Positions 1-64,000 of a stretch of DNA of 64,000 nt are shown in pieces. Source of the DNA: Hyphomonadaceae bacterium (GTDB lineage: Bacteria > Pseudomonadota > Alphaproteobacteria > Caulobacterales > Aquidulcibacteraceae); NCBI GenBank assembly GCA_016791385.1, contig JAEUMR010000072.1:1-64000 (forward strand), given 5' to 3'. The first letter of the stretch is position 1; each line of letters opens with the position of its first letter. A program made the position numbers and the translations under genes. The notes under the pieces are model-generated. The model was not told the DNA's origin. It was given only the letters and a program-made list of their open reading frames with translations, and did no database searches.

Positions 1-30
1 CGGCCGGGAAGCGTGGGCAGGCGATTTGCC

Positions 31-1017
31 CTAGAGCATCGCCGGGATGACGCGATCCGGCGGTTTGTGGCCGTCGGCGAAGGTCTTGATGTTGATGATG
101 ACCTTCTCGCCCATGTCGATGCGGCCCTCGATCGTGCCCGAGCCCATGTGCGGCAGCAGCACGACGTTCTTCAGCTTCTTCAACTTCGGATTGATCGCCG
201 GTTCGTTCTCGAACACGTCGAGGCCAGCGCCGGCGAGTTCGCCCTTCTCCAGCATGCGCGCGAGCGCGGCTTCGTCGATCACCTCGCCGCGCGCGGTGTT
301 GACGATGTAGGCATGCGGCTTCAGCAGCGCGAGCCGGCGCGACGACAGCAAGTGATAGGTCGCCGGCGTGTGCGGGCAATTCACCGAGACGATGTCCATG
401 CGCGACAGCATCTGGTCGAGGCTATCCCAATAGGTCGCTTCGAGTTCGGCCTCGATGTGCGCCGCCGCTTTGCGGCGATTGTGATAATGGATCTGCAGAC
501 CGAAGGCCTTGGCGCGGCGCGCGACAGCCTGGCCGATGCGGCCCATGCCGATGATGCCGAGCCGCTTGCCCCAGATGCGCCGGCCCATCATCCAGGTCGG
601 CGACCAGCCGGTGAACTCGTCGCGCTCGATGATCTTCACGCCTTCGATCAAGCGGCGCGGCACGGCGAGGATCAGCGCCATGGTCATGTCGGCGGTGTCT
701 TCGGTGAGCACGCCGGGCGTGTTCGTCACCGTGATGCCGCGCTGCACCGCGGTCTGCACGTCGATATTGTCGACCCCGGCGCCGAACTGGGCGATCAGGC
801 GCAGCTGCTCGCCAGCGCGCGAGAGCACGCGGGCGTCGACCCGGTCGGTGACGGTCGGCACCAGCACGTCGGCGCGGGCGACGGCGGCGGCGAGTTCGTC
901 CGTGGTGAAGGGCTTGTCCTCGACATTGAGCTCAGCGTCGAACAGTTCGCGCAGGCGCGTCTCCACCGGATCGGGCAGACGGCGCGTGACGATGACCTTG
1001 AGCTTCTTAGTCGGCAT
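31..1017 (-). CDS. D-isomer-specific 2-hydroxyacid dehydrogenase (glyoxylate/hydroxypyruvate reductase-like)
   Basis: Predicted NAD(P)-dependent cytosolic oxidoreductase that reduces 2-keto acids such as glyoxylate to 2-hydroxy acids. The 328-residue product has the usual family length. It shows the Rossmann motif GMGRIGQAVARR in mid-protein, then NTARGEVID with the catalytic Arg, DVFENEP with the catalytic Glu, and LLPHMGSGT with the catalytic His, in the expected order. The ATG at 1017 gives a normal N-terminus (MPTKKLKVIVTRRLP). It stands alone and is divergent from the next gene. The fold assignment is secure; the substrate is inferred only from family resemblance. Confidence 0.9.
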   Translation of the reverse strand: MPTKKLKVIVTRRLPDPVETRLRELFDAELNVEDKPFTTDELAAAVARADVLVPTVTDRVDARVLSRAGEQLRLIAQFGAGVDNIDVQTAVQRGITVTNTPGVLTEDTADMTMALILAVPRRLIEGVKIIERDEFTGWSPTWMMGRRIWGKRLGIIGMGRIGQAVARRAKAFGLQIHYHNRRKAAAHIEAELEATYWDSLDQMLSRMDIVSVNCPHTPATYHLLSSRRLALLKPHAYIVNTARGEVIDEAALARMLEKGELAGAGLDVFENEPAINPKLKKLKNVVLLPHMGSGTIEGRIDMGEKVIINIKTFADGHKPPDRVIPAML

Positions 1018-1141
1018 TCAGCCTCCATAAACCACGCCTCGCGCCGCTCCAAGAAGAGGCGCGGCGTTAAACGCGCTTTCACGCCGCCGTCGCATGCTTA
1101 GGCGCCCTCCGCATGAGACGGAGGCAGACAAAGGTTGGGTC

Positions 1142-1633
1142 ATGCGCCGTGGGTTTCTAGCCGCCTTAGCCGCGGCCCTTTCCAGCATTGCCGTAGCGTC
1201 CGCTGAGGCGCCCCCGCTGGGCACGGATTCCAACCTGCCTGTCCCCCGTTTCGTCAGCCTGGCCGCCGCCGGCGCCAATGGCCGGCACGGACCCGGGCTC
1301 GATCAGCCGGTTGACTGGGTTTACGAACGCGCAGGCCTGCCGTTGCAGGTCACCGGCGAAAGCGGGCCCTGGCGGCGCGTGCGCGATCCGGACGGAGCGG
1401 AGGTGTGGATGCATGCTCGCAACCTCGCTCCCCGGCGCACCGTCTACGTAAAGGAAGCGGCAGCTTTGCACCGGACCGCCCGTCCGGGCGCGGCGGTCGT
1501 GGCCTACATGGCCCCGGGCGTGGTCGGGGCCATTACCGGCTGCGAGGGTGAATGGCGGCGCGTGGCCGTCGGCGGCCGGGTCGGCTGGGTCGAAGACAGC
1601 GCCATCTGGGGCGGCGACTGCGCCGGGCTCTGA
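1142..1633 (+). CDS. secreted SH3-domain protein
   Basis: A 163-residue exported protein. The ATG at 1142 is preferred over the upstream in-frame start at 1094 because it opens directly with a Sec signal peptide (MRRGFLAALAAALSSIAVASA). After the signal come two bacterial SH3-like (SH3b) segments: one with WVYERAGLPLQV...WRRVRDPDGAEVWMHARNL, and a second with VVGAITGCEGEWRRVAV...GWVEDSAIWG. Such domains bind peptidoglycan or peptides in the periplasm. No catalytic domain is visible, so only a periplasmic binding or wall-associated role can be inferred. Confidence 0.8.
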   Translation: MRRGFLAALAAALSSIAVASAEAPPLGTDSNLPVPRFVSLAAAGANGRHGPGLDQPVDWVYERAGLPLQVTGESGPWRRVRDPDGAEVWMHARNLAPRRTVYVKEAAALHRTARPGAAVVAYMAPGVVGAITGCEGEWRRVAVGGRVGWVEDSAIWGGDCAGL

Positions 1634-1724
1634 ACGGCGTCATGGTTAATTTCCGGTAGTATTTGCAATTGCTGTGCGTTACCGCTGCCCTCTAGCCGCA
1701 ATCGGCGGTTGGTGGGGACAGCTC

Positions 1725-3068
1725 ATGCGCGGACCGGTGGCAGCCGGCGAGCAAAGCGCGCTGCGGCGCGTGGCCATTGTGTTGGCTGCGCTGGCGGGCG
1801 CCGCGCTTGCACTCTGGATCGGCTTTATCGCCCTGCTGGCGCTGGTGCTGTCGCTGACCAGCGACGCGCACATCATCGCCAATCTCCAGCAGGCGTCCGA
1901 GCGCGGCACGCTCTCGCACCAATCCTACCCGATGTCCTTTTTCGGACATAACGACCACCGCTTCGACATGTACAGCGACTGCGTCGCGCTCGGCATCAAT
2001 CTCGGCAACGAGAGCGATGGCGTGCTGCACCGCATCGCCGCCAGTCCCACGGCCACACACGAAGACGGCAGCGGACCCTGCGTCGAGTTCAACGCCGCCC
2101 TTAGGAGCGGCGCGGTCGTCGCCGATCAGGGCTATCTGCGCTTCTGGCATGGCTACCAAGCCTATTTCCGCGTGCTGCTGTCGCTGGCGCCGTTCGACGT
2201 GATGATGCGCATCACGGCGATGTTGTTCTTCGCATCGCTCGTCTTCTTCGCCATCGAGATAGAGCGGCTGTTCGGCGCCTGGGCTTGGGCGATAGCGCTC
2301 GTTCCGTTCTTTGCGCTGTCCGACTTCCTCACCGCGCCGATGGTGGCGACGCATGCGCTGTCGCTGGCGTGGGCGTTTGCCAGTGCGAGCCTGACGCCGC
2401 TGATCATCCGGCGTGTGCGCGAGCCTGAGCGTCTGGCGCTGCCGCTGTTCGCATTCGCAGCGGGCGCGACCTACAATTTCCTCAACTTCCTGGTCAATCC
2501 GCCGCTGGCGCCGGCGCTGATCGCCTTCTTCTACATCGCCGCGCAAGATCGCAGCACGCCCAACAAGGCTTGGCGCGCTGCACTCTATGGCGGCCTGCTG
2601 GCGGCGCTGTTCTTCGCCGGCTTCTTCACCGCCTGGGTTGAGAAATGGCTGACGGCGGCGGCCGTGCTCGGGCCGGACGCGCTGCAAGCGGAGCTGACGC
2701 GCATCTTCGGCAAGTACGACGCAACGCGCGTTCGGCTCGAAGTCAATTTCCTCGGCGCGACGCGGCGCAACCTCATCCCCGCCTGGAACCCCTGGTTCTT
2801 CGCCTACATCCTCGCCGCCGGCGCCGTTGCTTGCGCCATGCTGGCGGTGCTGATCCGCAAGTCGGGAAGCCTCGCCGAGCGGGTCACCGCCTTCGCCGCC
2901 ATGTGCTCGCCTCTCGTCTTTGTGGTCGGCTGGGTCGAACTTGCCCGCGCGCACAGCGCCGAGCACTCGGGCTTTGTCAGCCGCAGCTTTCTGCTGTTCG
3001 GCATCTTCCCCTTGCTGGCGGTGCTGAAGCTCTGGCGCGAGGGACGGCTGACCCTGCGGCGGGCCTGA
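1725..3068 (+). CDS. multi-pass inner-membrane protein of unknown function
   Basis: A 447-residue hydrophobic protein that I do not recognise. An in-frame GTG lies upstream at 1674, but the ATG at 1725 gives a cleaner start just before the first membrane segment (VAIVLAALAGAALALWIG). A soluble loop of roughly 100 residues follows. It contains two Cys (SDCVALGIN, GPCVEF) and is probably periplasmic. About nine further hydrophobic segments then run to the C-terminus. The layout (one N-terminal helix, an extracytoplasmic loop, a polytopic C-terminal part) resembles uncharacterised polytopic glycosyltransferase-like membrane proteins, but no motif supports an activity. Confidence 0.7.
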   Translation: MRGPVAAGEQSALRRVAIVLAALAGAALALWIGFIALLALVLSLTSDAHIIANLQQASERGTLSHQSYPMSFFGHNDHRFDMYSDCVALGINLGNESDGVLHRIAASPTATHEDGSGPCVEFNAALRSGAVVADQGYLRFWHGYQAYFRVLLSLAPFDVMMRITAMLFFASLVFFAIEIERLFGAWAWAIALVPFFALSDFLTAPMVATHALSLAWAFASASLTPLIIRRVREPERLALPLFAFAAGATYNFLNFLVNPPLAPALIAFFYIAAQDRSTPNKAWRAALYGGLLAALFFAGFFTAWVEKWLTAAAVLGPDALQAELTRIFGKYDATRVRLEVNFLGATRRNLIPAWNPWFFAYILAAGAVACAMLAVLIRKSGSLAERVTAFAAMCSPLVFVVGWVELARAHSAEHSGFVSRSFLLFGIFPLLAVLKLWREGRLTLRRA

Positions 3069-3147
3069 AGCGGGGCCCAAGCTTGCCCCCTCAAGCCACC
3101 CCTTGTAAGCCGGGCGGCGAGATTTCCCTTTATCAGCAGAGACAAAG

Positions 3148-3687
3148 ATGGCGACCGAAGCCAGCCGCCCCTCCAGCCTTTCCTACCAAGACCTGATCGC
3201 CTCCGGCGAAGGCACGATGTTCGGTGCCGGCAATGCGCAGCTGCCGCTGCCGCCGATGCTAATGTTCGACCGCATCAAGCACATCTCGACCGAAGGCGGC
3301 GCCAACGGCAAAGGCCAAGTGATCGCCGAATACGACATCAATCCCGAGCGCTGGTTCTTCGAATGCCATTTCAAGGGCGACCCGGTGATGCCGGGCTGCC
3401 TTGGCCTCGATGCGATGTGGCAGCTGGTCGGCTTCTTCATGTGCTGGTCGGGCTCGCCGGGCCGCGGGCGCGCGCTGGGCGTGGGCGAAGTCACCTTCCG
3501 CGGCCAGATCACGCCGAAGACCAAGCTGGTCACCTACGAGATCGACATGACGCGTGTGATCCGCCGCTCGCTGCACATGGGCATTGGCGACGGCATCGTG
3601 AAAGCGGACGGCGTCACTATCTATACGGCCAAGGATCTGAAGGTCGGCCTGTTCAGCCCCGAACAGCTCGAAACGCAGCTGAAGTAA
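3148..3687 (+). CDS. fabA: 3-hydroxydecanoyl-ACP dehydratase/isomerase FabA
   Basis: Bifunctional dehydratase and trans-2/cis-3 isomerase that introduces the double bond in anaerobic-type unsaturated fatty-acid synthesis. The product has 179 residues, against about 172 in E. coli. The hot-dog fold active-site segment reads [20 protein letters not shown], placing catalytic His at residue 74 and Asp at residue 88. It is followed after 11 bases by fabB, its usual partner, and the two are almost certainly cotranscribed. Confidence 0.97.
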
Positions 3688-3698
3688 CGGAGAAGCGC

Positions 3699-4913
3699 AT
3701 GCGTCGCGTCGTCGTCACCGGCATGGGGATCGTGTCCTCGCTCGGCAACAATACGCAGGAAGTGCTGACGAGCCTTCGTGAAGCCAAGAGCGGCATCGTC
3801 GCCGCGCCGGAATACGTTGACAAAGGCATGCGCTGCCAAGTGCACGGCGCGCCGCACGTGAAGCCGGAAGACGTCGTCGACAAGCGCGTGATGCGCTTCA
3901 TGGGCGAAGGCTCGGGCTGGAACTATATCGCCATGCAAGAGGCGATCGCCGATGCAGGCCTTGGCCACGACGACATCTCCAATCCCCGCACCGGCATCAT
4001 TATGGGCTCGGGCGGCCCCTCGGCGCACGCGATCGTCGCGGCGGCGGATACCGCGCGCGAAAAAGGCGCCAAGCGCGTCGGACCGTTCGCGGTGCCGAAA
4101 GCCATGAGTTCGACCGCCAGCGCCACGCTGGCGACGCCGTTTGAGATCAAGGGCATCAATTATTCGATCAGCTCGGCCTGCGCGACCAGCGCCCACTGCA
4201 TCGGCGACGCCTACGAGCACATTCAAAACGGCAAGCAGGACATCATGTTCGCCGGCGGCAGCGAAGAGCTCGATTGGACGCTCTCGGTACTGTTCGACGC
4301 CATGGGCGCGATGAGTTCGAAGTACAACGACACGCCGCAAAAAGCCTCGCGCGCCTATGACAAGAACCGCGACGGTTTCGTCATCGCCGGCGGCGCGGGC
4401 GTTCTCGTGCTGGAAGAATACCAGCGCGCCAAGAAGCGCGGGGCCAAGATTTACGGCGAAGTCGCCGGCTACGGCGCCAACAGCGACGGTCACGACATGG
4501 TGGCGCCCTCAGGCGAAGGCGCCGCGCGCTGCATGAAAATGGCGATGCGCTATCTCGATCGGCCGGTCGATTACCTGAACACGCACGGCACCTCGACGCC
4601 GGTGGGTGATCTCAAGGAGATGGAAGCCGTGCGCGCCGTGTTCGGCGCCAAGGCGCCGCTGATCTCGAGCACTAAGTCGCTGAGCGGCCACTCGCTGGGC
4701 GCTGCGGGCGTGCAGGAAGCGATCTACTCGCTGCTGATGCTCAACAACGACTTCGCCTGCGAAAGCGCCAACATCGAAGAACTCGATCCCGCCTTCGAGG
4801 ATCTGCCGATCCTGCGCCAGCGCGAAGACCGCGAACTCAATTGCGTGCTCTCGAACTCGTTCGGCTTCGGCGGCACCAACGCCACGCTGGCGTTCACAAG
4901 GGTGGCGGCTTAG
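3699..4913 (+). CDS. fabB: beta-ketoacyl-ACP synthase I FabB
   Basis: Condensing enzyme that elongates the unsaturated acyl-ACP made by FabA. The ATG at 3699 follows a GGAG ribosome-binding site and gives 404 residues, close to E. coli FabB (406); the longer upstream open frame is only overlap with fabA. The thiolase-fold catalytic residues are visible: Cys161 in [10 protein letters not shown], His296 in LNTHGTSTP, Lys326 in STKSLSG and His331 in GHSLGAAG. Palindromic repeats begin immediately after the stop codon. Confidence 0.97.
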
Positions 4914-4916
4914 GCG

Positions 4917-4975
4917 CCCACCCTCCCTGCCAAGGGAGGGTGTCAGCTTATGCGCCGCATAAGCTGACGGGTGGG
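4917..4975. repeat. palindromic repeat after fabB
   Basis: Composite palindrome. The outer arms CCCACCC and GGGTGGG enclose a perfect 12-bp inverted repeat, TCAGCTTATGCG at 4943-4954 and CGCATAAGCTGA at 4956-4967, around one central base. It may fold as a branched structure downstream of fabB and could stabilise or end that transcript. Confidence 0.8.
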
Positions 4976-5019
4976 ACGGAAGCGCCACCTTTACAAAACA
5001 AAGAGCTGCCGCCCCGCCC

Positions 5020-5062
5020 GTCGCGAAGCAAGCTTCGCGACACCCTCCCCTTGCGGGGAGGG
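5020..5062. repeat. tandem palindromes upstream of the DUF559 gene
   Basis: Two adjacent perfect palindromes: GTCGCGAAGC/GCTTCGCGAC (5020-5029 and 5032-5041, AA centre) and CCCTCCCC-TTGC-GGGGAGGG (5043-5062). The second has the same arms as the palindrome inside trmB at 22771-22790, with only the loop differing (TTGC against TCGC). It belongs to a dispersed repeat family in this genome. Confidence 0.85.
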
Positions 5063-5087
5063 ATTAGACGGCGCTCTACTGGCCGCG

Positions 5088-5531
5088 ATGAGCGATCGCA
5101 GCACCGAGCGCGCCCGAGCCATGCGCAAGGCGATGAGCCCGCCTGAGCTCACGCTTTGGATGCAATTGCGCGCAATGCGATCGGAAGGCTGGCACTTCCG
5201 GCGCCAATCGCCCGAGGGGCCGTATATCCTCGACTTCGTTTGCCGCCGCGCAAAACTGGTTGTTGAAGTCGATGGCGTTCAACATGCATCGCTTCAGCAA
5301 GCTCAACATGATCGAACACGAGATGGCTACTTAATTGGCAAGAGCTTCCGAGTGATGCGGTTTTGGGCAAGCGACATTGAAAGCGAACTCGACGGTGTCA
5401 TGCAAGCGGTGCGTTCTGCACTTGGGGATGGCAACGGGGGCCTGCCGGACATTGCTCCGCCAACGCAGCATCAGCAGAGCCGGCGTTATCAAACGCTCGT
5501 AAGGATGGGACTTCGCCCGCGAAAGAGCTAA
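5088..5531 (+). CDS. DUF559 endonuclease-domain protein (Vsr-like PD-(D/E)XK fold)
   Basis: A 147-residue small protein with the DUF559 domain, related to very-short-patch-repair type endonucleases. Seen motifs are a basic N-terminus, SPPELTLWMQLR, FRRQSPEGPYILDFVC with a nuclease-type Asp, KLVVEVDGVQH with the Glu-x-Asp element, and a C-terminal FRVMRFW strand. I use the ATG at 5088. The open frame continues upstream to 4971, but that extension is translated repeat sequence. Its placement directly after GC-rich palindromes is notable. The biological role of this family is poorly defined; nuclease activity is inferred from fold. Confidence 0.8.
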   Translation: MSDRSTERARAMRKAMSPPELTLWMQLRAMRSEGWHFRRQSPEGPYILDFVCRRAKLVVEVDGVQHASLQQAQHDRTRDGYLIGKSFRVMRFWASDIESELDGVMQAVRSALGDGNGGLPDIAPPTQHQQSRRYQTLVRMGLRPRKS

Positions 5532-5554
5532 CCGAGCACAAGACTGCCTCGGTC

Positions 5555-5575
5555 CGAGCGGGAACGGATCGCTCG
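5555..5575. terminator. hairpin between convergent genes
   Basis: Short inverted repeat CGAGCG (5555-5560) and CGCTCG (5570-5575) in the 48-bp gap between the convergent DUF559 and PadR genes. It could serve both strands as a weak terminator; no T-run is present. Confidence 0.35.
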
Positions 5576-5579
5576 CGGC

Positions 5580-6143
5580 TTAGGCGCGCTCGATCGCTTG
5601 CGCGGCGGCGTCGAGTGCGGCGGTGACTTGCTGCACTTCCGCTTCGCTGAGCGGGCCACGTTCGAAGCGCAGGCGCAGCGCCAGCTTCAGGTTCTCCATC
5701 GCGCGCACGATTTGCGGCGCCCGTCCGCCCGCGAAGGCCTCGCGCGCGGCTGAGATGCGCTCGAACAGAGCGTCGACGCCGGCCTTGTTGGCCTCCAACT
5801 CGGCTTTGCCTTGCTCGGTGATGGCATAGAGCTTCTTGGCCCCTTCGCTGGCGACCTGCTCGGCCAAGCCCATGTCTTCGAGCATGGTCAGCGTCGGGTA
5901 GATGACGCCGGGGCTCGGCGCGTAAGCGCCGCCGACGCGGTGCTCGATCTCCTTGATGATCTCGTAGCCGTGGCGCGGCTGCTCGGCGATCAGGGCCAGG
6001 ACCACGAATTTGAGGTCGCCGTGGTCGAACATGCGGCGAAAACCGCCGTGGCGGTGACCCCGCCCATGCGGGCCATGACCGCCCCAGAATTCGCCGCGGC
6101 GCGGCCCGCGCATGCTCCGTTCATGATGATGATGATGAAACAT
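5580..6143 (-). CDS. PadR-family transcriptional regulator with His-rich N-terminus
   Basis: A 187-residue PadR-type winged-helix repressor. The first 40 residues are rich in His, Gly and Arg (MFHHHHHERS, HGPHGRGHRHGG), which suggests metal binding but could be only disorder. The wHTH core follows: KFVVLALIAEQPRHGYEII, then SPGVIYPTLTMLEDMGL and KKLYAITEQGKAEL. The C-terminal helices are of PadR dimerisation type. Start ATG is at 6143. A perfect palindrome lies 15 bp upstream (6159-6195) between this gene and divergent fabI, implying autoregulation and possibly control of fabI. The ligand is unknown. Confidence 0.9.
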   Translation of the reverse strand: MFHHHHHERSMRGPRRGEFWGGHGPHGRGHRHGGFRRMFDHGDLKFVVLALIAEQPRHGYEIIKEIEHRVGGAYAPSPGVIYPTLTMLEDMGLAEQVASEGAKKLYAITEQGKAELEANKAGVDALFERISAAREAFAGGRAPQIVRAMENLKLALRLRFERGPLSEAEVQQVTAALDAAAQAIERA

Positions 6144-6158
6144 CCAATACTCCGTCTG

Positions 6159-6195
6159 TGTTTCGATATATCGGAAAATAAGATATATCGAAACA
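6159..6195. promoter_or_regulatory. probable PadR operator
   Basis: Perfect 14-bp inverted repeat, TGTTTCGATATATC at 6159-6172 and GATATATCGAAACA at 6182-6195, separated by 9 bp. PadR proteins bind AT-rich dyads of this sort next to their own gene. It lies between padR (minus) and fabI (plus), the only intergenic space they share. Confidence 0.85.
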
Positions 6196-6280
6196 CGCTC
6201 GCGTCAAGAGGAGACGTGCGCCTTGACCCGGGGTGCATTGGCGCGGCAGGTGCGCCCCACGAATTCCTGGAGAGCGAGCA

Positions 6281-7096
6281 ATGGCCGACGAGTGGGTGTT
6301 TCCGAAAGGCGATCTGATGGCCGGCAAGCGCGGCCTGGTCATGGGCGTCGCCAACGACAAGTCGATCGCCTGGGGCATCGCCAGCCAGCTCGCCGCGCAG
6401 GGCGCGGAGCTTGCCTTCACCTATCAAGGCGAGGCGCTGGAGAAGCGCGTGCGGCCATTGGTGCAGTCGATCGGCGCCGACTTCATGCTTGAGTGCGACG
6501 TCACCAATGACGCCCAGCTCGACGCCGTGTTCGAGGCGCTGAAGCAGAAATGGGGCAAGCTCGACTTCCTCGTCCACTCGATCGCCTTCGCCGAAAAGAG
6601 CGAGCTCAAGGGTTCGTTCGTCGAGAACACCACGCGCGAGAATTTTCTGCGCGCGATGGACATCTCCGCGTTTTCATTCGTGGCCGCCGGCAAGCGCGCG
6701 GCGAAACTGATGCCGCGCGGCGGCTCGATGGTGACGCTGACCTATCTCGGCGCCGAGCGCGTGCTGCCGAGCTACAACACCATGGGTGTGGCCAAGGCCG
6801 CGCTCGAAGCCTGCACCCGCTACATGGCGCGTGATCTCGGCCCCGAAGGCATCCGCTGCAACGCCATCAGCGCCGGCGCCATGCGCACGCTCGCCATCGC
6901 CGGCATCCAGGGCGGACGCGGCCTCATCAGCACTGGCCGCGAATGGTCGGTAATGAAGGAAGACACTTCCATGGAAGGCATCGCCGGCTGCGCGCTGTGG
7001 CTGCTGTCTGACCTCGGCCGCTCGACCACCGGCGAAGTCGTCCACGTCGACGCCGGCTTCCACATCGTCGGCGTGCCGAGCACCGGCGAGGAATAA
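6281..7096 (+). CDS. fabI: enoyl-[acyl-carrier-protein] reductase FabI
   Basis: NADH-dependent reductase for the last step of each fatty-acid elongation cycle. The ATG at 6281, after GGAGAG, gives 271 residues (family about 260). It is an atypical short-chain dehydrogenase fold with the FabI nucleotide signature GVANDKSIAWGIA. Catalytic residues are Tyr155 (TLTYLGAER), Tyr165 and Lys172 (SYNTMGVAKAALE). It is divergent from the PadR gene, whose operator lies about 85 bp upstream. This is the usual triclosan-target class; no resistance change can be judged by eye. Confidence 0.95.
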   Translation: MADEWVFPKGDLMAGKRGLVMGVANDKSIAWGIASQLAAQGAELAFTYQGEALEKRVRPLVQSIGADFMLECDVTNDAQLDAVFEALKQKWGKLDFLVHSIAFAEKSELKGSFVENTTRENFLRAMDISAFSFVAAGKRAAKLMPRGGSMVTLTYLGAERVLPSYNTMGVAKAALEACTRYMARDLGPEGIRCNAISAGAMRTLAIAGIQGGRGLISTGREWSVMKEDTSMEGIAGCALWLLSDLGRSTTGEVVHVDAGFHIVGVPSTGEE

Positions 7097-7190
7097 CGCC
7101 AAAGGGGTCGCCGTACCGCACTGAGCGCACGAGAGCGGTCCTTGATCGCTTTGCCATTGCCTGTCGCGCAGGGCGGATCAGCATGCGTTC

Positions 7191-7358
7191 ATGAGCACGG
7201 GCGTCTGGATTGCAGTCGGCATCGCCATTGGCGTCGGCATTGGCGCGGCCATGGGCAACATGGCGATCGGCATCGCCATCGGAACCGCCATTGGCGCGGC
7301 GCTCGGCTTTGGCCAGCGCAACGCCAATAAGCCGCCGGACGAGCCGCCGCCGGCGTAA
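7191..7358 (+). CDS. small glycine-zipper membrane protein (55 aa)
   Basis: A 55-residue open frame starting at ATG 7191. It has one long Gly/Ala/Ile-rich hydrophobic stretch made of near-repeats (GIAIGVGIGAAMG, GIAIGTAIGAALG), then a polar tail ending KPPDEPPPA. Spaced glycines form a glycine-zipper pattern typical of small helix-packing membrane proteins. The stop codon at 7356-7358 abuts the stop of the convergent next gene with no gap. No homology is recognised; reality rests on strong coding-like composition and the proline-rich tail. Confidence 0.55.
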   Translation: MSTGVWIAVGIAIGVGIGAAMGNMAIGIAIGTAIGAALGFGQRNANKPPDEPPPA

Positions 7359-7580
7359 TCAGAGCTGCTGCGCGTCGCGCAGGATATTGCGCGCCTTGTC
7401 GGCGTCCTCGGCGAGGCCCATCAGGCGCCAGCCATGCTCCATCATGGACGGGTCCATCTCCGCCATCAGCACGTTGAATTCGGGCATCAGCGTCTCGACG
7501 CCTTCGCTGCGCAGCAGCGATTGCGCGACGATGGCCTCCGCGCGCGAGGCGAAGCGGGCGACGATGACAAGCCCTGACAT
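7359..7580 (-). CDS. DUF2007-type small protein
   Basis: A 73-residue protein with the DUF2007 / putative signal-transducing fold. It starts LVIVARFASRAEAIVAQSLLRSEGVETLM, which matches the beta-alpha unit in which residues are averaged over two protein positions. It continues with WRLMGLAEDADKARNILRDA. The domain is found alone or fused to zinc ribbons in Proteobacteria; its function is unknown. It has its own ATG at 7580 and is probably the last gene of the leftward rubredoxin-TetR direction or an independent unit. Confidence 0.75.
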   Translation of the reverse strand: MSGLVIVARFASRAEAIVAQSLLRSEGVETLMPEFNVLMAEMDPSMMEHGWRLMGLAEDADKARNILRDAQQL

Positions 7581-7624
7581 GCGCGCACTCTAGCGGCGCC
7601 GCGCGCCTACGCCAGCCGCTGACC

Positions 7625-7801
7625 TCAGAGTTCGATCATGTCGAAATCGGCCTTCGCCGTGCCGCACATCGGGCAGACCCAATCATCGGCAATGTCGGCC
7701 CAGCGCGTGCCCGGGGCGATGCCTTCGTCCGGCGCGCCCTTCTCTTCTTCGTAGATGTAGCCGCAGGTGCGGCACTGCCAGGTCTTGTAGGCGTCAGCCA
7801 T
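7625..7801 (-). CDS. rubredoxin
   Basis: A 58-residue one-iron electron carrier. Both knuckles are present, WQCRTCGYIYEEEKG and DWVCPMCGTAKADF, giving four Cys ligands. The ATG at 7801 overlaps the stop of the upstream TetR gene by 8 bp, so translation is coupled. Rubredoxins pass electrons to alkane hydroxylases or reductases. Divergent placement next to a P450 suggests, but does not prove, a redox link; P450s usually use ferredoxin instead. Confidence 0.93.
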   Translation of the reverse strand: MADAYKTWQCRTCGYIYEEEKGAPDEGIAPGTRWADIADDWVCPMCGTAKADFDMIEL

Positions 7802-8429
7802 TGGCTGCTCCCGCTGCGAAGCTGCGTGCAATGTGGGTGTGGATCGCCCGCTCGACCGGCGCAACATCGAGCACGGGATCAATCAAGGACTGCATGCTGA
7901 GGCCGAGCAATTGGCTGCCGATCGCCAAGGCGCTGCACTCGGCGTCGATATCGGCGCGGATAACGCCCTCGCGCTGCCCGCGGCGGATGAGGCCAGCGAG
8001 CAACGTCTTCACCCGCTCATGCGATTGCGCGAACAGCGCGCGCGTCTCGCGTGCATCGGCGACGGCGTCCGACAGCAGCATGAAGTAGGATTTCCGCTCG
8101 TTCGCGAATTCGAGGAACGCGCAGAAGCGGCTGACATAGGCTTGCAGCGCGCTGAGCCCGTCCATGCCGGCGACGTGCGTGGCTTGGAGATCCCGATCCT
8201 GCTGCGCATGCAGGTAGCTGACGACCGCATCGATCAGGCCCTGCTTGGAGCCGAAATGCTGGGTGGCGAGGCCGCGCGAATAGCCGGCGCGCTGACCGAT
8301 CGCTTCGAAGGTGGCGGCCGAGACGCCCTCCTCGGCGATGATGGCCATGGTGGCTTCGAGCAGGCGGCGCTCGGCTTCGTCGCGGCGTTCCGCTTGGGAC
8401 CTGCGCGTCGCTGGCTCGGCTCTCGACAT
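7794..8429 (-). CDS. TetR/AcrR-family regulator
   Basis: A 211-residue repressor. The N-terminal helix-turn-helix is RLLEATMAIIAEEGVSAATFEAI and GYSRGLATQHFGSKQGLIDAV, a canonical TetR recognition region. The remaining helical part (about residues 80-200) would bind a hydrophobic effector. It is cotranscribed with rubredoxin (8-bp overlap) and divergent from the P450. A perfect 16-bp palindrome at 8446-8461 lies just upstream of its start and upstream of the P450, so it probably represses both directions. Confidence 0.92.
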   Translation of the reverse strand: MSRAEPATRRSQAERRDEAERRLLEATMAIIAEEGVSAATFEAIGQRAGYSRGLATQHFGSKQGLIDAVVSYLHAQQDRDLQATHVAGMDGLSALQAYVSRFCAFLEFANERKSYFMLLSDAVADARETRALFAQSHERVKTLLAGLIRRGQREGVIRADIDAECSALAIGSQLLGLSMQSLIDPVLDVAPVERAIHTHIARSFAAGAANG

Positions 8430-8445
8430 ATCAAAATCCTACGAA

Positions 8446-8461
8446 CTTGTTGAACAACAAG
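8446..8461. promoter_or_regulatory. probable TetR operator
   Basis: Perfect palindrome CTTGTTGAACAACAAG in the 74-bp gap between the divergent TetR and P450 genes. Size and position fit a TetR-dimer site controlling both promoters. Confidence 0.8.
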
Positions 8462-8503
8462 CAAGTGGATGCTACGGGGCTAGGAAACGTCGGGAGGAAG
8501 CCC

Positions 8504-9778
8504 ATGCAGATTCCAGCGGACATCGCCCACGCCGTGGTCGACCCGAAGGCCTATTCGGACGGCAAGCGCATCGACGAGGCGTTCAAATGGCTGCGCCGCG
8601 AAGCGCCGCTGGCGAAGGTGCAGCCCGAGGGCTTCGACCCGTTCTGGGTGGTGACGCGGCACGCCGATATTCTCAACATCGAGCGCCAGAACGATCTCTT
8701 CCATAACGGCGACCGCTCCGCCGTCGTCACCACCATCGAGGCGGACAAGAAAGTGCGCGCGATGATGGGCGGCTCACCGCACTTGGTGCGCTCGCTGGTG
8801 CAGATGGATAATCCCGACCACTTTGCTTACCGCCGCCTGACGCAGGCGTGGTTCTTGCCGCAGAACCTGCGCAGTCTCGAAGCGCGCATCCGCGAAATCG
8901 CCAAGGGCTTCATCGAGCGCATGGCGGCGCAAGGCGACCGCTGCGACTTCGCCCGCGACGTCGCCTTTCTCTATCCGCTGCACGTGATCATGGAAGTGCT
9001 GGGCGTGCCCGAGTGCGATGAACCGCGCATGCTGAAGCTGACGCAGGAGTTGTTCGGCAGCGCCGATCCGGACGTCAACCGCAGCGGCCAGCGGGTCGAA
9101 GATGTCGATGTCGGCCTCGCCAACATTCAGGCGACGGTGATCGACTTCATGAATTACTTCAACGCCATGACGGAAGATCGCCGGCGCAATCCGCGCAACG
9201 ATCTAGCCAGCGTGATCGCTAATGGCGCGATCGAAGGCCAGCCGCTCGGGCATCTGGAAGCGATGTCGTACTACATCATCGCCGCCACGGCCGGGCACGA
9301 CACCACCTCGAACACCACCGCCGGGGCGATGTGGGCGATGGCGGAGAACCCGGACCAGTTCAAGAAGGTCAAAGACAATCTGGCGCTGATCCCCTCGATG
9401 GTCGAGGAATCGATCCGCTGGGAAACGCCGGTGAAGCACTTCATGCGCACGGCGACGGACGATGCCGAAGTCGCCGGCCAGGACATCGCCAAGGGCGATT
9501 GGATGATGCTCTGCTACCCGTCCGGCAATCGCGACGAGGCGGTGTTCGACGATCCCTACAAGTTCAACGTCGAGCGTTCGCCCAACAAGCACGTTTCGTT
9601 CGGCTATGGCGCACACATCTGCCTGGGCCAGCACCTCGCCCGCATGGAAATGCGCGTCTTGTGGGAAGAGCTGCTGCCGCGGCTCGAAAGCATCGCGCTC
9701 GATGGCGAGCCGAAGCGCACCGAGGCCAATTTCGTCTGCGGCCCAAAGACGGTGCCGATCCACTTCAAGATGCGCTGA
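8504..9778 (+). CDS. cytochrome P450
   Basis: A soluble bacterial P450 of 424 residues; ATG at 8504 follows GGGAGGAAG. The I-helix oxygen-activation motif AGHDTT lies at residues 263-268. The K-helix ExxR is in EESIRWETP, and the haem-binding loop FGYGAHICLGQHLAR places the thiolate Cys near residue 373. It is a monooxygenase needing an electron-transfer partner; a rubredoxin is divergent, but no ferredoxin or ferredoxin reductase is adjacent. Substrate is unknown. Regulation is probably by the neighbouring TetR protein through the 8446-8461 palindrome. Confidence 0.95.
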   Translation: MQIPADIAHAVVDPKAYSDGKRIDEAFKWLRREAPLAKVQPEGFDPFWVVTRHADILNIERQNDLFHNGDRSAVVTTIEADKKVRAMMGGSPHLVRSLVQMDNPDHFAYRRLTQAWFLPQNLRSLEARIREIAKGFIERMAAQGDRCDFARDVAFLYPLHVIMEVLGVPECDEPRMLKLTQELFGSADPDVNRSGQRVEDVDVGLANIQATVIDFMNYFNAMTEDRRRNPRNDLASVIANGAIEGQPLGHLEAMSYYIIAATAGHDTTSNTTAGAMWAMAENPDQFKKVKDNLALIPSMVEESIRWETPVKHFMRTATDDAEVAGQDIAKGDWMMLCYPSGNRDEAVFDDPYKFNVERSPNKHVSFGYGAHICLGQHLARMEMRVLWEELLPRLESIALDGEPKRTEANFVCGPKTVPIHFKMR

Positions 9779-9866
9779 GGCCCTTCGCCCCCGCAGCAAA
9801 AGGTGCGCGGGGCCGCGGGCTCGTTTTGGCTTTGAGTGCGGCAAGCCGTTCCGCTAAGCGGAAGGC

Positions 9867-11159
9867 ATGCAACGTTATCTGACCCTGCTTGTTCTTCTTG
9901 GCCTGATCGCCGGCGTCGGCGTCGGCTATGTGCTGCACGAGCAGCAACCGTCCGAGAATTGGGGCGAGATCGCCTCCAATCTGAAGCTCGTCACCGACAT
10001 CTTCCTGCGGCTGATCAAGATGATCATCGCGCCGCTGGTGCTGTCGACGCTGGTGGTCGGCATCGCCCATATGGGTGGGACCGGATCGCTCGGGCGCGTG
10101 GGCGTGCGCACCATGCTGTGGTTCATCACCGCCTCGATCGTCTCGCTGCTGCTGGGCCTGTTCATGGTGCACGTGTTGCAGCCGGGCGTGGGCCTGTCGC
10201 TGCCGCTGCCGGAGGGCGAGACGGCGCCGCAAGCCTCGGCGCTCAATCTGCGCGACTTCGTCACCCACCTCGTGCCCACCTCGATCTTCGACGCGATGGC
10301 GACGAATTCGATCCTGCAGATCGTCGTGTTCTCGATCTTCTTCGGCGTCGGCCTTGCCTCGCTGGGCGAGGAAGCCAAGCCGGTGATCGACATGGCCGAG
10401 CGGGTGTCGCACGTGATGCTGCGCGTCACGGGCTATGTGATGAATTTCGCGCCCTTCGCCGTGTTCGCCGCCGTCGCCGCGACCATCACCGAGAACGGGC
10501 TCGAGATCATCGGCACCTATATCCGTTTCATCGGCGGCTTCTATCTCTCGCTCGGCATTCTCTGGGGCATCTTGATCCTGGCGGCGCTGCTGATTGTCGG
10601 CGCGCGCGCGCTGGTGATGCTCGGCATGATCCGCGACCCGATCGTGCTGGCGTTCTCGACCGCGAGTTCCGAAGCCGCCTACCCGCGCACTTTCGAAGCG
10701 CTGCAGAAATTCGGCGTCTCCAAGCGCATCGCCGGCTTCGTGCTGCCGCTCGGCTACTCGTTCAATCTCGACGGCTCGATGATGTATTGCACCTTCGCGG
10801 TGCTGTTCATCGCTCAGGTCTACAATATCGAGCTGACCATCGCCCAGCAGGTGACGATGCTGCTGTTGTTGATGGTGACCTCGAAGGGCATGGCCGGCGT
10901 GCCGCGCGCCTCGCTCGTCGTCATCGCCGCGACCTTGTCCCAGTTCAACATGCCGGAAGCGGGCCTGTTGCTGATCCTCGGCGTCGACCACTTCCTCGAC
11001 ATGGGCCGCAGCGCCACCAACGTGGTCGGCAACTCGATCGCAACGGCGGTCGTGGCGAAGTGGGAACAAGAACTCGGCCCCCGCCGCCCCGACGCGCCAA
11101 TCCCCGGCGAAATGGCGCCGCCGCTGGAAGATCAGGGCGATACCGAGATCGGGCGCTAG
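9867..11159 (+). CDS. dicarboxylate/amino acid:cation symporter (DAACS/GltP-DctA family)
   Basis: A 430-residue inner-membrane secondary transporter that would import C4-dicarboxylates or acidic amino acids with Na+ or H+. Eight hydrophobic segments and two re-entrant hairpins are expected for the family. Visible signatures are IKMIIAPLVLSTLVVGI near the N-terminus, STASSEAAYPRTF in hairpin 1, SFNLDGSMMY (the NMDGT equivalent) and the final helix MGRSATNVVGNSIAT. The ATG follows CGGAAGG. A strong terminator follows 11 bp after the stop. Confidence 0.92.
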   Translation: MQRYLTLLVLLGLIAGVGVGYVLHEQQPSENWGEIASNLKLVTDIFLRLIKMIIAPLVLSTLVVGIAHMGGTGSLGRVGVRTMLWFITASIVSLLLGLFMVHVLQPGVGLSLPLPEGETAPQASALNLRDFVTHLVPTSIFDAMATNSILQIVVFSIFFGVGLASLGEEAKPVIDMAERVSHVMLRVTGYVMNFAPFAVFAAVAATITENGLEIIGTYIRFIGGFYLSLGILWGILILAALLIVGARALVMLGMIRDPIVLAFSTASSEAAYPRTFEALQKFGVSKRIAGFVLPLGYSFNLDGSMMYCTFAVLFIAQVYNIELTIAQQVTMLLLLMVTSKGMAGVPRASLVVIAATLSQFNMPEAGLLLILGVDHFLDMGRSATNVVGNSIATAVVAKWEQELGPRRPDAPIPGEMAPPLEDQGDTEIGR

Positions 11160-11170
11160 GGCGAAAGAAA

Positions 11171-11196
11171 AAGCCCGCCGCTTGCGCGGCGGGCTT
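11171..11196. terminator. bidirectional intrinsic terminator
   Basis: Perfect 11-bp stem, AAGCCCGCCGC at 11171-11181 and GCGGCGGGCTT at 11186-11196, with loop TTGC. It is preceded by a run of A on the plus strand, which becomes a T-run on the minus strand. It separates the convergent symporter and pnp genes and probably ends both. Confidence 0.9.
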
Positions 11197-11241
11197 ATCT
11201 GTTGCGGTTGAGAGCGCCGGCGTTGCCGCCGGCGCGCCTGA

Positions 11242-13473
11242 TTACTCGCCGCTGGACTCGCGCTTTTCGCGGCGCTCGCCACGGTCGCGGCGCGGGCCGC
11301 GATCGCCACGATCACTGCGCTCACGGCGCGGGCCCTTGTCTTCGGCTTCTTCGCCCATCTCAGCGGAGAGATCGGCGCCGGTGGCTTGATCGACCACCTT
11401 CATCGACAGGCGCACCTTGCCGCGATCGTCGAAGCCGAGCAGCTTCACCTTCACGGTGTCGCCTTCCTTGACCACGTCTTGCGGCTTCTCGACCCGCTCG
11501 CGCGCCAGCTGGGACACGTGAACCAGGCCGTCCTTGGCGCCGAAGAAGTTCACGAAGGCGCCGAACTCCATCACCTTCACGACCTTGCCTTCGTAGATCT
11601 GGCCGACTTCCGGCTCGCTGGTCAGCGACTTGATCCACTTCACGGCGGCTTCGATCGAGTCGGCGTTGGCCGACGCGACCTTCACCGTGCCGTCGTCCTC
11701 GACATTGATCTTGGCGCCGGTCTTTTCGACGATCTCGCGGATCACCTTGCCGCCGGTGCCGATCACGTCGCGGATCTTGTCGACCGGGATGTTGATCTGG
11801 ACGATGCGCGGCGCATTGGCGCCGACGCTCTCGCGCGGCGCGTTCAGCGCTTTGTTCATCTCGCCGAGGATGTGCATGCGGCCATGGTAGGCGCGCTCGA
11901 GGGCGACCTTCATGATCTCCTCGGTGATGCCCGCGACCTTGATGTCCATCTGCAGCGAAGTGATGCCCTTCTCGGTGCCGGCGACCTTGAAGTCCATGTC
12001 GCCGAGGTGGTCCTCGTCGCCGAGAATGTCGGTCAGCACTTCAAAACCGTAGTCTTCGAGGATGAGGCCCATGGCGACGCCCGCGACCGGCGCGGCGATC
12101 GGCACGCCCGCATCCATCAGCGCCAGCGACGAGCCGCACACCGTCGCCATCGAGGACGAGCCGTTCGACTCGGTGATCTCGGAGACGATGCGCACCGTGT
12201 ACGGGAATTGCTCGGCGCTCGGCAGCACCGCCTTCATCGCCCGCCAGGCCAGCTTGCCGTGGCCGATTTCGCGCCGGCCGGCGCCGCCCATACGGCCGGT
12301 TTCACCGACGCTGTAGGGAGGGAAGTTGTAGTGCAGCATGAAACGCTCTTTGGTCGTGCCCGAGAGCGCGTCGATGAATTGCTCGTCTTCGGCGGTGCCG
12401 AGCGTAGCGACGACGATGGCTTGCGTTTCACCGCGGGTGAACAGGGCCGAGCCGTGCGTGCGCGGCAGGAAGCCGACCATGCTCTCGATCGGACGCACCT
12501 TGTCGACGGCGCGGCCGTCGATGCGGCCCTTTTCCTTGACGATGCGGGTGCGGACGACGTCGCTTTCGACTTCCTTGAACACTTCCTTGAACACGTTGGC
12601 GTCGGCGCCATCCGGGTTCGACTCGCTCTTCACCAAAGCGGCCTTGGCTTCATCGCGCAACGCGCCAACAGCGGCGTAGCGCTGGGCCTTGTTGGTGACC
12701 TTGTAAGCATCGCCCAGGCGCGGGCCGACGAGATCGACGACCTTCTTCTTCAGCGCGCTGTTGTCGGCCGGTTCGAACTCGAACGGGTCCTTGCCGGCCT
12801 TCTCGGCGAGTTCGATGATCGCATCGATCACCGGCTGCATGCCTTTGTGCGCCATGTTCAGCGCCGAGAGCATTTGCTCTTCGCTGAGTTCCTTCACTTC
12901 CGACTCGACCATCATGATCGCGTTGGCGGTGCCGGCGACGACCAGATCGAGGTCTGACGCCTTCATCTGCTCGATGGTCGGGTTCAGCACCGGCTTGCCT
13001 TCGATCCAGCCGATGCGCGAAGCGCCGATCGGGCCCAGGAACGGAACGCCGGAAATGGTCAGCGCCGCGGACGCAGCGACCATGGCGAGAATGTCGGACT
13101 CGTTTTCGTTGTCCCAGCTCAGCACCGTGATGATGACTTGAACTTCGTTCTTGAAGCCATCGACGAAGAGCGGGCGGATCGGGCGGTCGATCAGGCGCGA
13201 CAGCAGCGTTTCACGCTCGGTCGGGCGGCCTTCGCGCTTGAAGAAGCCGCCAGGAATGCGGCCCGAAGCGAAATACTTTTCTTGGTAGTTCACGGTCAGC
13301 GGGAAGAAATCCTGCCCCGGCTTCGCTTCCTTCGCATAGACGACGGTGGCCAACAGGGCGGTTTCGCCCCAGGTCGCGAACACGGCGCCGTCAGCTTGAC
13401 GCGCGACTCTGCCGGTTTCGAGCGTGAGCTTGCGCCCCGCCCAATCGATGGAAACGGATTTGGTATCAAACAT
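11242..13473 (-). CDS. pnp: polyribonucleotide nucleotidyltransferase (PNPase)
   Basis: 3'-5' phosphorolytic exoribonuclease of RNA turnover. I use the ATG at 13473 ([16 protein letters not shown]), giving 743 residues. Order of domains: first RNase PH core, helical linker, second RNase PH core, KH domain around residues 555-610 ([15 protein letters not shown]) and S1 domain around 622-690 ([20 protein letters not shown]). The C-terminal 30 residues are an Arg/Glu/Asp-rich tail that could contact RNase E or RNA. It is downstream of rpsO, as in most Proteobacteria. Confidence 0.97.
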
Positions 13474-13764
13474 ACATCGTACTCCAGGCAGCAGGGCCCC
13501 ATGCCTTGCTGCCGCGTGCATGCGCAACGGCGTTCCGCTGCGCAGATTGCCCCCGGCCCGGATGGCCGGAGGTTCGTTCTGGCGCTTCTCGCCGTGGAGA
13601 AGACGCGTGGCTTTGGACTAGCACCCCTTCCCGGATTGGCGCGAAGCGCCAAGTCCGGGATCCGTAGCCACTGATGCGTGGCGCGAAGCTCCGACGGCCC
13701 CGCTTATGGGCCCCGGGCCTCGCTTCGCTCGCCCGGGGATGGGTGATCGCCCCGGCAGCTGCGC
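13474..13764 (-). promoter_or_regulatory. rpsO-pnp intergenic region with two hairpins
   Basis: This 291-bp gap holds no gene. Hairpin 1 at about 13629-13660 pairs TCCCGGATTGGCG with CGCCAAGTCCGGGA (one bulged base). Hairpin 2 pairs CCCCGGGC at 13711-13718 with GCCCGGGG at 13731-13738. In E. coli the equivalent gap carries the rpsO terminator, a pnp promoter and an RNase III-processed leader that PNPase autoregulates. These hairpins are candidates for the same roles; no clear T-run or promoter was identified. Confidence 0.55.
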
Positions 13765-14034
13765 TTAGCGGCGCAGGTTCAGACGCTCGATCAGCGCGGC
13801 GTAGCGCTGAGTGTCGCGTTCCTTGAGGTAGTCGAGAAGGCGGCGGCGCTGCGACACGAGCTTCAAGAGCCCGCGGCGCGAGTGGTTGTCCTTCTTGTGC
13901 GTCTTGAAGTGCTCGGTGAGGTTGGCGATGCGCTCGGAGAGGATCGCCACTTGGACTTCGGGCGAACCGGTGTCGTTTGCGCCCTTGGCATGCTCACGGA
14001 TGAGCGCTTGCTTGCGCTCTGCGGTAATCGACAT
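13765..14034 (-). CDS. rpsO: 30S ribosomal protein S15
   Basis: Primary 16S rRNA-binding protein of the small-subunit platform. Starting at ATG 14034 the product is 89 residues, exactly the family length. It has the signature [20 protein letters not shown] and [10 protein letters not shown]. The start is 8 bp downstream of the truB stop, in the conserved truB-rpsO-pnp order. Confidence 0.98.
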
Positions 14035-14042
14035 CGTAACTC

Positions 14043-15002
14043 CTATTCGTCTGCGATGTGGAACACGCGGGTCGGCGAAAACCGCCCGGCCCGCACGTCG
14101 CCCAAGGCCACCGCTTTGCCCTGAAACAGGGCCACCGCCGCGCGGGAGCAATCCTGCCCGGCGATGGTGCGGCTGCGGAACTTGGGCTTCAGCGCCTCCA
14201 TCACATGCGGAAGGAGAACGATCGGCCGTCCCTGCTTGAGCTTGAACGCGTCCTCGCCGTTGATGGCCAGCGCCGGGATGTCGGCCAGCGCGGTCTCAAC
14301 GGGCTTCAGGCGTTCTGACGCGGCGCCCTTATGGCGCAAATCCTCGAGCGCGTCGAGGGTGACTGATTCGGCTTCGGTAAACGGCCCGACGGCGACCCGG
14401 CGCAGCCGCCAGACATGCCCCTCCGCCCCCAGCTTGGCCGCCAGATCGCGAACCAGAGCCCTGATATAGAAGCCTTTTCCGGAGCGAACCCGGAACGTGG
14501 CGAGGTCTTCGCCCTCGGTCGAGACCAGCTCAGCCTCGTACACAATGACGAGCCGCGGCTGCAGCTCAACCGTCTCGCCGGCGCGGGCGATGTCGTAGGC
14601 GCGTTCACCGTCCACCTTCACCGCGCTGAACTGGGGCGGGATCTGCTCGATCTCGCCCAGGAAGCCGGGCAGCGCGGCGCGAATGGCGTCTGCGCTCGGG
14701 CGCACATCGGAGGTGGCGACGGTGCGGCCTTCCCGGTCCTGGCTGTCGGTGGAGACGCCCCACTTGATGGTGAAGAGGTAGGTCTTTTCCGCTTCCATCA
14801 GCCACGGCACGGTCTTGGTCGCCTCGCCGAGCGCGATCGGCAGGATGCCCGACGCGAGCGGATCGAGCGTGCCGGCATGGCCCGCCTTCTGCGCGTTGAA
14901 GATGCGCCGCACGGCCGACACCGCGTGCGTGGAGGTCATGTCTTCCGGCTTGTCGAGCACCACCCAGCCGGAAACGTCCTCGCCCTTCTTGCGGCGGCTC
15001 AT
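14043..15002 (-). CDS. truB: tRNA pseudouridine-55 synthase TruB
   Basis: Makes pseudouridine 55 in the T-loop of tRNAs. The 319-residue protein has the catalytic motif [12 protein letters not shown] with Asp47, and the N-terminal [14 protein letters not shown]. The C-terminal part resembles a PUA-like domain. Its start overlaps the rbfA stop by 4 bp, so the two are translationally coupled. Confidence 0.97.
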
Positions 15003-15412
15003 TCTGGTTCGTCCTCGCTCTTTAGATCGCGAGCAACTTCTGGGCTGGCGAGCAATTCATCGATGTGGCGCGCTTCGTCATAGGAGACGTCCGGCTCGAA
15101 ATGCAGTTCGGGCGTGAAGCGCAGGTCGATGCTGCGCGCCAAGCGGCCGCGCAAGAAGCCGGCGCAGCGTGTCAGCGCACGGGCGATCAGGCGCGGATCG
15201 CCCGGACCAAGCGCGGAGACGAACGCAGTCATGTGCTTTAGATCCGGCGAGGCGCGCACTTCGCCGATCGTCACCGAAACGCCGCGCAAATCAGGATCGC
15301 GCAGATCCTCGCGGGCGACGATCTCGACCAGCGCATGGCGCACCAATTCGGCCGCGCGCAATTGGCGCTGCGAAGGGCCTGCGCCCTCGTGACCGCGGGA
15401 CTTGCGCTTCAT
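14999..15412 (-). CDS. rbfA: 30S ribosome-binding factor RbfA
   Basis: Assembly factor for late 30S maturation. The 137-residue KH-like protein shows [21 protein letters not shown], then [22 protein letters not shown] and [24 protein letters not shown], all family hallmarks. Its start is 1 bp after the stop of an unusual lipoprotein gene that separates it from infB. It overlaps truB by 4 bp. Confidence 0.96.
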
Positions 15413-15413
15413 C

Positions 15414-16010
15414 TTACTGGGCCTGATAGGCGAACGCGCCGCAGAGCTCGGGATCGGCGCTCGACGGCGGCTGCGCTTCGCCGCGGAAGGCCGCGATCTT
15501 GAACACCCAGCGCCCGCTGCCGTCGACGAACTCGCTGACGGCGAGGTGGCGGGCCGGGGCCGCGCCGCACAACCCGCCCTGCGCCACGCGACCCGGGATC
15601 AGATTCTCTTCGACCACGCGATAGAGATATGCGTTCACGCGCGGATCGCCGTTGAGAATGGCGGCGAAGCTCTGCCCGCCGGCGCCCGAGCGCGCATCCG
15701 CCGGCACGACATTGTAGGGCTGGGCGCGGATGGTGATGCCGTTGGCGAAGGCGAACACGACCGGGCCGCCGCGCCGGCCTTCAAGGCTCACGCGCAGATT
15801 GCCCGTCACCGTGCGTGCTTGCTCACTGACGGCGCGCCATTGCTGGCGGGCGACAGCCGGCTCTTCCTCAGGCACCGCATCGACGCGCGTCTCCGGCTCG
15901 ACAATCGTCGAGGGCCGCTCAAGCGGCGTTTCCGCCTCGTTTCGATGGCGTTGGCAGGCGCCCGTCACGAGCGCCGCTGCAATCATGGCCGCCACAACAA
16001 TTCCGCGCAT
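15414..16010 (-). CDS. putative lipoprotein inserted between infB and rbfA
   Basis: A 198-residue protein of unknown function. From the ATG at 16010 it begins with a lipoprotein signal peptide (MRGIVVAAMIAAALVTGAC) whose lipobox TGAC gives lipidated Cys19. A Pro/Glu-rich linker follows (TIVEPETRVDAVPEEE), then a globular part with two Cys (GGLCGAAPARH, DPELCGAFAY) and no known motif. Spacing is operon-like: 10 bp after infB and 1 bp before rbfA. A surface lipoprotein is out of place among translation genes; it may simply ride the promoter. Confidence 0.8.
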   Translation of the reverse strand: MRGIVVAAMIAAALVTGACQRHRNEAETPLERPSTIVEPETRVDAVPEEEPAVARQQWRAVSEQARTVTGNLRVSLEGRRGGPVVFAFANGITIRAQPYNVVPADARSGAGGQSFAAILNGDPRVNAYLYRVVEENLIPGRVAQGGLCGAAPARHLAVSEFVDGSGRWVFKIAAFRGEAQPPSSADPELCGAFAYQAQ

Positions 16011-16020
16011 GCGTGACGCC

Positions 16021-18630
16021 TCAGAGCGAGCGTTGCACCACTTCGACGTTGAAGCACTCGATGACGTCGCCCTGCTTGATGTCCTGGAACGGACCAAAGC
16101 TCATGCCGCATTCCTGGCCGGCGACGACTTCGTTCACTTCGTCCTTGAAGCGCTTCAGCGTGGTCAAGACGCCCATTTCCTGGATCACGACGTTGTCGCG
16201 CAGGATGCGGACCTTGGCGCCCTTGCGGACGACGCCATCGGTCACGCGGCAGCCGGCGACCTTGCCCACCTTGGAGATGTTGAACACTTCGAGCACCTGA
16301 GCGTTGCCGAGGAAGGTTTCGCGCGTTTGCGGCGCGAGCATGCCCGACATGACGCCTTTGATGTCGTCGATGAGGTCGTAGATGATGGCGTAGTAGCGGA
16401 TTTCGACGCCTTCGCGCTCGGCTAGGTCGCGCGCTTCCTTCGAGGCGCGGACGTTGAAGCCGATCAGCGGCGCGCCTGACGTTTTCGCCAGCTGCACGTC
16501 CGACTCGTTGATGGCGCCGACGCCCGAGAGCACGACGCGCGCGCGCACTTCTTCGTGCGCCAGCTTATCCAGCGAACCGACGATCGCTTCGGCCGAGCCC
16601 TGCACGTCGGCCTTGATCAGGATCGGCAGCTCTTTCGCTGTCGAATCCTTGAACTTGGCCATCATGCTTTCGAGCGAGGTGCCGGTGCGCGAGGCGCCGC
16701 CCGTCGTCTTTTGCTTCTTGGCGCGCGCACGATAGTCGGCGACTTCGCGGGCGCGGTTTTCGTTTTCGACAACGTTCAGCGTATCGCCCGGATCCGGCAC
16801 GCCTTCGAGACCCATGATCTCGACCGGCTCGGACGGGCCCGCCGACGGCAGCTGCTGGCCGCGCTCGTTGGTGAGCGCGCGGATGCGGCCCATCTGGGCG
16901 CCGACGACGACGATGTCGCCGCGCTTCAACGTGCCCTTCTGCACCAGCACCGTCGCCACCGTGCCGCGGCCGCGATCGAGCTTCGACTCGATCACCGTAG
17001 CTTCGGCCGGACGATCCGGGTTGGCCTTGAGATCCATCACTTCCGCTTGCAGCAGGATGGTCTCGACCAGCTTTTCGAGGCCGATCTTCTTGGTCGCCGA
17101 CACTTCAACGGCGAGGGTGTCGCCGCCATGCGCTTCGGTGACGATCTCGTGCTGCAACAGGTCGGTGAGCACGCGCGTCGGGTTGGCGTCTTCTTTGTCG
17201 ATCTTGTTGATCGCAACGATGATCGGCGCACCGGCGGCGCGGGCGTGATTGATGGCTTCCACCGTCTGCGGCATCACCCCATCATCGGCGGCGACGACGA
17301 GCACGACGATGTCGGTCACCTGCGCGCCGCGGGCGCGCATCGAGGTGAACGCGGCGTGGCCGGGCGTGTCGATGAAGGTGACACGCTGGCCGTCGGCCAG
17401 ACGCACCTGATAGGCGCCGATGTGCTGCGTGATGCCGCCCGCTTCGCCGGCGGCGACGTCGGTCTGGCGCAGCGAGTCGAGCAGTGACGTCTTGCCGTGG
17501 TCGACGTGACCCATGACGGTCACGACCGGCGGACGCGGCTTCAAGTTCTCGTCGGTGTCGAGCACATCGCCGGCGAGACCTTCTTCGACGTCCGACTCGG
17601 CGACCCGCTTCACGGCGTGGCCGAATTCGGTGGCGATGAGTTCGGCGGTATCCGCATCGAGCTCATCGGCCTGCTTCACCATCTGGCCCTGACGCATCAT
17701 GAACTTGATGATGTCGGCGACGCGGATCGCCATCCGGTTCGCCAGGTCCTGGACCGTGATGGATTCCGGAATGATGACTTCGCGCTTGATCTGCTCGCGC
17801 TCGCCGCTGCCGCCCATCATCTTGGCGCGGCGTTCCTTTTCCTTCTGCTGCGCACGGCGATAGGCCGCGAGCGAACGGACGCGATCGTCATCGCCCGCCA
17901 CTTGGCGCTCGACCATGTCGAGCGTGAGCTTGCCCTTGCGGCGCTCAGGTTCGCCCTTCTTCGCCGGCTTCGCCGGCGCGGCCGGCATCGGCTTGCGCGC
18001 AGACTTGATGCGGCCGCCCAGCTCGTCGAGCAGGCCAGCGGATTCGCTGCGCTGCTGCGGGGCGGCGTTGGCTTGGCGCGGTGCGGCCGTTGCGGCCGGC
18101 GCGGCGGCGCGCTGTTCGGCTTGCGCGACGGCAGCCGTGGCGCGCTCTTCTTCTTCGGCTTCGGCGCGGCGGCGCGCTTCAGCTTCCGCCTCGACGGCTG
18201 CTTGCTCGGCAGCCTTGCGGCGCTGCGCATCTTCCAGCGCGCGGCGCTGTTCATCCTCGGCGCGCTGGCGCTGCTCGCGCGCTTCGCGTTCGGCCATGGC
18301 GCGGCGCACAGCTTCGTCGCGGCGGCGCGCTTCTTCATCGCTGATGCCGCCCTTGCCTGCCGGTGCTTGCGGCTTTGGCGGTTCGGCCTGCGTGGCGGGC
18401 GCGGCGGCGGCGCGGCGCAGCGGCGGCGGCACGCCCGGGCCCGCGGCGGCAGGCGCAGCGCCGCCGGCGCCTGGCCGGTTGATCGCGCGCTTCTCGCGCA
18501 CCTCCACGGCCACCTGCTTGGTGCGGCCATGGCTGAAGCTTTGCCGCACGGTGCCCGTTGCGGTGGTGCGGGTGAGCGTCAGCGGCTTACGGCCGGAGGG
18601 CGCATCTTTCTGTTCGTTGCCGTCAGACAT
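16021..18630 (-). CDS. infB: translation initiation factor IF-2
   Basis: GTPase that places initiator tRNA on the 30S subunit. The 869-residue product has a long Ala/Glu/Arg-rich variable N-terminus (about residues 50-290), the IF2 N-terminal domain, then the G domain with [12 protein letters not shown] near residue 373, DTPGHAAF and NKIDKEDAN. Domains II-IV follow, ending [16 protein letters not shown]. The N-terminal [21 protein letters not shown]-type segment is common in Alphaproteobacteria. It sits between ylxR and the lipoprotein gene. Confidence 0.98.
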
Positions 18631-18680
18631 GCAGTCGTGTTGCCAATCCTAAATTCGTCTTCACACCGGAGCGTACACAC

Positions 18681-19412
18681 TTACGTCCGATCAATACCAC
18701 TTTGCTCGTCGCGTCTCTGGTCTTCGCCAGAGGCCGCGCCGCCCAGTTTCCACGACACAGAGCGCCAGGAAGCGGGCCAAGAGGCTGGAACGATGGGGCG
18801 AAAGCCAGCCAAGCGGCGAATTTCCGCCACCCAGCCCAAAGCCAAGCGCTCTTGAAGCAGGCTAGCGTGTATCACACGTTCCCGCCCCAACGCCACGCCC
18901 AATTCCGCCGCGCTAAAGCAGGCGACGGCGGGGGGCGGCGCGCCCCAAAGCCCTATATGGAGACCCATCAGCTTTTCGCGACCCTCACCGGCGCCATCTT
19001 CTGCTTCGATCAGCACAAGCGCCGGTTTTGCGCGAATCGCCGCTTCAACCTGGGTAGCGCCGATCGCCACAGCGCCTGCGCGCCGCGTCAATCCCAGAAG
19101 TTCGAGACAGCGCCGTGACAGCAGCGATTCGATCTGGTTGGCCAAGCCCTCGGGAACTTTCGCCGGGGCTTTGAAGCCGCGGGCGAAGCCACCCTTCTTG
19201 GCCGCCTGCTCGATGCTCTCGCGCTCGGCGCGCACCCACACCCCGCGTCCCGGCAGCTTGGCCGCGACGTCAGGCACGACTACGCCGTCAGGCGCGCGCG
19301 CGAAGCGGATCAGTTCCGCTTCGGCAAGGTTCTCGCCACTTGCGATGCAGCGCCGCTCTCGGCCGCGGCGCCCGCCCTCATGAGCGATCTGGGAAGACGC
19401 TGGAAAGTTCAT
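18681..19412 (-). CDS. YlxR/DUF448 and L7Ae-like fused RNA-binding protein
   Basis: A 243-residue nucleic-acid-binding protein of the nusA-infB operon. Residues about 15-95 are a YlxR (DUF448) domain: RRCIASGENLAEAELIRF and LPGRGVWVRAERESIEQA. Residues about 110-195 are L7Ae/YlxQ-like: LLGLTRRAGAVAIGATQVEAAI. The fusion is usual in Alphaproteobacteria. The best in-frame start, ATG 19412, overlaps nusA by 35 bp. The Trp- and Ser-rich C-terminus (VPASWPASWRSVSWKLGG) is lineage specific. Confidence 0.88.
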   Translation of the reverse strand: MNFPASSQIAHEGGRRGRERRCIASGENLAEAELIRFARAPDGVVVPDVAAKLPGRGVWVRAERESIEQAAKKGGFARGFKAPAKVPEGLANQIESLLSRRCLELLGLTRRAGAVAIGATQVEAAIRAKPALVLIEAEDGAGEGREKLMGLHIGLWGAPPPAVACFSAAELGVALGRERVIHASLLQERLALGWVAEIRRLAGFRPIVPASWPASWRSVSWKLGGAASGEDQRRDEQSGIDRT

Positions 19413-21030
19413 CCGCGTCTCCTTGTGCTTCGGCCGGGGCTTCTTCTTCGGGCGGCGCTTCAATCCAGCCCGCCGCGATCCGCGCGTTCAGCACCAGGCC
19501 GTCAGCCTGCTCCTGGCTGAGCTGATACTCCTCCAGCAGGCCCGGCTCGCGCACGCGCTCGCCGTTCTTGGTCTCAAACCAGCCGCGCAGGTCTTCACCG
19601 GTCATGCCGGCGAAATCGTCGAGCGTCTTCACGCCCTTCTCGCCGAGCGTAACCAGCATCGGCGCGGTGAGCCCCGGCACGCCCTTCAGCGCATCCTCGA
19701 CGCCGAGGCCCACGCGCTTGGCTTCGAGTTCGGCAGCCTGCTTTTCCAGATACTCGGCGGCGCGCGCCTGCAATTCTTCGGCGATCTCGTCGTTGAGACC
19801 TTCGATCGAGGCGAGCTCGATGGTGTCGACGTAAGCGATTTCCTCGACCGTCTCGAAGCCTTCAGAGGCCAGCAGCTGGGCGAACATCTCGTCCACTTCC
19901 AGCGCCTTGATGAAGAGTTCGGTGCGGGCGGCGAATTCCTTCTGACGGCGCTCCGATTCCTCGGACTCGGTCAGGATGTCGATCGACCAGCCGGTGAGTT
20001 GGCTGGCCAGCCGCACGTTCTGGCCGCGGCGGCCGATCGCCAGCGAAAGCTGCGCTTCATGCACCACCACTTCAACGCGCCCCTCTTCGGGGTCGAGCAC
20101 AACCTTGGAGACTTCCGCCGGCTGCAGCGCGTTGACGATGAAGGTGGCCGGATCGGAAGACCAGGGGATGATATCGATCTTCTCGCCCTGCAATTCGCCG
20201 ACGACCGCCTGCACGCGCGCGCCGCGCATGCCGACGCAGGCGCCCACCGGATCGATCGAGCTGTCGTGCGAAAGCACGGCGATCTTGGCGCGCGAACCCG
20301 GGTCGCGCGCCGCGGCCTTGATCTCGATCACGCCCTCATAAACTTCCGGCACTTCCTGCGCGAACAGGCGGGCCATGAACTCAGGCCGCGCGCGCGACAG
20401 GAAGATTTGCGGGCCCTTGGTCTCGCGGCGGACGTCATAAATGTAGGCGCGGGTGCGGTCGCCGACGCGCAGGTTTTCGCGCGGAATGCTCTCGCTCTTG
20501 CGGATCACGCCTTCGGCGCGGCCGAGATCGACGATCACGTTGTAGAACTCGACCCGCTTGACCACGCCATTGATGATCTCACCGACGCGGTCCTTGTATT
20601 CGCCGAACTGGCGCTCGCGCTCGGCTTCGCGGACTTCGTGATTGATCACCTGCTTGGCCGTTTGCGCGGCGACGCGGCCGAACTCGATCGGCGGCAGCAA
20701 TTCGGAATATTCCTTGCCGACCACCGCTTCCGGATCGGTCTTCAGCGCGACATTGAGCATGATGTCGGTCGAGGGGTTGAACGGGCGGGTCTCGGGGTCG
20801 AGCACGCTTTCGTCCACCACCGTCATCACTCGCTTCAGCTCCATCTCGCCGGTGCGCGGATCGATGGTGGCGCGGATGTCGTGTTCGGCGCCGTAGCGTG
20901 AGCGCGCAGCCTTTTGCAGCGCATGCTCCATCGCCTGGACGACGATCTCCTTCTCGATCGACTTCTCACGCGCGACCGCGTCGGCGATCTGCATGATTTC
21001 CAGCCGGTTTGCGGAAATGCCGGTGCTCAT
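19378..21030 (-). CDS. nusA: transcription termination/antitermination factor NusA
   Basis: RNA-polymerase-associated elongation factor. From ATG 21030 the product is 550 residues. Domains in order: N-terminal RNAP-binding domain (MSTGISANRLEIMQIADAVA), S1 (VGEIINGVVKRVEFYNVIVD), KH1 (GACVGMRGARVQAVV), KH2 (LAIGRRGQNVRLASQL), then two C-terminal helix-hairpin-helix acidic repeats. It lies between rimP and ylxR. In E. coli NusA represses its own operon by strengthening leader termination; the terminator before rimP here fits that scheme. Confidence 0.98.
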   Translation of the reverse strand: MSTGISANRLEIMQIADAVAREKSIEKEIVVQAMEHALQKAARSRYGAEHDIRATIDPRTGEMELKRVMTVVDESVLDPETRPFNPSTDIMLNVALKTDPEAVVGKEYSELLPPIEFGRVAAQTAKQVINHEVREAERERQFGEYKDRVGEIINGVVKRVEFYNVIVDLGRAEGVIRKSESIPRENLRVGDRTRAYIYDVRRETKGPQIFLSRARPEFMARLFAQEVPEVYEGVIEIKAAARDPGSRAKIAVLSHDSSIDPVGACVGMRGARVQAVVGELQGEKIDIIPWSSDPATFIVNALQPAEVSKVVLDPEEGRVEVVVHEAQLSLAIGRRGQNVRLASQLTGWSIDILTESEESERRQKEFAARTELFIKALEVDEMFAQLLASEGFETVEEIAYVDTIELASIEGLNDEIAEELQARAAEYLEKQAAELEAKRVGLGVEDALKGVPGLTAPMLVTLGEKGVKTLDDFAGMTGEDLRGWFETKNGERVREPGLLEEYQLSQEQADGLVLNARIAAGWIEAPPEEEAPAEAQGDADELSSVFPDRS

Positions 21031-21056
21031 CGTTGTCTTCCCTTCTTGTTCCTCTT

Positions 21057-21176
21057 GCTCCCCCGCGTGCGGGGGAGCTGTCACGCACAGCGTGACTGAG
21101 GGGACGCAGCGCCAGCGTCAGCCGGACTGTCCCCCTCCGCTCGTTTCACTCGCACCTCCCCCGCTCGCGGGGGAGG
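21057..21176. repeat. GC-rich palindromic repeat cluster at the nusA/rimP junction
   Basis: Three perfect palindromes: GCTCCCCCGC/GCGGGGGAGC (21057-21066 and 21069-21078), TCACGC/GCGTGA (21081-21086 and 21090-21095), and CCTCCCCCGC/GCGGGGGAGG (21155-21164 and 21167-21176). They lie between the nusA start and the body of rimP and are partly translated as the RimP tail. Confidence 0.85.
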
Positions 21177-21669
21177 ATGACGCCTCGGCAGCTTCCGCCG
21201 CCTTGGCGCGTCGCAAATCTTCTTCGATCAGCTTGTCGGTCAGCACGAGGCGCGCGTCGGAGAGCTGCGCCAGCGCAAGCCGCGCATCGCCGCCCTCTGT
21301 GCCAAGCACGATCGCATCGCCCTCAACCGCCTTGATCACGCCCTTCCAGCGGCGGCGGCCGTCGATCATCATCGCGGTTTCGAGCTTGGCCTCGTGGCCG
21401 ATGAAGCGGGTGAAGTCTTCGGCGCTCATCAGCGGCCGGTCGATGCCGGGCGATGAGATTTCGAGATCGTATTCGCCCTGGACCGGGTCTTCGAGATCGA
21501 ACACCGGCGACAGCGCGCGCGAAAGGCGGCCGCAATCGTCGATGCCCATCTGCCCGTCGGACAGGCGCTCGGCCATGATCTGCAGCCGCTTCCTGCGATT
21601 GCCCGACAGGCGCACGCGCACAATGCGGTAGCCGAGATCGGCGGCCGTCGGCTCGATCAGCGCGATCAC
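21118..21669 (-). CDS. rimP: ribosome maturation factor RimP
   Basis: 30S assembly factor, first gene of the nusA-infB operon. Core motifs are YDLEISSPGIDRPL and FTRFIGHEAKLET. From the GTG at 21669 it has 183 residues, but the frame stays open upstream and reads LLRATNPVEERV, which looks like genuine RimP N-terminus. There is no ATG, GTG or TTG there, so a CTG at 21699 six bases after GGGAG may be the true start. Residues from about 165 to the end (SSSPASGGGASETSGGGQSG) are encoded by palindromic repeats and are not conserved RimP sequence. Confidence 0.9.
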   Translation of the reverse strand: MIALIEPTAADLGYRIVRVRLSGNRRKRLQIMAERLSDGQMGIDDCGRLSRALSPVFDLEDPVQGEYDLEISSPGIDRPLMSAEDFTRFIGHEAKLETAMMIDGRRRWKGVIKAVEGDAIVLGTEGGDARLALAQLSDARLVLTDKLIEEDLRRAKAAEAAEASSSPASGGGASETSGGGQSG

Positions 21670-21715
21670 GCGCTCTTCGACAGGGTTAGTAGCGCGCAGC
21701 AGCGGCTCCCTAGGT

Positions 21716-21773
21716 AAACAAAAAGCGGCGGAGCCCGGGGGCCCCGCCGCTGAACCCTCATCGAGGGCATCAG
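21716..21773 (-). terminator. leader hairpin plus intrinsic terminator before rimP (probable attenuator)
   Basis: Read on the minus strand, a small hairpin (21773-21750, CCCTC/GAGGG core with CTGA/TCAG base) is followed directly by a 12-bp stem with one mismatch (21751-21724) and TTTTTGTTT. This is a textbook Rho-independent terminator between a promoter and the rimP ribosome-binding site. The two stems share bases 21750-21751, so they may compete. It would cut most transcripts to roughly 65-70 nt unless read through. Confidence 0.8.
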
Positions 21774-21789
21774 CGATGTAGTGGGAGGG

Positions 21790-21818
21790 GATATAGCGGG
21801 TTCGGGAGGGCTTGTCAG
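21790..21818 (-). promoter_or_regulatory. rimP: sigma-70 type promoter of the rimP-nusA-infB operon
   Basis: On the minus strand: -35 CTGACA (21818-21813), 17-bp spacer, -10 TATATC (21795-21790). The expected start of transcription is near 21783, about 85 nt upstream of rimP. Strong match to consensus and correctly oriented. Confidence 0.75.
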
Positions 21819-22015
21819 CCCCCTCTTCCTCTAAGGTCCACCAGATAAGCCGGAGGCGCCGGGGTCAAGAGTTCGCGAGCCTCATTAACAACCATCAGCA
21901 GGAACCAAACAAACAAGGTGGGCGGAATGATGCAAGACCACAGCTTCTTCATCCATAGCGGAACGTGCTCTGGCCAAAGAACCGACTGAATCGAGAAGAA
22001 GGGCTCGCTCGCCAC
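21815..22015 (-). CDS. hypothetical small membrane protein
   Basis: A 66-residue open frame with one hydrophobic segment (LWSCIIPPTLFVWFLLMVV) flanked by charged residues. It is the only plausible gene in the 503-bp space between rimP and trmB, and its 3' end overlaps the rimP -35 element. No homologue is recognised. The rest of this space (22016-22172) shows nothing I can identify. Confidence 0.35.
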   Translation of the reverse strand: MASEPFFSIQSVLWPEHVPLWMKKLWSCIIPPTLFVWFLLMVVNEARELLTPAPPAYLVDLRGRGG

Positions 22016-22172
22016 AAATCACCTGTTCGAATCGAATCATGCGGCCTTCGTGGCCGGCATTACAGCGAAGTGTCGCACGTCACCGCGCGACGCGGCCTTT
22101 TGCGGTCGCGAATTGTCACTCTGGCATGCAAAAGGCGCCCAGGGGGCATTCGGAGGAATGTCGACCCTCAGT

Positions 22173-22862
22173 TCAGGGACGCCGCGCAAACCGCAGCCAA
22201 ACCGGCGCGCAATCGCCGAGCTGCTTCGCTTCGTAGCGTGTCGTCACGTGGCAGGGCCACGGCTTGCGCCAATCTTCGGAGCGCTCGGCCAGCCAGGTAA
22301 AGCGCGCATCGCGGGTGACGTGTTCGAGCGTCCAGGCGGCGTAATTGGCCCAATCGGTGGCGAAGCGCAGTTCGGCGCCGGGCTTCATCACCCGCGCCAG
22401 CGCATCGAGAAAGTCCGGCTGGATCAGGCGCCGTTTGTGGTGGCGCGCCTTCGGCCAGGGATCGGGAAACAGGATGTAGACGCGGTCGAGGCAAGCGTCC
22501 GGCAGCCGCGCGATGACATCGCGCGCATCGCCCTGGTGCAAACGAATGTTCTGCGCCCCGCTCTCTTCGATATGGCGCAGGCACGAGGCGACCCCGTTGA
22601 GGAACGGCTCGACGCCGATGAAGCGCTGCTCGGGCTGCGCGCCAGCCTGCGCCACCAGATGCTCGCCGCCGCCAAAGCCGATCTCGAGCACCACCCCCCC
22701 TCCCCGCGCGGGGACGGGGTTGGGGGGCGGGGCGATGCTCGACGCGTGGAGGTTCACCCCACCCCCCGCCCCCTCCCCTCGCGGGGAGGGGGAGTCGAAC
22801 AGCGCCTCCACATCGATCGCCCCCTCCTCCGGCACGGCCAGGTGGGGCAACAGAGTGTCCAT
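22173..22862 (-). CDS. trmB: tRNA (guanine-N7)-methyltransferase TrmB, altered by repeats
   Basis: SAM-dependent enzyme forming m7G46 in tRNA. Core motifs are VVLEIGFGGGEHL (SAM), FIGVEPF, RVYILFPDPWPKARHHKRRL and LRFATDWANYAAW. Two oddities occur. Residues 24-56 are a 99-bp in-frame insertion of GC-rich palindrome just before the SAM motif. The conserved N-terminal helix (LRTYGRIKARTLKPRQAGL) is encoded upstream of the ATG at 22862 in frame, but its start codon is missing because a 100-bp palindromic element begins at that point; only CTG codons (22919, 22940) remain. It may use CTG, or initiate late at 22862. The catalytic part is otherwise intact. Confidence 0.88.
   Translation of the reverse strand: MDTLLPHLAVPEEGAIDVEALFDSPSPRGEGAGGGVNLHASSIAPPPNPVPARGGGVVLEIGFGGGEHLVAQAGAQPEQRFIGVEPFLNGVASCLRHIEESGAQNIRLHQGDARDVIARLPDACLDRVYILFPDPWPKARHHKRRLIQPDFLDALARVMKPGAELRFATDWANYAAWTLEHVTRDARFTWLAERSEDWRKPWPCHVTTRYEAKQLGDCAPVWLRFARRP
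22695..22793. repeat. GC-rich palindromic element inserted in trmB
   Basis: A 99-bp segment (33 codons, in frame) with two palindromes, one around 22697-22714 with imperfect right arm and one perfect at 22771-22790 (CCCTCCCC-TCGC-GGGGAGGG), plus complementary G-rich and C-rich flanks. The perfect palindrome has the same arms as the one at 5043-5062. Confidence 0.88.
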
Positions 22863-22918
22863 CAGGCCCGCCTGGCGCGGTTTCAGCGTGCGCGCCTTGA
22901 TGCGGCCGTAGGTGCGCA

Positions 22919-23018
22919 GGTGTCGGGTATCGGGTTTCAGGTGTCAGCTCCCAGGCGCCGCCGCGCGATCTCGCGCGCGCTTCTTATATCTGATACCTGA
23001 CACCTCAAACCCGACACC
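22919..23018. repeat. 100-bp inverted-repeat element between trmB and the aldehyde dehydrogenase
   Basis: Outer arms are perfect: GGTGTCGGGT at 22919-22928 and ACCCGACACC at 23009-23018. Inner arms CAGGTGTCAG (22938-22947) and CTGACACCTC (22997-23006) match at 9 of 10 positions. It has MITE or extragenic-palindrome architecture and no coding capacity. It abuts the truncated 5' end of trmB on one side and the ribosome-binding site of the aldehyde dehydrogenase on the other. Confidence 0.85.
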
Positions 23019-23032
23019 TTGGAGGAGCCCAC

Positions 23033-24466
23033 ATGCGCGAGAAGTTGAACTTTTACATCGACGGCAAGTGGGTCGCGCCGGCCAAGCCGCGCACGCATGA
23101 CGTGATCAATCCAGCCAACGAAGAGCCCTGCGGCCGTATCTCGCTCGGCAGCGTCGAAGACGTGAACAAGGCGGTAGCCGCCGCGAAGAAGGCGTTCGCC
23201 ACCTGGTCGCAATCGAGCCTCGATGAGCGCAAGGCGCTGCTCGACAAGATCATCGCCATCTATCAGCGCCGCCTGCCGGAAATGGCCGAGGCCATCTCGC
23301 TGGAAATGGGCGCGCCGCTGCCGCTCGCGCAAGCCGCGCAAGCGCCCGCTGGCCTCGGCTATTTGATCGACGCGCGCAAGCAGCTCGACGATTTCAAATT
23401 CGAGCACATGTACAATGGCGTCAATCGTATCATCCGCGAGCCGATCGGCGTCGTCGGCATGATCACGCCGTGGAATTGGCCGCAGAACCAAATTTGCGCC
23501 AAGGTTGGCCCTGCCCTCGCCGCCGGCTGCACCATGGTGCTGAAGCCGTCCGAACTGGCGCCGCTCGACGCGATGCTGTTCGCCGAAATTCTCGAAGAAG
23601 CTGGCGTGCCGCCGGGCGTGTTCAACCTCGTCAATGGCGACGGCCCGGGCGTGGGCGCGGCGCTCTCGGCCCATCCGGACGTCGACATGATGAGCTTCAC
23701 CGGCTCCACCCGCGCCGGTACGGCGGTGATGGAAGCCTGCGCCAAGGGCATCAAGAAAGTCGCGCTCGAACTCGGCGGCAAGAGCCCGAACATCATCCTC
23801 GATGATGCCGATCTGCCGAAAGCGGTCGCGCGCGGCATGCTGCACATGGCCAACAACACCGGCCAAAGCTGCAACGCGCCCTCGCGCATGCTGGCGCCGA
23901 AGGCGAAGTACGAGGAAGTGGTGCAGATCGCCGCCGCCACCGCCAACGCGATCAAGGTGCAAGCGCCCGATCAAGCCGAGAAAGGCGCCATCGGTCCGCT
24001 GGCTAACGCCAACCAATTCCAGAAGGTGCAAGGCCTCATTCAGAAGGGCATCGACGAAGGCGCGCGTGTCGCCGCCGGCGGCACGGGCCGTCCCGACGGC
24101 TTCAACCGCGGCTATTATGTGCGCCCGACCGTGTTCGCAGACGTGAACAACACTATGACCATCGCGCGCGAAGAAATCTTCGGCCCGGTGCTCTGCATCA
24201 TTCCGTACGAAAGCGAAGAAGAAGCGATCGCCATCGCCAATGACACCCCGTACGGCCTCGCCGCCTATGTGCAAGGCGAGCAAGAGCACGCGCGCAAGGT
24301 CTCGCGCCGGCTGCGCGCCGGCAACGTGCACATCAATGGCGCCCAAGGCGGGCTCGGCACGCCGTTCGGCGGCTACAAGCAATCCGGTCTCGGCCGCGAA
24401 GGCGGCCATTTCGGCCTCGAGGAATTCCTCGAAGTGAAGGCCGCGATCGGCTGGGGCGAAGCCTAA
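23033..24466 (+). CDS. NAD(P)-dependent aldehyde dehydrogenase
   Basis: A 477-residue ALDH that oxidises an aldehyde to its acid. Cofactor region GMITPWNWPQNQI and FTGSTRAG precede catalytic Glu246 (LELGGKSPN) and Cys280 (GQSCNAPS). The C-terminal LGTPFGGYKQSGLGREGG is typical. The ATG follows GGAGGAG. It is monocistronic, with a palindromic element immediately upstream and a hairpin downstream. Substrate cannot be told. Confidence 0.95.
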   Translation: MREKLNFYIDGKWVAPAKPRTHDVINPANEEPCGRISLGSVEDVNKAVAAAKKAFATWSQSSLDERKALLDKIIAIYQRRLPEMAEAISLEMGAPLPLAQAAQAPAGLGYLIDARKQLDDFKFEHMYNGVNRIIREPIGVVGMITPWNWPQNQICAKVGPALAAGCTMVLKPSELAPLDAMLFAEILEEAGVPPGVFNLVNGDGPGVGAALSAHPDVDMMSFTGSTRAGTAVMEACAKGIKKVALELGGKSPNIILDDADLPKAVARGMLHMANNTGQSCNAPSRMLAPKAKYEEVVQIAAATANAIKVQAPDQAEKGAIGPLANANQFQKVQGLIQKGIDEGARVAAGGTGRPDGFNRGYYVRPTVFADVNNTMTIAREEIFGPVLCIIPYESEEEAIAIANDTPYGLAAYVQGEQEHARKVSRRLRAGNVHINGAQGGLGTPFGGYKQSGLGREGGHFGLEEFLEVKAAIGWGEA

Positions 24467-24472
24467 GCGAAA

Positions 24473-24501
24473 ACGCCGCGGGTCCAGCGGGCCCGCGGCG
24501 T
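24473..24501. terminator. hairpin after aldehyde dehydrogenase
   Basis: Perfect 10-bp stem, ACGCCGCGGG at 24473-24482 and CCCGCGGCGT at 24492-24501. No T-run follows on the plus strand; on the minus strand the stem is followed by TTTT. Likely transcript end. Confidence 0.65.
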
Positions 24502-24571
24502 CCGCTCGTAAACAAGTTCCAAACGCCGGCTTCACCGGCCATTAGCTACGCGCTGTCACAGTGCGCCGGCT

Positions 24572-25150
24572 ATGAGTTCGCCTGACTCCTTCGCTGAGCG
24601 CTTCGACTCGATCGAGATCGGTCGAGACAGCGCGTGCTCGCCCGCCGCGTTCGAGCAAGCGCTGGCGATCGCCCAGCCGCCCGGCTTCACCATGATCGAC
24701 GATGCGGACGGCCGCTTCGTCGTCGACCCGGAATTCGGCTTCGTCTCCGTCGCCAGCGACGAAGTGCTGGCGCGCGATATGGGCAGCGTACACGCCGTGG
24801 CGCTGCGCGTGGTCGAGCAATCGGGCGAGAGCTACCGGCTCGACCTTCAGCTCCGCATCACCGGCCGCGTCCCGCAAATGGTCGGCGCTGAAGATTTCGG
24901 CCTCGCCGCGCCCGGCGCCGAACAATCCGCCCCGATTGACGCGGTAGCCGCTCCGCCGCAGCCGCAGGCTACGCTGGAATGGAACCGCTTCGCCGCCGCG
25001 CTCGCGCAGGCGGGCAAGGCGCCGCTGGCGCAGACGCGCGGCGCGTTCATCGCCGCCCCGCTTCCTGCGTGCGCCGATGGCGGCGCTGCGCTGTCGCTGT
25101 GCGAAACGGCGCCGGCGCCGTTCAGCGCACAGGCAGAGTGGTCGCTCTAA
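24572..25150 (+). CDS. hypothetical protein
   Basis: A 192-residue protein that I do not recognise. The N-terminal 110 residues look globular (FTMIDDADGRFVVDPEFGFVSVAS, VHAVALRVVEQSGESYRLDLQLRITGRVP). A flexible Ala/Pro/Gln segment follows, then a C-terminal part with Cys residues (PACADGGAALSLCE). No signal peptide or membrane segment is seen. An antisense frame of similar extent exists, but the plus-strand product has better-balanced composition and continues the local gene direction. Confidence 0.5.
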   Translation: MSSPDSFAERFDSIEIGRDSACSPAAFEQALAIAQPPGFTMIDDADGRFVVDPEFGFVSVASDEVLARDMGSVHAVALRVVEQSGESYRLDLQLRITGRVPQMVGAEDFGLAAPGAEQSAPIDAVAAPPQPQATLEWNRFAAALAQAGKAPLAQTRGAFIAAPLPACADGGAALSLCETAPAPFSAQAEWSL

Positions 25151-25246
25151 GCAAATTTCACACCCGCGCGGCGCCGCGCGGCGGCGAAACTTGCTAACAC
25201 GGTCTCGCTCAAAGCCAGACCGGCGCTGACCCCTTAAGAGCGAGCC

Positions 25247-27889
25247 ATGAGCACACGCAATCTCGACGCGCTGCTGGCGCCGAAGGCCATCGCCCTCATT
25301 GGCGCCAGCAACAGAGAAGGCGCCGTCGGCGCGGTGATCGCGCGCAATCTGCTGCGCGGAGGCTTCGGCGGCGCGCTGATGATGGTCAATCCGCGCGAAA
25401 CCAAGATCGACGGCGCGCTGGCTTACAAGAGCGTCGACGATCTGCCGCAGACACCCGATCTCGCCGTCATCGCCACACCGGCGCCGACAGTGCCTGGGCT
25501 GATCGAACAACTTGGCGCGCGCGGCTGCCGCGCCGCCATCGTCATCAGTGCGGGCCTCAACCACGACGAGCGCGAAGCGATGTTCGCGGCGGCGCGCCCG
25601 CGCCTGATGCGCATCGTCGGGCCAAACTGCCTCGGACTTCTCTCTCCGCGCAACGGCGTCAACGCCAGCTTCTCGCACCTCGCCCCGCTCAAAGGCGATA
25701 TCGCCTTCCTGACGCAATCCGGCGCCATCGCCACATCGATCATCGATTGGGCCAATGGCCGCGGCATCGGCTTTTCGCACATCGTCTCGCTGGGCGACAT
25801 GAGCGATGTCGATTTCGGCGACCTGCTTGACTATCTCGCGCTCGACGCCTCGACGCGCGCGATCTTGCTTTACATCGAGAATGCCACCCACGCGCGCAAA
25901 TTCATGTCCGCTGCGCGCATCGCCGCGCGCGCGAAGCCGGTGATCGTCGTGAAGTCCGGGCGCGGGGAGGCAGGCGCACGCGCCGCCGCTTCGCACACGG
26001 GCGCGTTGGCAGGCTCGGACATCGTCTACGAAGCCGCCTTCCGCCGCGCTGGCATGCTGCGCGTGAAGGAACTGCGTGAGCTATTCGACGCCGCCGAAAC
26101 CTTGGCCAGCGGCATGCGCCCGCTGGGTGAACGGCTTTCCATTGTCACCAATGGCGGCGGCCTCGGCGTGATGGCGGTCGATGCGCTGGAGGAGAAGGGT
26201 CTCAAGCTCGCGCCCCTGCCCGAGGCTTTACGCGTCGCCCTTGACGCAGCCCTGCCCGCTGCGTGGTCGCACAACAACCCGATCGATATCCTCGGTGACG
26301 CACACGGCGATCGCTACGCCGCAGCGCTCGATGCGCTGGCCAAGGACGGCGCGGAAGACGCTGTGCTGGTGATGAACTGCCCCACCGGCGTTGCTGACAA
26401 CATCGAAGCGGCGGCCGTGGTGCTGCAGGCGCACGCGCGCAATCCGCGTTTGCCGATGCTGGCGTGCTGGATGGGCGAAGCAACGGCCGCGAAGGCGCGC
26501 AAACACTTCGCGGAAGCGCATATTCCGAGTTTCGACACGCCGGAAGAAGCGGTGAACGCCTTCGTGAATCTCGTGGAATATGCGCGCAACCAGGCGGCCC
26601 TGCTTGAAACGCCGCCCGCCTCGCCGGAACGGCTGGGCGCCGCACGAGAAGAAGCGCGCGCGCTGATCAAACAGGTGCTGGCGGAGAACCGCTTACTCCT
26701 CACCGAGTTTGAAGCCAAGCGCGTGCTGGCGCTCTATGGCGTGCCGGTGGTCGAGACACTGATCGTGAAATCGCCGCAGGAAGCAGCGCAGGCCGCCGCC
26801 GGCCTGAAACCGCCGTTTGCGCTGAAAATCCTCTCGCGCGAAATCACACACAAGACTGATGTTGGCGGCGTCGCGCTCGGCCTTGCCGACGCCGATGCCG
26901 TGAAGGACGCCGCCGAGCGGATGCTCAAGACCGTGGCCAAGGCGCGGCCGGATGCACGGATCGACGGCTTCACGCTGCAGCCGATGATCCGCCGCCCCCA
27001 CGCGCAGGAGCTGATCCTCGGCATGAGCGAAGACGCCACCTTCGGGCCGATCATCCTGTTCGGCCAGGGCGGCATCGCCGCCGAAGTGGTTGCCGATCGC
27101 GTCGTCGGCCTGCCGCCGCTCAACGCGCCGCTGGCGCGCGGCATGATTGCGCGCACGCGTATCGCCAAGCTGCTCGGCGGTTATCGCGATCGCCCGCCCG
27201 CGGATCTCGACGCCGTCGCCAACGCGCTAGTCGCCATCGCCGATCTTGTCATCGATATTCCCGAGATCGCCGAACTGGACGTCAATCCGCTGCTCGCGGA
27301 CGAGGATGGCGTCATCGCGCTCGATGCGCGCATCGTGGTGAAAGCTTCCAGTACGGCGGCGGACGCGCGGCTGGCTATCCGGCCCTACCCGAAAGAACTC
27401 ACCGCTCAAGTCAAGCTGCCCGACGGCGCGTCCTTCCGCATCCGCGCGATCGAGCCGAGCGATGCCAACGCGATCATGGAGATGGCGCGCCGCACCAAGC
27501 CTGAGCATTTACGCCTGCGCTTCCACGGCACGCTGCGGGAGGTTTCGCGCGAGCATGCAGCGCGGCTGACGCAGATCGACTACGACCGTGAAATGGCGCT
27601 CGTCGCGGCGGAAGCCGATGGCGCGCTCGCGGGGGTGGCGCGGCTCGTGATCGATCCGGACTTCGATGTGGCGGAATACGCCATCATCGTCCGCTCCGAC
27701 ACTCAGGGCCACGGCCTTGGCCGGCTGCTGCTCTCGCAGCTGCTCGACTATGCCCGTCAGCGCGGCGTCGAGCGCGTATGGGGCGATGTGCTGCCGGAGA
27801 ACACGCAAATGCTGGCGCTGGCGCGCGAGCTTGGCGCGACCTCGGCGCCAAACGGCCACGGCATGCGGACGGAGTTTTCGCTGCGCTGA
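25247..27889 (+). CDS. NDP-forming acyl-CoA synthetase fused to GNAT acetyltransferase (PatZ/Pat-like)
   Basis: An 880-residue multidomain protein with the layout of protein acetyltransferase PatZ. In order: CoA-binding domain (APKAIALIGASNREGAVG), two succinyl-CoA-synthetase-like domains, an ATP-grasp domain (about residues 480-700, LLTEFEAKRVLALYGVPV) and a C-terminal GNAT domain (about 725-880, SDTQGHGLGRLLLSQLL). His250 in ASHTGALAGS matches the phospho-histidine of ADP-forming acyl-CoA synthetases, which characterised Pat proteins lack. It could therefore make acyl-CoA as well as acetylate proteins such as acyl-CoA synthetases. Confidence 0.9.
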   Translation: MSTRNLDALLAPKAIALIGASNREGAVGAVIARNLLRGGFGGALMMVNPRETKIDGALAYKSVDDLPQTPDLAVIATPAPTVPGLIEQLGARGCRAAIVISAGLNHDEREAMFAAARPRLMRIVGPNCLGLLSPRNGVNASFSHLAPLKGDIAFLTQSGAIATSIIDWANGRGIGFSHIVSLGDMSDVDFGDLLDYLALDASTRAILLYIENATHARKFMSAARIAARAKPVIVVKSGRGEAGARAAASHTGALAGSDIVYEAAFRRAGMLRVKELRELFDAAETLASGMRPLGERLSIVTNGGGLGVMAVDALEEKGLKLAPLPEALRVALDAALPAAWSHNNPIDILGDAHGDRYAAALDALAKDGAEDAVLVMNCPTGVADNIEAAAVVLQAHARNPRLPMLACWMGEATAAKARKHFAEAHIPSFDTPEEAVNAFVNLVEYARNQAALLETPPASPERLGAAREEARALIKQVLAENRLLLTEFEAKRVLALYGVPVVETLIVKSPQEAAQAAAGLKPPFALKILSREITHKTDVGGVALGLADADAVKDAAERMLKTVAKARPDARIDGFTLQPMIRRPHAQELILGMSEDATFGPIILFGQGGIAAEVVADRVVGLPPLNAPLARGMIARTRIAKLLGGYRDRPPADLDAVANALVAIADLVIDIPEIAELDVNPLLADEDGVIALDARIVVKASSTAADARLAIRPYPKELTAQVKLPDGASFRIRAIEPSDANAIMEMARRTKPEHLRLRFHGTLREVSREHAARLTQIDYDREMALVAAEADGALAGVARLVIDPDFDVAEYAIIVRSDTQGHGLGRLLLSQLLDYARQRGVERVWGDVLPENTQMLALARELGATSAPNGHGMRTEFSLR

Positions 27890-27904
27890 GCGTATCTGCC
27901 CGAA

Positions 27905-28264
27905 CTAGCCCGCCGGCTGCTGCACCGAGCGGAGATAGGCAATCAGCGCGTCCGCGCCCTGTGGATTAAACTGGAAGTCCGGCATCGGGTGCGAGACCCG
28001 GATGCCCTGGATCAGCTCCTCCTCCAGCACATCGGCGCGATAGTTCGACAGCGCGGTGCGGAACGGCGGCGCGGCGGCATTGGGGCTGTCGCCGTAAGAG
28101 CCGATGGCGTGGCAGCGCGCGCATTGCGCCTCGGCGATCTCGCGCCCGTCTTCCACCAGAGCGGCCTGCTGCGCCGCCTCCGGCGCCGGCTGGTTCGCGC
28201 AGGCGCTCAGCAGAATGGCGGCCGCCGCCGCAAGCACGATCCTGACCACGAGCGCCTCCTTCAT
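27905..28264 (-). CDS. c-type cytochrome lipoprotein
   Basis: A 119-residue monohaem cytochrome c. The ATG at 28264 opens a lipoprotein signal (VVRIVLAAAAAILLSAC, lipid Cys22). The haem motif CARCH follows, with a probable axial Met in SHPMPDFQF. It is a small class I cytochrome anchored to a membrane and facing the periplasm. It is convergent with the acyl-CoA synthetase and divergent from the helicase; its electron partner is unknown. Confidence 0.9.
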   Translation of the reverse strand: MKEALVVRIVLAAAAAILLSACANQPAPEAAQQAALVEDGREIAEAQCARCHAIGSYGDSPNAAAPPFRTALSNYRADVLEEELIQGIRVSHPMPDFQFNPQGADALIAYLRSVQQPAG

Positions 28265-28313
28265 GTGCGCGCCGAGCTTAGCGCATCGCCGCGAGCTTCT
28301 ATATAGCAGGCGT

Positions 28314-29603
28314 ATGTCGATTCCCGCACGCGCCGCCGATCCTGCCATCGCGGAAGCCAGGCAGGCGCTCGCCGACCGGACGCCGGTGGTGATGCTGATC
28401 GGGCGCGCCGGCACCGGCAAGAGCCATTTCATCCGCGAACTGGTCAACGACGATCCGTCCTACCCGCAGGCGCTGCTGGCGCCGACGGGGCTCGCCGCCA
28501 TGAATATCGGCGGCCAGACCGTGCACTCCTTCTTCGGCTTTCCGCCGCGGCCGCTGATCGGCAGCCACGAGAAGCCGCACTGGTTCTTCACCCGCACCGC
28601 GCGCGCGTTGAAGCGGCTGATCATCGACGAAGTCTCGATGCTGCGCGCCGACGTGCTCGATGCGATGAACCAGCATCTGCAGGTGGCGCGCAAATCCTCG
28701 CGCCCGTTCGGCGGCGTGCAGATGCTGTTCGTGGGCGACTTTTACCAGCTGCCCCCGGTGGTGCGCGGCGATGAAGGCGCGCTGCTGGAGGAAGCCGGCT
28801 ATGCCACGCCCTACGCGTTTTCCGCGCATGCGCTGCGCGATGCGCCGCTGGCCGTGGTCGAGCTGACCGAAGTGCACCGCCAGACCAATCACGATTTCAT
28901 CGCCCTGCTCGCGTCCATCCGCGGGCGCCGCGGCGTCGAAGAGGCCGTCACCATTCTCAACACGGTGTGCCTCGATCGCTCGCTGCCGAAGCGGCCGGTG
29001 TTGCTCTGCGCCACCAACGCGGTGGCCGATCGCTACAACGTGCAGGGCCTCGCCAATCTCGAGGGCGCCGCAGCGCGCTATACGGGCGCGTTCGAAGGCG
29101 AGACCCCGCGCACGATGGGCGACCGTTTCCCAGCGCCAATGGAACTGACGCTGAAGCGCGGCGCCCGCGTGATCTTCACGCAGAACGATCCCGAGGGGCG
29201 CTGGGTGAACGGATCGCTCGGCACCGTGCGCGCGCTCGGCGAGGAGAGCATCACCGTGCTGCTCGATGCAGGCGACGAGGTCGAAGTCGAACGCGCGGTA
29301 TGGCCGCAAGCGCGCTGGACCTGGAACGCCAAGGAAAACCGCATGGAGGTGAAGGAGGAATTCAAATACGTGCAATTCCCGCTCGCCCCCGCCTGGGCGC
29401 TCACCATCCACAAGGCCCAGGGCATGACGCTCGATAGCGTCGAGATCGATCTCGGCCGCGGCGCGTTTGCGCCGGGGCAGACTTATGTCGCCCTTTCTCG
29501 CGCGCGCAGCATGGAAACGCTGCGCCTGACGAGGCCGATTTCGGCGCGCGACGTGCAGGTCGATCCGGCGATCGCTGAAGGGCTGGCGCGTCTGGGCGCC
29601 TGA
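28314..29603 (+). CDS. PIF1/RecD-type DNA helicase
   Basis: A 429-residue SF1 helicase-like ATPase. Walker A is GRAGTGKSH at residues 30-38. Walker B-like LKRLIIDEVSMLRAD and QMLFVGDFYQLPPV follow, and the C-terminal UvrD-like motif is ALTIHKAQGMTLDSVEIDL with YVALSRARSMETLRL. These fit a minimal PIF1-family 5'-3' helicase. The ATG at 28314 lies just after TATATA, so the leader is very short or absent; the open frame upstream is antisense to the cytochrome gene. Confidence 0.9.
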   Translation: MSIPARAADPAIAEARQALADRTPVVMLIGRAGTGKSHFIRELVNDDPSYPQALLAPTGLAAMNIGGQTVHSFFGFPPRPLIGSHEKPHWFFTRTARALKRLIIDEVSMLRADVLDAMNQHLQVARKSSRPFGGVQMLFVGDFYQLPPVVRGDEGALLEEAGYATPYAFSAHALRDAPLAVVELTEVHRQTNHDFIALLASIRGRRGVEEAVTILNTVCLDRSLPKRPVLLCATNAVADRYNVQGLANLEGAAARYTGAFEGETPRTMGDRFPAPMELTLKRGARVIFTQNDPEGRWVNGSLGTVRALGEESITVLLDAGDEVEVERAVWPQARWTWNAKENRMEVKEEFKYVQFPLAPAWALTIHKAQGMTLDSVEIDLGRGAFAPGQTYVALSRARSMETLRLTRPISARDVQVDPAIAEGLARLGA

Positions 29604-29659
29604 CGCCACCGGGGGTGTGGCGTACAGTGCCGGCGGTTCGACATTCTGAGGGGGATCGC

Positions 29660-30211
29660 ATGCTTCGCCGAACGCTCGCCGCGCTCGCCTTGATCGCGTT
29701 GGCCGCCTGCGCCCAGGCGCAGGCGCGTGACACTGTGCAGGCGCCCGCAAACAGCGCCGCTCCGCAAAGCGGCCCGCAGGAATTGCTCGGCAAAATGGTC
29801 GGACGCTGGACGCTGACCGGCGTCATCGCTGGCCAGAACACCGTCCACGACGTCGATGCGGAGTGGGTGCTGCAGCACAATTACGTGCGCATCAGCGAAG
29901 TCTCGCGCGAGCGCGCCGAAAACGGCCAGCCGCAATATGAAGCCTTTGTCTTGGTCGGCTGGTCAGAGGCGGCCCACCAGTACGTCTGCTTCTGGTTCGA
30001 CAACACCGGCGTCGCTGACCCCCACGCCACCTGCTCGGCCCCGCACACGCCAGACGTAATCCCGTTCGAATTCCGCAACGCCAGCGGCGCCCTCGATATC
30101 ACCAACACCTTCACCTACGACCGCGTTCACGACACCTGGCAATGGCGCATGGACAACGTCATTAACGGTCAGCCCGCTCACTTCGGAACGGTCACCTTGC
30201 GGCGTCAATAG
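29660..30211 (+). CDS. putative lipoprotein, DUF1579-like
   Basis: A 183-residue exported protein. It begins with a lipoprotein signal (MLRRTLAALALIALAAC, Cys17). The mature part reads LLGKMVGRWTLTGVIAGQNTVHDVDAEWVLQHNYVRI, the beta-barrel pattern of DUF1579/lipocalin-like domains that often bind small hydrophobic molecules. The start at 29660 follows GAGGGGG. It lies between the helicase and TIR genes on the same strand with gaps of 56 and 103 bp. Function unknown. Confidence 0.75.
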   Translation: MLRRTLAALALIALAACAQAQARDTVQAPANSAAPQSGPQELLGKMVGRWTLTGVIAGQNTVHDVDAEWVLQHNYVRISEVSRERAENGQPQYEAFVLVGWSEAAHQYVCFWFDNTGVADPHATCSAPHTPDVIPFEFRNASGALDITNTFTYDRVHDTWQWRMDNVINGQPAHFGTVTLRRQ

Positions 30212-30314
30212 CACGGTCGCCGACATCGATTGCAGGGGGCTCGGGCGCTGATCCAGATCAACATGGCTCGACGCCTGCGGGACTTCAGTGCAGAGTGCGC
30301 TGGGGAGCGGGCCC

Positions 30315-31379
30315 ATGTCGAAAATCTTACACGCCGCAGCGGACAAGGCGTCCGCCGACCGCCTCAAGGCAGCGCTCGGCCGCCGCGGCGACGTCTCGGT
30401 GCTCGTCGTTTCCGCCGCGCTGGACAGCGACCCGCGCAAAGACGACATCGCGCGCCTCGCCCTTGAAGCATTAGGCCGCGATAAGCTCATCATCGTGCAA
30501 CTCGACAGCGCCCAGCCGCCGCTCGGCCTACGCGATGTGCCACGCTATTCTTGGTCGCCCGACGCGGCGGACGCGGACAAGCAGATCGAGCCTCTCGCCA
30601 AAGCGCTGCAGGAGGCGCGTGAAAGAGAGGCCGTCGACATCAAGGCCCCCAAGCAACGGCGCTTCAGCATCTTCTGGACCATCATCATTCTAGTCCTGCT
30701 TGCCATGCTCGCGTTCGTGTTCTTCGGGGCGGTTTCGTCTTTCTATGCGCCTTCCCTCCGCGCCGAGCTTTCACCAGAGCTGGAGATACCGGGCGGCGCC
30801 GCCATGGCCGCCGTCGAGCGCGCCGAGATGCGCGGATCGCTAGCGTCCGTTCAACTCATGGTCGCGGCCATCCTCGCTATCCAGGTGCTAACCATCGCTG
30901 TGATGTTGATCCGCTGGCTGCTCGGCGCGCTGCGCCGGCGGCGGTTGAAGCAAGGCATCAGCGACGCCGATGCGAGCACGGCGATGGTTCGCGGCTTGCT
31001 GTTCGCCTCCTACTCCCGCGCCGATCGCGAGCGCGTCGATGCACTGATCGCGGACATCGAGCGGGAAGGATTGCCGGTGTGGCTTGATCGGGTGAACATC
31101 GGCGGCGGCACAACTTGGCCCGAAGCGATCGTACAAGCGATCAAGAGTTCCAGCGCGCTGATCATCTTCTGCTCGCCGCACGCATTCCAGTCGGACAATG
31201 TGCTGCGCGAAGTAAACCTCGCCGCTGAGTACAAGAAGGTGATCCTGCCCATCGTGCTCGAACGCGTGCAGATGCCCGACAGCTTCCACTATTACCTGTC
31301 GACGCGGCAGATCATCGACGTGACCGAGGACCCGAACTGGCGCGGCAAGATGATGGACGCGCTGCGGCGTGCGGCTTGA
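30315..31379 (+). CDS. membrane TIR-domain protein with a second TIR-like N-terminal region
   Basis: A 354-residue protein. Residues 1-100 are TIR-like but degenerate (VSVLVVSAALDSDPRK, RDKLIIVQLDS). Transmembrane segments lie at about 117-138 and 180-202. A clear TIR domain occupies residues 227-335: GLLFASYSRADRERVDALI, LPVWLDRVNIGGGTTWPEAI, FCSPHAFQSDNVLREVNLA, with Glu299 at the position of the TIR NADase glutamate. Bacterial TIR domains cleave NAD or make signalling nucleotides, often in defence, or act as adaptors. No other defence gene is adjacent, so the role is open. Confidence 0.85.
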   Translation: MSKILHAAADKASADRLKAALGRRGDVSVLVVSAALDSDPRKDDIARLALEALGRDKLIIVQLDSAQPPLGLRDVPRYSWSPDAADADKQIEPLAKALQEAREREAVDIKAPKQRRFSIFWTIIILVLLAMLAFVFFGAVSSFYAPSLRAELSPELEIPGGAAMAAVERAEMRGSLASVQLMVAAILAIQVLTIAVMLIRWLLGALRRRRLKQGISDADASTAMVRGLLFASYSRADRERVDALIADIEREGLPVWLDRVNIGGGTTWPEAIVQAIKSSSALIIFCSPHAFQSDNVLREVNLAAEYKKVILPIVLERVQMPDSFHYYLSTRQIIDVTEDPNWRGKMMDALRRAA

Positions 31380-31477
31380 GCATTGCAAAGGGATTGCGCC
31401 GCCCTGGCGGCTGACGGAATATTGCTGCGCTGGAGCGCACAAGGCCGTGATTGGCGCTGACGCCGGGGGAGGAACAA

Positions 31478-32830
31478 ATGAGATTTGCCATCTTCGCGGC
31501 GCTTGCGGCCCTTGCTGCGCCGACCGCGGCCGAAGCTCAGAGCGGCGAACACGCGGAGCTGCGCACAATTGCCGCCGAGGTGAGCCAGCAGCGCCTGCAC
31601 GCGACGATTGATCGGCTGGTGAGTTTCGGCACGCGGCACACGCTCTCCGACACACGTTCCAACCGGCGCGGCATCGGCGCGGCGCGGCGCTGGGTCGAGA
31701 GCGAGTTCCGCTCCATCGGCGCTGCTTGCGGCGGGTGCCTGGAAATCGCGACGCCTTCGGACACCGTCACCGGTAATCGCGTGCCGAACCCGACCGAGAT
31801 TGTCGACGTGCTGGCGATCCAACGCGGAAGCAGCGACCCCGACCGCGTCATCATCATCTCTGGCCACCTCGATAGCCGCGTCACCGACGTCATGAATGCG
31901 CGCAGCGACGCGCCGGGCGCGAATGATGACGGCTCAGGGACGGCGGCGGTGATCGAGGCCGCGCGCGTGCTCTCGCAACACCGCTTCGGCGCCACGCTTG
32001 TCTACGCGGCGCTCTCCGGCGAAGAGCAAGGGCTCTATGGCGGCGCCGTTCTTGCCCGCTTTGCCCGCGAACGCGGCTGGCGCGTCGAAGCCGTGCTGAA
32101 CAACGACATCATCGGCAACACGCAAGGGCAGAGCGGGGTTGCCGACAACACCCATGTACGCGTCTTCGCGGAAGGCACGCGCGCGACGGAGACGCCCGAA
32201 GAAGCCAACCGGCGCCGCTACAATGGCGGCGAGGTGGACTCGCCCTCGCGCAATTTGGCGCGCTTCATCGACCGGATCGCGGACCAATACCTCACCAATC
32301 TCGATGTCGTGATGGTCTATCGCACCGATCGCTTCAGCCGCGGCGGCGACCAGGTGCGCATGCTCGAAGCGGGCTATCCGTCCGTGCGCGTCACTGAAGC
32401 GCAAGAGAATTACACGCGGCAGCATCAAGATCTGCGCACCGAAGGCGGCGTGCGTTATGGCGACACAATCGAAGGCGTCGACTTCCCCTATCTCGCGCAA
32501 GTGACGCGGCTCAACATCGTTTCGATGGCCGCGCTCGCCTCAGCGCCGCCACCGCCGAGCGGAGTGGAAATCGAAGGCGCAGTGAGTGCGAACACGAACG
32601 TGCGCTGGCAGCCCGTTGACGGGGCCGCCGGCTATCGCGTCTGGTGGCGTTCGACCACCGACCCGCAATGGCGCTTCAGCCGCTGGGCCGGCGAAGCCCG
32701 CGAGATCACGCTCGAAAACGTCGTGATCGACGATTGGTTCTTCGGCGTGTCCGCCGTTTCAGCCGAAGGCTACGAAAGCCCGATCGTCTATCCCGGCGCT
32801 GCTGGCGCATTCTTCGCGCCTGCGCCCTAG
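31478..32830 (+). CDS. secreted M28-family zinc metallopeptidase
   Basis: A 450-residue exported aminopeptidase-type enzyme. ATG 31478 follows GGGGGAGG. A Sec signal (MRFAIFAALAALAAPTAAEA) precedes the M28 catalytic domain. Zinc and catalytic residues are visible: His130 and Asp132 (GHLDSRV), Asp150 (GANDDGSG), Glu182/183 (ALSGEEQGL), Asp in LNNDIIGN and His in TRQHQDL. The C-terminal 90 residues resemble a fibronectin type III fold (RWQPVDGAAGYRVWWRS). It probably degrades peptides in the periplasm or outside. Confidence 0.92.
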   Translation: MRFAIFAALAALAAPTAAEAQSGEHAELRTIAAEVSQQRLHATIDRLVSFGTRHTLSDTRSNRRGIGAARRWVESEFRSIGAACGGCLEIATPSDTVTGNRVPNPTEIVDVLAIQRGSSDPDRVIIISGHLDSRVTDVMNARSDAPGANDDGSGTAAVIEAARVLSQHRFGATLVYAALSGEEQGLYGGAVLARFARERGWRVEAVLNNDIIGNTQGQSGVADNTHVRVFAEGTRATETPEEANRRRYNGGEVDSPSRNLARFIDRIADQYLTNLDVVMVYRTDRFSRGGDQVRMLEAGYPSVRVTEAQENYTRQHQDLRTEGGVRYGDTIEGVDFPYLAQVTRLNIVSMAALASAPPPPSGVEIEGAVSANTNVRWQPVDGAAGYRVWWRSTTDPQWRFSRWAGEAREITLENVVIDDWFFGVSAVSAEGYESPIVYPGAAGAFFAPAP

Positions 32831-32835
32831 CCGCC

Positions 32836-34374
32836 TCACATGAACGGCCGGCGCGGGCTCGCATTGTGCTCGGCGCGCAACGTGCCGTCGTCGTCGGCCT
32901 CGATGAGCTTCACATCGTAGCCCCATAAATCGGCGACGTGCTGCAGCACCTTGTCGGCGTCGGTCTCTTCCAGCGTGATGCCGTCCATCACCCGGTGCTG
33001 CAGGATCAGCTTGCGGTCGCCAGCGAGATCGACGTCGACGATCTGGATGTCCGGGTCGCGGTAGGCGATGTCGTAATGCTTCGACAGCGCCCGCTTGATC
33101 TTGCGGTAGCCGCGCTCGTCATGGATCGCGGCGACATTCATCTCTTCTTCGTCCTCGTCATCAACGACGCGGAAGAGTCCGAAATCGCGGATCACGCGCG
33201 GCGACAGGAATTGGGAAATGAAGCTCTCGTCGCGATAGTTCGCCCATACTTCACGCAGCGTGCCATACGGATCGCCGTTGCCGGCGATATCGCCCATCCA
33301 TTCGCGGTCCTCGTCGGTCGGATTGGTGCAGACACGTTCAATGTCGCAGCACATGGCAAAGCCCAGCGCGTACGGGTTGATGCCGGAATAGCGGCGATCA
33401 TCGAAGCCAGGCTGCAACACCACGCTGGTATGCGAGTGAATGAACTCGAGGAACGAGCCGTCGCTAATCTGCCCTTTCTCGTGCAGGCGGTTCATGATGC
33501 GATGGTGCGTGAAGGTAGCGCAGCCTTCGTTCATCACTTTGGTCTGACGCTGCGGGTAGAAATATTGGTTGATCAGCCGCACGATGCGCAGCAACTCGCG
33601 CTGCCAGCCGGCCAGACGCGGCGCCGTCTTCTCGATGAAGTAGAGCAGATTTTCTTCCGGCAGGCCCAACAGCGCCTTGCGGCGGGCGTCTTCGTCGCTT
33701 GAGCGCTTGCGTTTGCCTTGCGGAACCGTGCGCCAGAGATCGTTGAACAATTGCTCGCCGTGGCGGCGGCGCTCTTCCTCGCGCTTCTGCTCCGAGCGCA
33801 GGTCCGGCATGCGCTTGCGCGGATAGCGGTGCACGCCATGGCTTTGCAGCGCGTGCGCTGCATCCAGAACGCGCTCGACCTCCTCCTGGCCGTAACGATC
33901 CTCGCACTTGGCGATGAAGCTGCGGGCGAAATCGAGATAATCGAGGATGCCGTCAGCGTCGGTCCATTGCTTGAACACGTAATTGTTCTTGAAGAAATGG
34001 CTGTGGCCGTAGCCGGCGTGGGCGATCACCAGCGTCTGCATCGTCGCGGAGTTTTCCTCCATGATGTAGACGATGCAGGGATTGGAGTTGATGACGATCT
34101 CGTAGGCGAGGCCCTGATAGCCCTTGCGGTAGAGCGCCTCGTTGCGCGCGAACTCCTTGCCGAAACTCCAGTGCCGATAGAACAGCGGCATCCCGGTCGA
34201 GGCATAAGCATCGAGCATCTGCTCGACCGTGATCACCTCGATCTGGTTGGGATAAGGGTCGAGACCCATTTCCTTGATGCCGATCTCGCCGCACGCTTCA
34301 TGCACGCGCTGGATCAGTTCGAAGTCCCAATCGGGGCCGCTGAACAGGAGCTTCGGATCTTGCACGACGCTCAT
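32836..34374 (-). CDS. spoVR: SpoVR family protein
   Basis: A 512-residue protein of the SpoVR/YcgB family (E. coli YcgB 510). Family signatures include DWDFELIQRVHEACGEIGIKEMGLD-type N-terminus, YRHWSFGKEF, EIVINSNPCIVYIMEEN, IAHAGYGHSHFFKNN and NEGCATFTHHRIMN. The name comes from Bacillus spore cortex formation, but here it accompanies prkA and yeaH in a non-sporing lineage, where the trio responds to starvation stress. ATG at 34374 overlaps the yeaH stop by 4 bp. Confidence 0.96.
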   Translation of the reverse strand: MSVVQDPKLLFSGPDWDFELIQRVHEACGEIGIKEMGLDPYPNQIEVITVEQMLDAYASTGMPLFYRHWSFGKEFARNEALYRKGYQGLAYEIVINSNPCIVYIMEENSATMQTLVIAHAGYGHSHFFKNNYVFKQWTDADGILDYLDFARSFIAKCEDRYGQEEVERVLDAAHALQSHGVHRYPRKRMPDLRSEQKREEERRRHGEQLFNDLWRTVPQGKRKRSSDEDARRKALLGLPEENLLYFIEKTAPRLAGWQRELLRIVRLINQYFYPQRQTKVMNEGCATFTHHRIMNRLHEKGQISDGSFLEFIHSHTSVVLQPGFDDRRYSGINPYALGFAMCCDIERVCTNPTDEDREWMGDIAGNGDPYGTLREVWANYRDESFISQFLSPRVIRDFGLFRVVDDEDEEEMNVAAIHDERGYRKIKRALSKHYDIAYRDPDIQIVDVDLAGDRKLILQHRVMDGITLEETDADKVLQHVADLWGYDVKLIEADDDGTLRAEHNASPRRPFM

Positions 34375-35675
34375 GCGACGTCTCCCGCCACGCCTTCCGG
34401 GCGCCGCGCGAACAATTCGCGGAACACGGGGTAGATGTCGCGGCGATGACGCACTTTGCGCATCGCGAACGGCTGGCCCGGCGGCAAGCGCTTGTAGGCG
34501 CGCCACAGATTGGTCGATGGCTCGGCCCCGCCCGGGTGCACGTCATCGTCTTCCATGCCGACTTCGACATAGGCGTAGTATTGGCAGACCGGCAGGATCA
34601 CGTCGGTGAGCTGCGCCAGCACGACGGAATTGTCGCTCGACGTGTTGTCGCCGTCCGACGCCTGCGCGGCGTAAATGTTCCACTCGCTGACCGGGTAACG
34701 GGCGCGCACGATGTCCATCATCTTGAACAACGCGGTGGAAACCACCGTGCCGCCGGTTTCGCGCGAGTAGAAGAAGGTTTGCTCATCCACCTCGGAGGCT
34801 TCGTGCGTGTGGCGGATGAAGACGACGTCGACGTGTTCGTAGCGGCGGGTAAGGAACAGATAGAGCAGCGAATAGAAGCGCTTGGCCAGATCCTTCATGT
34901 GCTCGTTCATCGAGCCGGAGACGTCCATCAGGCAGAACATCACCGCTTTGGCGATCGGCTTTGGATTGGCCTCAAGGCGCCGGTAACGCACGTCGACCGG
35001 ATCGATGTACGGGATGCGCTTGGAGCGCGTCAGCCGCAGCTCCAACTCGGCGCGCAGCTTCTGCAGCTCTTCGAAATGGCCGCCTTCGCGCTCCAGCTTC
35101 TCGATCTCGTCGCGCAGCGCGGCGATCTCTTCCGCCTTCGGCCGCTTCAGCGCAATGCGGCGCGACATCGAGTGGCGCAGCGTGCGCGGCACCGAGATGC
35201 GCGAGGGCGGGCCCGACACCGAATAGCCGGCTTGGCGCCATTGAAACGAAGTCGCCCCGGCCACTTGGCGCTTGGCGAGATCGGGCAGTTCGAGGTCTTC
35301 AAGATAAAGGTCGAGATATTCCTCGTCAGAGAGTGCGAAGCGAAACTCGTCTTCGCCCTCGCCGCTGTCGCTCGCGCGGGAGCCTTGTCCGCCCTGCTGG
35401 TCGGGGCGCGGGATGCCGTCGCCTTCGATATATTTCTTGTTGCCGGGCAGCACGTAATCGCGAACGCCGCCTTGCGATGAGCGGCGCAGCACCGGCTCGT
35501 GCACGCCCCCCGCGGGGATCGAAATCTCGCCACCCTTGCCTGCGTCCTTGATCGAACGCTGGCTTGAGGCTTCGCGCACCGCTTTGCGCACTTGCGCGCG
35601 CGCGCGGCGCAAGAAGCGTTGGCGGTTGGCGAAGCTCTTGCCTCCCGGATTCAGGCGCCGGTCAATGATGTGCAT
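34371..35675 (-). CDS. yeaH: YeaH/DUF444 family VWA-like protein
   Basis: A 434-residue DUF444 protein. N-terminus MHIIDRRLNPGGKSFANRQRF is characteristic. The C-terminal half is von Willebrand A-like, with VMFCLMDVSGSMNEHMKD (MIDAS motif DxSxS) and VDVVFIRHTHEASEVDE. It works with the PrkA kinase in E. coli. It starts 12 bp after prkA and overlaps spoVR by 4 bp, forming one operon. Confidence 0.95.
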   Translation of the reverse strand: MHIIDRRLNPGGKSFANRQRFLRRARAQVRKAVREASSQRSIKDAGKGGEISIPAGGVHEPVLRRSSQGGVRDYVLPGNKKYIEGDGIPRPDQQGGQGSRASDSGEGEDEFRFALSDEEYLDLYLEDLELPDLAKRQVAGATSFQWRQAGYSVSGPPSRISVPRTLRHSMSRRIALKRPKAEEIAALRDEIEKLEREGGHFEELQKLRAELELRLTRSKRIPYIDPVDVRYRRLEANPKPIAKAVMFCLMDVSGSMNEHMKDLAKRFYSLLYLFLTRRYEHVDVVFIRHTHEASEVDEQTFFYSRETGGTVVSTALFKMMDIVRARYPVSEWNIYAAQASDGDNTSSDNSVVLAQLTDVILPVCQYYAYVEVGMEDDDVHPGGAEPSTNLWRAYKRLPPGQPFAMRKVRHRRDIYPVFRELFARRPEGVAGDVA

Positions 35676-35687
35676 GGACGCCCGTTC

Positions 35688-37628
35688 CTACCCCGCTTGC
35701 TTCACCCGCATGTACCATTCGACCAGACGGCGAACCTGACGCTCGGTGTAGCCGCGCTCGGTCATCCGCAGCACGAATTCCTCGTGCTTCTTCTCGGACT
35801 CGGTGTCCTTCTTCGAACCGAAGCTGATCACCGGCAGCAGATCCTCCACTTGGGAGAACATGCGCCGCTCGATCACTTCGCGGATCTTCTCGTAAGAGGT
35901 CCAGGATGGGTTCTTGCCGCCATGGCTCGCGCGTGCGCGCAGCGTGAACTTCACCACCTCGTTGCGGAAATCCTTCGGGTTGGCGATGCCGGCGGGCTTT
36001 TCGATCTTCGACAGTTCCTGGTTCAGCAGTTCGCGATTGAGCAGCTGGCCGGTGTCGGGATCCTTGAAGTCGATGTCTTCGATCCATGCGTCGGCGTAAT
36101 CGACATAGCGGTCGAACAGGTTCTGACCGTAATCGTGATAGCTTTCGAGATACGCCTTCTGAATCTCGTTGCCGATGAACTCGGCGTAGCGCGGCGCCAG
36201 CTCGGCCTTGATGAATTCCAGCAGCTTGCCTTCGGCTTCCTGCGGGAATTGCTCGCGGCGGATCGCTTGTTCGAGCACATACATCAGGTGCACCGGATCG
36301 GCGGCGACCTCCTGGGTGTCGTGATTGAAGGTGGCGGCGAGCACCTTGAACGCAAAGCGCGTCGAGATGCCGTCCATGCCCTCATCGACACCGGCGGCGT
36401 CCTTGTACTCCTGCAGCGTGCGCGCCTTGGGATCGACCTCCTTGAGGCTCTCGCCATTATAGACCCGCATCTTTGCAAACAGGTTGGAGTTCTCGTGCTC
36501 CTTGAGCCGCGAGAGCACCGAGAAACGCGCCAGCATTTCCAAGGTCGCCGGCGCGCACGGCGCCTCGGCCAGCTCGGAGCCGCGGATCAGCTTCTCATAA
36601 ATCTTCTTCTCTTCGTCCACGCGCAGGCAGTACGGCACCTTGATCACGTAGATGCGGTCGATGAAGGCCTCGTTGTTCTTGTTGTTCTTGAAGGTCTGCC
36701 ACTCGGCCTCGTTCGAGTGCGCCATGATGATGCCCTGATACGGGATGGCGCCGATATTCTCCGTGCCGACGTAATTGCCTTCCTGCGTAGCCGTCAGCAA
36801 CGGGTGCAGCATCTTGATCGGCGCTTTGAACATCTCGACGAATTCGAGGATGCCCTGGTTGGCGCGGTTGAGGCCGCCGGAATAGGAATACGCATCCGGA
36901 TCGTTCTGCGCGTGCATTTCCAGCTTGCGGATGTCGACCTTGCCGACCAGCGAAGAGACGTCCTGGTTGTTGTCATCGCCCGGCTCGGTCTTGGCCACCG
37001 CGATCTGACGCAGGCGCGAGGGCATCAGCTTGGCGACGCGGAACTTGGTGATGTCGCCGCCAAATTCATCGAGCCGCTTGACGCACCATGGGCTCATCAG
37101 CCCGCTCAGGCGCCGGGTCGGGATGCCATATTCCTCTTCCAGCCGCGCGCCCCACACCTCGGGATCGAACAGGCCGAGCGGATGCTCGAACACCGGCGAC
37201 ATCTGATCGCCCGCCTTCAGCACGTAGATCGGCTGCTCTTCCATCAGCGCCTTGAGACGCTCGGCCAGCGAAGATTTGCCGCCGCCGACCGGACCGAGCA
37301 GGTAGATGATCTGCTTGCGCTCTTCCAAACCCTGCGCGGCGTGACGGAAGAAAGCGACGATACGCTCGATCGTCTCTTCCATGCCGAAGAACTCGGCGAA
37401 CGCGGGATAGAACCGCACCGTGCGGTTCATGAAGATGCGGCCGAGCCGTGCATCCTTTGAGGTGTCGACCATGCGCGGCTCGCCAATCGCCGCCAGCAGC
37501 CGCTCGTGCGCGCTTGCATACGCCATCGGATCGTCGCGGCAGAGCGACAGAAATTCTTGCAGCGACATTTCCGCTTCGCGCCGCTGTTCGAAGGAGCGCG
37601 CATAGGTGCGAAAGATATCCTCTGACAT
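35688..37628 (-). CDS. prkA: PrkA-type serine protein kinase (YeaG)
   Basis: A 646-residue protein (E. coli YeaG 644). The N-terminal AAA-type module has Walker A LLGPVGGGKSSLAERL at about residues 111-126. The C-terminal PrkA kinase domain includes LDRIYVIKVPYCLRV-like and EVVKFTLRARASHGG segments. In E. coli YeaG and YeaH act in nitrogen-starvation and stress adaptation. It is the first gene of the prkA-yeaH-spoVR operon; RBS region GGAGGCACG precedes the ATG. Confidence 0.96.
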   Translation of the reverse strand: MSEDIFRTYARSFEQRREAEMSLQEFLSLCRDDPMAYASAHERLLAAIGEPRMVDTSKDARLGRIFMNRTVRFYPAFAEFFGMEETIERIVAFFRHAAQGLEERKQIIYLLGPVGGGKSSLAERLKALMEEQPIYVLKAGDQMSPVFEHPLGLFDPEVWGARLEEEYGIPTRRLSGLMSPWCVKRLDEFGGDITKFRVAKLMPSRLRQIAVAKTEPGDDNNQDVSSLVGKVDIRKLEMHAQNDPDAYSYSGGLNRANQGILEFVEMFKAPIKMLHPLLTATQEGNYVGTENIGAIPYQGIIMAHSNEAEWQTFKNNKNNEAFIDRIYVIKVPYCLRVDEEKKIYEKLIRGSELAEAPCAPATLEMLARFSVLSRLKEHENSNLFAKMRVYNGESLKEVDPKARTLQEYKDAAGVDEGMDGISTRFAFKVLAATFNHDTQEVAADPVHLMYVLEQAIRREQFPQEAEGKLLEFIKAELAPRYAEFIGNEIQKAYLESYHDYGQNLFDRYVDYADAWIEDIDFKDPDTGQLLNRELLNQELSKIEKPAGIANPKDFRNEVVKFTLRARASHGGKNPSWTSYEKIREVIERRMFSQVEDLLPVISFGSKKDTESEKKHEEFVLRMTERGYTERQVRRLVEWYMRVKQAG

Positions 37629-37944
37629 CGTGCCTCCGTGCCGTCGCCGCCAACGAGCTCACGAGACGCTCGCTCTGCTGCGACCGTTACCATTCAGACA
37701 TGCGAATAGGGCGCCGGTAAGGTCAGTGTCGTCGCGAGCGCCCTGTCCGCCCGCGCAAACAGCACAATGACATGATTTGCGGCGCTGCGGACTCTTTGGA
37801 ACAGCGAAACGTCTGGGGAAAGGCGTCCGGCGCCGCCGGACCGGGCGCCGTCCCGCTTCAGCGCCTGTTAATGCGCCAAAAGCGTCTATTTTACGCGCCC
37901 TTAAGCACGATGGCTCATTCCAGGAGGCTGGGAAGAGGCCCGTG
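37629..37944. other. divergent intergenic region, prkA and coiled-coil gene
   Basis: A 316-bp gap that must hold both promoters. I see no tRNA or conserved operator. The in-frame extension of the downstream gene to 37777 translates to Arg-rich low-complexity sequence and is unlikely to be coding. A GC-rich partial inverted repeat (CGGCGCC, GGGCGCCG) occurs near 37830-37850. Confidence 0.4.
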
Positions 37945-40296
37945 ATGCAAGAGAAGTCCTGGGTGCTGCGCGGCGTGGACGCCGAAACGCGTCAGCGGAT
38001 CGAGGCGGAAGCCCAGAGCCGGGGCGTGCCCGTGGCTGACTATCTGACCGATGTGCTGCTGCAGCGTGCTCTCGTTGAGCACTTCGCCGCCGCGGCCGCC
38101 GAGCCCGCTCCCGCGATCGAGACGCAGCCGCGCGCCGCAGCGCAGCCAACGGAAAATTTCGCGTTCCGGCATCGGGTTGAGGCGCTGGAGCGGCGGGTTT
38201 CGCTGGCCGTCGGGGGCCTCGACAGCGCCGTGCATGCGCTGGACAGCTCGGTCTTCGGCCTCGCCGCGCGCCTGGATGAAACCGAAGCGTTGGCCTCCGA
38301 AACGGCCGACGGCGTCAGCCACGCCTTCGAAACGCTGGGCGGCGAACTGGCGGCGCTGCGCAAGCGCGCCGGCGATACCGACGAGGGCCTGGGCGCGCTT
38401 TATGAAGCGCACGAGACCGCCAAGGCCGAAACCGCCGGTAAGCTCAGCGAAGTTGAACAGAAGCTTGACGTGGTCGACGCCGTCGCCCGCAGCGCCGACC
38501 GCGCCACCGCCCAGTTGGCGGACGCCTATGAGCGGTTGAAGCACGCGGTCGCAGACGATTTCAGCGCCTTCGCCATCGAGACCGCCGGCCGCCTCAACCA
38601 GCAACTTGAAGATGTGCGCGCCGCCGCCGACACCGCGGCCGAGCAAGCCGATGCCGCCGTCGCCCATCTGGTGCAGGAATTGCGCGCCGTCCGCGCCGCG
38701 CTGGAAGACCGGCTCGATGAGAGCGCCGCCGACACGCGGGCGCGCATGCAGGAAGCGTTCGAGGAAGCCGACGAGCGCTTCGACGCGCTGGCGGCGCGCC
38801 TGAAGGACAATGAGCGTCTGGTCGTCCGCACCGGCGAGCAATTGCGCGCCGAAATGGCGGACGTCGAGGACAGCGCCCAAACCGCGCTTGAAGAGACCGC
38901 CGAAACGCTGCGCCAAGCGGGCGCCGCGCTCGCCGCCGAGTTCGCCCGCGCCACGCAGGACAACCACGCCGCGCTGGAAAGCGTGCATGCCGATCTCAGC
39001 CGCGAAATGGAGGATCTGCGCGAGCGCCACAACGGCGCCGTCGCGCGCCTCAAGGCGGTCGACGGCACGGCGATGACGGCGCTGCAGGAAACCGCATCGC
39101 TCCGTCTCGCCATGGAAACGCGGCTGTCGCAAAGCGAAAATGGGCTCAAGAGCCAGCTCGATCAGGCGCAGACCGCCTGGCGCGACCACCTCGCGGCGCT
39201 CACCGCACGCATCGCCAACCACGAACGCGACAGCAGCGACGCCGAACACGCGCTCCGCGCTGAAGGCGAGCGTATCGAAGCCTGCACGCTGGCGGCGCTC
39301 GAAAAGCTGGCCCGCGACCGCGCCGAGGGCGACGCTGCGCTTGAGGCCAAAATCGAAGCCAACAGCACGGATGCGCGCGAGCTGCAGAGCGGGGTGATGG
39401 CGCGCCTGAAGCTGGTGGAGTCTGCGCTGGGGGCGCAAGACATCAGCGGCGCCGTCAGCACAGCACTTGGGCCGGTGAACGCCAAGCTGGCGCAGCTGGA
39501 AGACAACGCCGCGACCCAGCGCGAAGAAAACGAGCGCCTGCTGCAGCAGCTCGAAATGTCGATGCTGACGCGCGAGAGCGACCTTGCCGACCGTATCACG
39601 CAAGTCGAACGCGACCTCGCGCTACGCCCGGTTGACCGCGACTTCGACCAGCGCCTGGGCAAACTGGAAGCCGCCGCCGGGAATGTGCAGACGGAAGAAG
39701 GTCTGACGGAATTGCGGGCGCAGGTGGCGACGCTGTCGGTTCAAGTTGAATCGCAACGTCTCGACGCTGGCCTGATGCAGCAAGTTGAAGAGTTCGGCAG
39801 CCGGCTGGCGGCGACTCAGAGTCAGGCTACGGACGCCTCCGACCAAGTTCAGGGCCTCGCGCGCATGCTCGGCCGCCTCGCGGCGCAGCAAGCCGAAGCG
39901 GTGACGCTGACCGGAGAACGGATCCAGCGGCTGGAAGCCCGCGCCGGCGAACTCGGCGAGGCCGCCCCGTCCAACGCGCTTGACGCGTTGCAGCAGCGCA
40001 TGGCGGAAATGGAAACGCGCCAGACTCAGGGCCTCGACCGCCTGCGCGCGGAAATCTCTCGCTTCATCACCGACAACGAAGCGCGCTTCGAGGCCATCGA
40101 GAACGGCCTTTCGGCCCAGCAGGCCGTCGGCGAGCACGCCAACGCCTTCGAAGAGATGCGCCGCCGCATCGAGGAGCGCGTGCTTGGGGTCGAGCAGCGC
40201 AGCATTCGCGCGCTTGAGCAGGTCGCCGACACCATGGCGGTGCTCGAGCAACGCTTCAGCCAGTCTGAAGAAGAACGCGCCGCCCGCAGCGCCTGA
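37945..40296 (+). CDS. long coiled-coil protein with RHH/PodJ-like N-terminus
   Basis: A 783-residue, Ala/Glu-rich protein. The first 35 residues (SWVLRGVDAETRQRIEAEAQ, then GVPVADYLTDVLLQ) match the pattern of the short ribbon-helix-helix-like N-terminus found in alphaproteobacterial polarity proteins such as PodJ. Nearly all the rest is predicted coiled coil with heptads such as LAARLDETEALASE and VTLTGERIQRLEARAG. No transmembrane or peptidoglycan-binding domain is seen, unlike full PodJ. It is probably a cytoplasmic scaffold; exact role unknown. Start ATG 37945 (GTG 37942 also possible) follows GGAAGAG. Confidence 0.8.
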   Translation: MQEKSWVLRGVDAETRQRIEAEAQSRGVPVADYLTDVLLQRALVEHFAAAAAEPAPAIETQPRAAAQPTENFAFRHRVEALERRVSLAVGGLDSAVHALDSSVFGLAARLDETEALASETADGVSHAFETLGGELAALRKRAGDTDEGLGALYEAHETAKAETAGKLSEVEQKLDVVDAVARSADRATAQLADAYERLKHAVADDFSAFAIETAGRLNQQLEDVRAAADTAAEQADAAVAHLVQELRAVRAALEDRLDESAADTRARMQEAFEEADERFDALAARLKDNERLVVRTGEQLRAEMADVEDSAQTALEETAETLRQAGAALAAEFARATQDNHAALESVHADLSREMEDLRERHNGAVARLKAVDGTAMTALQETASLRLAMETRLSQSENGLKSQLDQAQTAWRDHLAALTARIANHERDSSDAEHALRAEGERIEACTLAALEKLARDRAEGDAALEAKIEANSTDARELQSGVMARLKLVESALGAQDISGAVSTALGPVNAKLAQLEDNAATQREENERLLQQLEMSMLTRESDLADRITQVERDLALRPVDRDFDQRLGKLEAAAGNVQTEEGLTELRAQVATLSVQVESQRLDAGLMQQVEEFGSRLAATQSQATDASDQVQGLARMLGRLAAQQAEAVTLTGERIQRLEARAGELGEAAPSNALDALQQRMAEMETRQTQGLDRLRAEISRFITDNEARFEAIENGLSAQQAVGEHANAFEEMRRRIEERVLGVEQRSIRALEQVADTMAVLEQRFSQSEEERAARSA

Positions 40297-40327
40297 AGGC
40301 GCGCTCCAAGCCAAGCAGAGGGTTGCA

Positions 40328-40356
40328 CCCAAAGATGCACTATCTTGGGTTGTATT
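40328..40356 (+). terminator. hairpin after the coiled-coil gene
   Basis: CCCAAAGAT (40328-40336) pairs with ATCTTGGG (40342-40349) with one bulge and a 5-base loop, followed by T-rich TTGTATT. Probable weak intrinsic terminator. The A/T-rich stretch behind it has TATATT at 40368-40373, a possible -10 for the nuclease gene. Confidence 0.5.
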
Positions 40357-40413
40357 CAACGCACGCATATATTCTAAGTTGCACTCTGAGGTGGCGACAT
40401 ACAACCTTGAGTT

Positions 40414-40839
40414 ATGCCTCGCCACCCTCTCCTCGCCCTTGCCTTCCTGGCGGGTTGTTCCGCCGGCGCCCAGGTTCAAGCCGCCGAGCCAAGTCCCGCC
40501 TGGCGGGTCATCGATGGCGACACGATCGAGGATGAGGCGACCGGCGAGCGCATCCGTCTCGTCAATATCGACACCCCGGAGACGGGCCCGCGCGCCCGCT
40601 GCGCGGCCGAACGCCAGCTCGGCGACCGCGCCACCCAGCGCGCGCGCGTGCTGATCGCGGCAGCCAGCCGGGTCGAGATCGCGCGCACTGGCCGCAGCGA
40701 CCGTTATCAGCGCACGATCGCCTTCATCCGCGTCGATGGCCGCGACTTTGGCGAGCAGATGATCGCCGAGGGCCTCGCCCGCCCCTGGCGTGGACGGCGA
40801 GAACCGTGGTGCAGCGCCGATGGCGCACTCATTCCCTAG
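40414..40839 (+). CDS. thermonuclease-family (SNase) lipoprotein
   Basis: A 141-residue secreted nuclease-like protein. A short lipoprotein-type signal (MPRHPLLALAFLAGC, Cys15) precedes the OB-fold: WRVIDGDTIEDEATGERIRLVNIDTPE with Arg48, Asp53 and Glu56 positions resembling the staphylococcal nuclease active site. RTGRSDRYQRTIAFI then supplies the second arginine region. The last third is short compared with S. aureus nuclease. It probably degrades DNA or RNA outside the cytoplasm. Confidence 0.88.
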   Translation: MPRHPLLALAFLAGCSAGAQVQAAEPSPAWRVIDGDTIEDEATGERIRLVNIDTPETGPRARCAAERQLGDRATQRARVLIAAASRVEIARTGRSDRYQRTIAFIRVDGRDFGEQMIAEGLARPWRGRREPWCSADGALIP

Positions 40840-40963
40840 CGGCGTGCGCGCCGCCGCCGGCCCTCAGCGACATTTGCGGCGGCGCAGGGCAAAGCAGCCT
40901 TGTGCCGGCCCGCCCCCCGCCATATCGAAGCGCTTCTTCCCCACGCTATCCGCGAGCACACCG

Positions 40964-41815
40964 ATGTCCGTGATGGACGAACTGGCCAGAATCCTGGCGC
41001 TCGAACCGATCGAAGTGAATCTGTTTCGCGGCGTCAGCCCGCCGGAAGAGCGCTTCCGCATCTTCGGCGGCCAGGTGGTGGCGCAGGCGCTGACAGCCGC
41101 CTATCGCACTGTCGACGATCGCATCTGCCATTCGCTGCAGAGCTATTTTATTCGCCCGGGCGACCCGGCCCAGCCGGTGCTCTACCAAGTCGAGCGCTCG
41201 CGCGATGGCAAGAGCTTCGCCACCCGCCGCGTGATCGCGATCCAGAAGGGCGAGCAGATCTTCAACATGGCCTGCTCGTTCCAAGTTCCGGAGGATGGCT
41301 TCGATCACCAGAGCCCGATGCCGGAAGCGCCGGCGCCGCTCAGCTTGAAGGACGACAACGAGCGCTGGGCCGAAGTCTGGAAAGACGACCCGGACAATCT
41401 CAAGCGCTGGGTGCGGGACAGGCCGATCGAGATGCGCGCGATCAATCCGATCAACATTCGCGCGCCCGAGAAGGCCGAACCGCAGCACATGCTTTGGTTC
41501 CGCGCCGCTGGCGATCTTGGCGAGGACATCGCGCTCAATCAGGCGCTGCTCGCGTACGCCTCGGACTATTCATTGCTGGGGACGGCTTTGCGTCCACACG
41601 GGGTCTCGTTCATCTCCGGCGTGCAGAGCGCGAGCCTCGACCACATCCTCTGGTTCCATCGGCCCACCAATTTCTCGCGCTGGCACCTTTATGTGCAGGA
41701 CAGCCCGAGCGCGTCGGGCGCGCGCGGTTTCAACCGCGGCGCGATCTATCGCGAAGACGGCGTGCTGGTGGCGTCAGCGGCGCAGGAAGGTCTGATGCGC
41801 TGGCGCGGCGAGTGA
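40964..41815 (+). CDS. tesB: acyl-CoA thioesterase II (TesB)
   Basis: Hydrolyses acyl-CoA to free acid and CoA. The 283-residue product (E. coli 286) is a double hot-dog protein: RFRIFGGQVVAQALTAAYRT and HSLQSYFIRPGDPAQPVLY in the first half, and FISGVQSASLDHILWFHRP with the catalytic Asp in the second. ATG 40964 is used; ATG 40973 is also possible. It stands alone. Confidence 0.94.
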   Translation: MSVMDELARILALEPIEVNLFRGVSPPEERFRIFGGQVVAQALTAAYRTVDDRICHSLQSYFIRPGDPAQPVLYQVERSRDGKSFATRRVIAIQKGEQIFNMACSFQVPEDGFDHQSPMPEAPAPLSLKDDNERWAEVWKDDPDNLKRWVRDRPIEMRAINPINIRAPEKAEPQHMLWFRAAGDLGEDIALNQALLAYASDYSLLGTALRPHGVSFISGVQSASLDHILWFHRPTNFSRWHLYVQDSPSASGARGFNRGAIYREDGVLVASAAQEGLMRWRGE

Positions 41816-41880
41816 TCACGCGCTCGCCAAATACAGCATCATGAACGCCCCATTAGCCAAGTTGAGCTACGAGAGCGGCT

Positions 41881-42234
41881 ATGGCCGCCAAATGGGTAGA
41901 TAACGGCGAGTATTTCGGCCCCGACCGGCGTCGGCGGCCTTCACGCCGCCTGCTCGACCGCCGCCGCCAAGATCTTGCCGGCGCGCCGCCTCCGCTCGGC
42001 GCCCTGCTGCGCCGCTTGCGCGTGCGCATCACCGGTCAAAGCGCCGAAGATCACAAGCACGCGCTCGACATGTTCAGCGCCGCGATGGGGCAAGCAAACC
42101 GGCTCGGATGGCGCAAGTGCGCCGAAGCGCTGCAAGCTGCGGATCGGGCGTTTCGCAACGGAGGCCGCAACGCTGCGGCGATCGCCGACGCAAAAGTCTG
42201 CGAGGCGATGGACCACGCCAATAACGGGCAGTGA
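41881..42234 (+). CDS. hypothetical protein
   Basis: A 117-residue basic protein that I do not recognise. N-terminus WVDNGEYFGPDRRRRPSRRLLDRRR is strongly Arg-rich, and a helical C-terminal part follows (AEDHKHALDMFSAAMGQANRLGW). No signal peptide or known motif. Coding is supported by position and composition, not by homology. Confidence 0.5.
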   Translation: MAAKWVDNGEYFGPDRRRRPSRRLLDRRRQDLAGAPPPLGALLRRLRVRITGQSAEDHKHALDMFSAAMGQANRLGWRKCAEALQAADRAFRNGGRNAAAIADAKVCEAMDHANNGQ

Positions 42235-42262
42235 AATTCTGGGCGGCCGCCGGGCGCGGCCG

Positions 42263-43450
42263 TCACACGCGCCAGCGCAGCACCAACGCGGAAGGTTGCA
42301 GGAATTCGTAGCCGCGGGGAGGCTCAGTCTGCTCCAGGTCGACTTCGCACTCCGGTAGACGATCGAACAGGCGCGAGAGCGCGATCCGCACCTCGGCGCG
42401 CGCAAGGTTCGATCCCAGGCACGTATGCGGGCCGGTCGCGAAGGCGAGATGGCGGGCGATGTTATCGCGATCGATGTCAAAGCTGTCGGCGCCGGCGAAC
42501 ACGTCCGCGTCGCGATTGGCGCTGCCGAGCATGCAATTGATCAAGCTCCCCTGCTTGATCGCCACGCCGCGCACTTCGACATCGCGCGTGGCAACGCGCG
42601 TCGCCGCCTGCACCGGCGACAGCCAGCGCGCGCACTCTTCGATCGCACGCGGCAGCGCCTCGCGATCGCCGCGCACACGCGCCATCACATCGGGATGAAG
42701 AGCGAGCGCATAGAGCGTGTTGAGGGTGATCGCCTCCACGGTCGAGATGCCGCCGAAGAAAATGATCAAGGCGTTCTGGAGGATTTCTTCCTCGCTGAGC
42801 CGCGATTCCGGCGGTGTTTCGAGCAAGGCCGCAAACAGGCTCGCAGGCGGAAGCGCGCCGGGCGCCTGCAGGCGCGCGCGCATATGCGCTTTGAACTCCT
42901 CGACATAGTCCTTGGCGCGGGCCCTCACCGCGGGATCCCAAGTGTAATTGGCCAAGCCCGCCTCGAACGCGTCGTACCAGCGCCGCAGCAGCGCTTCGTC
43001 CTCCGGCGGCAGACCGAATACGGAGAGCATGACTTGCACCGGCAACCGGCATGCGAACGCATGGCGCAGTTCAACCGAACCGGCGCCTTCGAAGCTGTCG
43101 ATCAGACGATCGACCATCGCGGCGATGCCGCTCTCCAGCCGTTCACGCACGCTCTTGGGCGCAAACGGCCCGCGCAACGCCAGCCGCATGCGCACCTGCT
43201 CGGGACCGTCCGTGGTCATCATGTGCCGGCCGAAGGTGTCGTAGACCAGCATATCGTCGGCGCCGACGGCGAATGCCTCGTGGTCCTTCAATATGGCGGC
43301 GACGTCTTCGTGACGGGTGACGTAATACATGCCCAAGCGCTCGACCCAGGACACCGGTTCGTGCGCGCGCAATCGCGCCCACGCCGCATAGGGATCTGCG
43401 CTAAGCGCGGTTGGATCGATGGCGGCGCCGATGGGCCATGCCTCAGACAC
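42263..43450 (-). CDS. cytochrome P450 of the peptide-catabolic cluster
   Basis: A 395-residue P450 starting at GTG 43450, six bases after GGAG. The GTG overlaps the stop of the upstream M81 peptidase gene by 8 bp, so the two are coupled. The haem loop FATGPHTCLGSNLARAE places the thiolate at Cys344, and ExxR lies in EECARW. The I-helix reads FFGGISTVEA (residues 231-240), with Ser236 where Asp or Glu normally sits. That acid assists oxygen activation, so chemistry may be altered. Substrate is inferred to be part of the cluster's peptide or acyl compound. Confidence 0.93.
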   Translation of the reverse strand: MSEAWPIGAAIDPTALSADPYAAWARLRAHEPVSWVERLGMYYVTRHEDVAAILKDHEAFAVGADDMLVYDTFGRHMMTTDGPEQVRMRLALRGPFAPKSVRERLESGIAAMVDRLIDSFEGAGSVELRHAFACRLPVQVMLSVFGLPPEDEALLRRWYDAFEAGLANYTWDPAVRARAKDYVEEFKAHMRARLQAPGALPPASLFAALLETPPESRLSEEEILQNALIIFFGGISTVEAITLNTLYALALHPDVMARVRGDREALPRAIEECARWLSPVQAATRVATRDVEVRGVAIKQGSLINCMLGSANRDADVFAGADSFDIDRDNIARHLAFATGPHTCLGSNLARAEVRIALSRLFDRLPECEVDLEQTEPPRGYEFLQPSALVLRWRV

Positions 43451-44921
43451 GATGCTCTCCTTCAAGATGCGCGCCGGGCATCTCATCCAGCGGCCACATC
43501 GGCCGCGGCAAATGCTTGAAGGGCAACGCTGCGAGGTTGGGATTCATTGCCGTCGCCGAAGCGACGGACAGCACTTCGTCGCCACGATTGGCGAAGCCCG
43601 CGCGGAAATGATTGGAGGATTTTACGACAATGACGCGGTAATCCTCGATCCGCGCGCCTGTTTGCGTGAACAGGCCCGGCCAGAGCGCCTCGCGCCGCCG
43701 CCCGGTGAGGATGAGGTCGCCGCACGCGGTGGCGAAGCGCACGATCGGCCCTATCGGCGCGCCGGGCGCAGCGCCCAGCGGGGGCGACACCGATTGGGCG
43801 ATGCCCGCAACGCGGCCACTCACCACCAGCGGTGCGCCGGAATAGCGCGAGAGTTTGCCGCCGAGCGGCAAAGTGAGTTCAGCGCCTATTCCTGCTTGCA
43901 AGGCGCTTTCGAGCGCCGCGGCATCGTTGATGAGCGCTGCACCGATCTTGGCGATCCCCGACGCCCACAGTGGCGCAAGCAAGTGCGTTGAATCGCCGTC
44001 GCCGCCGCCGCCGGGATTATCGCACGCATCGGCGACGATGAACCGCTTCTGCGGCTCGGCGCGAATGCGGGCGATGCAATCGGCAACGCCGAGGTGAGTC
44101 TGCGCCGCCTGGTCCCGGATCGCGGTGAAACGCGCGCCGGCCGCATCGGCAAAGACCTGCGCGCGCTGACGGTCCCCGTCCGTGTAGACAAGCATCTTGG
44201 CGCCGTTGTCCGCGCTATCGGCCCAGGGAAAGCCGTGGATCAGCGAGACGGACAATACCCCCGCCGCTTTCTCGTCGTCCTGCATGCTGCGTACGAAGTC
44301 GCGCATCGGCGATCGCACCGTCGCGAAACCGCCCAAGGCCCGCAACGGCGTGACGGCGAATACCGGCCGGATAGCGCCCTTCCAGGCCGCAACGGTGAGC
44401 GCGAACAATTCTTGCGCCCGCTCGCGGATGTCGGTGTGGGGGTATTCCTTGTACGCCACGAGAATGTCGGCGGCTTCGAGCATGCGCTCGCTCAATGTCG
44501 CGTGCGGATCGAGCAAGGCGCCGATCTTGGCGGCGGCGCCGGCGATAGCGCGCGCGGCGGCGAGCAGATCGCCCTCGCAATCGGGCTCCCCTTCCGCCGC
44601 CATCGCGCCATGCAGATCGAGCAGCACGATATCGACGGGCGCAGCCGCCGTAAGGGCGGCAAGCACTTCATCGCGGAGTATGGCGTAGTCGCCGGCTGCG
44701 ACCACGCCGCCCGGCGTGGCCGCAGCCGCCGCGCCTCTGACGATGTCGGCGCCCGCCGCGCGCGCACACGCCAGCAGCGCGGCGTAGCCAGGATGCGCAT
44801 CTCCATCCAGCGACCCCTCGCCAGCGGCGACGTACGCGCTGGTGCGGAAGTCCGCCAGGGTCGTCGCATGCGGAACGAACGAATTCGTCTCGGTGCGCAG
44901 CGCGGCCACAAAAATGCGCAT
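43443..44921 (-). CDS. M81-family metallopeptidase (MlrC/microcystinase C-like)
   Basis: A 492-residue protein of peptidase family M81. It starts MRIFVAALRTETNSFVP, the typical N-terminus. Putative metal-site regions are VLLDLHGAMAAEGEPDCEGD and LLDPHATLSERM, with AYKEYPHTDIRERAQEL and DACDNPGGGGDGDSTHLL further on. The family includes MlrC, which finishes hydrolysis of linearised microcystin. ATG 44921 lies 4 bp from the shared regulatory motif at 44925-44938. It is the first gene of a unit with the P450. Confidence 0.92.
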   Translation of the reverse strand: MRIFVAALRTETNSFVPHATTLADFRTSAYVAAGEGSLDGDAHPGYAALLACARAAGADIVRGAAAAATPGGVVAAGDYAILRDEVLAALTAAAPVDIVLLDLHGAMAAEGEPDCEGDLLAAARAIAGAAAKIGALLDPHATLSERMLEAADILVAYKEYPHTDIRERAQELFALTVAAWKGAIRPVFAVTPLRALGGFATVRSPMRDFVRSMQDDEKAAGVLSVSLIHGFPWADSADNGAKMLVYTDGDRQRAQVFADAAGARFTAIRDQAAQTHLGVADCIARIRAEPQKRFIVADACDNPGGGGDGDSTHLLAPLWASGIAKIGAALINDAAALESALQAGIGAELTLPLGGKLSRYSGAPLVVSGRVAGIAQSVSPPLGAAPGAPIGPIVRFATACGDLILTGRRREALWPGLFTQTGARIEDYRVIVVKSSNHFRAGFANRGDEVLSVASATAMNPNLAALPFKHLPRPMWPLDEMPGAHLEGEHRV

Positions 44922-44924
44922 TTA

Positions 44925-44938
44925 TGAAGTTGACCTCA
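44925..44938. promoter_or_regulatory. cluster motif site 1 (TGA-N7-CTCA)
   Basis: TGAAGTTGACCTCA followed by TTTTTAC in the 68-bp gap between the divergent M81 and P1 peptidase genes. A plus-strand promoter overlaps it: -35 TTGACC (44930-44935), 17-bp spacer, -10 GACAAT (44953-44958). Confidence 0.65.
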
Positions 44939-44989
44939 TTTTTACTTTATTCGACAATAGGACTCCCTGTCCTTGGAGGCAATGCTCCG

Positions 44990-46147
44990 ATGAAGCTGAA
45001 CGCTCGCACGCTCTTGCTCTCTGCCCTGGCTTGCGCCCTGGCCACGCCCGCCCTCGCGCAGACGCCGCCCCGCGCGCGCGATATCGGCGTGCCGTTCTCC
45101 GGTCAGCCGGGCCCCTTGAACGCCATCACCGATGTCGCGGGGGTGGAAGTCGGCCACGCCACCATCATCCGCGGCGAGGACATTCGCACCGGCGCCACCG
45201 CGGTGTTTCCGCGTGGGCGGCAGAACATCGCCACTGGCGTCACCGCCGCGGTCTTCGACTTCAACGGCACCGGCGAACTCACCGGCTCGCACCTCATTGA
45301 CGAGATCGGCGCCTTTTACGGGCCAGTCGTGCTGACCGGCACCACTGGCGTGGGCGCCGCGCGTGACGGCGTGCAGCGCTGGGTCGGGCGCGCATCCAAC
45401 GACCCCATGGTCCGCTACACGCAATTGCTGCCGGTGATCGCCGAGACTTATGACGGCGGACTGGGCGATGCATGGAGCATGGCGCTCACGCCGGACGATG
45501 TCGCGCAGGCCCTGGAGGGCGCGCGCGGCGGCCCCGTGCAGGAGGGATCTGTCGGCGGCGGCACGGGCATGGTCTGCTTCTACTTCAAGTGCGGCATCGG
45601 CACTGCTTCGCGCGTGGTCAGCTACGGGCCAGGCGCCTCCTTCACGGTCGGCGTGCTGGTGCAGGCTAACCAGGGCGTACGCGACCAGCTGACCATCGCC
45701 GGCGCGCCAGTCGGACGCGAAATTCAAGATCTTCAGCCGCGCCGCGCCACGGCCCCAGGTGAATCGACCGATGGATCGATCATTGTCATCATCGCCACCG
45801 ATGCGCCCTTGTTGCCCAATCAGATGGCGCGGCTTGCCCGGCGCGCAACGATCGGCCTTGGCCGCACCGGCGCGCAAGGCGACAGTGGTTCAGGCGACAT
45901 CTTCCTGGCGTTCACGACTGCAAATCCGGTCCCGGTCGGCAGCGAAGCGCCGCTCAGCTTCCAAAGCATCCCCAACGAAGCGCTCGATCCCCTGTTCGAC
46001 GGAGTCGTGCAGGCGACTGAGGAGGCCATCATCAACGCACTCGTTGCCGGGCGCGACATGCACGGGCGCGGCAATTCGATGGTGTATGGCATGCCGCAAG
46101 CGCGCGTTCGCCAAATCCTGCGCCGCCGCGGTTTGCTGGCCGACTAA
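44990..46147 (+). CDS. secreted P1-family (DmpA/BapA, S58) aminopeptidase
   Basis: A 385-residue N-terminal-nucleophile peptidase. ATG 44990 opens a signal peptide (MKLNARTLLLSALACALATPALA). The self-cleavage and nucleophile site is QEGSVGGGTGMVC, with Ser187 as the predicted new N-terminal nucleophile. The N-terminal GPLNAITDVAGVEVGHATI is typical. Characterised members release D-amino acids (DmpA) or beta-alanine and other beta-amino acids (BapA) from peptides. It probably acts in the periplasm, which fits a D- or beta-amino-acid peptide pathway. Confidence 0.93.
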   Translation: MKLNARTLLLSALACALATPALAQTPPRARDIGVPFSGQPGPLNAITDVAGVEVGHATIIRGEDIRTGATAVFPRGRQNIATGVTAAVFDFNGTGELTGSHLIDEIGAFYGPVVLTGTTGVGAARDGVQRWVGRASNDPMVRYTQLLPVIAETYDGGLGDAWSMALTPDDVAQALEGARGGPVQEGSVGGGTGMVCFYFKCGIGTASRVVSYGPGASFTVGVLVQANQGVRDQLTIAGAPVGREIQDLQPRRATAPGESTDGSIIVIIATDAPLLPNQMARLARRATIGLGRTGAQGDSGSGDIFLAFTTANPVPVGSEAPLSFQSIPNEALDPLFDGVVQATEEAIINALVAGRDMHGRGNSMVYGMPQARVRQILRRRGLLAD

Positions 46148-47154
46148 GCCTTCGCAGGCTGATCCGGCGCGAGCGTCATCAGGCAAAGAATCTCGAACAG
46201 CATCTGCGCGGCGGTCAGCGCCGTTGAGATGCTGGGATCATAGGCGGGGGCGACTTCCACCACGTCCCCGCCGATGACGTTGAGCCCGGCTAGGCCTGTA
46301 AGCGCAGCGATTGCCTGGCGCGCGCTTAAGCCTCCCGCCTCAGGCGTGCCGGTCCCGGGCGTGACGCTAGGATCGAGAACGTCGACGTCGAAGCTGACAT
46401 AAACCGGCGCGTCGCCGACCACCGCGCGGGCGCGCGCCACCACGCCGTCAACGCCAAGCGCGTCGACATCCTCCATGTGCAGCACCGTCATGCCGGAAGC
46501 GTACGAAAACTCCCAGCATGGCTCTGCGGCGCCGCGTATGCCAATCTGAATGGTCCGCTCCGGATCCAACACGCCCGCCAGCACGGCTTCGCGAAACGGG
46601 CCGCCATGGTGAAACTTCTTGCCGTCGATCGGGCCCTCGGTGTCGCAATGCGCATCGAAATGGATCAGCGCCAGCGGCGCGTCGCGGCCCAGCGCCTTTA
46701 AGATCGGCAGCGTGATCGAGTGATCGCCGCCAACCGTCAGCGGCCGGCATCCCGCAGCGGCGAGCGCGGCGAAGGTTGTCTCCAAATCGGCATGGCAGAG
46801 ATTGAGATCGTACCGCGATCGCATCGGCGCATCGCCAAGATCGGCAACGCGCCGGCGGCGCATCGGCTCGATCTTGTGCAGGTGATGGAACGGGCCGACG
46901 CGCTCGATCGCCCGCAAAGCGCGCGGTCCAAACCGGGCGCCGGGACGATTGGTGACGCCCAAATCCATCGGCGCGCCGATAAGGCCGATGTCATAGGCGC
47001 CAAGCCGCCCTTCTTCGATCGCCCGATAGTCCGCTGGTGCGCCAAGCAAGGTAAGCGGCTCGGCGCATCCTGGCTGCGTGTTCTCAACTGGTGTTGAGTC
47101 TGCCGTGGGCCAGCCAAATTGTGCGCGCAGGCGCTGGAGGAGTTCAGGGTTCAT
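46144..47154 (-). CDS. agmatinase/guanidinobutyrase-like ureohydrolase
   Basis: A 336-residue manganese hydrolase that splits a guanidino compound to an amine and urea. Metal ligands are visible: His145 in GGDHS, Asp167/His169/Asp171 in HFDAHCD, and the pair in SFDVDVLDPS. Length and the GVTNRPGARFGPRALR segment fit agmatinase, guanidinobutyrase or guanidinopropionase more than arginase. ATG at 47154. It is divergent from the acyl-CoA ligase across motif site 2, and its stop overlaps that of the P1 peptidase by 4 bp. It may process arginine-derived guanidines. Confidence 0.92.
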   Translation of the reverse strand: MNPELLQRLRAQFGWPTADSTPVENTQPGCAEPLTLLGAPADYRAIEEGRLGAYDIGLIGAPMDLGVTNRPGARFGPRALRAIERVGPFHHLHKIEPMRRRRVADLGDAPMRSRYDLNLCHADLETTFAALAAAGCRPLTVGGDHSITLPILKALGRDAPLALIHFDAHCDTEGPIDGKKFHHGGPFREAVLAGVLDPERTIQIGIRGAAEPCWEFSYASGMTVLHMEDVDALGVDGVVARARAVVGDAPVYVSFDVDVLDPSVTPGTGTPEAGGLSARQAIAALTGLAGLNVIGGDVVEVAPAYDPSISTALTAAQMLFEILCLMTLAPDQPAKA

Positions 47155-47214
47155 TAGATTGCTCCTGCACTTTCTCCACACTCTAGGGCGCGCGCATTGA
47201 CGCTGTCCATTATT

Positions 47215-47228
47215 TGAGGCTAACCTCA
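47215..47228. promoter_or_regulatory. cluster motif site 2 (perfect palindrome)
   Basis: TGAGGCTAACCTCA, the most symmetric copy (TGAGG-N4-CCTCA), followed by TATTAAAG. It lies in the 95-bp gap between the divergent ureohydrolase and acyl-CoA ligase genes. On the minus strand TTTAAT, a 17-bp spacer holding the motif, and TAATGG form a possible promoter. Confidence 0.65.
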
Positions 47229-47249
47229 TATTAAAGAAGAAAGCCCGTT

Positions 47250-48839
47250 GTGACGCCTCCCGACACCCCGCTCAGCCGCATCGCCGCCGCCCGGAACGTC
47301 CACGCCATCGTCAAGCATTGGGCCGACGCGGCGCCGGATGCGGAAGCGATGGTGCATGACGGCAAGCGCACCAGCTACGCGCAATTGAACAGTCGTGTCG
47401 ACGCATTGGCGCGCGCGCTCTTGGCCGCCGGCGTCAAGAAGGGCGACCGCGTTGCGACTTTGCAGACGCCGCATCCCGAGTATGCGGTGGTGTTTCTGGC
47501 GACCGCCTCGATCGGCGCGATCTGGATCGGGCTCAACCCCAAATACCGCCGTGAAGAACTCGCCCACGTGGTGCGCGATAGCGAGCCGAGTTTGCTGTTC
47601 GCGCGCATGGACGTCGAAGGCCGCTCCTACGCCGAGGACGTCGAGGCGCTGTGTGCGCAGGCGAAGAGCATCAAGCGGGTCATCACCTTTGACGGCGATC
47701 CGCTTGGCAGCGGTGACTGCTATCTGAGCGCTTTCGTCGCCGAGGGCGCCGCTGTGAGCGCCGACGCGCTGGAGCGCGCGCGCACCGCAGTCGACAGCCG
47801 CGACCCGTGCCTCATCGTCTACACTTCAGGCTCCACCGGCGCGCCCAAGGGCGCGCTGCTGCACCATCAGGGCATCATCGCCTTCTCGCTCAAGCAGAAC
47901 GAGATTTGGCCATGCGATCCCCTGCGCACCGTGAACTACTTCCCGATCAACCATGTCGGCTGCGTGATCGATCTCACCATGCCCACCTTCGCGGCTGGCG
48001 GCGCGATCATCTTCATGGAGCATTTCGACCCGCGCGGCTGCCTCGCGCTCATGGCCGAGGAGCGCGTGACGATGTGGGGCTCCGTGCCCAGCGTGTTTCA
48101 GCTGCAACTCGAACTCCCCGACTTCGCCAGCTTCGATTTGAGCGCCGTGCAGATCATTGCCTGGGAGGGAGCGGCGATGCCGCGGGACATGATCGTCCGG
48201 CTCGCATCCATGTGCCCGAAGCTCGCGACCAATTACGGCATGACCGAAACGACAAGCGCAATCACCATCCAGGCGCCGACGAACGACATCGACATTCTGT
48301 CCAACACGGTGGGCACAGCGTTCCCGGGCGTCGAGATCCGGCTCGTGAACGATAAAGGCGAGGACGTCGCTGACGGCGAGCCGGGCGAGGTATGGACGCG
48401 CTCGCAATTCAACCTGCTCGGCTATTGGCGCCGGCCCGATGCCACTGCGGCCGCGATAACCGAGGATGGCTACTTCCGCACCGGCGATCTCGCCGTCCGC
48501 AACGCTGACGGTTACTACCGTATCGTCGGCCGGCTCAAGGAGATGTACAAGTCGGGCGGCTACAACGTCTATCCGCGCGAAATCGAGAGCGTGCTTGAAT
48601 CGCATCCGAATGTCGCCCTGGCTGCGGTCGTCTCCACGCCCGATCCGGTTTGGCAGGAAGTCGGCGTCGCCTTCATCGCGCCGGAAGGCGAGATCGACGC
48701 CGCAACGCTAAGCGCCTACTGCAAGGAGCGCTTGGCCAATTACAAGGTGCCGAAGCGGATCATCATCGAGCCCAATATGCCGCTGCTGCCGATCGGCAAG
48801 GTCGACAAACAGGCGCTAAAGCGCCGCGCAGAGTCATGA
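47250..48839 (+). CDS. AMP-forming acyl-CoA ligase
   Basis: A 529-residue adenylate-forming enzyme that activates a carboxylic acid as acyl-CoA. Motifs: LIVYTSGSTGAPKGALL (P-loop), NYGMTETTSAIT, YFRTGDLAV and GRLKEMYKSGGYNVYPREIE, ending PIGKVDKQALKRR with the catalytic Lys. GTG at 47250 is the start. It is followed after 1 bp by a crotonase gene, so the pair would activate and then hydrate an acid released by the cluster's hydrolases. The acid is unknown. Confidence 0.94.
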   Translation: MTPPDTPLSRIAAARNVHAIVKHWADAAPDAEAMVHDGKRTSYAQLNSRVDALARALLAAGVKKGDRVATLQTPHPEYAVVFLATASIGAIWIGLNPKYRREELAHVVRDSEPSLLFARMDVEGRSYAEDVEALCAQAKSIKRVITFDGDPLGSGDCYLSAFVAEGAAVSADALERARTAVDSRDPCLIVYTSGSTGAPKGALLHHQGIIAFSLKQNEIWPCDPLRTVNYFPINHVGCVIDLTMPTFAAGGAIIFMEHFDPRGCLALMAEERVTMWGSVPSVFQLQLELPDFASFDLSAVQIIAWEGAAMPRDMIVRLASMCPKLATNYGMTETTSAITIQAPTNDIDILSNTVGTAFPGVEIRLVNDKGEDVADGEPGEVWTRSQFNLLGYWRRPDATAAAITEDGYFRTGDLAVRNADGYYRIVGRLKEMYKSGGYNVYPREIESVLESHPNVALAAVVSTPDPVWQEVGVAFIAPEGEIDAATLSAYCKERLANYKVPKRIIIEPNMPLLPIGKVDKQALKRRAES

Positions 48840-48840
48840 C

Positions 48841-49599
48841 ATGACCACTGTCCAGCTAGAGCGCCGGGGCGCCATCGCGATCGTCACGCTCAACCGTCCC
48901 GATTGCCTGAACGCGATCAGCGACCGCCTGCTGACCGATTTCCAAGCGCGCCTAGACGAGGCCGCCGGCGACGCCCAAGCGCGCGTGCTTGTTCTGCGCG
49001 CCGCCGGCCGAGCGTTCTGCGCTGGCGATGATCTGAACGAGCTCGCGCAAGCGGAATATGACGAAGACCTCGCCAAGGACTTCATCGGTCGGCTTCAGAA
49101 CATCACCCGTTCGCTCATGCTCGGCCGCCAGACTGTGATCTGCGCGGTGCAGGGTTATGTTGTCGGCGGCGGCGTGGCCTGGCCCCTGAACGCCGACTTC
49201 ACCGTCTTCGCCGACGACGCCGTCCTCTTCACGCCGGAAGCAACGCACGGCTTGTTCGCCTCCGGCGGCACGACGCTGCTGCTTGCACGCCGTTGCGGAC
49301 AGGAGGCGGCCAATCGCATTCTGCACTTCGGCGACCGCATCGACGCAGCCGGCTTGCTGCGCATGGGCATTGCCGGCGAAGTCGTGCCGAGCGGCTCGCT
49401 TGAACGGCGGACAATGGAGCTGGCGGAGCAACTCTGCGCGCTGCCGCCGGAATCGCTGATCCGCCTCAAGGCGGCGAATGCAGATCTGATCCGCGACGCG
49501 CTCGAACAGGCGCTGGCGATCGAGTCGGTGCATTGCATAGAGGCTTCGCTTGACGCCGCCGCGCGTGCGCGCGCCGCCCAGAAGCTCAGCCGCGCCTAG
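48841..49599 (+). CDS. enoyl-CoA hydratase/isomerase (crotonase family)
   Basis: A 252-residue crotonase-fold enzyme. Oxyanion-hole segments are AGRAFCAGDDLNEL and VQGYVVGGGVAWPLNADF; the active-site acid region is LFTPEATHGLFASGG. It hydrates or isomerises enoyl-CoA in beta-oxidation-like steps. It is translationally linked to the ligase (1-bp gap) and ends with a 4-bp overlap with the convergent M55 peptidase gene. Confidence 0.92.
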   Translation: MTTVQLERRGAIAIVTLNRPDCLNAISDRLLTDFQARLDEAAGDAQARVLVLRAAGRAFCAGDDLNELAQAEYDEDLAKDFIGRLQNITRSLMLGRQTVICAVQGYVVGGGVAWPLNADFTVFADDAVLFTPEATHGLFASGGTTLLLARRCGQEAANRILHFGDRIDAAGLLRMGIAGEVVPSGSLERRTMELAEQLCALPPESLIRLKAANADLIRDALEQALAIESVHCIEASLDAAARARAAQKLSRA

Positions 49600-50426
49600 T
49601 ACACAGCGCCCTTGGGATCATAAGCGCTGACGAAATAGATGATCTTGTTCAGTTCGAGCACGTCGCGCGCCTCGAACGCGATCGTGTGTGGCCCGGCGCG
49701 CTCGAAGCCCGGCAGATAGCTCATCAGCTCCGCTGCCTGACGTTTGCGCAATGATAGCTCCACCTTCAATGGCGCCGCGTCCGGCTTCTGCAGTGCAGGC
49801 CGCTTTTGTGTCAGTGCGCGCTGAGCGGCTTCACGGATCGCTGTATGCGCGTCTTGCGCCGCCAGCGAGCGCGCCGCGGTCGCGCCATGATTCCATTTGG
49901 TCGTGACGCATTGAGCGTATGGCGCGCGTGCCCGGACGTGGTCGATGTAGACGTCATCGCCCGTCGCCAACAGGAGCGGCACGCCAAAGTGCGCGCCGAC
50001 CGCGCAATTCAGATCCGTCTCCGACCAGGAAACGCCGTTGACCACAACGTCCTGATAGAGACGCCCGCTGATGGTGTGCGCAAGCACGCCCTCTTGCGAT
50101 CCGACGCCAGCGTGGTGTCCGATCAGAAAGAAGCCTTCGTAACGGCCCTCCTCCACGCCTTGCATCATCAGCAGCGGGCGCGGCCAGCCCGAAACGAGTT
50201 GCACGCCGCTTGGCAGCCGCGCCGGATCGAGATTGCGGCCATTGCCGTGGGAATCGCTGACGACGATCTCGCTGGCGCCGCCCGCTCGCGCGCCTTCGAT
50301 CGCGGCCAGCACTTCGTCCATCATCAGCTTGCGGCCCGCCTCGTAGCTATCGCCTGCTGGGCCGATCTGATCGTGGCTGACGATGCCGGCGATGCCTTCG
50401 ATGTCGGCGCTAATATAGATTCGCAT
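49596..50426 (-). CDS. M55-family D-aminopeptidase (DppA-like)
   Basis: A 276-residue zinc peptidase. It matches Bacillus DppA closely: Asp8 and Glu10 in ISADIEGIAG, His60 in VSDSHGNGRN, His104 in LIGHHAG and a Glu near 136 (VSWSETDLN), the same spacing as the DppA metal ligands. DppA removes N-terminal D-Ala from D-peptides as a decameric self-compartmentalised enzyme. No signal peptide, so cytoplasmic. It is the last gene of the TonB receptor-TRAP operon, 14 bp after the TRAP small subunit, linking import to D-peptide cleavage. Confidence 0.93.
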   Translation of the reverse strand: MRIYISADIEGIAGIVSHDQIGPAGDSYEAGRKLMMDEVLAAIEGARAGGASEIVVSDSHGNGRNLDPARLPSGVQLVSGWPRPLLMMQGVEEGRYEGFFLIGHHAGVGSQEGVLAHTISGRLYQDVVVNGVSWSETDLNCAVGAHFGVPLLLATGDDVYIDHVRARAPYAQCVTTKWNHGATAARSLAAQDAHTAIREAAQRALTQKRPALQKPDAAPLKVELSLRKRQAAELMSYLPGFERAGPHTIAFEARDVLELNKIIYFVSAYDPKGAVY

Positions 50427-50440
50427 GATGTCTCCGCGCC

Positions 50441-50962
50441 TCAGAGGTCGACGCTCACGCTGCCGCCGCCACCCTCTTCGCCACGGCTGCGCTCGAACAC
50501 GATCAGCTTAATAACAGCCAGCAGCAGGATAAGCGCGGCGTAGATCGGGACGATGGCGCCGACAAGGCCCATATTCCAGCCGAGCGCCTCGGAGTCGCGC
50601 GCAGACGCGCGCGAAATGAAGCCCGGCGAATAATAGAGAACGACAAGAGTAAAGATCGCCACGCACAAAGTACGCGACCACGCCTGCACGCGGCGCAGCC
50701 AAAACGGCTTGTCGCGCCCCACGGGCGTCAACACCGGATCGGCGTCGGTTTGAAACGCCACCACCCCGCCCAGCAGCCCCGCCCACACCATCGCAAACCG
50801 CGCCGCTTCCTCGGTCCAGGCCGGCGCTTCCTCGAAGATGTAGCGGCCGACGATCTGCAGCACGATCAGCATGATCATCGCCACCGTCAGCGCGGCGGCG
50901 CTCGCCCAGATGAAGGCATTCGCGGCGCGAACGACAGCGGCAAAAGACCAGCGTGGGCTCAT
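50441..50962 (-). CDS. TRAP transporter small permease (DctQ type)
   Basis: A 173-residue protein with four hydrophobic segments, including ALTVAMIMLIVLQIVGRYIFE, the DctQ signature, and FAMVWAGLLGGVVAFQ. It partners DctM in the inner membrane. The start overlaps the binding-protein stop by 4 bp. Confidence 0.9.
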   Translation of the reverse strand: MSPRWSFAAVVRAANAFIWASAAALTVAMIMLIVLQIVGRYIFEEAPAWTEEAARFAMVWAGLLGGVVAFQTDADPVLTPVGRDKPFWLRRVQAWSRTLCVAIFTLVVLYYSPGFISRASARDSEALGWNMGLVGAIVPIYAALILLLAVIKLIVFERSRGEEGGGGSVSVDL

Positions 50963-51954
50963 GGGCGGGTTCGCCCGGCGGCGGCGATGGCGGTGGCGAC
51001 AACATCAGGCGGCGCCATGCGCGTATAAGCGCGCAGACCGCGCTCGACGAAGGCGCGGCGTGCTTCATCGCTCAGCGAAACCACCTCAATGCCCGCATCG
51101 GTGAGAGCGCTCAGCTCACGGCGGCGGCGCTCTTCGGCCCAGGCGCGGTTGGCTGAGCGCGCCGCTTGCGTGCCGCGCTCGACCAGCGCGCGTTGCTCGG
51201 CGCTGAGCCCGTCCAGCCAGCGGCGCGACATAACGATGGCGCGGTGCGCGATGGTCGTCCGCAGGTCGACGAAATAATCGAGCTGCGATGCGTGACCAAA
51301 CAGAAGTGCAGCGATGGGCGGATTGAGATAGCCCGCAGCGATGCCGGTCTGGAGCGCCTGCGGCACCTCCTCCCAAGCCACCTGTACGCTCAAGGCGCCA
51401 AACGATTCGATCAACACCAGGCTGCGCGCGTCGCTGCCGCGCAAGCGCATGCCATGGAGGTCTGCGGGCGAACGCACCGCGCGCCCCACGGTGAAGAGAC
51501 CGCTGGCGCCGCCCAGCAAAGCTGCATCGGCAAACACCATGCCCGACCGCCGCAATTGCCGATTCACGTCGCGGCGAAATTCCGGCGCGTCGACGAAGCG
51601 CTCGAAATGCGCGAAGCCGTCGATCAGGAACGGCAGCTCCAGCGCCACATAGGCCGGGCTAAAGGCCGACACTTCCTGAATGTTCGCGTCATTGACGTGA
51701 ATGAGGCCAAGCGCGCTGAGCTCGGTCCGGTCGGACTCGCCCCCGAGCGCGGAATTGGCCGCGACCTCGACGCTCATGCCCCCAGCCTGCAGCGTATCGG
51801 CGAAAGTGGAGAGCCATATCCAAATGCCGTTCAGTTCGGCGTTCTTCGCCCCTGCCAGCGCAGCCATAACCTCGGCGCGCGGCGGCACGGCGCACCCTCC
51901 GAGCGCGGCGGCGGTCAGCGCTAGAACGGATCGGCGGTTGATGTCCACGCTCAC
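50959..51954 (-). CDS. TRAP substrate-binding lipoprotein (DctP type)
   Basis: A 331-residue DctP-family binding protein. The N-terminus NRRSVLALTAAALGGC has an Arg pair and a lipobox, so it is probably lipid-anchored rather than free in the periplasm. Body motifs include FSPAYVALELPFLIDGFAHF, GMRLRGSDARSLVLIESFGA (the Arg that usually binds a carboxylate) and VQVAWEEVPQALQTGIAAGY. The likely ligand is an organic acid or N-acyl amino acid. It overlaps both permease genes by 4 bp. Confidence 0.9.
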   Translation of the reverse strand: MSVDINRRSVLALTAAALGGCAVPPRAEVMAALAGAKNAELNGIWIWLSTFADTLQAGGMSVEVAANSALGGESDRTELSALGLIHVNDANIQEVSAFSPAYVALELPFLIDGFAHFERFVDAPEFRRDVNRQLRRSGMVFADAALLGGASGLFTVGRAVRSPADLHGMRLRGSDARSLVLIESFGALSVQVAWEEVPQALQTGIAAGYLNPPIAALLFGHASQLDYFVDLRTTIAHRAIVMSRRWLDGLSAEQRALVERGTQAARSANRAWAEERRRRELSALTDAGIEVVSLSDEARRAFVERGLRAYTRMAPPDVVATAIAAAGRTRP

Positions 51955-53237
51955 AGCATCCCAAGCGCGCGCGGCAAGGCGAGCGTCAGTTCAGGCGCAA
52001 AGGCCAGGATCAGGATGACAACGATCTCGATCACGAAGAACGGCAGCACCGCGTGCATCAGACGCCAATAGGACACGCCCGTCGTCGAGGAGATGATCAG
52101 CACAACCCCGCCGAGCGGCGGCGAGATCAGGCCCAAGGTGATGGTCAGGCAGATCAGCACGCCGAGATGGATCGGGTCGGCGCCCAGCGCGTAAGCCGCT
52201 GGCGCCAGGATCGGCACCATCAGCACCAGCGCGATTTGCGTATCGAGGACGGTGCCCGCCAGCAAAAAAAGGCCGAGCAGCAAGAGCATGAAGCCGTTGA
52301 GATCGAGCCCAACGCCGTCGACCCATGCGCTCACCAGCGCCGGCAAGCCGAGCAGAGCGGCAAGGAAGTTGATCAGCGCTCCCGTCACGAACAAGGTGAA
52401 GATCGCCCCGGTCAGCACCGTTGCGCTCTTCATCGCTTGCGTGAGCATATCGAGGCTGAGCTGACGATAAAACGCGGCGGCCGCGAGCGCCGTCAACACA
52501 GCGATCACGCCGGCTTCCGTCGGCGTGGTCAGCCCGAAGGCGATGCCGCACATGATCACGACCGGCATCGCCAGCGCCGGCAGCGCGCGAAGCACGGTCG
52601 GCACAAGCGGCGGCCGTTCCGTCAGCCGCGGATGATTCTGCGCCCGCGCAAACGCCGCATTAGCCACGAACAGACTGCCGGCCAGCACAAGTCCGGGCAC
52701 GATGGCGGCGGCGAACAAGGCGCCGACATCGAGGCTCATGATGGCGCCGTAAAAGATCATGATAATCGACGGCGGAATGACGGGCCCGATCATGGAAGCC
52801 GCCGCCGTCAGCGCGCCAGCATAGTCGGCTTTGTAGCCCCGCTCCCGCATCGCTGGCACGAGCGTGGTTGAAAGCGCTGCGGCGTCGGCCATCGCTGAGC
52901 CTGAGATGCCGGACAGAAAAATGCTCGTGGCCACGTTGACGTGCCCCAAGCCGCCGCGCGCACGTCCGACCAGCAAGGTCGAGAAGTCGATCAGGACCCT
53001 GGTGATGCCGCCGCGATTCATCAGCTCGCCGACAAGAATGAACATCGGCATCGCCATGAGCGCGAACACGTCGACCTGCGTGAACGCGCGTTGCGGCAGG
53101 GCGGCGAGAAAATCGGCGCGGTCAGTGGCGACGAACGACAGCACGCCGGCCGCGCCGAGCGCCCAGGCCAGCCCCACCCCCGCCGCCAGCGCAGCGAGGG
53201 GGGCCAAGATTCCGAGGCCAGCCAAGGATTTGATCAT
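51951..53237 (-). CDS. TRAP transporter large permease (DctM type)
   Basis: A 428-residue, 11-12 helix inner-membrane subunit that drives Na+-coupled import. Signatures: FALMAMPMFILVGELMNRGG, ISGSAMADAAALSTTLVPAM, PPSIIMIFYG and LISPPLGGVVLI. It begins 20 bp after the TonB receptor stop, in the same operon, and ends with a 4-bp overlap with the binding protein. Confidence 0.94.
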   Translation of the reverse strand: MIKSLAGLGILAPLAALAAGVGLAWALGAAGVLSFVATDRADFLAALPQRAFTQVDVFALMAMPMFILVGELMNRGGITRVLIDFSTLLVGRARGGLGHVNVATSIFLSGISGSAMADAAALSTTLVPAMRERGYKADYAGALTAAASMIGPVIPPSIIMIFYGAIMSLDVGALFAAAIVPGLVLAGSLFVANAAFARAQNHPRLTERPPLVPTVLRALPALAMPVVIMCGIAFGLTTPTEAGVIAVLTALAAAAFYRQLSLDMLTQAMKSATVLTGAIFTLFVTGALINFLAALLGLPALVSAWVDGVGLDLNGFMLLLLGLFLLAGTVLDTQIALVLMVPILAPAAYALGADPIHLGVLICLTITLGLISPPLGGVVLIISSTTGVSYWRLMHAVLPFFVIEIVVILILAFAPELTLALPRALGML

Positions 53238-53257
53238 CGCGTGGAGCGATCAGGCGC

Positions 53258-55414
53258 TTAGAATTGCCCGCGCAGTTCAACACCCCAGGTGCGCGGAGCG
53301 CCCAGCGCTTGAATCTGCTGCGTCGGATCGATCACACCGCCGCTGCGGAACAGGGCATAGGTCTCATCGGTGAGGTTGCGGCCCCACGCCATCAGGCTCC
53401 AGGCGCCGAAGTCGAAGCCGATGCGTGCGTTCAGCAAGGCGTAGCCGTCCTGGCTGAAATCGGCGTCGTTGCTCGGACTGAAGAAGATCTCGCTGCGATA
53501 GGTCGCGTCGCCGTGCAGGACCAGGTCGATCCCGCTGGAGAGCGGCGAACGGAAGTCTGCCGCGATCGAAGCGCTGTGTTCCGCCGCTTGTGGTAGAACG
53601 TTGCCGGTGTAATCAGCGCCGCCTGCCGTCGCATCGACGAAATCGTTGAAGCTGGCGTCGAGGTAAGCGTAAGCGCCGCTCACCGAGAAGTTTTCGGACG
53701 CACGCCAGCGCGCTTCCAGTTCAAGCCCGTAAGCTTCCGCTGACGCCGCATTCGACGTCGTAAAAGTCGGAATGCCGCCGACATTGCGCAATTGGTTCAC
53801 TTGGAGATCGGAATAGTCGAGCCAGAAGATCGAGCTGGCGAAATAGAGCGAGCCGTCGGCGCTGTTGGTCTTGTAGCCGAGTTCGTAGGAATTGACGAAT
53901 TCCGGCGCGAATTCGGCGTCATCGGACGGCGAGATCGAGAAGGCGTTGTAACCGCCCGACTTGTAGCCGCGGCTGAACGAAGCATAGAGCAGCGTCGACG
54001 GCGCGGGCTCCCAATTCAAGCTGACAGAGGGCGTCACCTCATCGTCCGAGCGCGACAGGTCACGCGCGGCCTGCGAGGAGCCGAACACTTCGAAGGGATC
54101 GGCCTGGACGCTGTGGGTGACGTCCTTTTCGTCGTGCGAATAACGCAGCGCGCCGGTCACGCTCCAGGCGTCGTTGAAGTGATAAACGCCCTGCCCGAAC
54201 ACGGCGTAGCTGTCGACACCGAGGTCGGCATTGATGCGCGCCTCCTCGCCGCCGACATAGGGCGGCACCAGGTCTGGGCCGATCGTGGCGTGCGCGATGG
54301 TGTCCAGCGTCTCGTGCAGATAGTAAGCGCCGATGATGTAGTCGAACACGCCGCCGGTCGGCGAAGTGTAGCGCAGCTCCTGCGAGAACTGGCTCTGGTT
54401 TTCGCCGATGCCCGTGCTCAGCATGTCGAGGATGGTGTAATCGTTGTCCTGAACGTTCCACCATTGATACTCGCGATACGCGGTCAGCGAGGTCAGCTCG
54501 CCGCCGCCGATCGACCAATCGGCTTGAATCGAAGCGCCCCAAACGTCGCGGTCTTGGCGGGAATCGACATTCACCGCGACCGACCGGTCCTCAGGGTTGG
54601 CGTCAGCCACGGGCGAACCCGTGAAGGCGCCATTGTTGAGCACTTCGACGGCGCCGGCATTGGTGCGGTTGGTGGCGGCGTCGGCGCGCAGCGTCAGCTG
54701 CATGCCAGGCGCGGCGTCGAGCACGAAGGTGACGCGGCCGCCGACTTCATCGGCATTGTCCATGTCGGTGCCGGTGAAGCTGTTCTGCGTCAGGCCCTGG
54801 CGGTCCTGTGAGGAAGCCGAAACGCGCAACCGCGCTTGCGGCGAGAACACCAAGTCCGCGCCCGCATAGAGCGTCAGTGCGTCGTACTCCCCGCCGGACA
54901 CGGCAAAATCGAACGCCGTCTCATCGCCGGGCGTTTGCGTGATGAAGTTGATCGCGCCGGCGATCGTGTTGCGCCCGTACAGCGCGCCCTGCGGACCGCG
55001 GATCACCTCGACACGGTCGAGATCATAGACGCTGGTGTTAATCGTGGTTGGGCGGCCCTGATATACTCCGTCGACGAAGACGCCGACGGACTGATCGATG
55101 CCGGGGTTGTTCGGTTCGGAGCTGATGCCGCGCACCGTGATGTCGGTCGTGCGCAGGCCATTCCCGGTGTTGATGGAAACGTTCGGGAAAACCGAGGCGA
55201 TGCCATCGAGCCGGTCAACGCCCCGCGCCGCAAGTTCACCCCCGCCCATGGCGCTGACCGAAGCGGGCACGTCGGTGATGGCCTGCTCGCGGCGTTGCGC
55301 GGTGACGATCACCTCTTCTTCCGCGGCGCTTTGCGCGTACGCGCTGGGAACGACGCACAAAAGCGCCATGCCGCTCGCCGCCGCCAGAATTCCCGCCCGA
55401 TTTGCTGCGCTCAT
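53258..55414 (-). CDS. TonB-dependent outer-membrane receptor 1
   Basis: A 718-residue receptor. ATG 55414 (after GGGGGGAA) opens a signal peptide ending PSAYAQ. The TonB-box region is EEEVIVTAQRREQ, and the plug has VEVIRGPQGALYGRNTIAGA. The 22-strand barrel ends in the outer-membrane signal ELRGQF. It is first in an operon with the TRAP genes and the M55 peptidase, so it should import the same substrate across the outer membrane. Expressed from the minus promoter overlapping motif site 3. Confidence 0.95.
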   Translation of the reverse strand: MSAANRAGILAAASGMALLCVVPSAYAQSAAEEEVIVTAQRREQAITDVPASVSAMGGGELAARGVDRLDGIASVFPNVSINTGNGLRTTDITVRGISSEPNNPGIDQSVGVFVDGVYQGRPTTINTSVYDLDRVEVIRGPQGALYGRNTIAGAINFITQTPGDETAFDFAVSGGEYDALTLYAGADLVFSPQARLRVSASSQDRQGLTQNSFTGTDMDNADEVGGRVTFVLDAAPGMQLTLRADAATNRTNAGAVEVLNNGAFTGSPVADANPEDRSVAVNVDSRQDRDVWGASIQADWSIGGGELTSLTAYREYQWWNVQDNDYTILDMLSTGIGENQSQFSQELRYTSPTGGVFDYIIGAYYLHETLDTIAHATIGPDLVPPYVGGEEARINADLGVDSYAVFGQGVYHFNDAWSVTGALRYSHDEKDVTHSVQADPFEVFGSSQAARDLSRSDDEVTPSVSLNWEPAPSTLLYASFSRGYKSGGYNAFSISPSDDAEFAPEFVNSYELGYKTNSADGSLYFASSIFWLDYSDLQVNQLRNVGGIPTFTTSNAASAEAYGLELEARWRASENFSVSGAYAYLDASFNDFVDATAGGADYTGNVLPQAAEHSASIAADFRSPLSSGIDLVLHGDATYRSEIFFSPSNDADFSQDGYALLNARIGFDFGAWSLMAWGRNLTDETYALFRSGGVIDPTQQIQALGAPRTWGVELRGQF

Positions 55415-55462
55415 GACCGTTCCCCCCGCTTCGCCGCCTTTATGGCGTTGACACGATCGCGC

Positions 55463-55498
55463 CTTATAATTGACGTTGGGCTCATATTCAAGTATTTG
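55463..55498. promoter_or_regulatory. overlapping divergent promoters with cluster motif site 3
   Basis: Motif TGACGTTGGGCTCA at 55471-55484 followed by TATTCA. Minus promoter: -35 TTGAAT (55491-55486), 17-bp spacer, -10 TATAAG (55468-55463). Plus promoter: -35 TTGACG (55470-55475), 17-bp spacer, -10 TATTTG (55493-55498). The motif lies in both spacers, so one bound protein could shut both operons. Confidence 0.75.
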
Positions 55499-55522
55499 CG
55501 ATTGAAGAGGGGAAATCGTCGT

Positions 55523-56938
55523 ATGAAAGCCTTTGCGCGCAGCATTTTCGCCGTCACCATCCTGGCCGCACCGCTGCTGGCGGCCTGCGCCGCCCAGGCG
55601 CCGGCGCGGAGCGAGACAGCAGCCATTGGGGCCCTGCTCACGGATGTGCAGACCAACGCGCCCTATGCTGGAGTCGCTGTCTCCGTTCGTCGCGGCCAAG
55701 AGGTGATCTACGAGGGCGGGCTCGGCCTGGCCGATCTGGAAAACCAGGTCGCGGCGACGCCGGAAACCGTCTTTCAGGTTGGCTCGATCACCAAGTCCTT
55801 CACCGCGATCTTGGTCGCCCAGCTCGCGGTTGAGGGGCGTATCAATCTTGATGCGCCGGTCAGCACGTATCTTCCTGACTATCGCGGCCCCGCGCGCAAC
55901 GCGCCGGTGCGGACGCTGATGAACCACACCAGCGGCCTCGTGAACTACACCGCCGCGCCGGCCTTTCCGCATGCCACGCGGCGCGCCTTCACACGCGCCG
56001 AAATGCGCGCGTTCTTCGAGAACGAGCCGTTGATGTTCGAGCCGGGAACGGCCTTCTCATACTCCAATTCAGGCACCTATCTCCTCGGCCTCATCGTCGA
56101 GTCGGTGACGGGGCAGGAATATGCGACAGTGGTGCATGACCGCATCTTCGCGCCGCTCGGCCTTGAACACACTTATTATGGCGGCTGGCGGCAAATCATC
56201 CCCCATCGCGCCCACGGCTATGTGCATGGCGAAAATGGGTTCGCGAATGCGCCCGAACTTGAAGACCTGATCCCGTTCTCGGCCGGCGCGCTCGATTCCA
56301 CCGTGGGCGACATTCAGCGCTACCTTGACCAAGTGCATCGCCAGAACGCCTTTGGCGATCGCGTCCGCGACATTCTCTATACGCACGCGACCTTGGGCGA
56401 CGGCACGACGCTCGAATACACCCTTGGCGCACTGCTGATGCGCGACTGGGAAGGTCATCGCAAGATTGCCCATGCTGGCGATATCGACGGTTTCTCCGCC
56501 TACATGTCGTACTATCCTGACGACGATATCTCGATCGTCGTTCTCGCCAACACGCGCGACGTGGCGCCGACACCAGTTGGCATCGAACAGAAGATCGCGC
56601 GCATGCTCTTTGGCATCACGCGGCCAGCGCCGTCCGAGACGCCGCTACCAGCATCGGAGATCGCGGCGCTCACCGGTGATTATCATTCCGGCGCGCTGCG
56701 GGTCGGCATCGACGTCGTCGGCATCGTGCCGACTGAAACCGGCATCGCCTTCCGCATGGGCGGCGTCAACGCGGAAGGCCCGGCCATTCCGCTCGTGCAT
56801 CTAGAGGGGCGCCGCTTCGCCGCCGCGCATGATGACGAGATGGTGTTCGCGTTTGGTCCGGAGGGATCGGCGCCGACCGATCTGTCCGTGGACTGGCTCG
56901 GCGGCACGATTCCGTTCCATCGGCCCGCGCCGCACTAA
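55523..56938 (+). CDS. beta-lactamase/MlrB-type serine hydrolase lipoprotein
   Basis: A 471-residue penicillin-binding-protein-like hydrolase. A lipoprotein signal (ILAAPLLAAC, Cys22) is followed by the catalytic SxxK at Ser88-Lys91 (GSITKSF), YSN at 180-182 and HAGDIDG in place of KTG. The C-terminal 110 residues form a lipocalin-like domain often found in this family. Relatives include D-aminopeptidases, D-stereospecific hydrolases, esterases and MlrB, which opens linear microcystin. Periplasmic and membrane-anchored. Confidence 0.9.
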   Translation: MKAFARSIFAVTILAAPLLAACAAQAPARSETAAIGALLTDVQTNAPYAGVAVSVRRGQEVIYEGGLGLADLENQVAATPETVFQVGSITKSFTAILVAQLAVEGRINLDAPVSTYLPDYRGPARNAPVRTLMNHTSGLVNYTAAPAFPHATRRAFTRAEMRAFFENEPLMFEPGTAFSYSNSGTYLLGLIVESVTGQEYATVVHDRIFAPLGLEHTYYGGWRQIIPHRAHGYVHGENGFANAPELEDLIPFSAGALDSTVGDIQRYLDQVHRQNAFGDRVRDILYTHATLGDGTTLEYTLGALLMRDWEGHRKIAHAGDIDGFSAYMSYYPDDDISIVVLANTRDVAPTPVGIEQKIARMLFGITRPAPSETPLPASEIAALTGDYHSGALRVGIDVVGIVPTETGIAFRMGGVNAEGPAIPLVHLEGRRFAAAHDDEMVFAFGPEGSAPTDLSVDWLGGTIPFHRPAPH

Positions 56939-56944
56939 ACCTGC

Positions 56945-57934
56945 TTACCCCCAGAACGAACTGGCCGGCGGCGTGACGACTTCTCCCGAATACGTCGCGC
57001 CGCCGGATCTGTCTTTGGCCAGCAACACTGGCCCGTCCAGATCGACAAACGAAACGCCGGCGCGCGCTACGACAAAGCCCGGCGCCATCGACAAGGATGT
57101 GCCGGCCATGCAGCCGACCATGGTCCTCAGTCCGCGCCGCCGCGACTCGCGTTCAAGCCGCAGCGCTTCGGTCAGCCCGCCGGTCTTGTCGAGCTTCACA
57201 TTGATCACATCGTAGCGCCGCCGCGCGACATCGAGGTCCGCAGTATCGAAGCAGCTCTCATCGGCGGCCAGCGGCACAGCGCTGCGATACGCTTCGAGCG
57301 CGTCGTCGGCGCCCGCAGGCAAGGGCTGTTCCAGCAGCGCCAAGCCCAGACGCGCGAGCGCCGGGCTGACCTCCTGCAATTGCGCGAACGAAAGCGCTTG
57401 GTTGGCGTCGGCGATCAGCATCGCATCGGGACGCGCGCGCCGCACTGCTTCGACCTGCCCGACCGGATCGCTTGCATCGACCTTGAGTTTCAGACGCACG
57501 CCGCGGCGCGCGCGCGCCGCAACCGCCATGTTCTGCGGCGAATCCAGGCTGATGGTCGAAAACGTTTCGACCGGCCCCGGCGCCACGCCGGTCAGCTCCC
57601 AAATCGAGCGGCCAGCCTGCTTACACTTCAGGTCCCACGCTGCGCAATCCAGCGCATTGCGCGCGGCGTAGCTCGTGAGCTGCGCGAAGACCTCCGCATA
57701 CGCAGCGCCTGCTGAAAAGGCTTCAGCCGCGCGCTGCAACTCGGCCGCGCCGCACTCGGCGTTGTCGTCACGGTAGAACACGCCGATGCCCTCGCCGCGC
57801 CCAAAATGCTCGCCAGCGCGGAGTTCAGCGGCAATGACATCCACCGCTTCGATCGAAGCGAAAGAGATACGCAGCGGCGCCGCGAGCGGCCAGGTCTCGC
57901 GCGCGACCCGCAGCTCAAGCCGCCCGTCGATCAT
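56945..57934 (-). CDS. dgcA: N-acyl-D-glutamate racemase / dipeptide epimerase (DgcA)
   Basis: A 329-residue enolase-superfamily epimerase. Catalytic pair Lys151 (LKLKVD) and Lys247 (NVKLDKTGG), and metal ligands Asp176, Glu202 and Asp225, are all present. The family acts on L-Ala-D/L-Glu dipeptides. Next to DUF1611 it corresponds to DgcA, which converts N-acetyl-D-Glu to the L form. The start overlaps the dgcN stop by 4 bp, so the two are coupled. Confidence 0.9.
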   Translation of the reverse strand: MIDGRLELRVARETWPLAAPLRISFASIEAVDVIAAELRAGEHFGRGEGIGVFYRDDNAECGAAELQRAAEAFSAGAAYAEVFAQLTSYAARNALDCAAWDLKCKQAGRSIWELTGVAPGPVETFSTISLDSPQNMAVAARARRGVRLKLKVDASDPVGQVEAVRRARPDAMLIADANQALSFAQLQEVSPALARLGLALLEQPLPAGADDALEAYRSAVPLAADESCFDTADLDVARRRYDVINVKLDKTGGLTEALRLERESRRRGLRTMVGCMAGTSLSMAPGFVVARAGVSFVDLDGPVLLAKDRSGGATYSGEVVTPPASSFWG

Positions 57935-58938
57935 TTCGCACCGAGCAAGCGGTCGACAATGGCCGCAGCCCCCGTACGAATCGGATCGATCACAGGCAAG
58001 TCGAGCATGCGCTGCACACGGTCGATTTCGCGCGCGGCGGCGTCGGGCGTCAGGTCCACCGTGTTGAGGCTGACCCCCGCGCAATAGAGGGCGGGACTGG
58101 TGAGCCGTCCCGCTTCGACATAGCGCGCGATCGCCTCGGCGTAAGACGGCGTTTTGAAGCCTGGATAGAAGGAAATCTCGTCGCGCCCGATTTCATGGCA
58201 CAAGACAATCGCCTCAGGCTGCGCGCCGTGCAGCAAGCCAAGCGTCACCCCGGCATAGGCGGGGTGAAACAGCGAGCCCTGGCCTTCCACCACATCCCAG
58301 TGATCGGCGGCCGCGGCCGGCGCCAGCACTTCTCCAGCACCCGCGATGAAATCGCTGATCACGGCGTCGACGGCAAAGCCACGCCCGGAGATGAGCACGC
58401 CGGTCTGGCCTGTGGCGCAGAAATCAGCGTCGGCGCCGCGCGCGCGCAGCTCCCGCCAGATCGCAAGCGCTGTGTACTTCTTCCCCACGGCGCAATCGGT
58501 GCCAACGGTGAGCACACGCCGGCCTGACCGCGCAACGCCCTTGGCGATCGGCAGATCGGCTGGCGGTTCACGCAGATCATGCATGCGGCACCCGCGTTCC
58601 CGCGCCTTGGCGCTCAGCACCGGGTCGGCGTTCAAACGCTGATGCAAGCCCGACGCGATATCGAGCCCCGCGTCGAGAGCGGCGAGCAATTGCGCGCGCC
58701 AGTCTTCGCCGAAGCGGCCACCAATTGGCGCCACGCCGACGACGAGCGTGCGCGCGCCAGCCGCTACCGCCTGTTCGACGCTCATGTCCGGCAAGCCAAG
58801 ATCGAGCGCGTCAGCGGTCCAACGCAATTGTCCAAGGCAGCGCTCCGGGGCCCAATCCAGGACGCCGCGCGCGGTCTTGGCCAGCCGGCGATCCTTGGAA
58901 TCGCCCAGACACAAAAGAAATGGCGGCTCTACGCTCAC
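57931..58938 (-). CDS. dgcN: DUF1611 D-glutamate N-acetyltransferase (DgcN)
   Basis: A 335-residue DUF1611 protein. The GTG at 58938 follows AAGGAGG and gives the typical start EPPFLLCLGDSKD. The P-loop-like VGTDCAVGKK lies at residues 145-154, followed by WDVVEGQGSLFHPAYAGVT and CHEIGRDEISFYPGFK. DgcN acetylates D-Glu, and DgcA then inverts it, feeding D-glutamate into ordinary metabolism. Divergent from the carboxylase across motif site 4. Confidence 0.88.
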   Translation of the reverse strand: MSVEPPFLLCLGDSKDRRLAKTARGVLDWAPERCLGQLRWTADALDLGLPDMSVEQAVAAGARTLVVGVAPIGGRFGEDWRAQLLAALDAGLDIASGLHQRLNADPVLSAKARERGCRMHDLREPPADLPIAKGVARSGRRVLTVGTDCAVGKKYTALAIWRELRARGADADFCATGQTGVLISGRGFAVDAVISDFIAGAGEVLAPAAAADHWDVVEGQGSLFHPAYAGVTLGLLHGAQPEAIVLCHEIGRDEISFYPGFKTPSYAEAIARYVEAGRLTSPALYCAGVSLNTVDLTPDAAAREIDRVQRMLDLPVIDPIRTGAAAIVDRLLGAK

Positions 58939-58986
58939 GATGGCCCTCCTTGCGACACTGCCGCACCGATATAGCAAGCGCGGAAT

Positions 58987-59000
58987 TGACGCCAGCCTCA
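58987..59000. promoter_or_regulatory. cluster motif site 4
   Basis: TGACGCCAGCCTCA followed by TTTTTTC in the 124-bp gap between divergent dgcN and the acyl-CoA carboxylase. TTGACG at 58986-58991 could be a plus -35, but the matching -10 is weak. Confidence 0.6.
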
Positions 59001-59062
59001 TTTTTTCAGAGTGTCGGAGAAGTCGCGCCGCAGGCAAGCGGGCGCGGCGCAAGGGCGAGACC

Positions 59063-62000
59063 ATGCAGATAAAGAGTTTGCTCATCGCCAATCGAGGCGA
59101 GATCGCCCTGCGCGTCATCCGCGCGGCGCGCGAATTGGGCGTTGAGACCTTCGCCGTCTATTCAGCCGACGACGCCAACGCGCCGCACGCAGCGCTCGCC
59201 GATCACGCCCTCGCCCTGAGCGGGATCGGGCCGCGCGCTTACCTCGATCAAGCGCAGATCGTCGGCGCGGCGCGCGGGCGCGCACAGGCGATCCACCCAG
59301 GCTATGGCTTTCTCAGCGAGAACGCAGCGTTCGCGCGCGCCGCCGCCGCCGCTGACATTATCTTCATCGGGCCCTCACCTGAGACCCTCGATCTGTTCGG
59401 CGACAAGGCCAAAGCGCGCAGCTTCGCCAGCGATCTCGGTGTGCCGATCCCCACCGGCACGCCGCACGATTGTAGCGCCGAGGACGCCCGCGCCCTGCTG
59501 GCCTCGATGGGGCCGAACGGCAAAATCGCCGTCAAGGCGCTGTCAGGCGGCGGCGGGCGGGGTATTCGCTTCGTCAGCGCCGCTGACGATATGGACGAGA
59601 CATTCGAGCGCTGCCGCGCCGAAGCGCGGCTCTCGTTCGGTGATGATCGCCTCTACGCCGAGGAGATGATCGCCAATGCCCGCCACGTGGAGGTTCAAGT
59701 GGTCGGCGACGGCGAGGGCGCTGTTCACCTCGGCGAGCGAGACTGCACGCTGCAGCGGCGCAACCAAAAGTTGGTCGAAATCGCGCCCGCGCCATTCCTG
59801 ACCGACGCTACCCGCCGCAAGCTGCATGAAGCCGCCCTCAAGCTCGCGACTGCGGCCCGGCTGCGCGGCGTCGCCACTTTCGAATTTCTGCTCTCAGGCG
59901 CGGGCTCGCGATCGCCGCGTTTTGTCTTCATCGAAGCCAATCCGCGCATTCAGGTCGAGCACACGATCACCGAGGAAATCACCGGCGTTGACCTGGTTCG
60001 GGCCCAGATCGAAATCGCAAGCGGCCGCTCGCTGGCCGAATTGGGGCTCGCCGAGCGCTCGCCCAGCGCGCGCGGCAGCGCCATCCAAATTCGCGTCAAC
60101 GCCGAGATCGTCAGCGCCGCGGGTGCCATTCAATCCGCAGGCGGCCGGATCAGCGCGTTCCATCCCCCCGGCGGGCCTGGGGTGCGGATCGATTCCGCCG
60201 CCCGCGCCGGCATGCAAAGCAATCCCGCCTTCGATTCACTGCTGGCTAAGCTGATCGTTCGTGACAGCGACTACCCACGCGCGCTCACCCGCACCCGCGA
60301 AGCGTTGAGGGAATTCTTGATCGAGGGCGTTCCGACCAATCTCGCCTTCGTCCGCAGCATTGTCGGCCGCCCCGAGGCGGAGAGCTATGACGTGCATACT
60401 GCCTTCGTGGAGGAACACTGGTCCGAACTCGTCGCGACGGCGCAGGGCCTCGCTCCTGTTCAGACCAGCGCCACCTCGCCCATCGGCAGCGCGGCGGAAA
60501 CACCGATCGCGCCACCAGGGGCCGACGCCGTCAGCGCACCCATGCAAGGCACAGTCGTGCATCTCGCCGTTAGCGTTGGCGATCATGTTGCGCCGGGCGA
60601 TCCGATCGTCGTGCTCGAAGCCATGAAGATGGAGCACGTCGTCAGCGCCGATCGCGCTGGCCGCATCATCGCCGTTCACGCCGGCGCCGGCGACATCGTC
60701 ACCGCCGGCGCGGTGATCGCCTTCCTCGCTCCCGGCGATGCGCCCGAAGAAAGCAAGCGCACGGCAGCCGAAATCGATCTCGATCAGATCAGGCCTGATT
60801 TGGCCGAAATTCAGGCCCTGCACGCGTTTGGTCTTGACGAGAACCGGCCTGAGGCGGTCGCCAAGCGGCGCAAAGCCAACAAGCGCACCGCGCGCGAAAA
60901 CATCGCTGACCTTTGTGACGACGGCGCCTTCGTCGAGTACGGTGCGCTCGCCGTCGCCGCGCAACGCACGCGGCGCTCGCTCGATGACTTGCGCCGCGCC
61001 ACCCCCGCAGACGGGCTTGTCGCCGGCCTGGGCGCCGTGAACGGCGCACATTTCGGCGCCGAGGCCGCGCAATGCGCCATCATGGCCTACGACTTCACGG
61101 TGCTCGCAGGCACCCAGGGGTACATGAACCACCGCAAGAAGGATCGCGTGCTGCACCTTGCCCGCGATTGGCGCCTGCCCACGATCATCTTCACCGAGGG
61201 CGGCGGCGGCCGGCCAGGCGACACCGACCTCCTCGCCCCGACTTGGCTTGAGATGACGACATTCCGCGACTACGCGGCGCTAAGCGGGCTCGTTCCGCGC
61301 ATCGCCATCAATGCCGGATACAGCTTCGCCGGTAATGCCGCGCTGGTCGGCTTGAGCGATGTCGTCATCGCCACCGAGGATTCCAGTATCGGCATGGGCG
61401 GCCCGGCGATGATTGAAGGCGGGGGTCTGGGTGTTGTCCCTCCGGGCGAGGTCGGCCCCACCGCTTCGCAAGCGCCGGCTGGCGTTGTTGATCTTGTGGT
61501 CAAGGACGAAGCCGAAGGCGTCGCCGCCGCGAAAAAGTACCTCGCATATTTTCAGGGACCGCTGCGCGAATGGCGTTGCACAGATCAGCGTCTGCTACGC
61601 CACCTCATCCCCGAAAACAGGATGCGCGTGTACGACATCCGCAAAGTCATCGAGACGCTTGCGGACGATGATTCCGTTTTGGAGCTGCGGGGCGCTTTCG
61701 GCCGCGGCATGGTCACCGCGCTGATCCGCATCGAAGGCCACCCGTTCGGCCTGATCGCCAACGACCCCAGCCACCTCGCTGGCGCCATCGACGCCGACGG
61801 CGCGGACAAGGCCGCGCGTTTTCTGCAATTGTGCGACGCTTTCAACCTCCCCGTGATTTCGCTCTGCGACACGCCAGGGTTCATGGTTGGCCCCGCCGCC
61901 GAGAAGACTGGGCTCGTGCGTAAGGTCTCGCGGCTTTTTCTGATCGGCGCGCAGATGCGCGCGCCGATGTTCACGATCGTCTTGCGAAAGGGCTACGGGC

Positions 62001-62341
62001 TCGGCGCCCAGGGCATGACCGCCGGTCATTTCCACGCCCCCGCTTTCACTGTCGCCTGGCCAACGGGCGAGTTCGGCACCATGGGCCTGGAAGGCGGCGT
62101 GCGCCTGGGCTTCAAGAAGGAATTGGAAGCCGCGCCGGACGAGGCGGCGCGTGCCGCGCTCTATCAGCGGCTCGTGGCCGAGGCGTACGAAAAAGGCAAA
62201 GCGTCTAATGCCGCTGCGTTCCTGGAGATCGACGCCGTCATCGACCCGCGCGACACCCGCCACTGGGTGCTGCGCGGACTGCAAGCGACCCGGCGCAGCG
62301 CGCACGAGGACCGCGGCCCGCGTTTCGTCGATTCCTGGTGA
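59063..62341 (+). CDS. single-chain acyl-CoA carboxylase (BC-BCCP-CT fusion)
   Basis: A 1092-residue biotin enzyme. Residues 1-445 are biotin carboxylase: SLLIANRGEIALRVIRAA, VKALSGGGGRGIRFV and FIEANPRIQVEHTITEE. The biotinyl domain has EAMKMEHV with Lys522. From about 570 to the end is a carboxyltransferase with both halves fused (FTEGGGGRPGDTDLL, CDTPGFMVGPAAEKTG, FGTMGLEGGVRLGF). Most bacterial acyl-CoA carboxylases split these over two or more chains; one-chain forms are known as long-chain acyl-CoA carboxylases. It would carboxylate an acyl-CoA from the cluster's ligase. Confidence 0.93.
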   Translation: MQIKSLLIANRGEIALRVIRAARELGVETFAVYSADDANAPHAALADHALALSGIGPRAYLDQAQIVGAARGRAQAIHPGYGFLSENAAFARAAAAADIIFIGPSPETLDLFGDKAKARSFASDLGVPIPTGTPHDCSAEDARALLASMGPNGKIAVKALSGGGGRGIRFVSAADDMDETFERCRAEARLSFGDDRLYAEEMIANARHVEVQVVGDGEGAVHLGERDCTLQRRNQKLVEIAPAPFLTDATRRKLHEAALKLATAARLRGVATFEFLLSGAGSRSPRFVFIEANPRIQVEHTITEEITGVDLVRAQIEIASGRSLAELGLAERSPSARGSAIQIRVNAEIVSAAGAIQSAGGRISAFHPPGGPGVRIDSAARAGMQSNPAFDSLLAKLIVRDSDYPRALTRTREALREFLIEGVPTNLAFVRSIVGRPEAESYDVHTAFVEEHWSELVATAQGLAPVQTSATSPIGSAAETPIAPPGADAVSAPMQGTVVHLAVSVGDHVAPGDPIVVLEAMKMEHVVSADRAGRIIAVHAGAGDIVTAGAVIAFLAPGDAPEESKRTAAEIDLDQIRPDLAEIQALHAFGLDENRPEAVAKRRKANKRTARENIADLCDDGAFVEYGALAVAAQRTRRSLDDLRRATPADGLVAGLGAVNGAHFGAEAAQCAIMAYDFTVLAGTQGYMNHRKKDRVLHLARDWRLPTIIFTEGGGGRPGDTDLLAPTWLEMTTFRDYAALSGLVPRIAINAGYSFAGNAALVGLSDVVIATEDSSIGMGGPAMIEGGGLGVVPPGEVGPTASQAPAGVVDLVVKDEAEGVAAAKKYLAYFQGPLREWRCTDQRLLRHLIPENRMRVYDIRKVIETLADDDSVLELRGAFGRGMVTALIRIEGHPFGLIANDPSHLAGAIDADGADKAARFLQLCDAFNLPVISLCDTPGFMVGPAAEKTGLVRKVSRLFLIGAQMRAPMFTIVLRKGYGLGAQGMTAGHFHAPAFTVAWPTGEFGTMGLEGGVRLGFKKELEAAPDEAARAALYQRLVAEAYEKGKASNAAAFLEIDAVIDPRDTRHWVLRGLQATRRSAHEDRGPRFVDSW

Positions 62342-62443
62342 GCAGATGCAGCGCCAGCGCATCGCAGCTAGACATTCCTCGCCACGCCCGCGCCGCTGGG
62401 GCAAAGTCCGATTGACAAAATCCAGGTTCCGTGTTCGCGTAAT

Positions 62444-62457
62444 TGAACTTGGCCTCA
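62444..62457. promoter_or_regulatory. cluster motif site 5
   Basis: TGAACTTGGCCTCA followed by ATTTTAATA, 23 bp before TonB receptor 2. A plus promoter overlaps it: -35 TTGAAC (62443-62448), 16-bp spacer, -10 TAATAG (62465-62470). Confidence 0.65.
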
Positions 62458-62479
62458 ATTTTAATAATAGGGAGGGGAC

Positions 62480-64000
62480 ATGCGCCAATCGATGGTTCTG
62501 CTGGGAGCGCTCAGCCTGCTTGGGGTGGTCGAGACCGCGCATGCGCAGGAAAGCGCAGACCAGGGCGGGCTCGAGGAAATCATCGTCACCGCACGCCGCC
62601 AGGAAGAGCGGCTGCAAGACGCCCCCATTTCGGTGACCGCGTTCACCGCCGCCGGCATGGAGCGGCTGGGCATCGATAACGTCGCCGATGTCGCGCGCCG
62701 CACGCCGGGCCTGCAGTACGGCAATTTCGGCGACGTGAAGCTGTCGCCGACATCGCTGCGCGGCATCATCGGCAGCTCCGGTTCGGCCGGATCGGACCCC
62801 GCCGTCGGTTATTACGTCGACGAAGTGTTCGTGGGCCAGGGCGCGGGCGCAAACCTTGATCTCTATGACATCGCGCGCGTGGAAGTGCTGCGCGGGCCGC
62901 AGGGCACCTTGTTTGGACGCAACACCGTCGGCGGCGTCATCAGCCTGACGACGCAGCGCCCGAGCGACGAGTTCGAGGCCTCGGCTCAGGCCACTTACGG
63001 CAATTACGATTACTCGCGCATCGGCGCGTCGATCTCGGGTCCGCTCGGCGATCGCGCCCGCGCAGGGCTCTCGGCGGTGTTCACAAGCCGCGACGGGACC
63101 TCCGACAACGTCGTGCTCGGCCGCGATGTCAACACGCTCGGCTCATACTCCATCCGCGCCGCGCTCGATCTCGACATCGGCGACCATTCTTCGCTGCAGC
63201 TCAACGCCGATTATCGCGGCGTCGATGAAGAACCGCTGGTGTTCGAAACCCTCCGCTACAACAATGCGATGCTGCTGCCGAATCTGCTCGACGCTTACAG
63301 CCTCGACCGCAACACCAATCCTTATGATCGCGTCGTGTACACCGACGATGTCAACACCGAGCAGCTGGATGCCTGGGGCCTGTCTGCACGGTTCTCCACC
63401 CGCATTGGCGGCGTCGACCTCACCAACATCACCTCCTATCGCACGCACGACTATTACAGCCGCGTCGACACCGATCGCTCGGCGCTGCGCATCGCTTATG
63501 ACGGCGACCCGGAAGAAATCTGGCGCGCTTCGGAAGAACTGCGGCTCAACTGGAACACGGGCGCGTTCGCCTGGCTCGCCGGCGTCTACTATTACGTGCA
63601 GGACGGCGCCAACCAGAGCTTCATCGAAATCGGCGCGGACCTTGCCGACCTCTTCGGCGATCCCGGCCTGACCGGCGTGCTCGCTGGTTCTGATGCGCAA
63701 ATGACGACCACCAGCGCCGCCGCGTTCGGCAGCGTGACCTGGACCGCCACCGATCGCTTCGACATTACCTTGGGCGGCCGCTATGTCCGCGACGATAAGG
63801 AAATCGATTACGTCCAAAGCGATCCGCTGGGGATTCTGGGCGGCTCTGGCGCGATCCAAGGCGACGATTCGTGGACGCAGTTCACCCCCAGCATAAATCT
63901 GCGCTACCGCCTCCAGCCCGACGTGCTGACCTATCTGACGGTCTCGCAGGGCTTCAAGAGCGGCGGCTTCAACGACGCGCTGGGCGACGCCAACGGCATC
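62480..64000 (+). CDS. TonB-dependent outer-membrane receptor 2 (partial, runs off the window)
   Basis: An open frame of 507 codons with no stop before the window ends. ATG 62480 follows GGGAGGGG. Signal peptide MRQSMVLLGALSLLGVVETA ends in HAQ. TonB box EEIIVTARRQEERLQ, plug VEVLRGPQGTLFGRNTVGG, and barrel strands with NITSYRTHDYYSR and ITLGGRYVRDDKEIDY follow. It differs clearly from receptor 1 and is probably for another form of the same substrate. Its promoter carries motif site 5, so it belongs to the cluster. Confidence 0.95.
   Translation, partial: MRQSMVLLGALSLLGVVETAHAQESADQGGLEEIIVTARRQEERLQDAPISVTAFTAAGMERLGIDNVADVARRTPGLQYGNFGDVKLSPTSLRGIIGSSGSAGSDPAVGYYVDEVFVGQGAGANLDLYDIARVEVLRGPQGTLFGRNTVGGVISLTTQRPSDEFEASAQATYGNYDYSRIGASISGPLGDRARAGLSAVFTSRDGTSDNVVLGRDVNTLGSYSIRAALDLDIGDHSSLQLNADYRGVDEEPLVFETLRYNNAMLLPNLLDAYSLDRNTNPYDRVVYTDDVNTEQLDAWGLSARFSTRIGGVDLTNITSYRTHDYYSRVDTDRSALRIAYDGDPEEIWRASEELRLNWNTGAFAWLAGVYYYVQDGANQSFIEIGADLADLFGDPGLTGVLAGSDAQMTTTSAAAFGSVTWTATDRFDITLGGRYVRDDKEIDYVQSDPLGILGGSGAIQGDDSWTQFTPSINLRYRLQPDVLTYLTVSQGFKSGGFNDALGDANGI

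Follow-up and report, generated by a model that had tools for sequence, protein, structure and literature searches.

To our knowledge, few bacterial loci are known for the consumption of D- and beta-linked peptides. In the Bacillus dpp-ykf operon for D-dipeptides and murein peptides, an M55 D-aminopeptidase is combined with an enolase-superfamily epimerase, an ABC peptide importer, an LD-carboxypeptidase and a gamma-D-Glu endopeptidase. Other systems relevant for comparison are the mlr pathway of microcystin degraders (mlrA, mlrB, mlrC and mlrD), the BapA/DmpA peptidases of family S58, and the conversion of D-Glu to L-Glu by DgcN and DgcA, which is named in PMC10845958. The abstract of that paper counts D-amino acids among the sea's recalcitrant dissolved organic matter.

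In the present work, we analyse a locus of a Hyphomonadaceae bacterium, starting from a window of 64,000 nucleotides (contig JAEUMR010000072.1, positions 1 to 64,000). Some 20 genes make up this locus; they seem to answer to a single local switch and probably serve to import and digest unusual peptides containing D-glutamate and an attached acid. The reading that we favour, with reasonable but not high confidence, is a TetR-family catabolic regulon that has arisen from two merged modules and acts on an acylated or beta-linked D-Glu peptide.

The preliminary description of this DNA had delimited a 22-kb block. The gene set is real, and every one of the 16 family assignments was confirmed with Pfam or NCBIfam models, but the 3′ end of the block is merely the edge of the window. 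The locus continues beyond 64000 with genes for an S15/CocE hydrolase, an MFS_2 transporter, a MaoC protein and a TetR regulator, and reaches ca 69.1 kb of the contig, which gives 20 genes in about 27 kb.

The first gene, for a cytochrome P450 (42263..43450, minus strand, PF00067 105 bits), is the final one of a predicted M81-P450 unit and overlaps by 8 nt with the gene for an M81/MlrC-like zinc peptidase (43443..44921, minus, PF07364/PF07171), which by inspection has no signal peptide. Then follow a P1/S58 peptidase of the BapA/DmpA family (44990..46147, plus, PF03576 352 bits, signal peptide by inspection), an arginase-family ureohydrolase (46144..47154, minus, PF00491), an AMP-forming acyl-CoA ligase of the module B type (47250..48839, plus, PF00501) and an enoyl-CoA hydratase/isomerase family protein, ECH (48841..49599, plus, PF00378). 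The TonB-dependent receptor of module A, TBDR1 (53258..55414, PF00593/PF07715), heads the minus-strand unit tbdr1-dctM-dctP-dctQ-M55, in which it is joined by the TRAP large permease DctM (51951..53237, PF06808), the solute-binding protein DctP (50959..51954, PF03480), the small permease DctQ (50441..50962, PF04290) and an M55 D-aminopeptidase of the DppA family (49596..50426, PF04951 283 bits).

Further along are an S12 serine hydrolase of the beta-lactamase fold (55523..56938, plus, PF00144 229 bits, with a SITK motif and a lipobox by inspection), a DgcA-like enolase-superfamily racemase/epimerase (56945..57934, minus), a DgcN-like DUF1611 protein (57931..58938, minus), a single-chain biotin-dependent acyl-CoA carboxylase with BC-BCCP-CT domain matches (59063..62341, plus) and the module B receptor TBDR2 (62480..64000, plus, continuing past the window). 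In contig numbering, the S15/CocE hydrolase is encoded at 64527-66503 on the plus strand. MFS_2 and then MaoC, both on the minus strand, lie between S15 and the sixth operator discussed below, and tetR (plus, TetR_N 35.5 bits against a cut-off of 24) follows that operator and ends at about 69127. The gene overlaps reported earlier are borne out in the sequence.

The shared upstream motif described earlier is real, and it is a palindrome. Copies close to TGAGGTYRACCTCA are present at six promoters, placed so as to be able to serve all 20 genes, and no further exact match was found in the 2.65-Mb assembly. The candidate operators are located at 44925..44938 (TGAAGTTGACCTCA, between M81 and P1), 47215..47228 (TGAGGCTAACCTCA, between the ureohydrolase and ligase-ECH), 55471..55484 (TGACGTTGGGCTCA, between the TBDR1 unit and S12), 58987..59000 (TGACGCCAGCCTCA, between dgcN-dgcA and the carboxylase), 62444..62457 (TGAACTTGGCCTCA, upstream of TBDR2) and contig position 68319, ahead of tetR.

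A matrix was trained on the sites of the window and of its closest counterpart, genome G023. With a threshold of 20, chosen after a first scan, it detects at least two sites in each of the 13 cluster loci outside the training set, several of which are closely related to one another, and no sites in ten of ten control loci. In loci L097-L099 no operator scored above 17.7. A looser pattern gave 73 matches in the genomes of nine relatives, 28 in clusters and 45 outside, compared to 11 for the reversed control, and given the 45 outlying matches there may be operator targets elsewhere in these genomes. A promoter-consensus scan yielded 2 matches where 2.2 were expected and is uninformative.

A TetR homologue is encoded in all 15 module loci, and none was found in the three searched congeners that lack the cluster types of P1 and S15 (G005, G008 and G020). 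An open reading frame on the minus strand (L015, 6336-7310) was rejected as a gene, tetR on the opposite strand being better supported. The locus thus has both features of a TetR-controlled regulon, a linked TetR gene and a common palindromic operator, and by its position and conservation the TetR protein is the candidate regulator. Because the operators and the linked gene tie the predicted transcription units together, and the set is conserved in relatives, the proposal that they form one regulon is strongly supported at the level of sequence.

A gene-neighbourhood check shows that the genes are not scattered in relatives. G023 has all 16 genes in identical order and orientation, at 67-91% identity. 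Seven further genomes, which belong to other families, share a core of 10-11 genes at 36-70% identity. The conserved core is accordingly found in nine genomes from four families. Judging from gene content, the locus is a merger of two modules that also exist separately. Module A consists of TBDR1, TRAP, M81, P1, S12 and dgcN-dgcA; TBDR1 is 57-85% identical in the eight other module-A loci, and dgcA was not found at the G154 locus. Module B consists of TBDR2, S15, MaoC, MFS_2, the ligase and usually ECH, and is found by itself elsewhere, with a TetR and operators of its own; in one case (L153) the separate module adjoins dgcA-dgcN-S12. The CoA ligase of the window is 55-65% identical to module-B ligases and 40-45% identical to those of module-A-only loci. 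A carboxylase at module B of G022 was considered and ruled out, as the full-length match lies on a different contig.

The modular structure does not support the earlier suggestion that every gene belongs to one fixed pathway, and the full catabolism proposed along with it is at best putative. Among the nine module-A loci, P450 and the ureohydrolase are restricted to the window and G023 (P450 85% identity in G023, with no match of at least 34% in the remaining seven), M55 occurs in three (78% identity in G023 and 60% in G167), and S15, TBDR2, MaoC and MFS_2 are separable as parts of module B. P450, the ureohydrolase, the carboxylase and M55 fall outside the core, which makes it doubtful that all genes serve one fixed substrate.

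The mechanism that we propose is as follows. The two TonB receptors would carry an acylated or beta-linked D-Glu peptide into the periplasm, where S12, whose best solved match is the alkaline D-peptidase 4y7p, would cut it together with S15 and with P1, the latter as an aminopeptidase of the beta-peptidyl/D-ester type. The TRAP system, whose DctP has 4ngu and 4n8g as its nearest solved relatives, would take up small acidic or D-peptide pieces, while MFS_2 probably takes up the freed acid. In the cytosol, M81 and M55 would complete the hydrolysis, DgcN and DgcA would convert D-Glu to L-Glu via N-acetyl-Glu, and the CoA ligase, ECH, MaoC and the carboxylase would degrade the acid. The N-acetyl step is presumed from the names of the NCBIfam models. 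In the window species, P450 and the guanidino-acid hydrolase (best solved match 3-guanidinopropionase 3nip, 271 bits) would deal with extra groups. TetR would repress the six promoters, its own included, until released by an intermediate. A cyclic substrate had also been suggested, but no gene points to one. The operator is defined, the regulator linked and the core clear, and relatives exist in other families of the order, a Maricaulis MAG being one example, so that the substrate is approachable by simple binding and induction tests.

The assignment of D-Glu as the amino acid is suggested by homology to the DgcN-DgcA system. As in that system, dgcN and dgcA are adjacent, with an overlap of 4 nt, and the two models are the best-fitting NCBIfam models for the proteins. 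However, the matches are at family level, just below the curated equivalog cut-offs (DgcN, NF041892, 449.7 bits against 480; DgcA, NF042940, 360 bits against 400), and here the genes are embedded in a putative peptide/acid regulon.

The P1 peptidase is a near full-length homologue of BapA/DmpA, with the beta-peptidyl aminopeptidase 3n2w as best solved match (328 bits). Its Gly262-Ser263 aligns opposite the Asn-Ser of BapA (3n2w), so that the context of Ser263, which we take to be the nucleophile, is kept, and by inspection it is exported. What sets the cluster proteins apart is that they are at least 59% identical to that of the window, whereas the next P1 of the order (52%) and that of Sphingosinicella soli (55%) lie outside such a cluster. 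Sphingosinicella soli has four dgcN loci, with module A at none of them.

The resemblance to the mlr pathway consists of an exported S12 enzyme, an M81 enzyme without export signal, an MFS transporter and beta-oxidation enzymes for a freed acid. This raises the option that microcystin, nodularin or a linear fragment of either serves as the substrate and is degraded independently of mlrA: M81 and/or P1 would free Adda, a beta-amino acid, from the adjoining D-Glu, DgcN/DgcA would take the D-Glu, the ureohydrolase would act on the arginine part, and the CoA ligase, ECH and MaoC would degrade Adda to phenylacetate. For Sphingopyxis YF1, PMC11446756 describes Adda catabolism by an aminotransferase, a CoA ligase, beta-oxidation and paa genes. 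PaaA is present in the window genome, G023 and G022, but absent from the other seven of the ten genomes searched, all carriers of module A. The source of G023 was a Lake Zurich amoeba culture fed with Planktothrix rubescens A7 (PMC9584324). A Rhodoferax MAG groups P1, M81, S12, a ureohydrolase, DAO, a Rieske oxygenase, a ligase and ECH in a parallel cluster, but no dgcN match was found in its genome.

The closest solved chain to M81 is MlrC 7ylq, and the zinc site is kept: E11, H104, D138, H140 and H162 correspond to MlrC E39, H133, D167, H169 and H191 in chain numbering (residue list from PMC12474180 and PMC9982164). N41 and Y189 of MlrC are kept as well. Within the first 204 alignment columns, which this mapping covers, the pocket residues W59, F67, E70 and F96, the ones mutated in PMC9982164, are replaced by V31, L38, D41 and A67. 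The score with the MlrC model NF041767 is 315.9 bits, far below the cut-off of 999, and no CPBP/MlrA-type family is found among the 20 cluster genes, all of which match other families. Moreover, P1, M55, TRAP, the two TonB receptors, dgcN-dgcA and the TetR/operator system are additions relative to the mlr pathway. Microcystin or nodularin as the substrate is thus possible but unlikely and not favoured, because of the lack of an mlrA-type gene in the cluster, the low MlrC score and the changed pocket.

A wider proposal, which we put forward only tentatively, is that Caulobacterales of aquatic habitats have a complete system for mineralising phytoplankton peptides, of the Adda-D-Glu type or with other combinations of a beta-amino acid and D-Glu, without mlrA. 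It would be a TetR-controlled fusion of D-Glu-peptide and acyl-acid modules, a kind of catabolic regulon so far undescribed. In a literature search, no title or abstract start among the matches listed describes this gene set, which is weak evidence of absence as subscription papers were mostly outside its scope. Where PMC9144602 speaks of D-glutamate genes in a microcystin degrader, it names murC/D/I and gdhA, not dgcN-dgcA. If the food is cyanobacterial peptides, the locus would represent a removal route that is missed by mlrA monitoring.

Another option considered was the salvage of peptidoglycan stem peptides, with murein D-Glu and D-Ala pieces being imported and recycled. In outline, the M55 (DppA) enzyme, the enolase-superfamily enzyme of epimerase type, the S12 D-peptidase and a peptide importer recall the dpp-ykf operon. 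By sequence and fold, DctP is closest to 4ngu and 4n8g, presumably D-Ala-D-Ala-bound structures, although the DctP model is mediocre (pLDDT 61) and the fold search only reproduces what the sequences show. The importer, however, is TRAP and TonB instead of ABC, and P1, M81 and the CoA enzymes are extra; such salvage has no use for the CoA ligase, ECH, MaoC or the carboxylase. No amino-sugar, amidase, LD-carboxypeptidase, gamma-D-Glu endopeptidase or DAP families are found among the cluster genes, and DgcA fits the DgcA model better than that of L-Ala-D/L-Glu epimerase (218 bits). We consider this reading improbable.

It also seems unlikely that the locus breaks down lipopeptides or acyl-amino-acid antibiotics of neighbours, for detoxification as much as for food. 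In such a scheme, S15/CocE and S12 would open ester or amide bonds, with the fatty acid left to the CoA enzymes for degradation. S15 does have cocaine esterase as its nearest match, with a weaker one to alpha-amino-acid ester hydrolase, the carboxylase is nearest to the long-chain acyl-CoA carboxylase 4rcn (1087 bits), and the best solved matches of the ligase are fatty-acyl and feruloyl CoA ligases. The two outer-membrane receptors and the TRAP importer, on the other hand, argue for feeding, and no efflux or target-protection family is found among the cluster genes, unless MFS_2 exports. That unrelated hydrolases and transporters simply lie side by side by chance is hardly credible: the P1 family is no rarity, with members in 50 of the order's 398 genomes at E<=1e-60 (41 of them without the close type), but the synteny and operator tests, with co-conservation across families and common operators, speak against it.

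P1 proteins of at least 59% identity are found in nine of the 398 genomes of the order, in all nine cases inside the cluster. Among 385 genomes of the class, the window genome included, this level is reached only in the window genome and G037, with three others at 49%. Plasmid matches to P1 (70 records) and TBDR1 (61 records) are all below 60% identity, with 45-47% among the 20 P1 matches listed and 30-33% among the 10 listed for TBDR1. Ten of the 41 weaker P1 loci of the order were examined (48-52% identity), and the cluster was found in none, although two of the contigs (G223 and G172) are, at 5-6 kb, too short to be informative. Two genomes with a weaker P1 show weak matches to other families: S12, ligase, ECH and dgcA in G258, and the ureohydrolase and TRAP in G078.

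The block that begins at position 42263 is probably a TonB-linked, TetR-type catabolic regulon. The preliminary description of its content, its shared motif and its unity holds, but the extent it gave is too narrow, since genes past position 64000 belong to the locus. The contig that holds the window is 122.9 kb long, in an assembly of 2.65 Mb that is 83% complete. Beyond 64000, the next gene after receptor 2 encodes an S15/CocE-type hydrolase; MFS_2 and MaoC genes come next, on the minus strand, and a plus-strand TetR gene was matched at 68426–69100 (TetR_N 35.5 bits, cut-off 24). The cluster thus totals 20 genes over ca 27 kb, and that of Maricaulis sp. HXMU1422-2 (G167) likewise includes S15, MFS_2, MaoC and TetR.

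Each of the families assigned earlier was recovered with Pfam and NCBIfam. The predicted transcription units are tight, with 4-nt overlaps at dctM/dctP, dctP/dctQ and dgcN/dgcA, an overlap of 8 nt between the M81 and P450 genes, and a spacing of 1 nt between the ligase and enoyl-CoA hydratase-type (ECH) genes. By inspection, P1 carries a signal peptide, S12 and DctP carry lipoboxes, and neither feature is seen on M81, M55, DgcN, DgcA or the ureohydrolase. Near the P450 gene lies an acyl-CoA thioesterase II (TesB) gene at 40976–41815, which is unmatched at the flank in Hyphomonadaceae bacterium JAD_PAG50586_4 (G023) and is taken as outside the cluster. An 839-residue open reading frame at 37777–40296 is rich in Ala and Glu and by eye apparently coiled-coil.

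The common upstream motif is indeed present: a pseudo-palindrome is shared by five promoter regions of the window, and each site is retained in position in G023. A sixth site, between MaoC and tetR, scores 30.6 with a matrix derived from the ten sites already found and overlaps an in-frame ATG that is a possible tetR start. The six are placed where they could serve M81-P450 and P1; the ureohydrolase and ligase-ECH; receptor 1-TRAP-M55 and S12; dgcN-dgcA and the carboxylase; receptor 2-S15; and MaoC-MFS_2 and tetR; these candidate operators strongly support a single regulon. An IUPAC pattern derived from these same six sites matches the assembly exactly at them and nowhere else; with one mismatch allowed it finds three extra places and matches site 2 once on the opposite strand, and the reversed control gives 1 match.

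All 13 non-training loci, several of them close kin of each other, contain 2 to 5 matrix sites each at a score of at least 20, a threshold chosen after the first scan, and part of these sites lie within overlong reading frames from crude gene calling. Markov shuffles (40 per locus) never gave more than one such site, and none was found in 10 control loci, eight with a distant P1 and two with another dgcN. A looser pattern gave 45 matches outside the clusters of nine relatives, compared to 11 for the reversed control.

P1 was matched at E≤1e-60 in 50 of the 398 genomes of the order, nine of them with at least 59% identity (the window genome, G023, G167, G199, G091, G106, G310, G037 and Alphaproteobacteria bacterium Co_bin.76, G154). 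These nine, spread over four families (f1, f2, f4 and f5), all carry receptor 1, DctM/P/Q, M81, P1, S12, dgcN and TetR, and eight also have dgcA; any dgcN match at all was found in 9 of 61 genomes (own and relatives). With the operator and this core, called module A below, the system is directly testable. In the nanopore-only assembly of G023, the reading frames of dgcN, dctM, the carboxylase, S15 and tetR are interrupted, as is probably that of M81; sequencing indels are perhaps the cause.

The remainder includes a second module, B. S15 was matched at E≤1e-100 in 9 of 398 genomes, and in all nine a single locus holds receptor 2, S15, MaoC, MFS_2, a ligase and TetR, with ECH in seven. Module A was not found in the 20–36 kb extracted around the second locus of G310 or around those of G022, G089, G345, G278 and G124; in G124, dgcA, dgcN and an S12 gene adjoin module B. 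G310 has the two modules separated by ca 0.1 Mb, and a TetR gene and operators accompany each of them; in the window genome, G023 and G167 they form a single cluster. By identity the ligase of the window groups with those of module B (55–65%) and not with those of module-A-only loci (40–45%). The six module-A-only loci add an SBF symporter and, together with G167, an SDR and a PhyH oxygenase. The P450 and ureohydrolase occur, among module-A loci, in the window and G023 only.

We infer the substrate class by reasoning from the gene families and their closest solved structures. DgcN and DgcA suggest D-Glu; P1 (closest to BapA), S12 (closest to alkaline D-peptidase) and M55 suggest a beta- or D-linkage; the ligase, ECH, MaoC and carboxylase (closest to long-chain acyl-CoA carboxylase) suggest an acyl partner; and the ureohydrolase, closest to 3-guanidinopropionase, suggests a guanidino acid. 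Nearest to DctP by sequence and fold (model pLDDT 61) are 4ngu and 4n8g, which we take to be D-Ala-D-Ala complexes. G023, the one genome with a documented freshwater and cyanobacterial setting, came from an amoeba culture in which Planktothrix rubescens A7 served as food (PMC9584324).

That the substrate is microcystin itself appears rather improbable. M81 retains the zinc site, but reaches 316 of the 999 bits for MlrC and is altered at W59, F67, E70 and F96, residues mutated in PMC9982164, and an MlrA-type family was not found among the cluster genes. Adda breakdown via an aminotransferase and beta-oxidation is described in PMC11446756. Of 10 genomes searched for PaaA, three have it (that of the window, G023 and G022); the other 7, which all carry module A, lack it. 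A Rhodoferax MAG does bring together P1 (52%), M81 (38%), a ureohydrolase (34%), S12, ECH, ligase, a TetR-like gene, DAO and a Rieske oxygenase, yet that genome gave no dgcN match.

The Rhodoferax locus (L098, 1–16475) is a parallel betaproteobacterial cluster of Rieske oxygenase, M81, DAO, ureohydrolase, S12, TonB receptor, MFS, P1, TetR, ECH, ligase and alkylsulfatase genes. The window genome has a second S15 (55%) on a separate contig (L148, G000:C60:1-13911), where genes for a CoA ligase, a TonB receptor and a class III aminotransferase accompany it, and a similar set adjoins module B in G022 (L133, contig C23). A second dgcN (52–53%; L002/L016) of the window genome is located close to the end of C73, a 17-kb contig on which no further cluster gene was matched and no strong operator was seen (best score 11.6). 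Outside both modules, three loci in Sphingosinicella soli and a Burkholderiales MAG (L160, L161 and L099) have an S12 hydrolase adjoining dgcN or within ca 5 kb of it, and in L160 a TonB receptor is also near dgcN.
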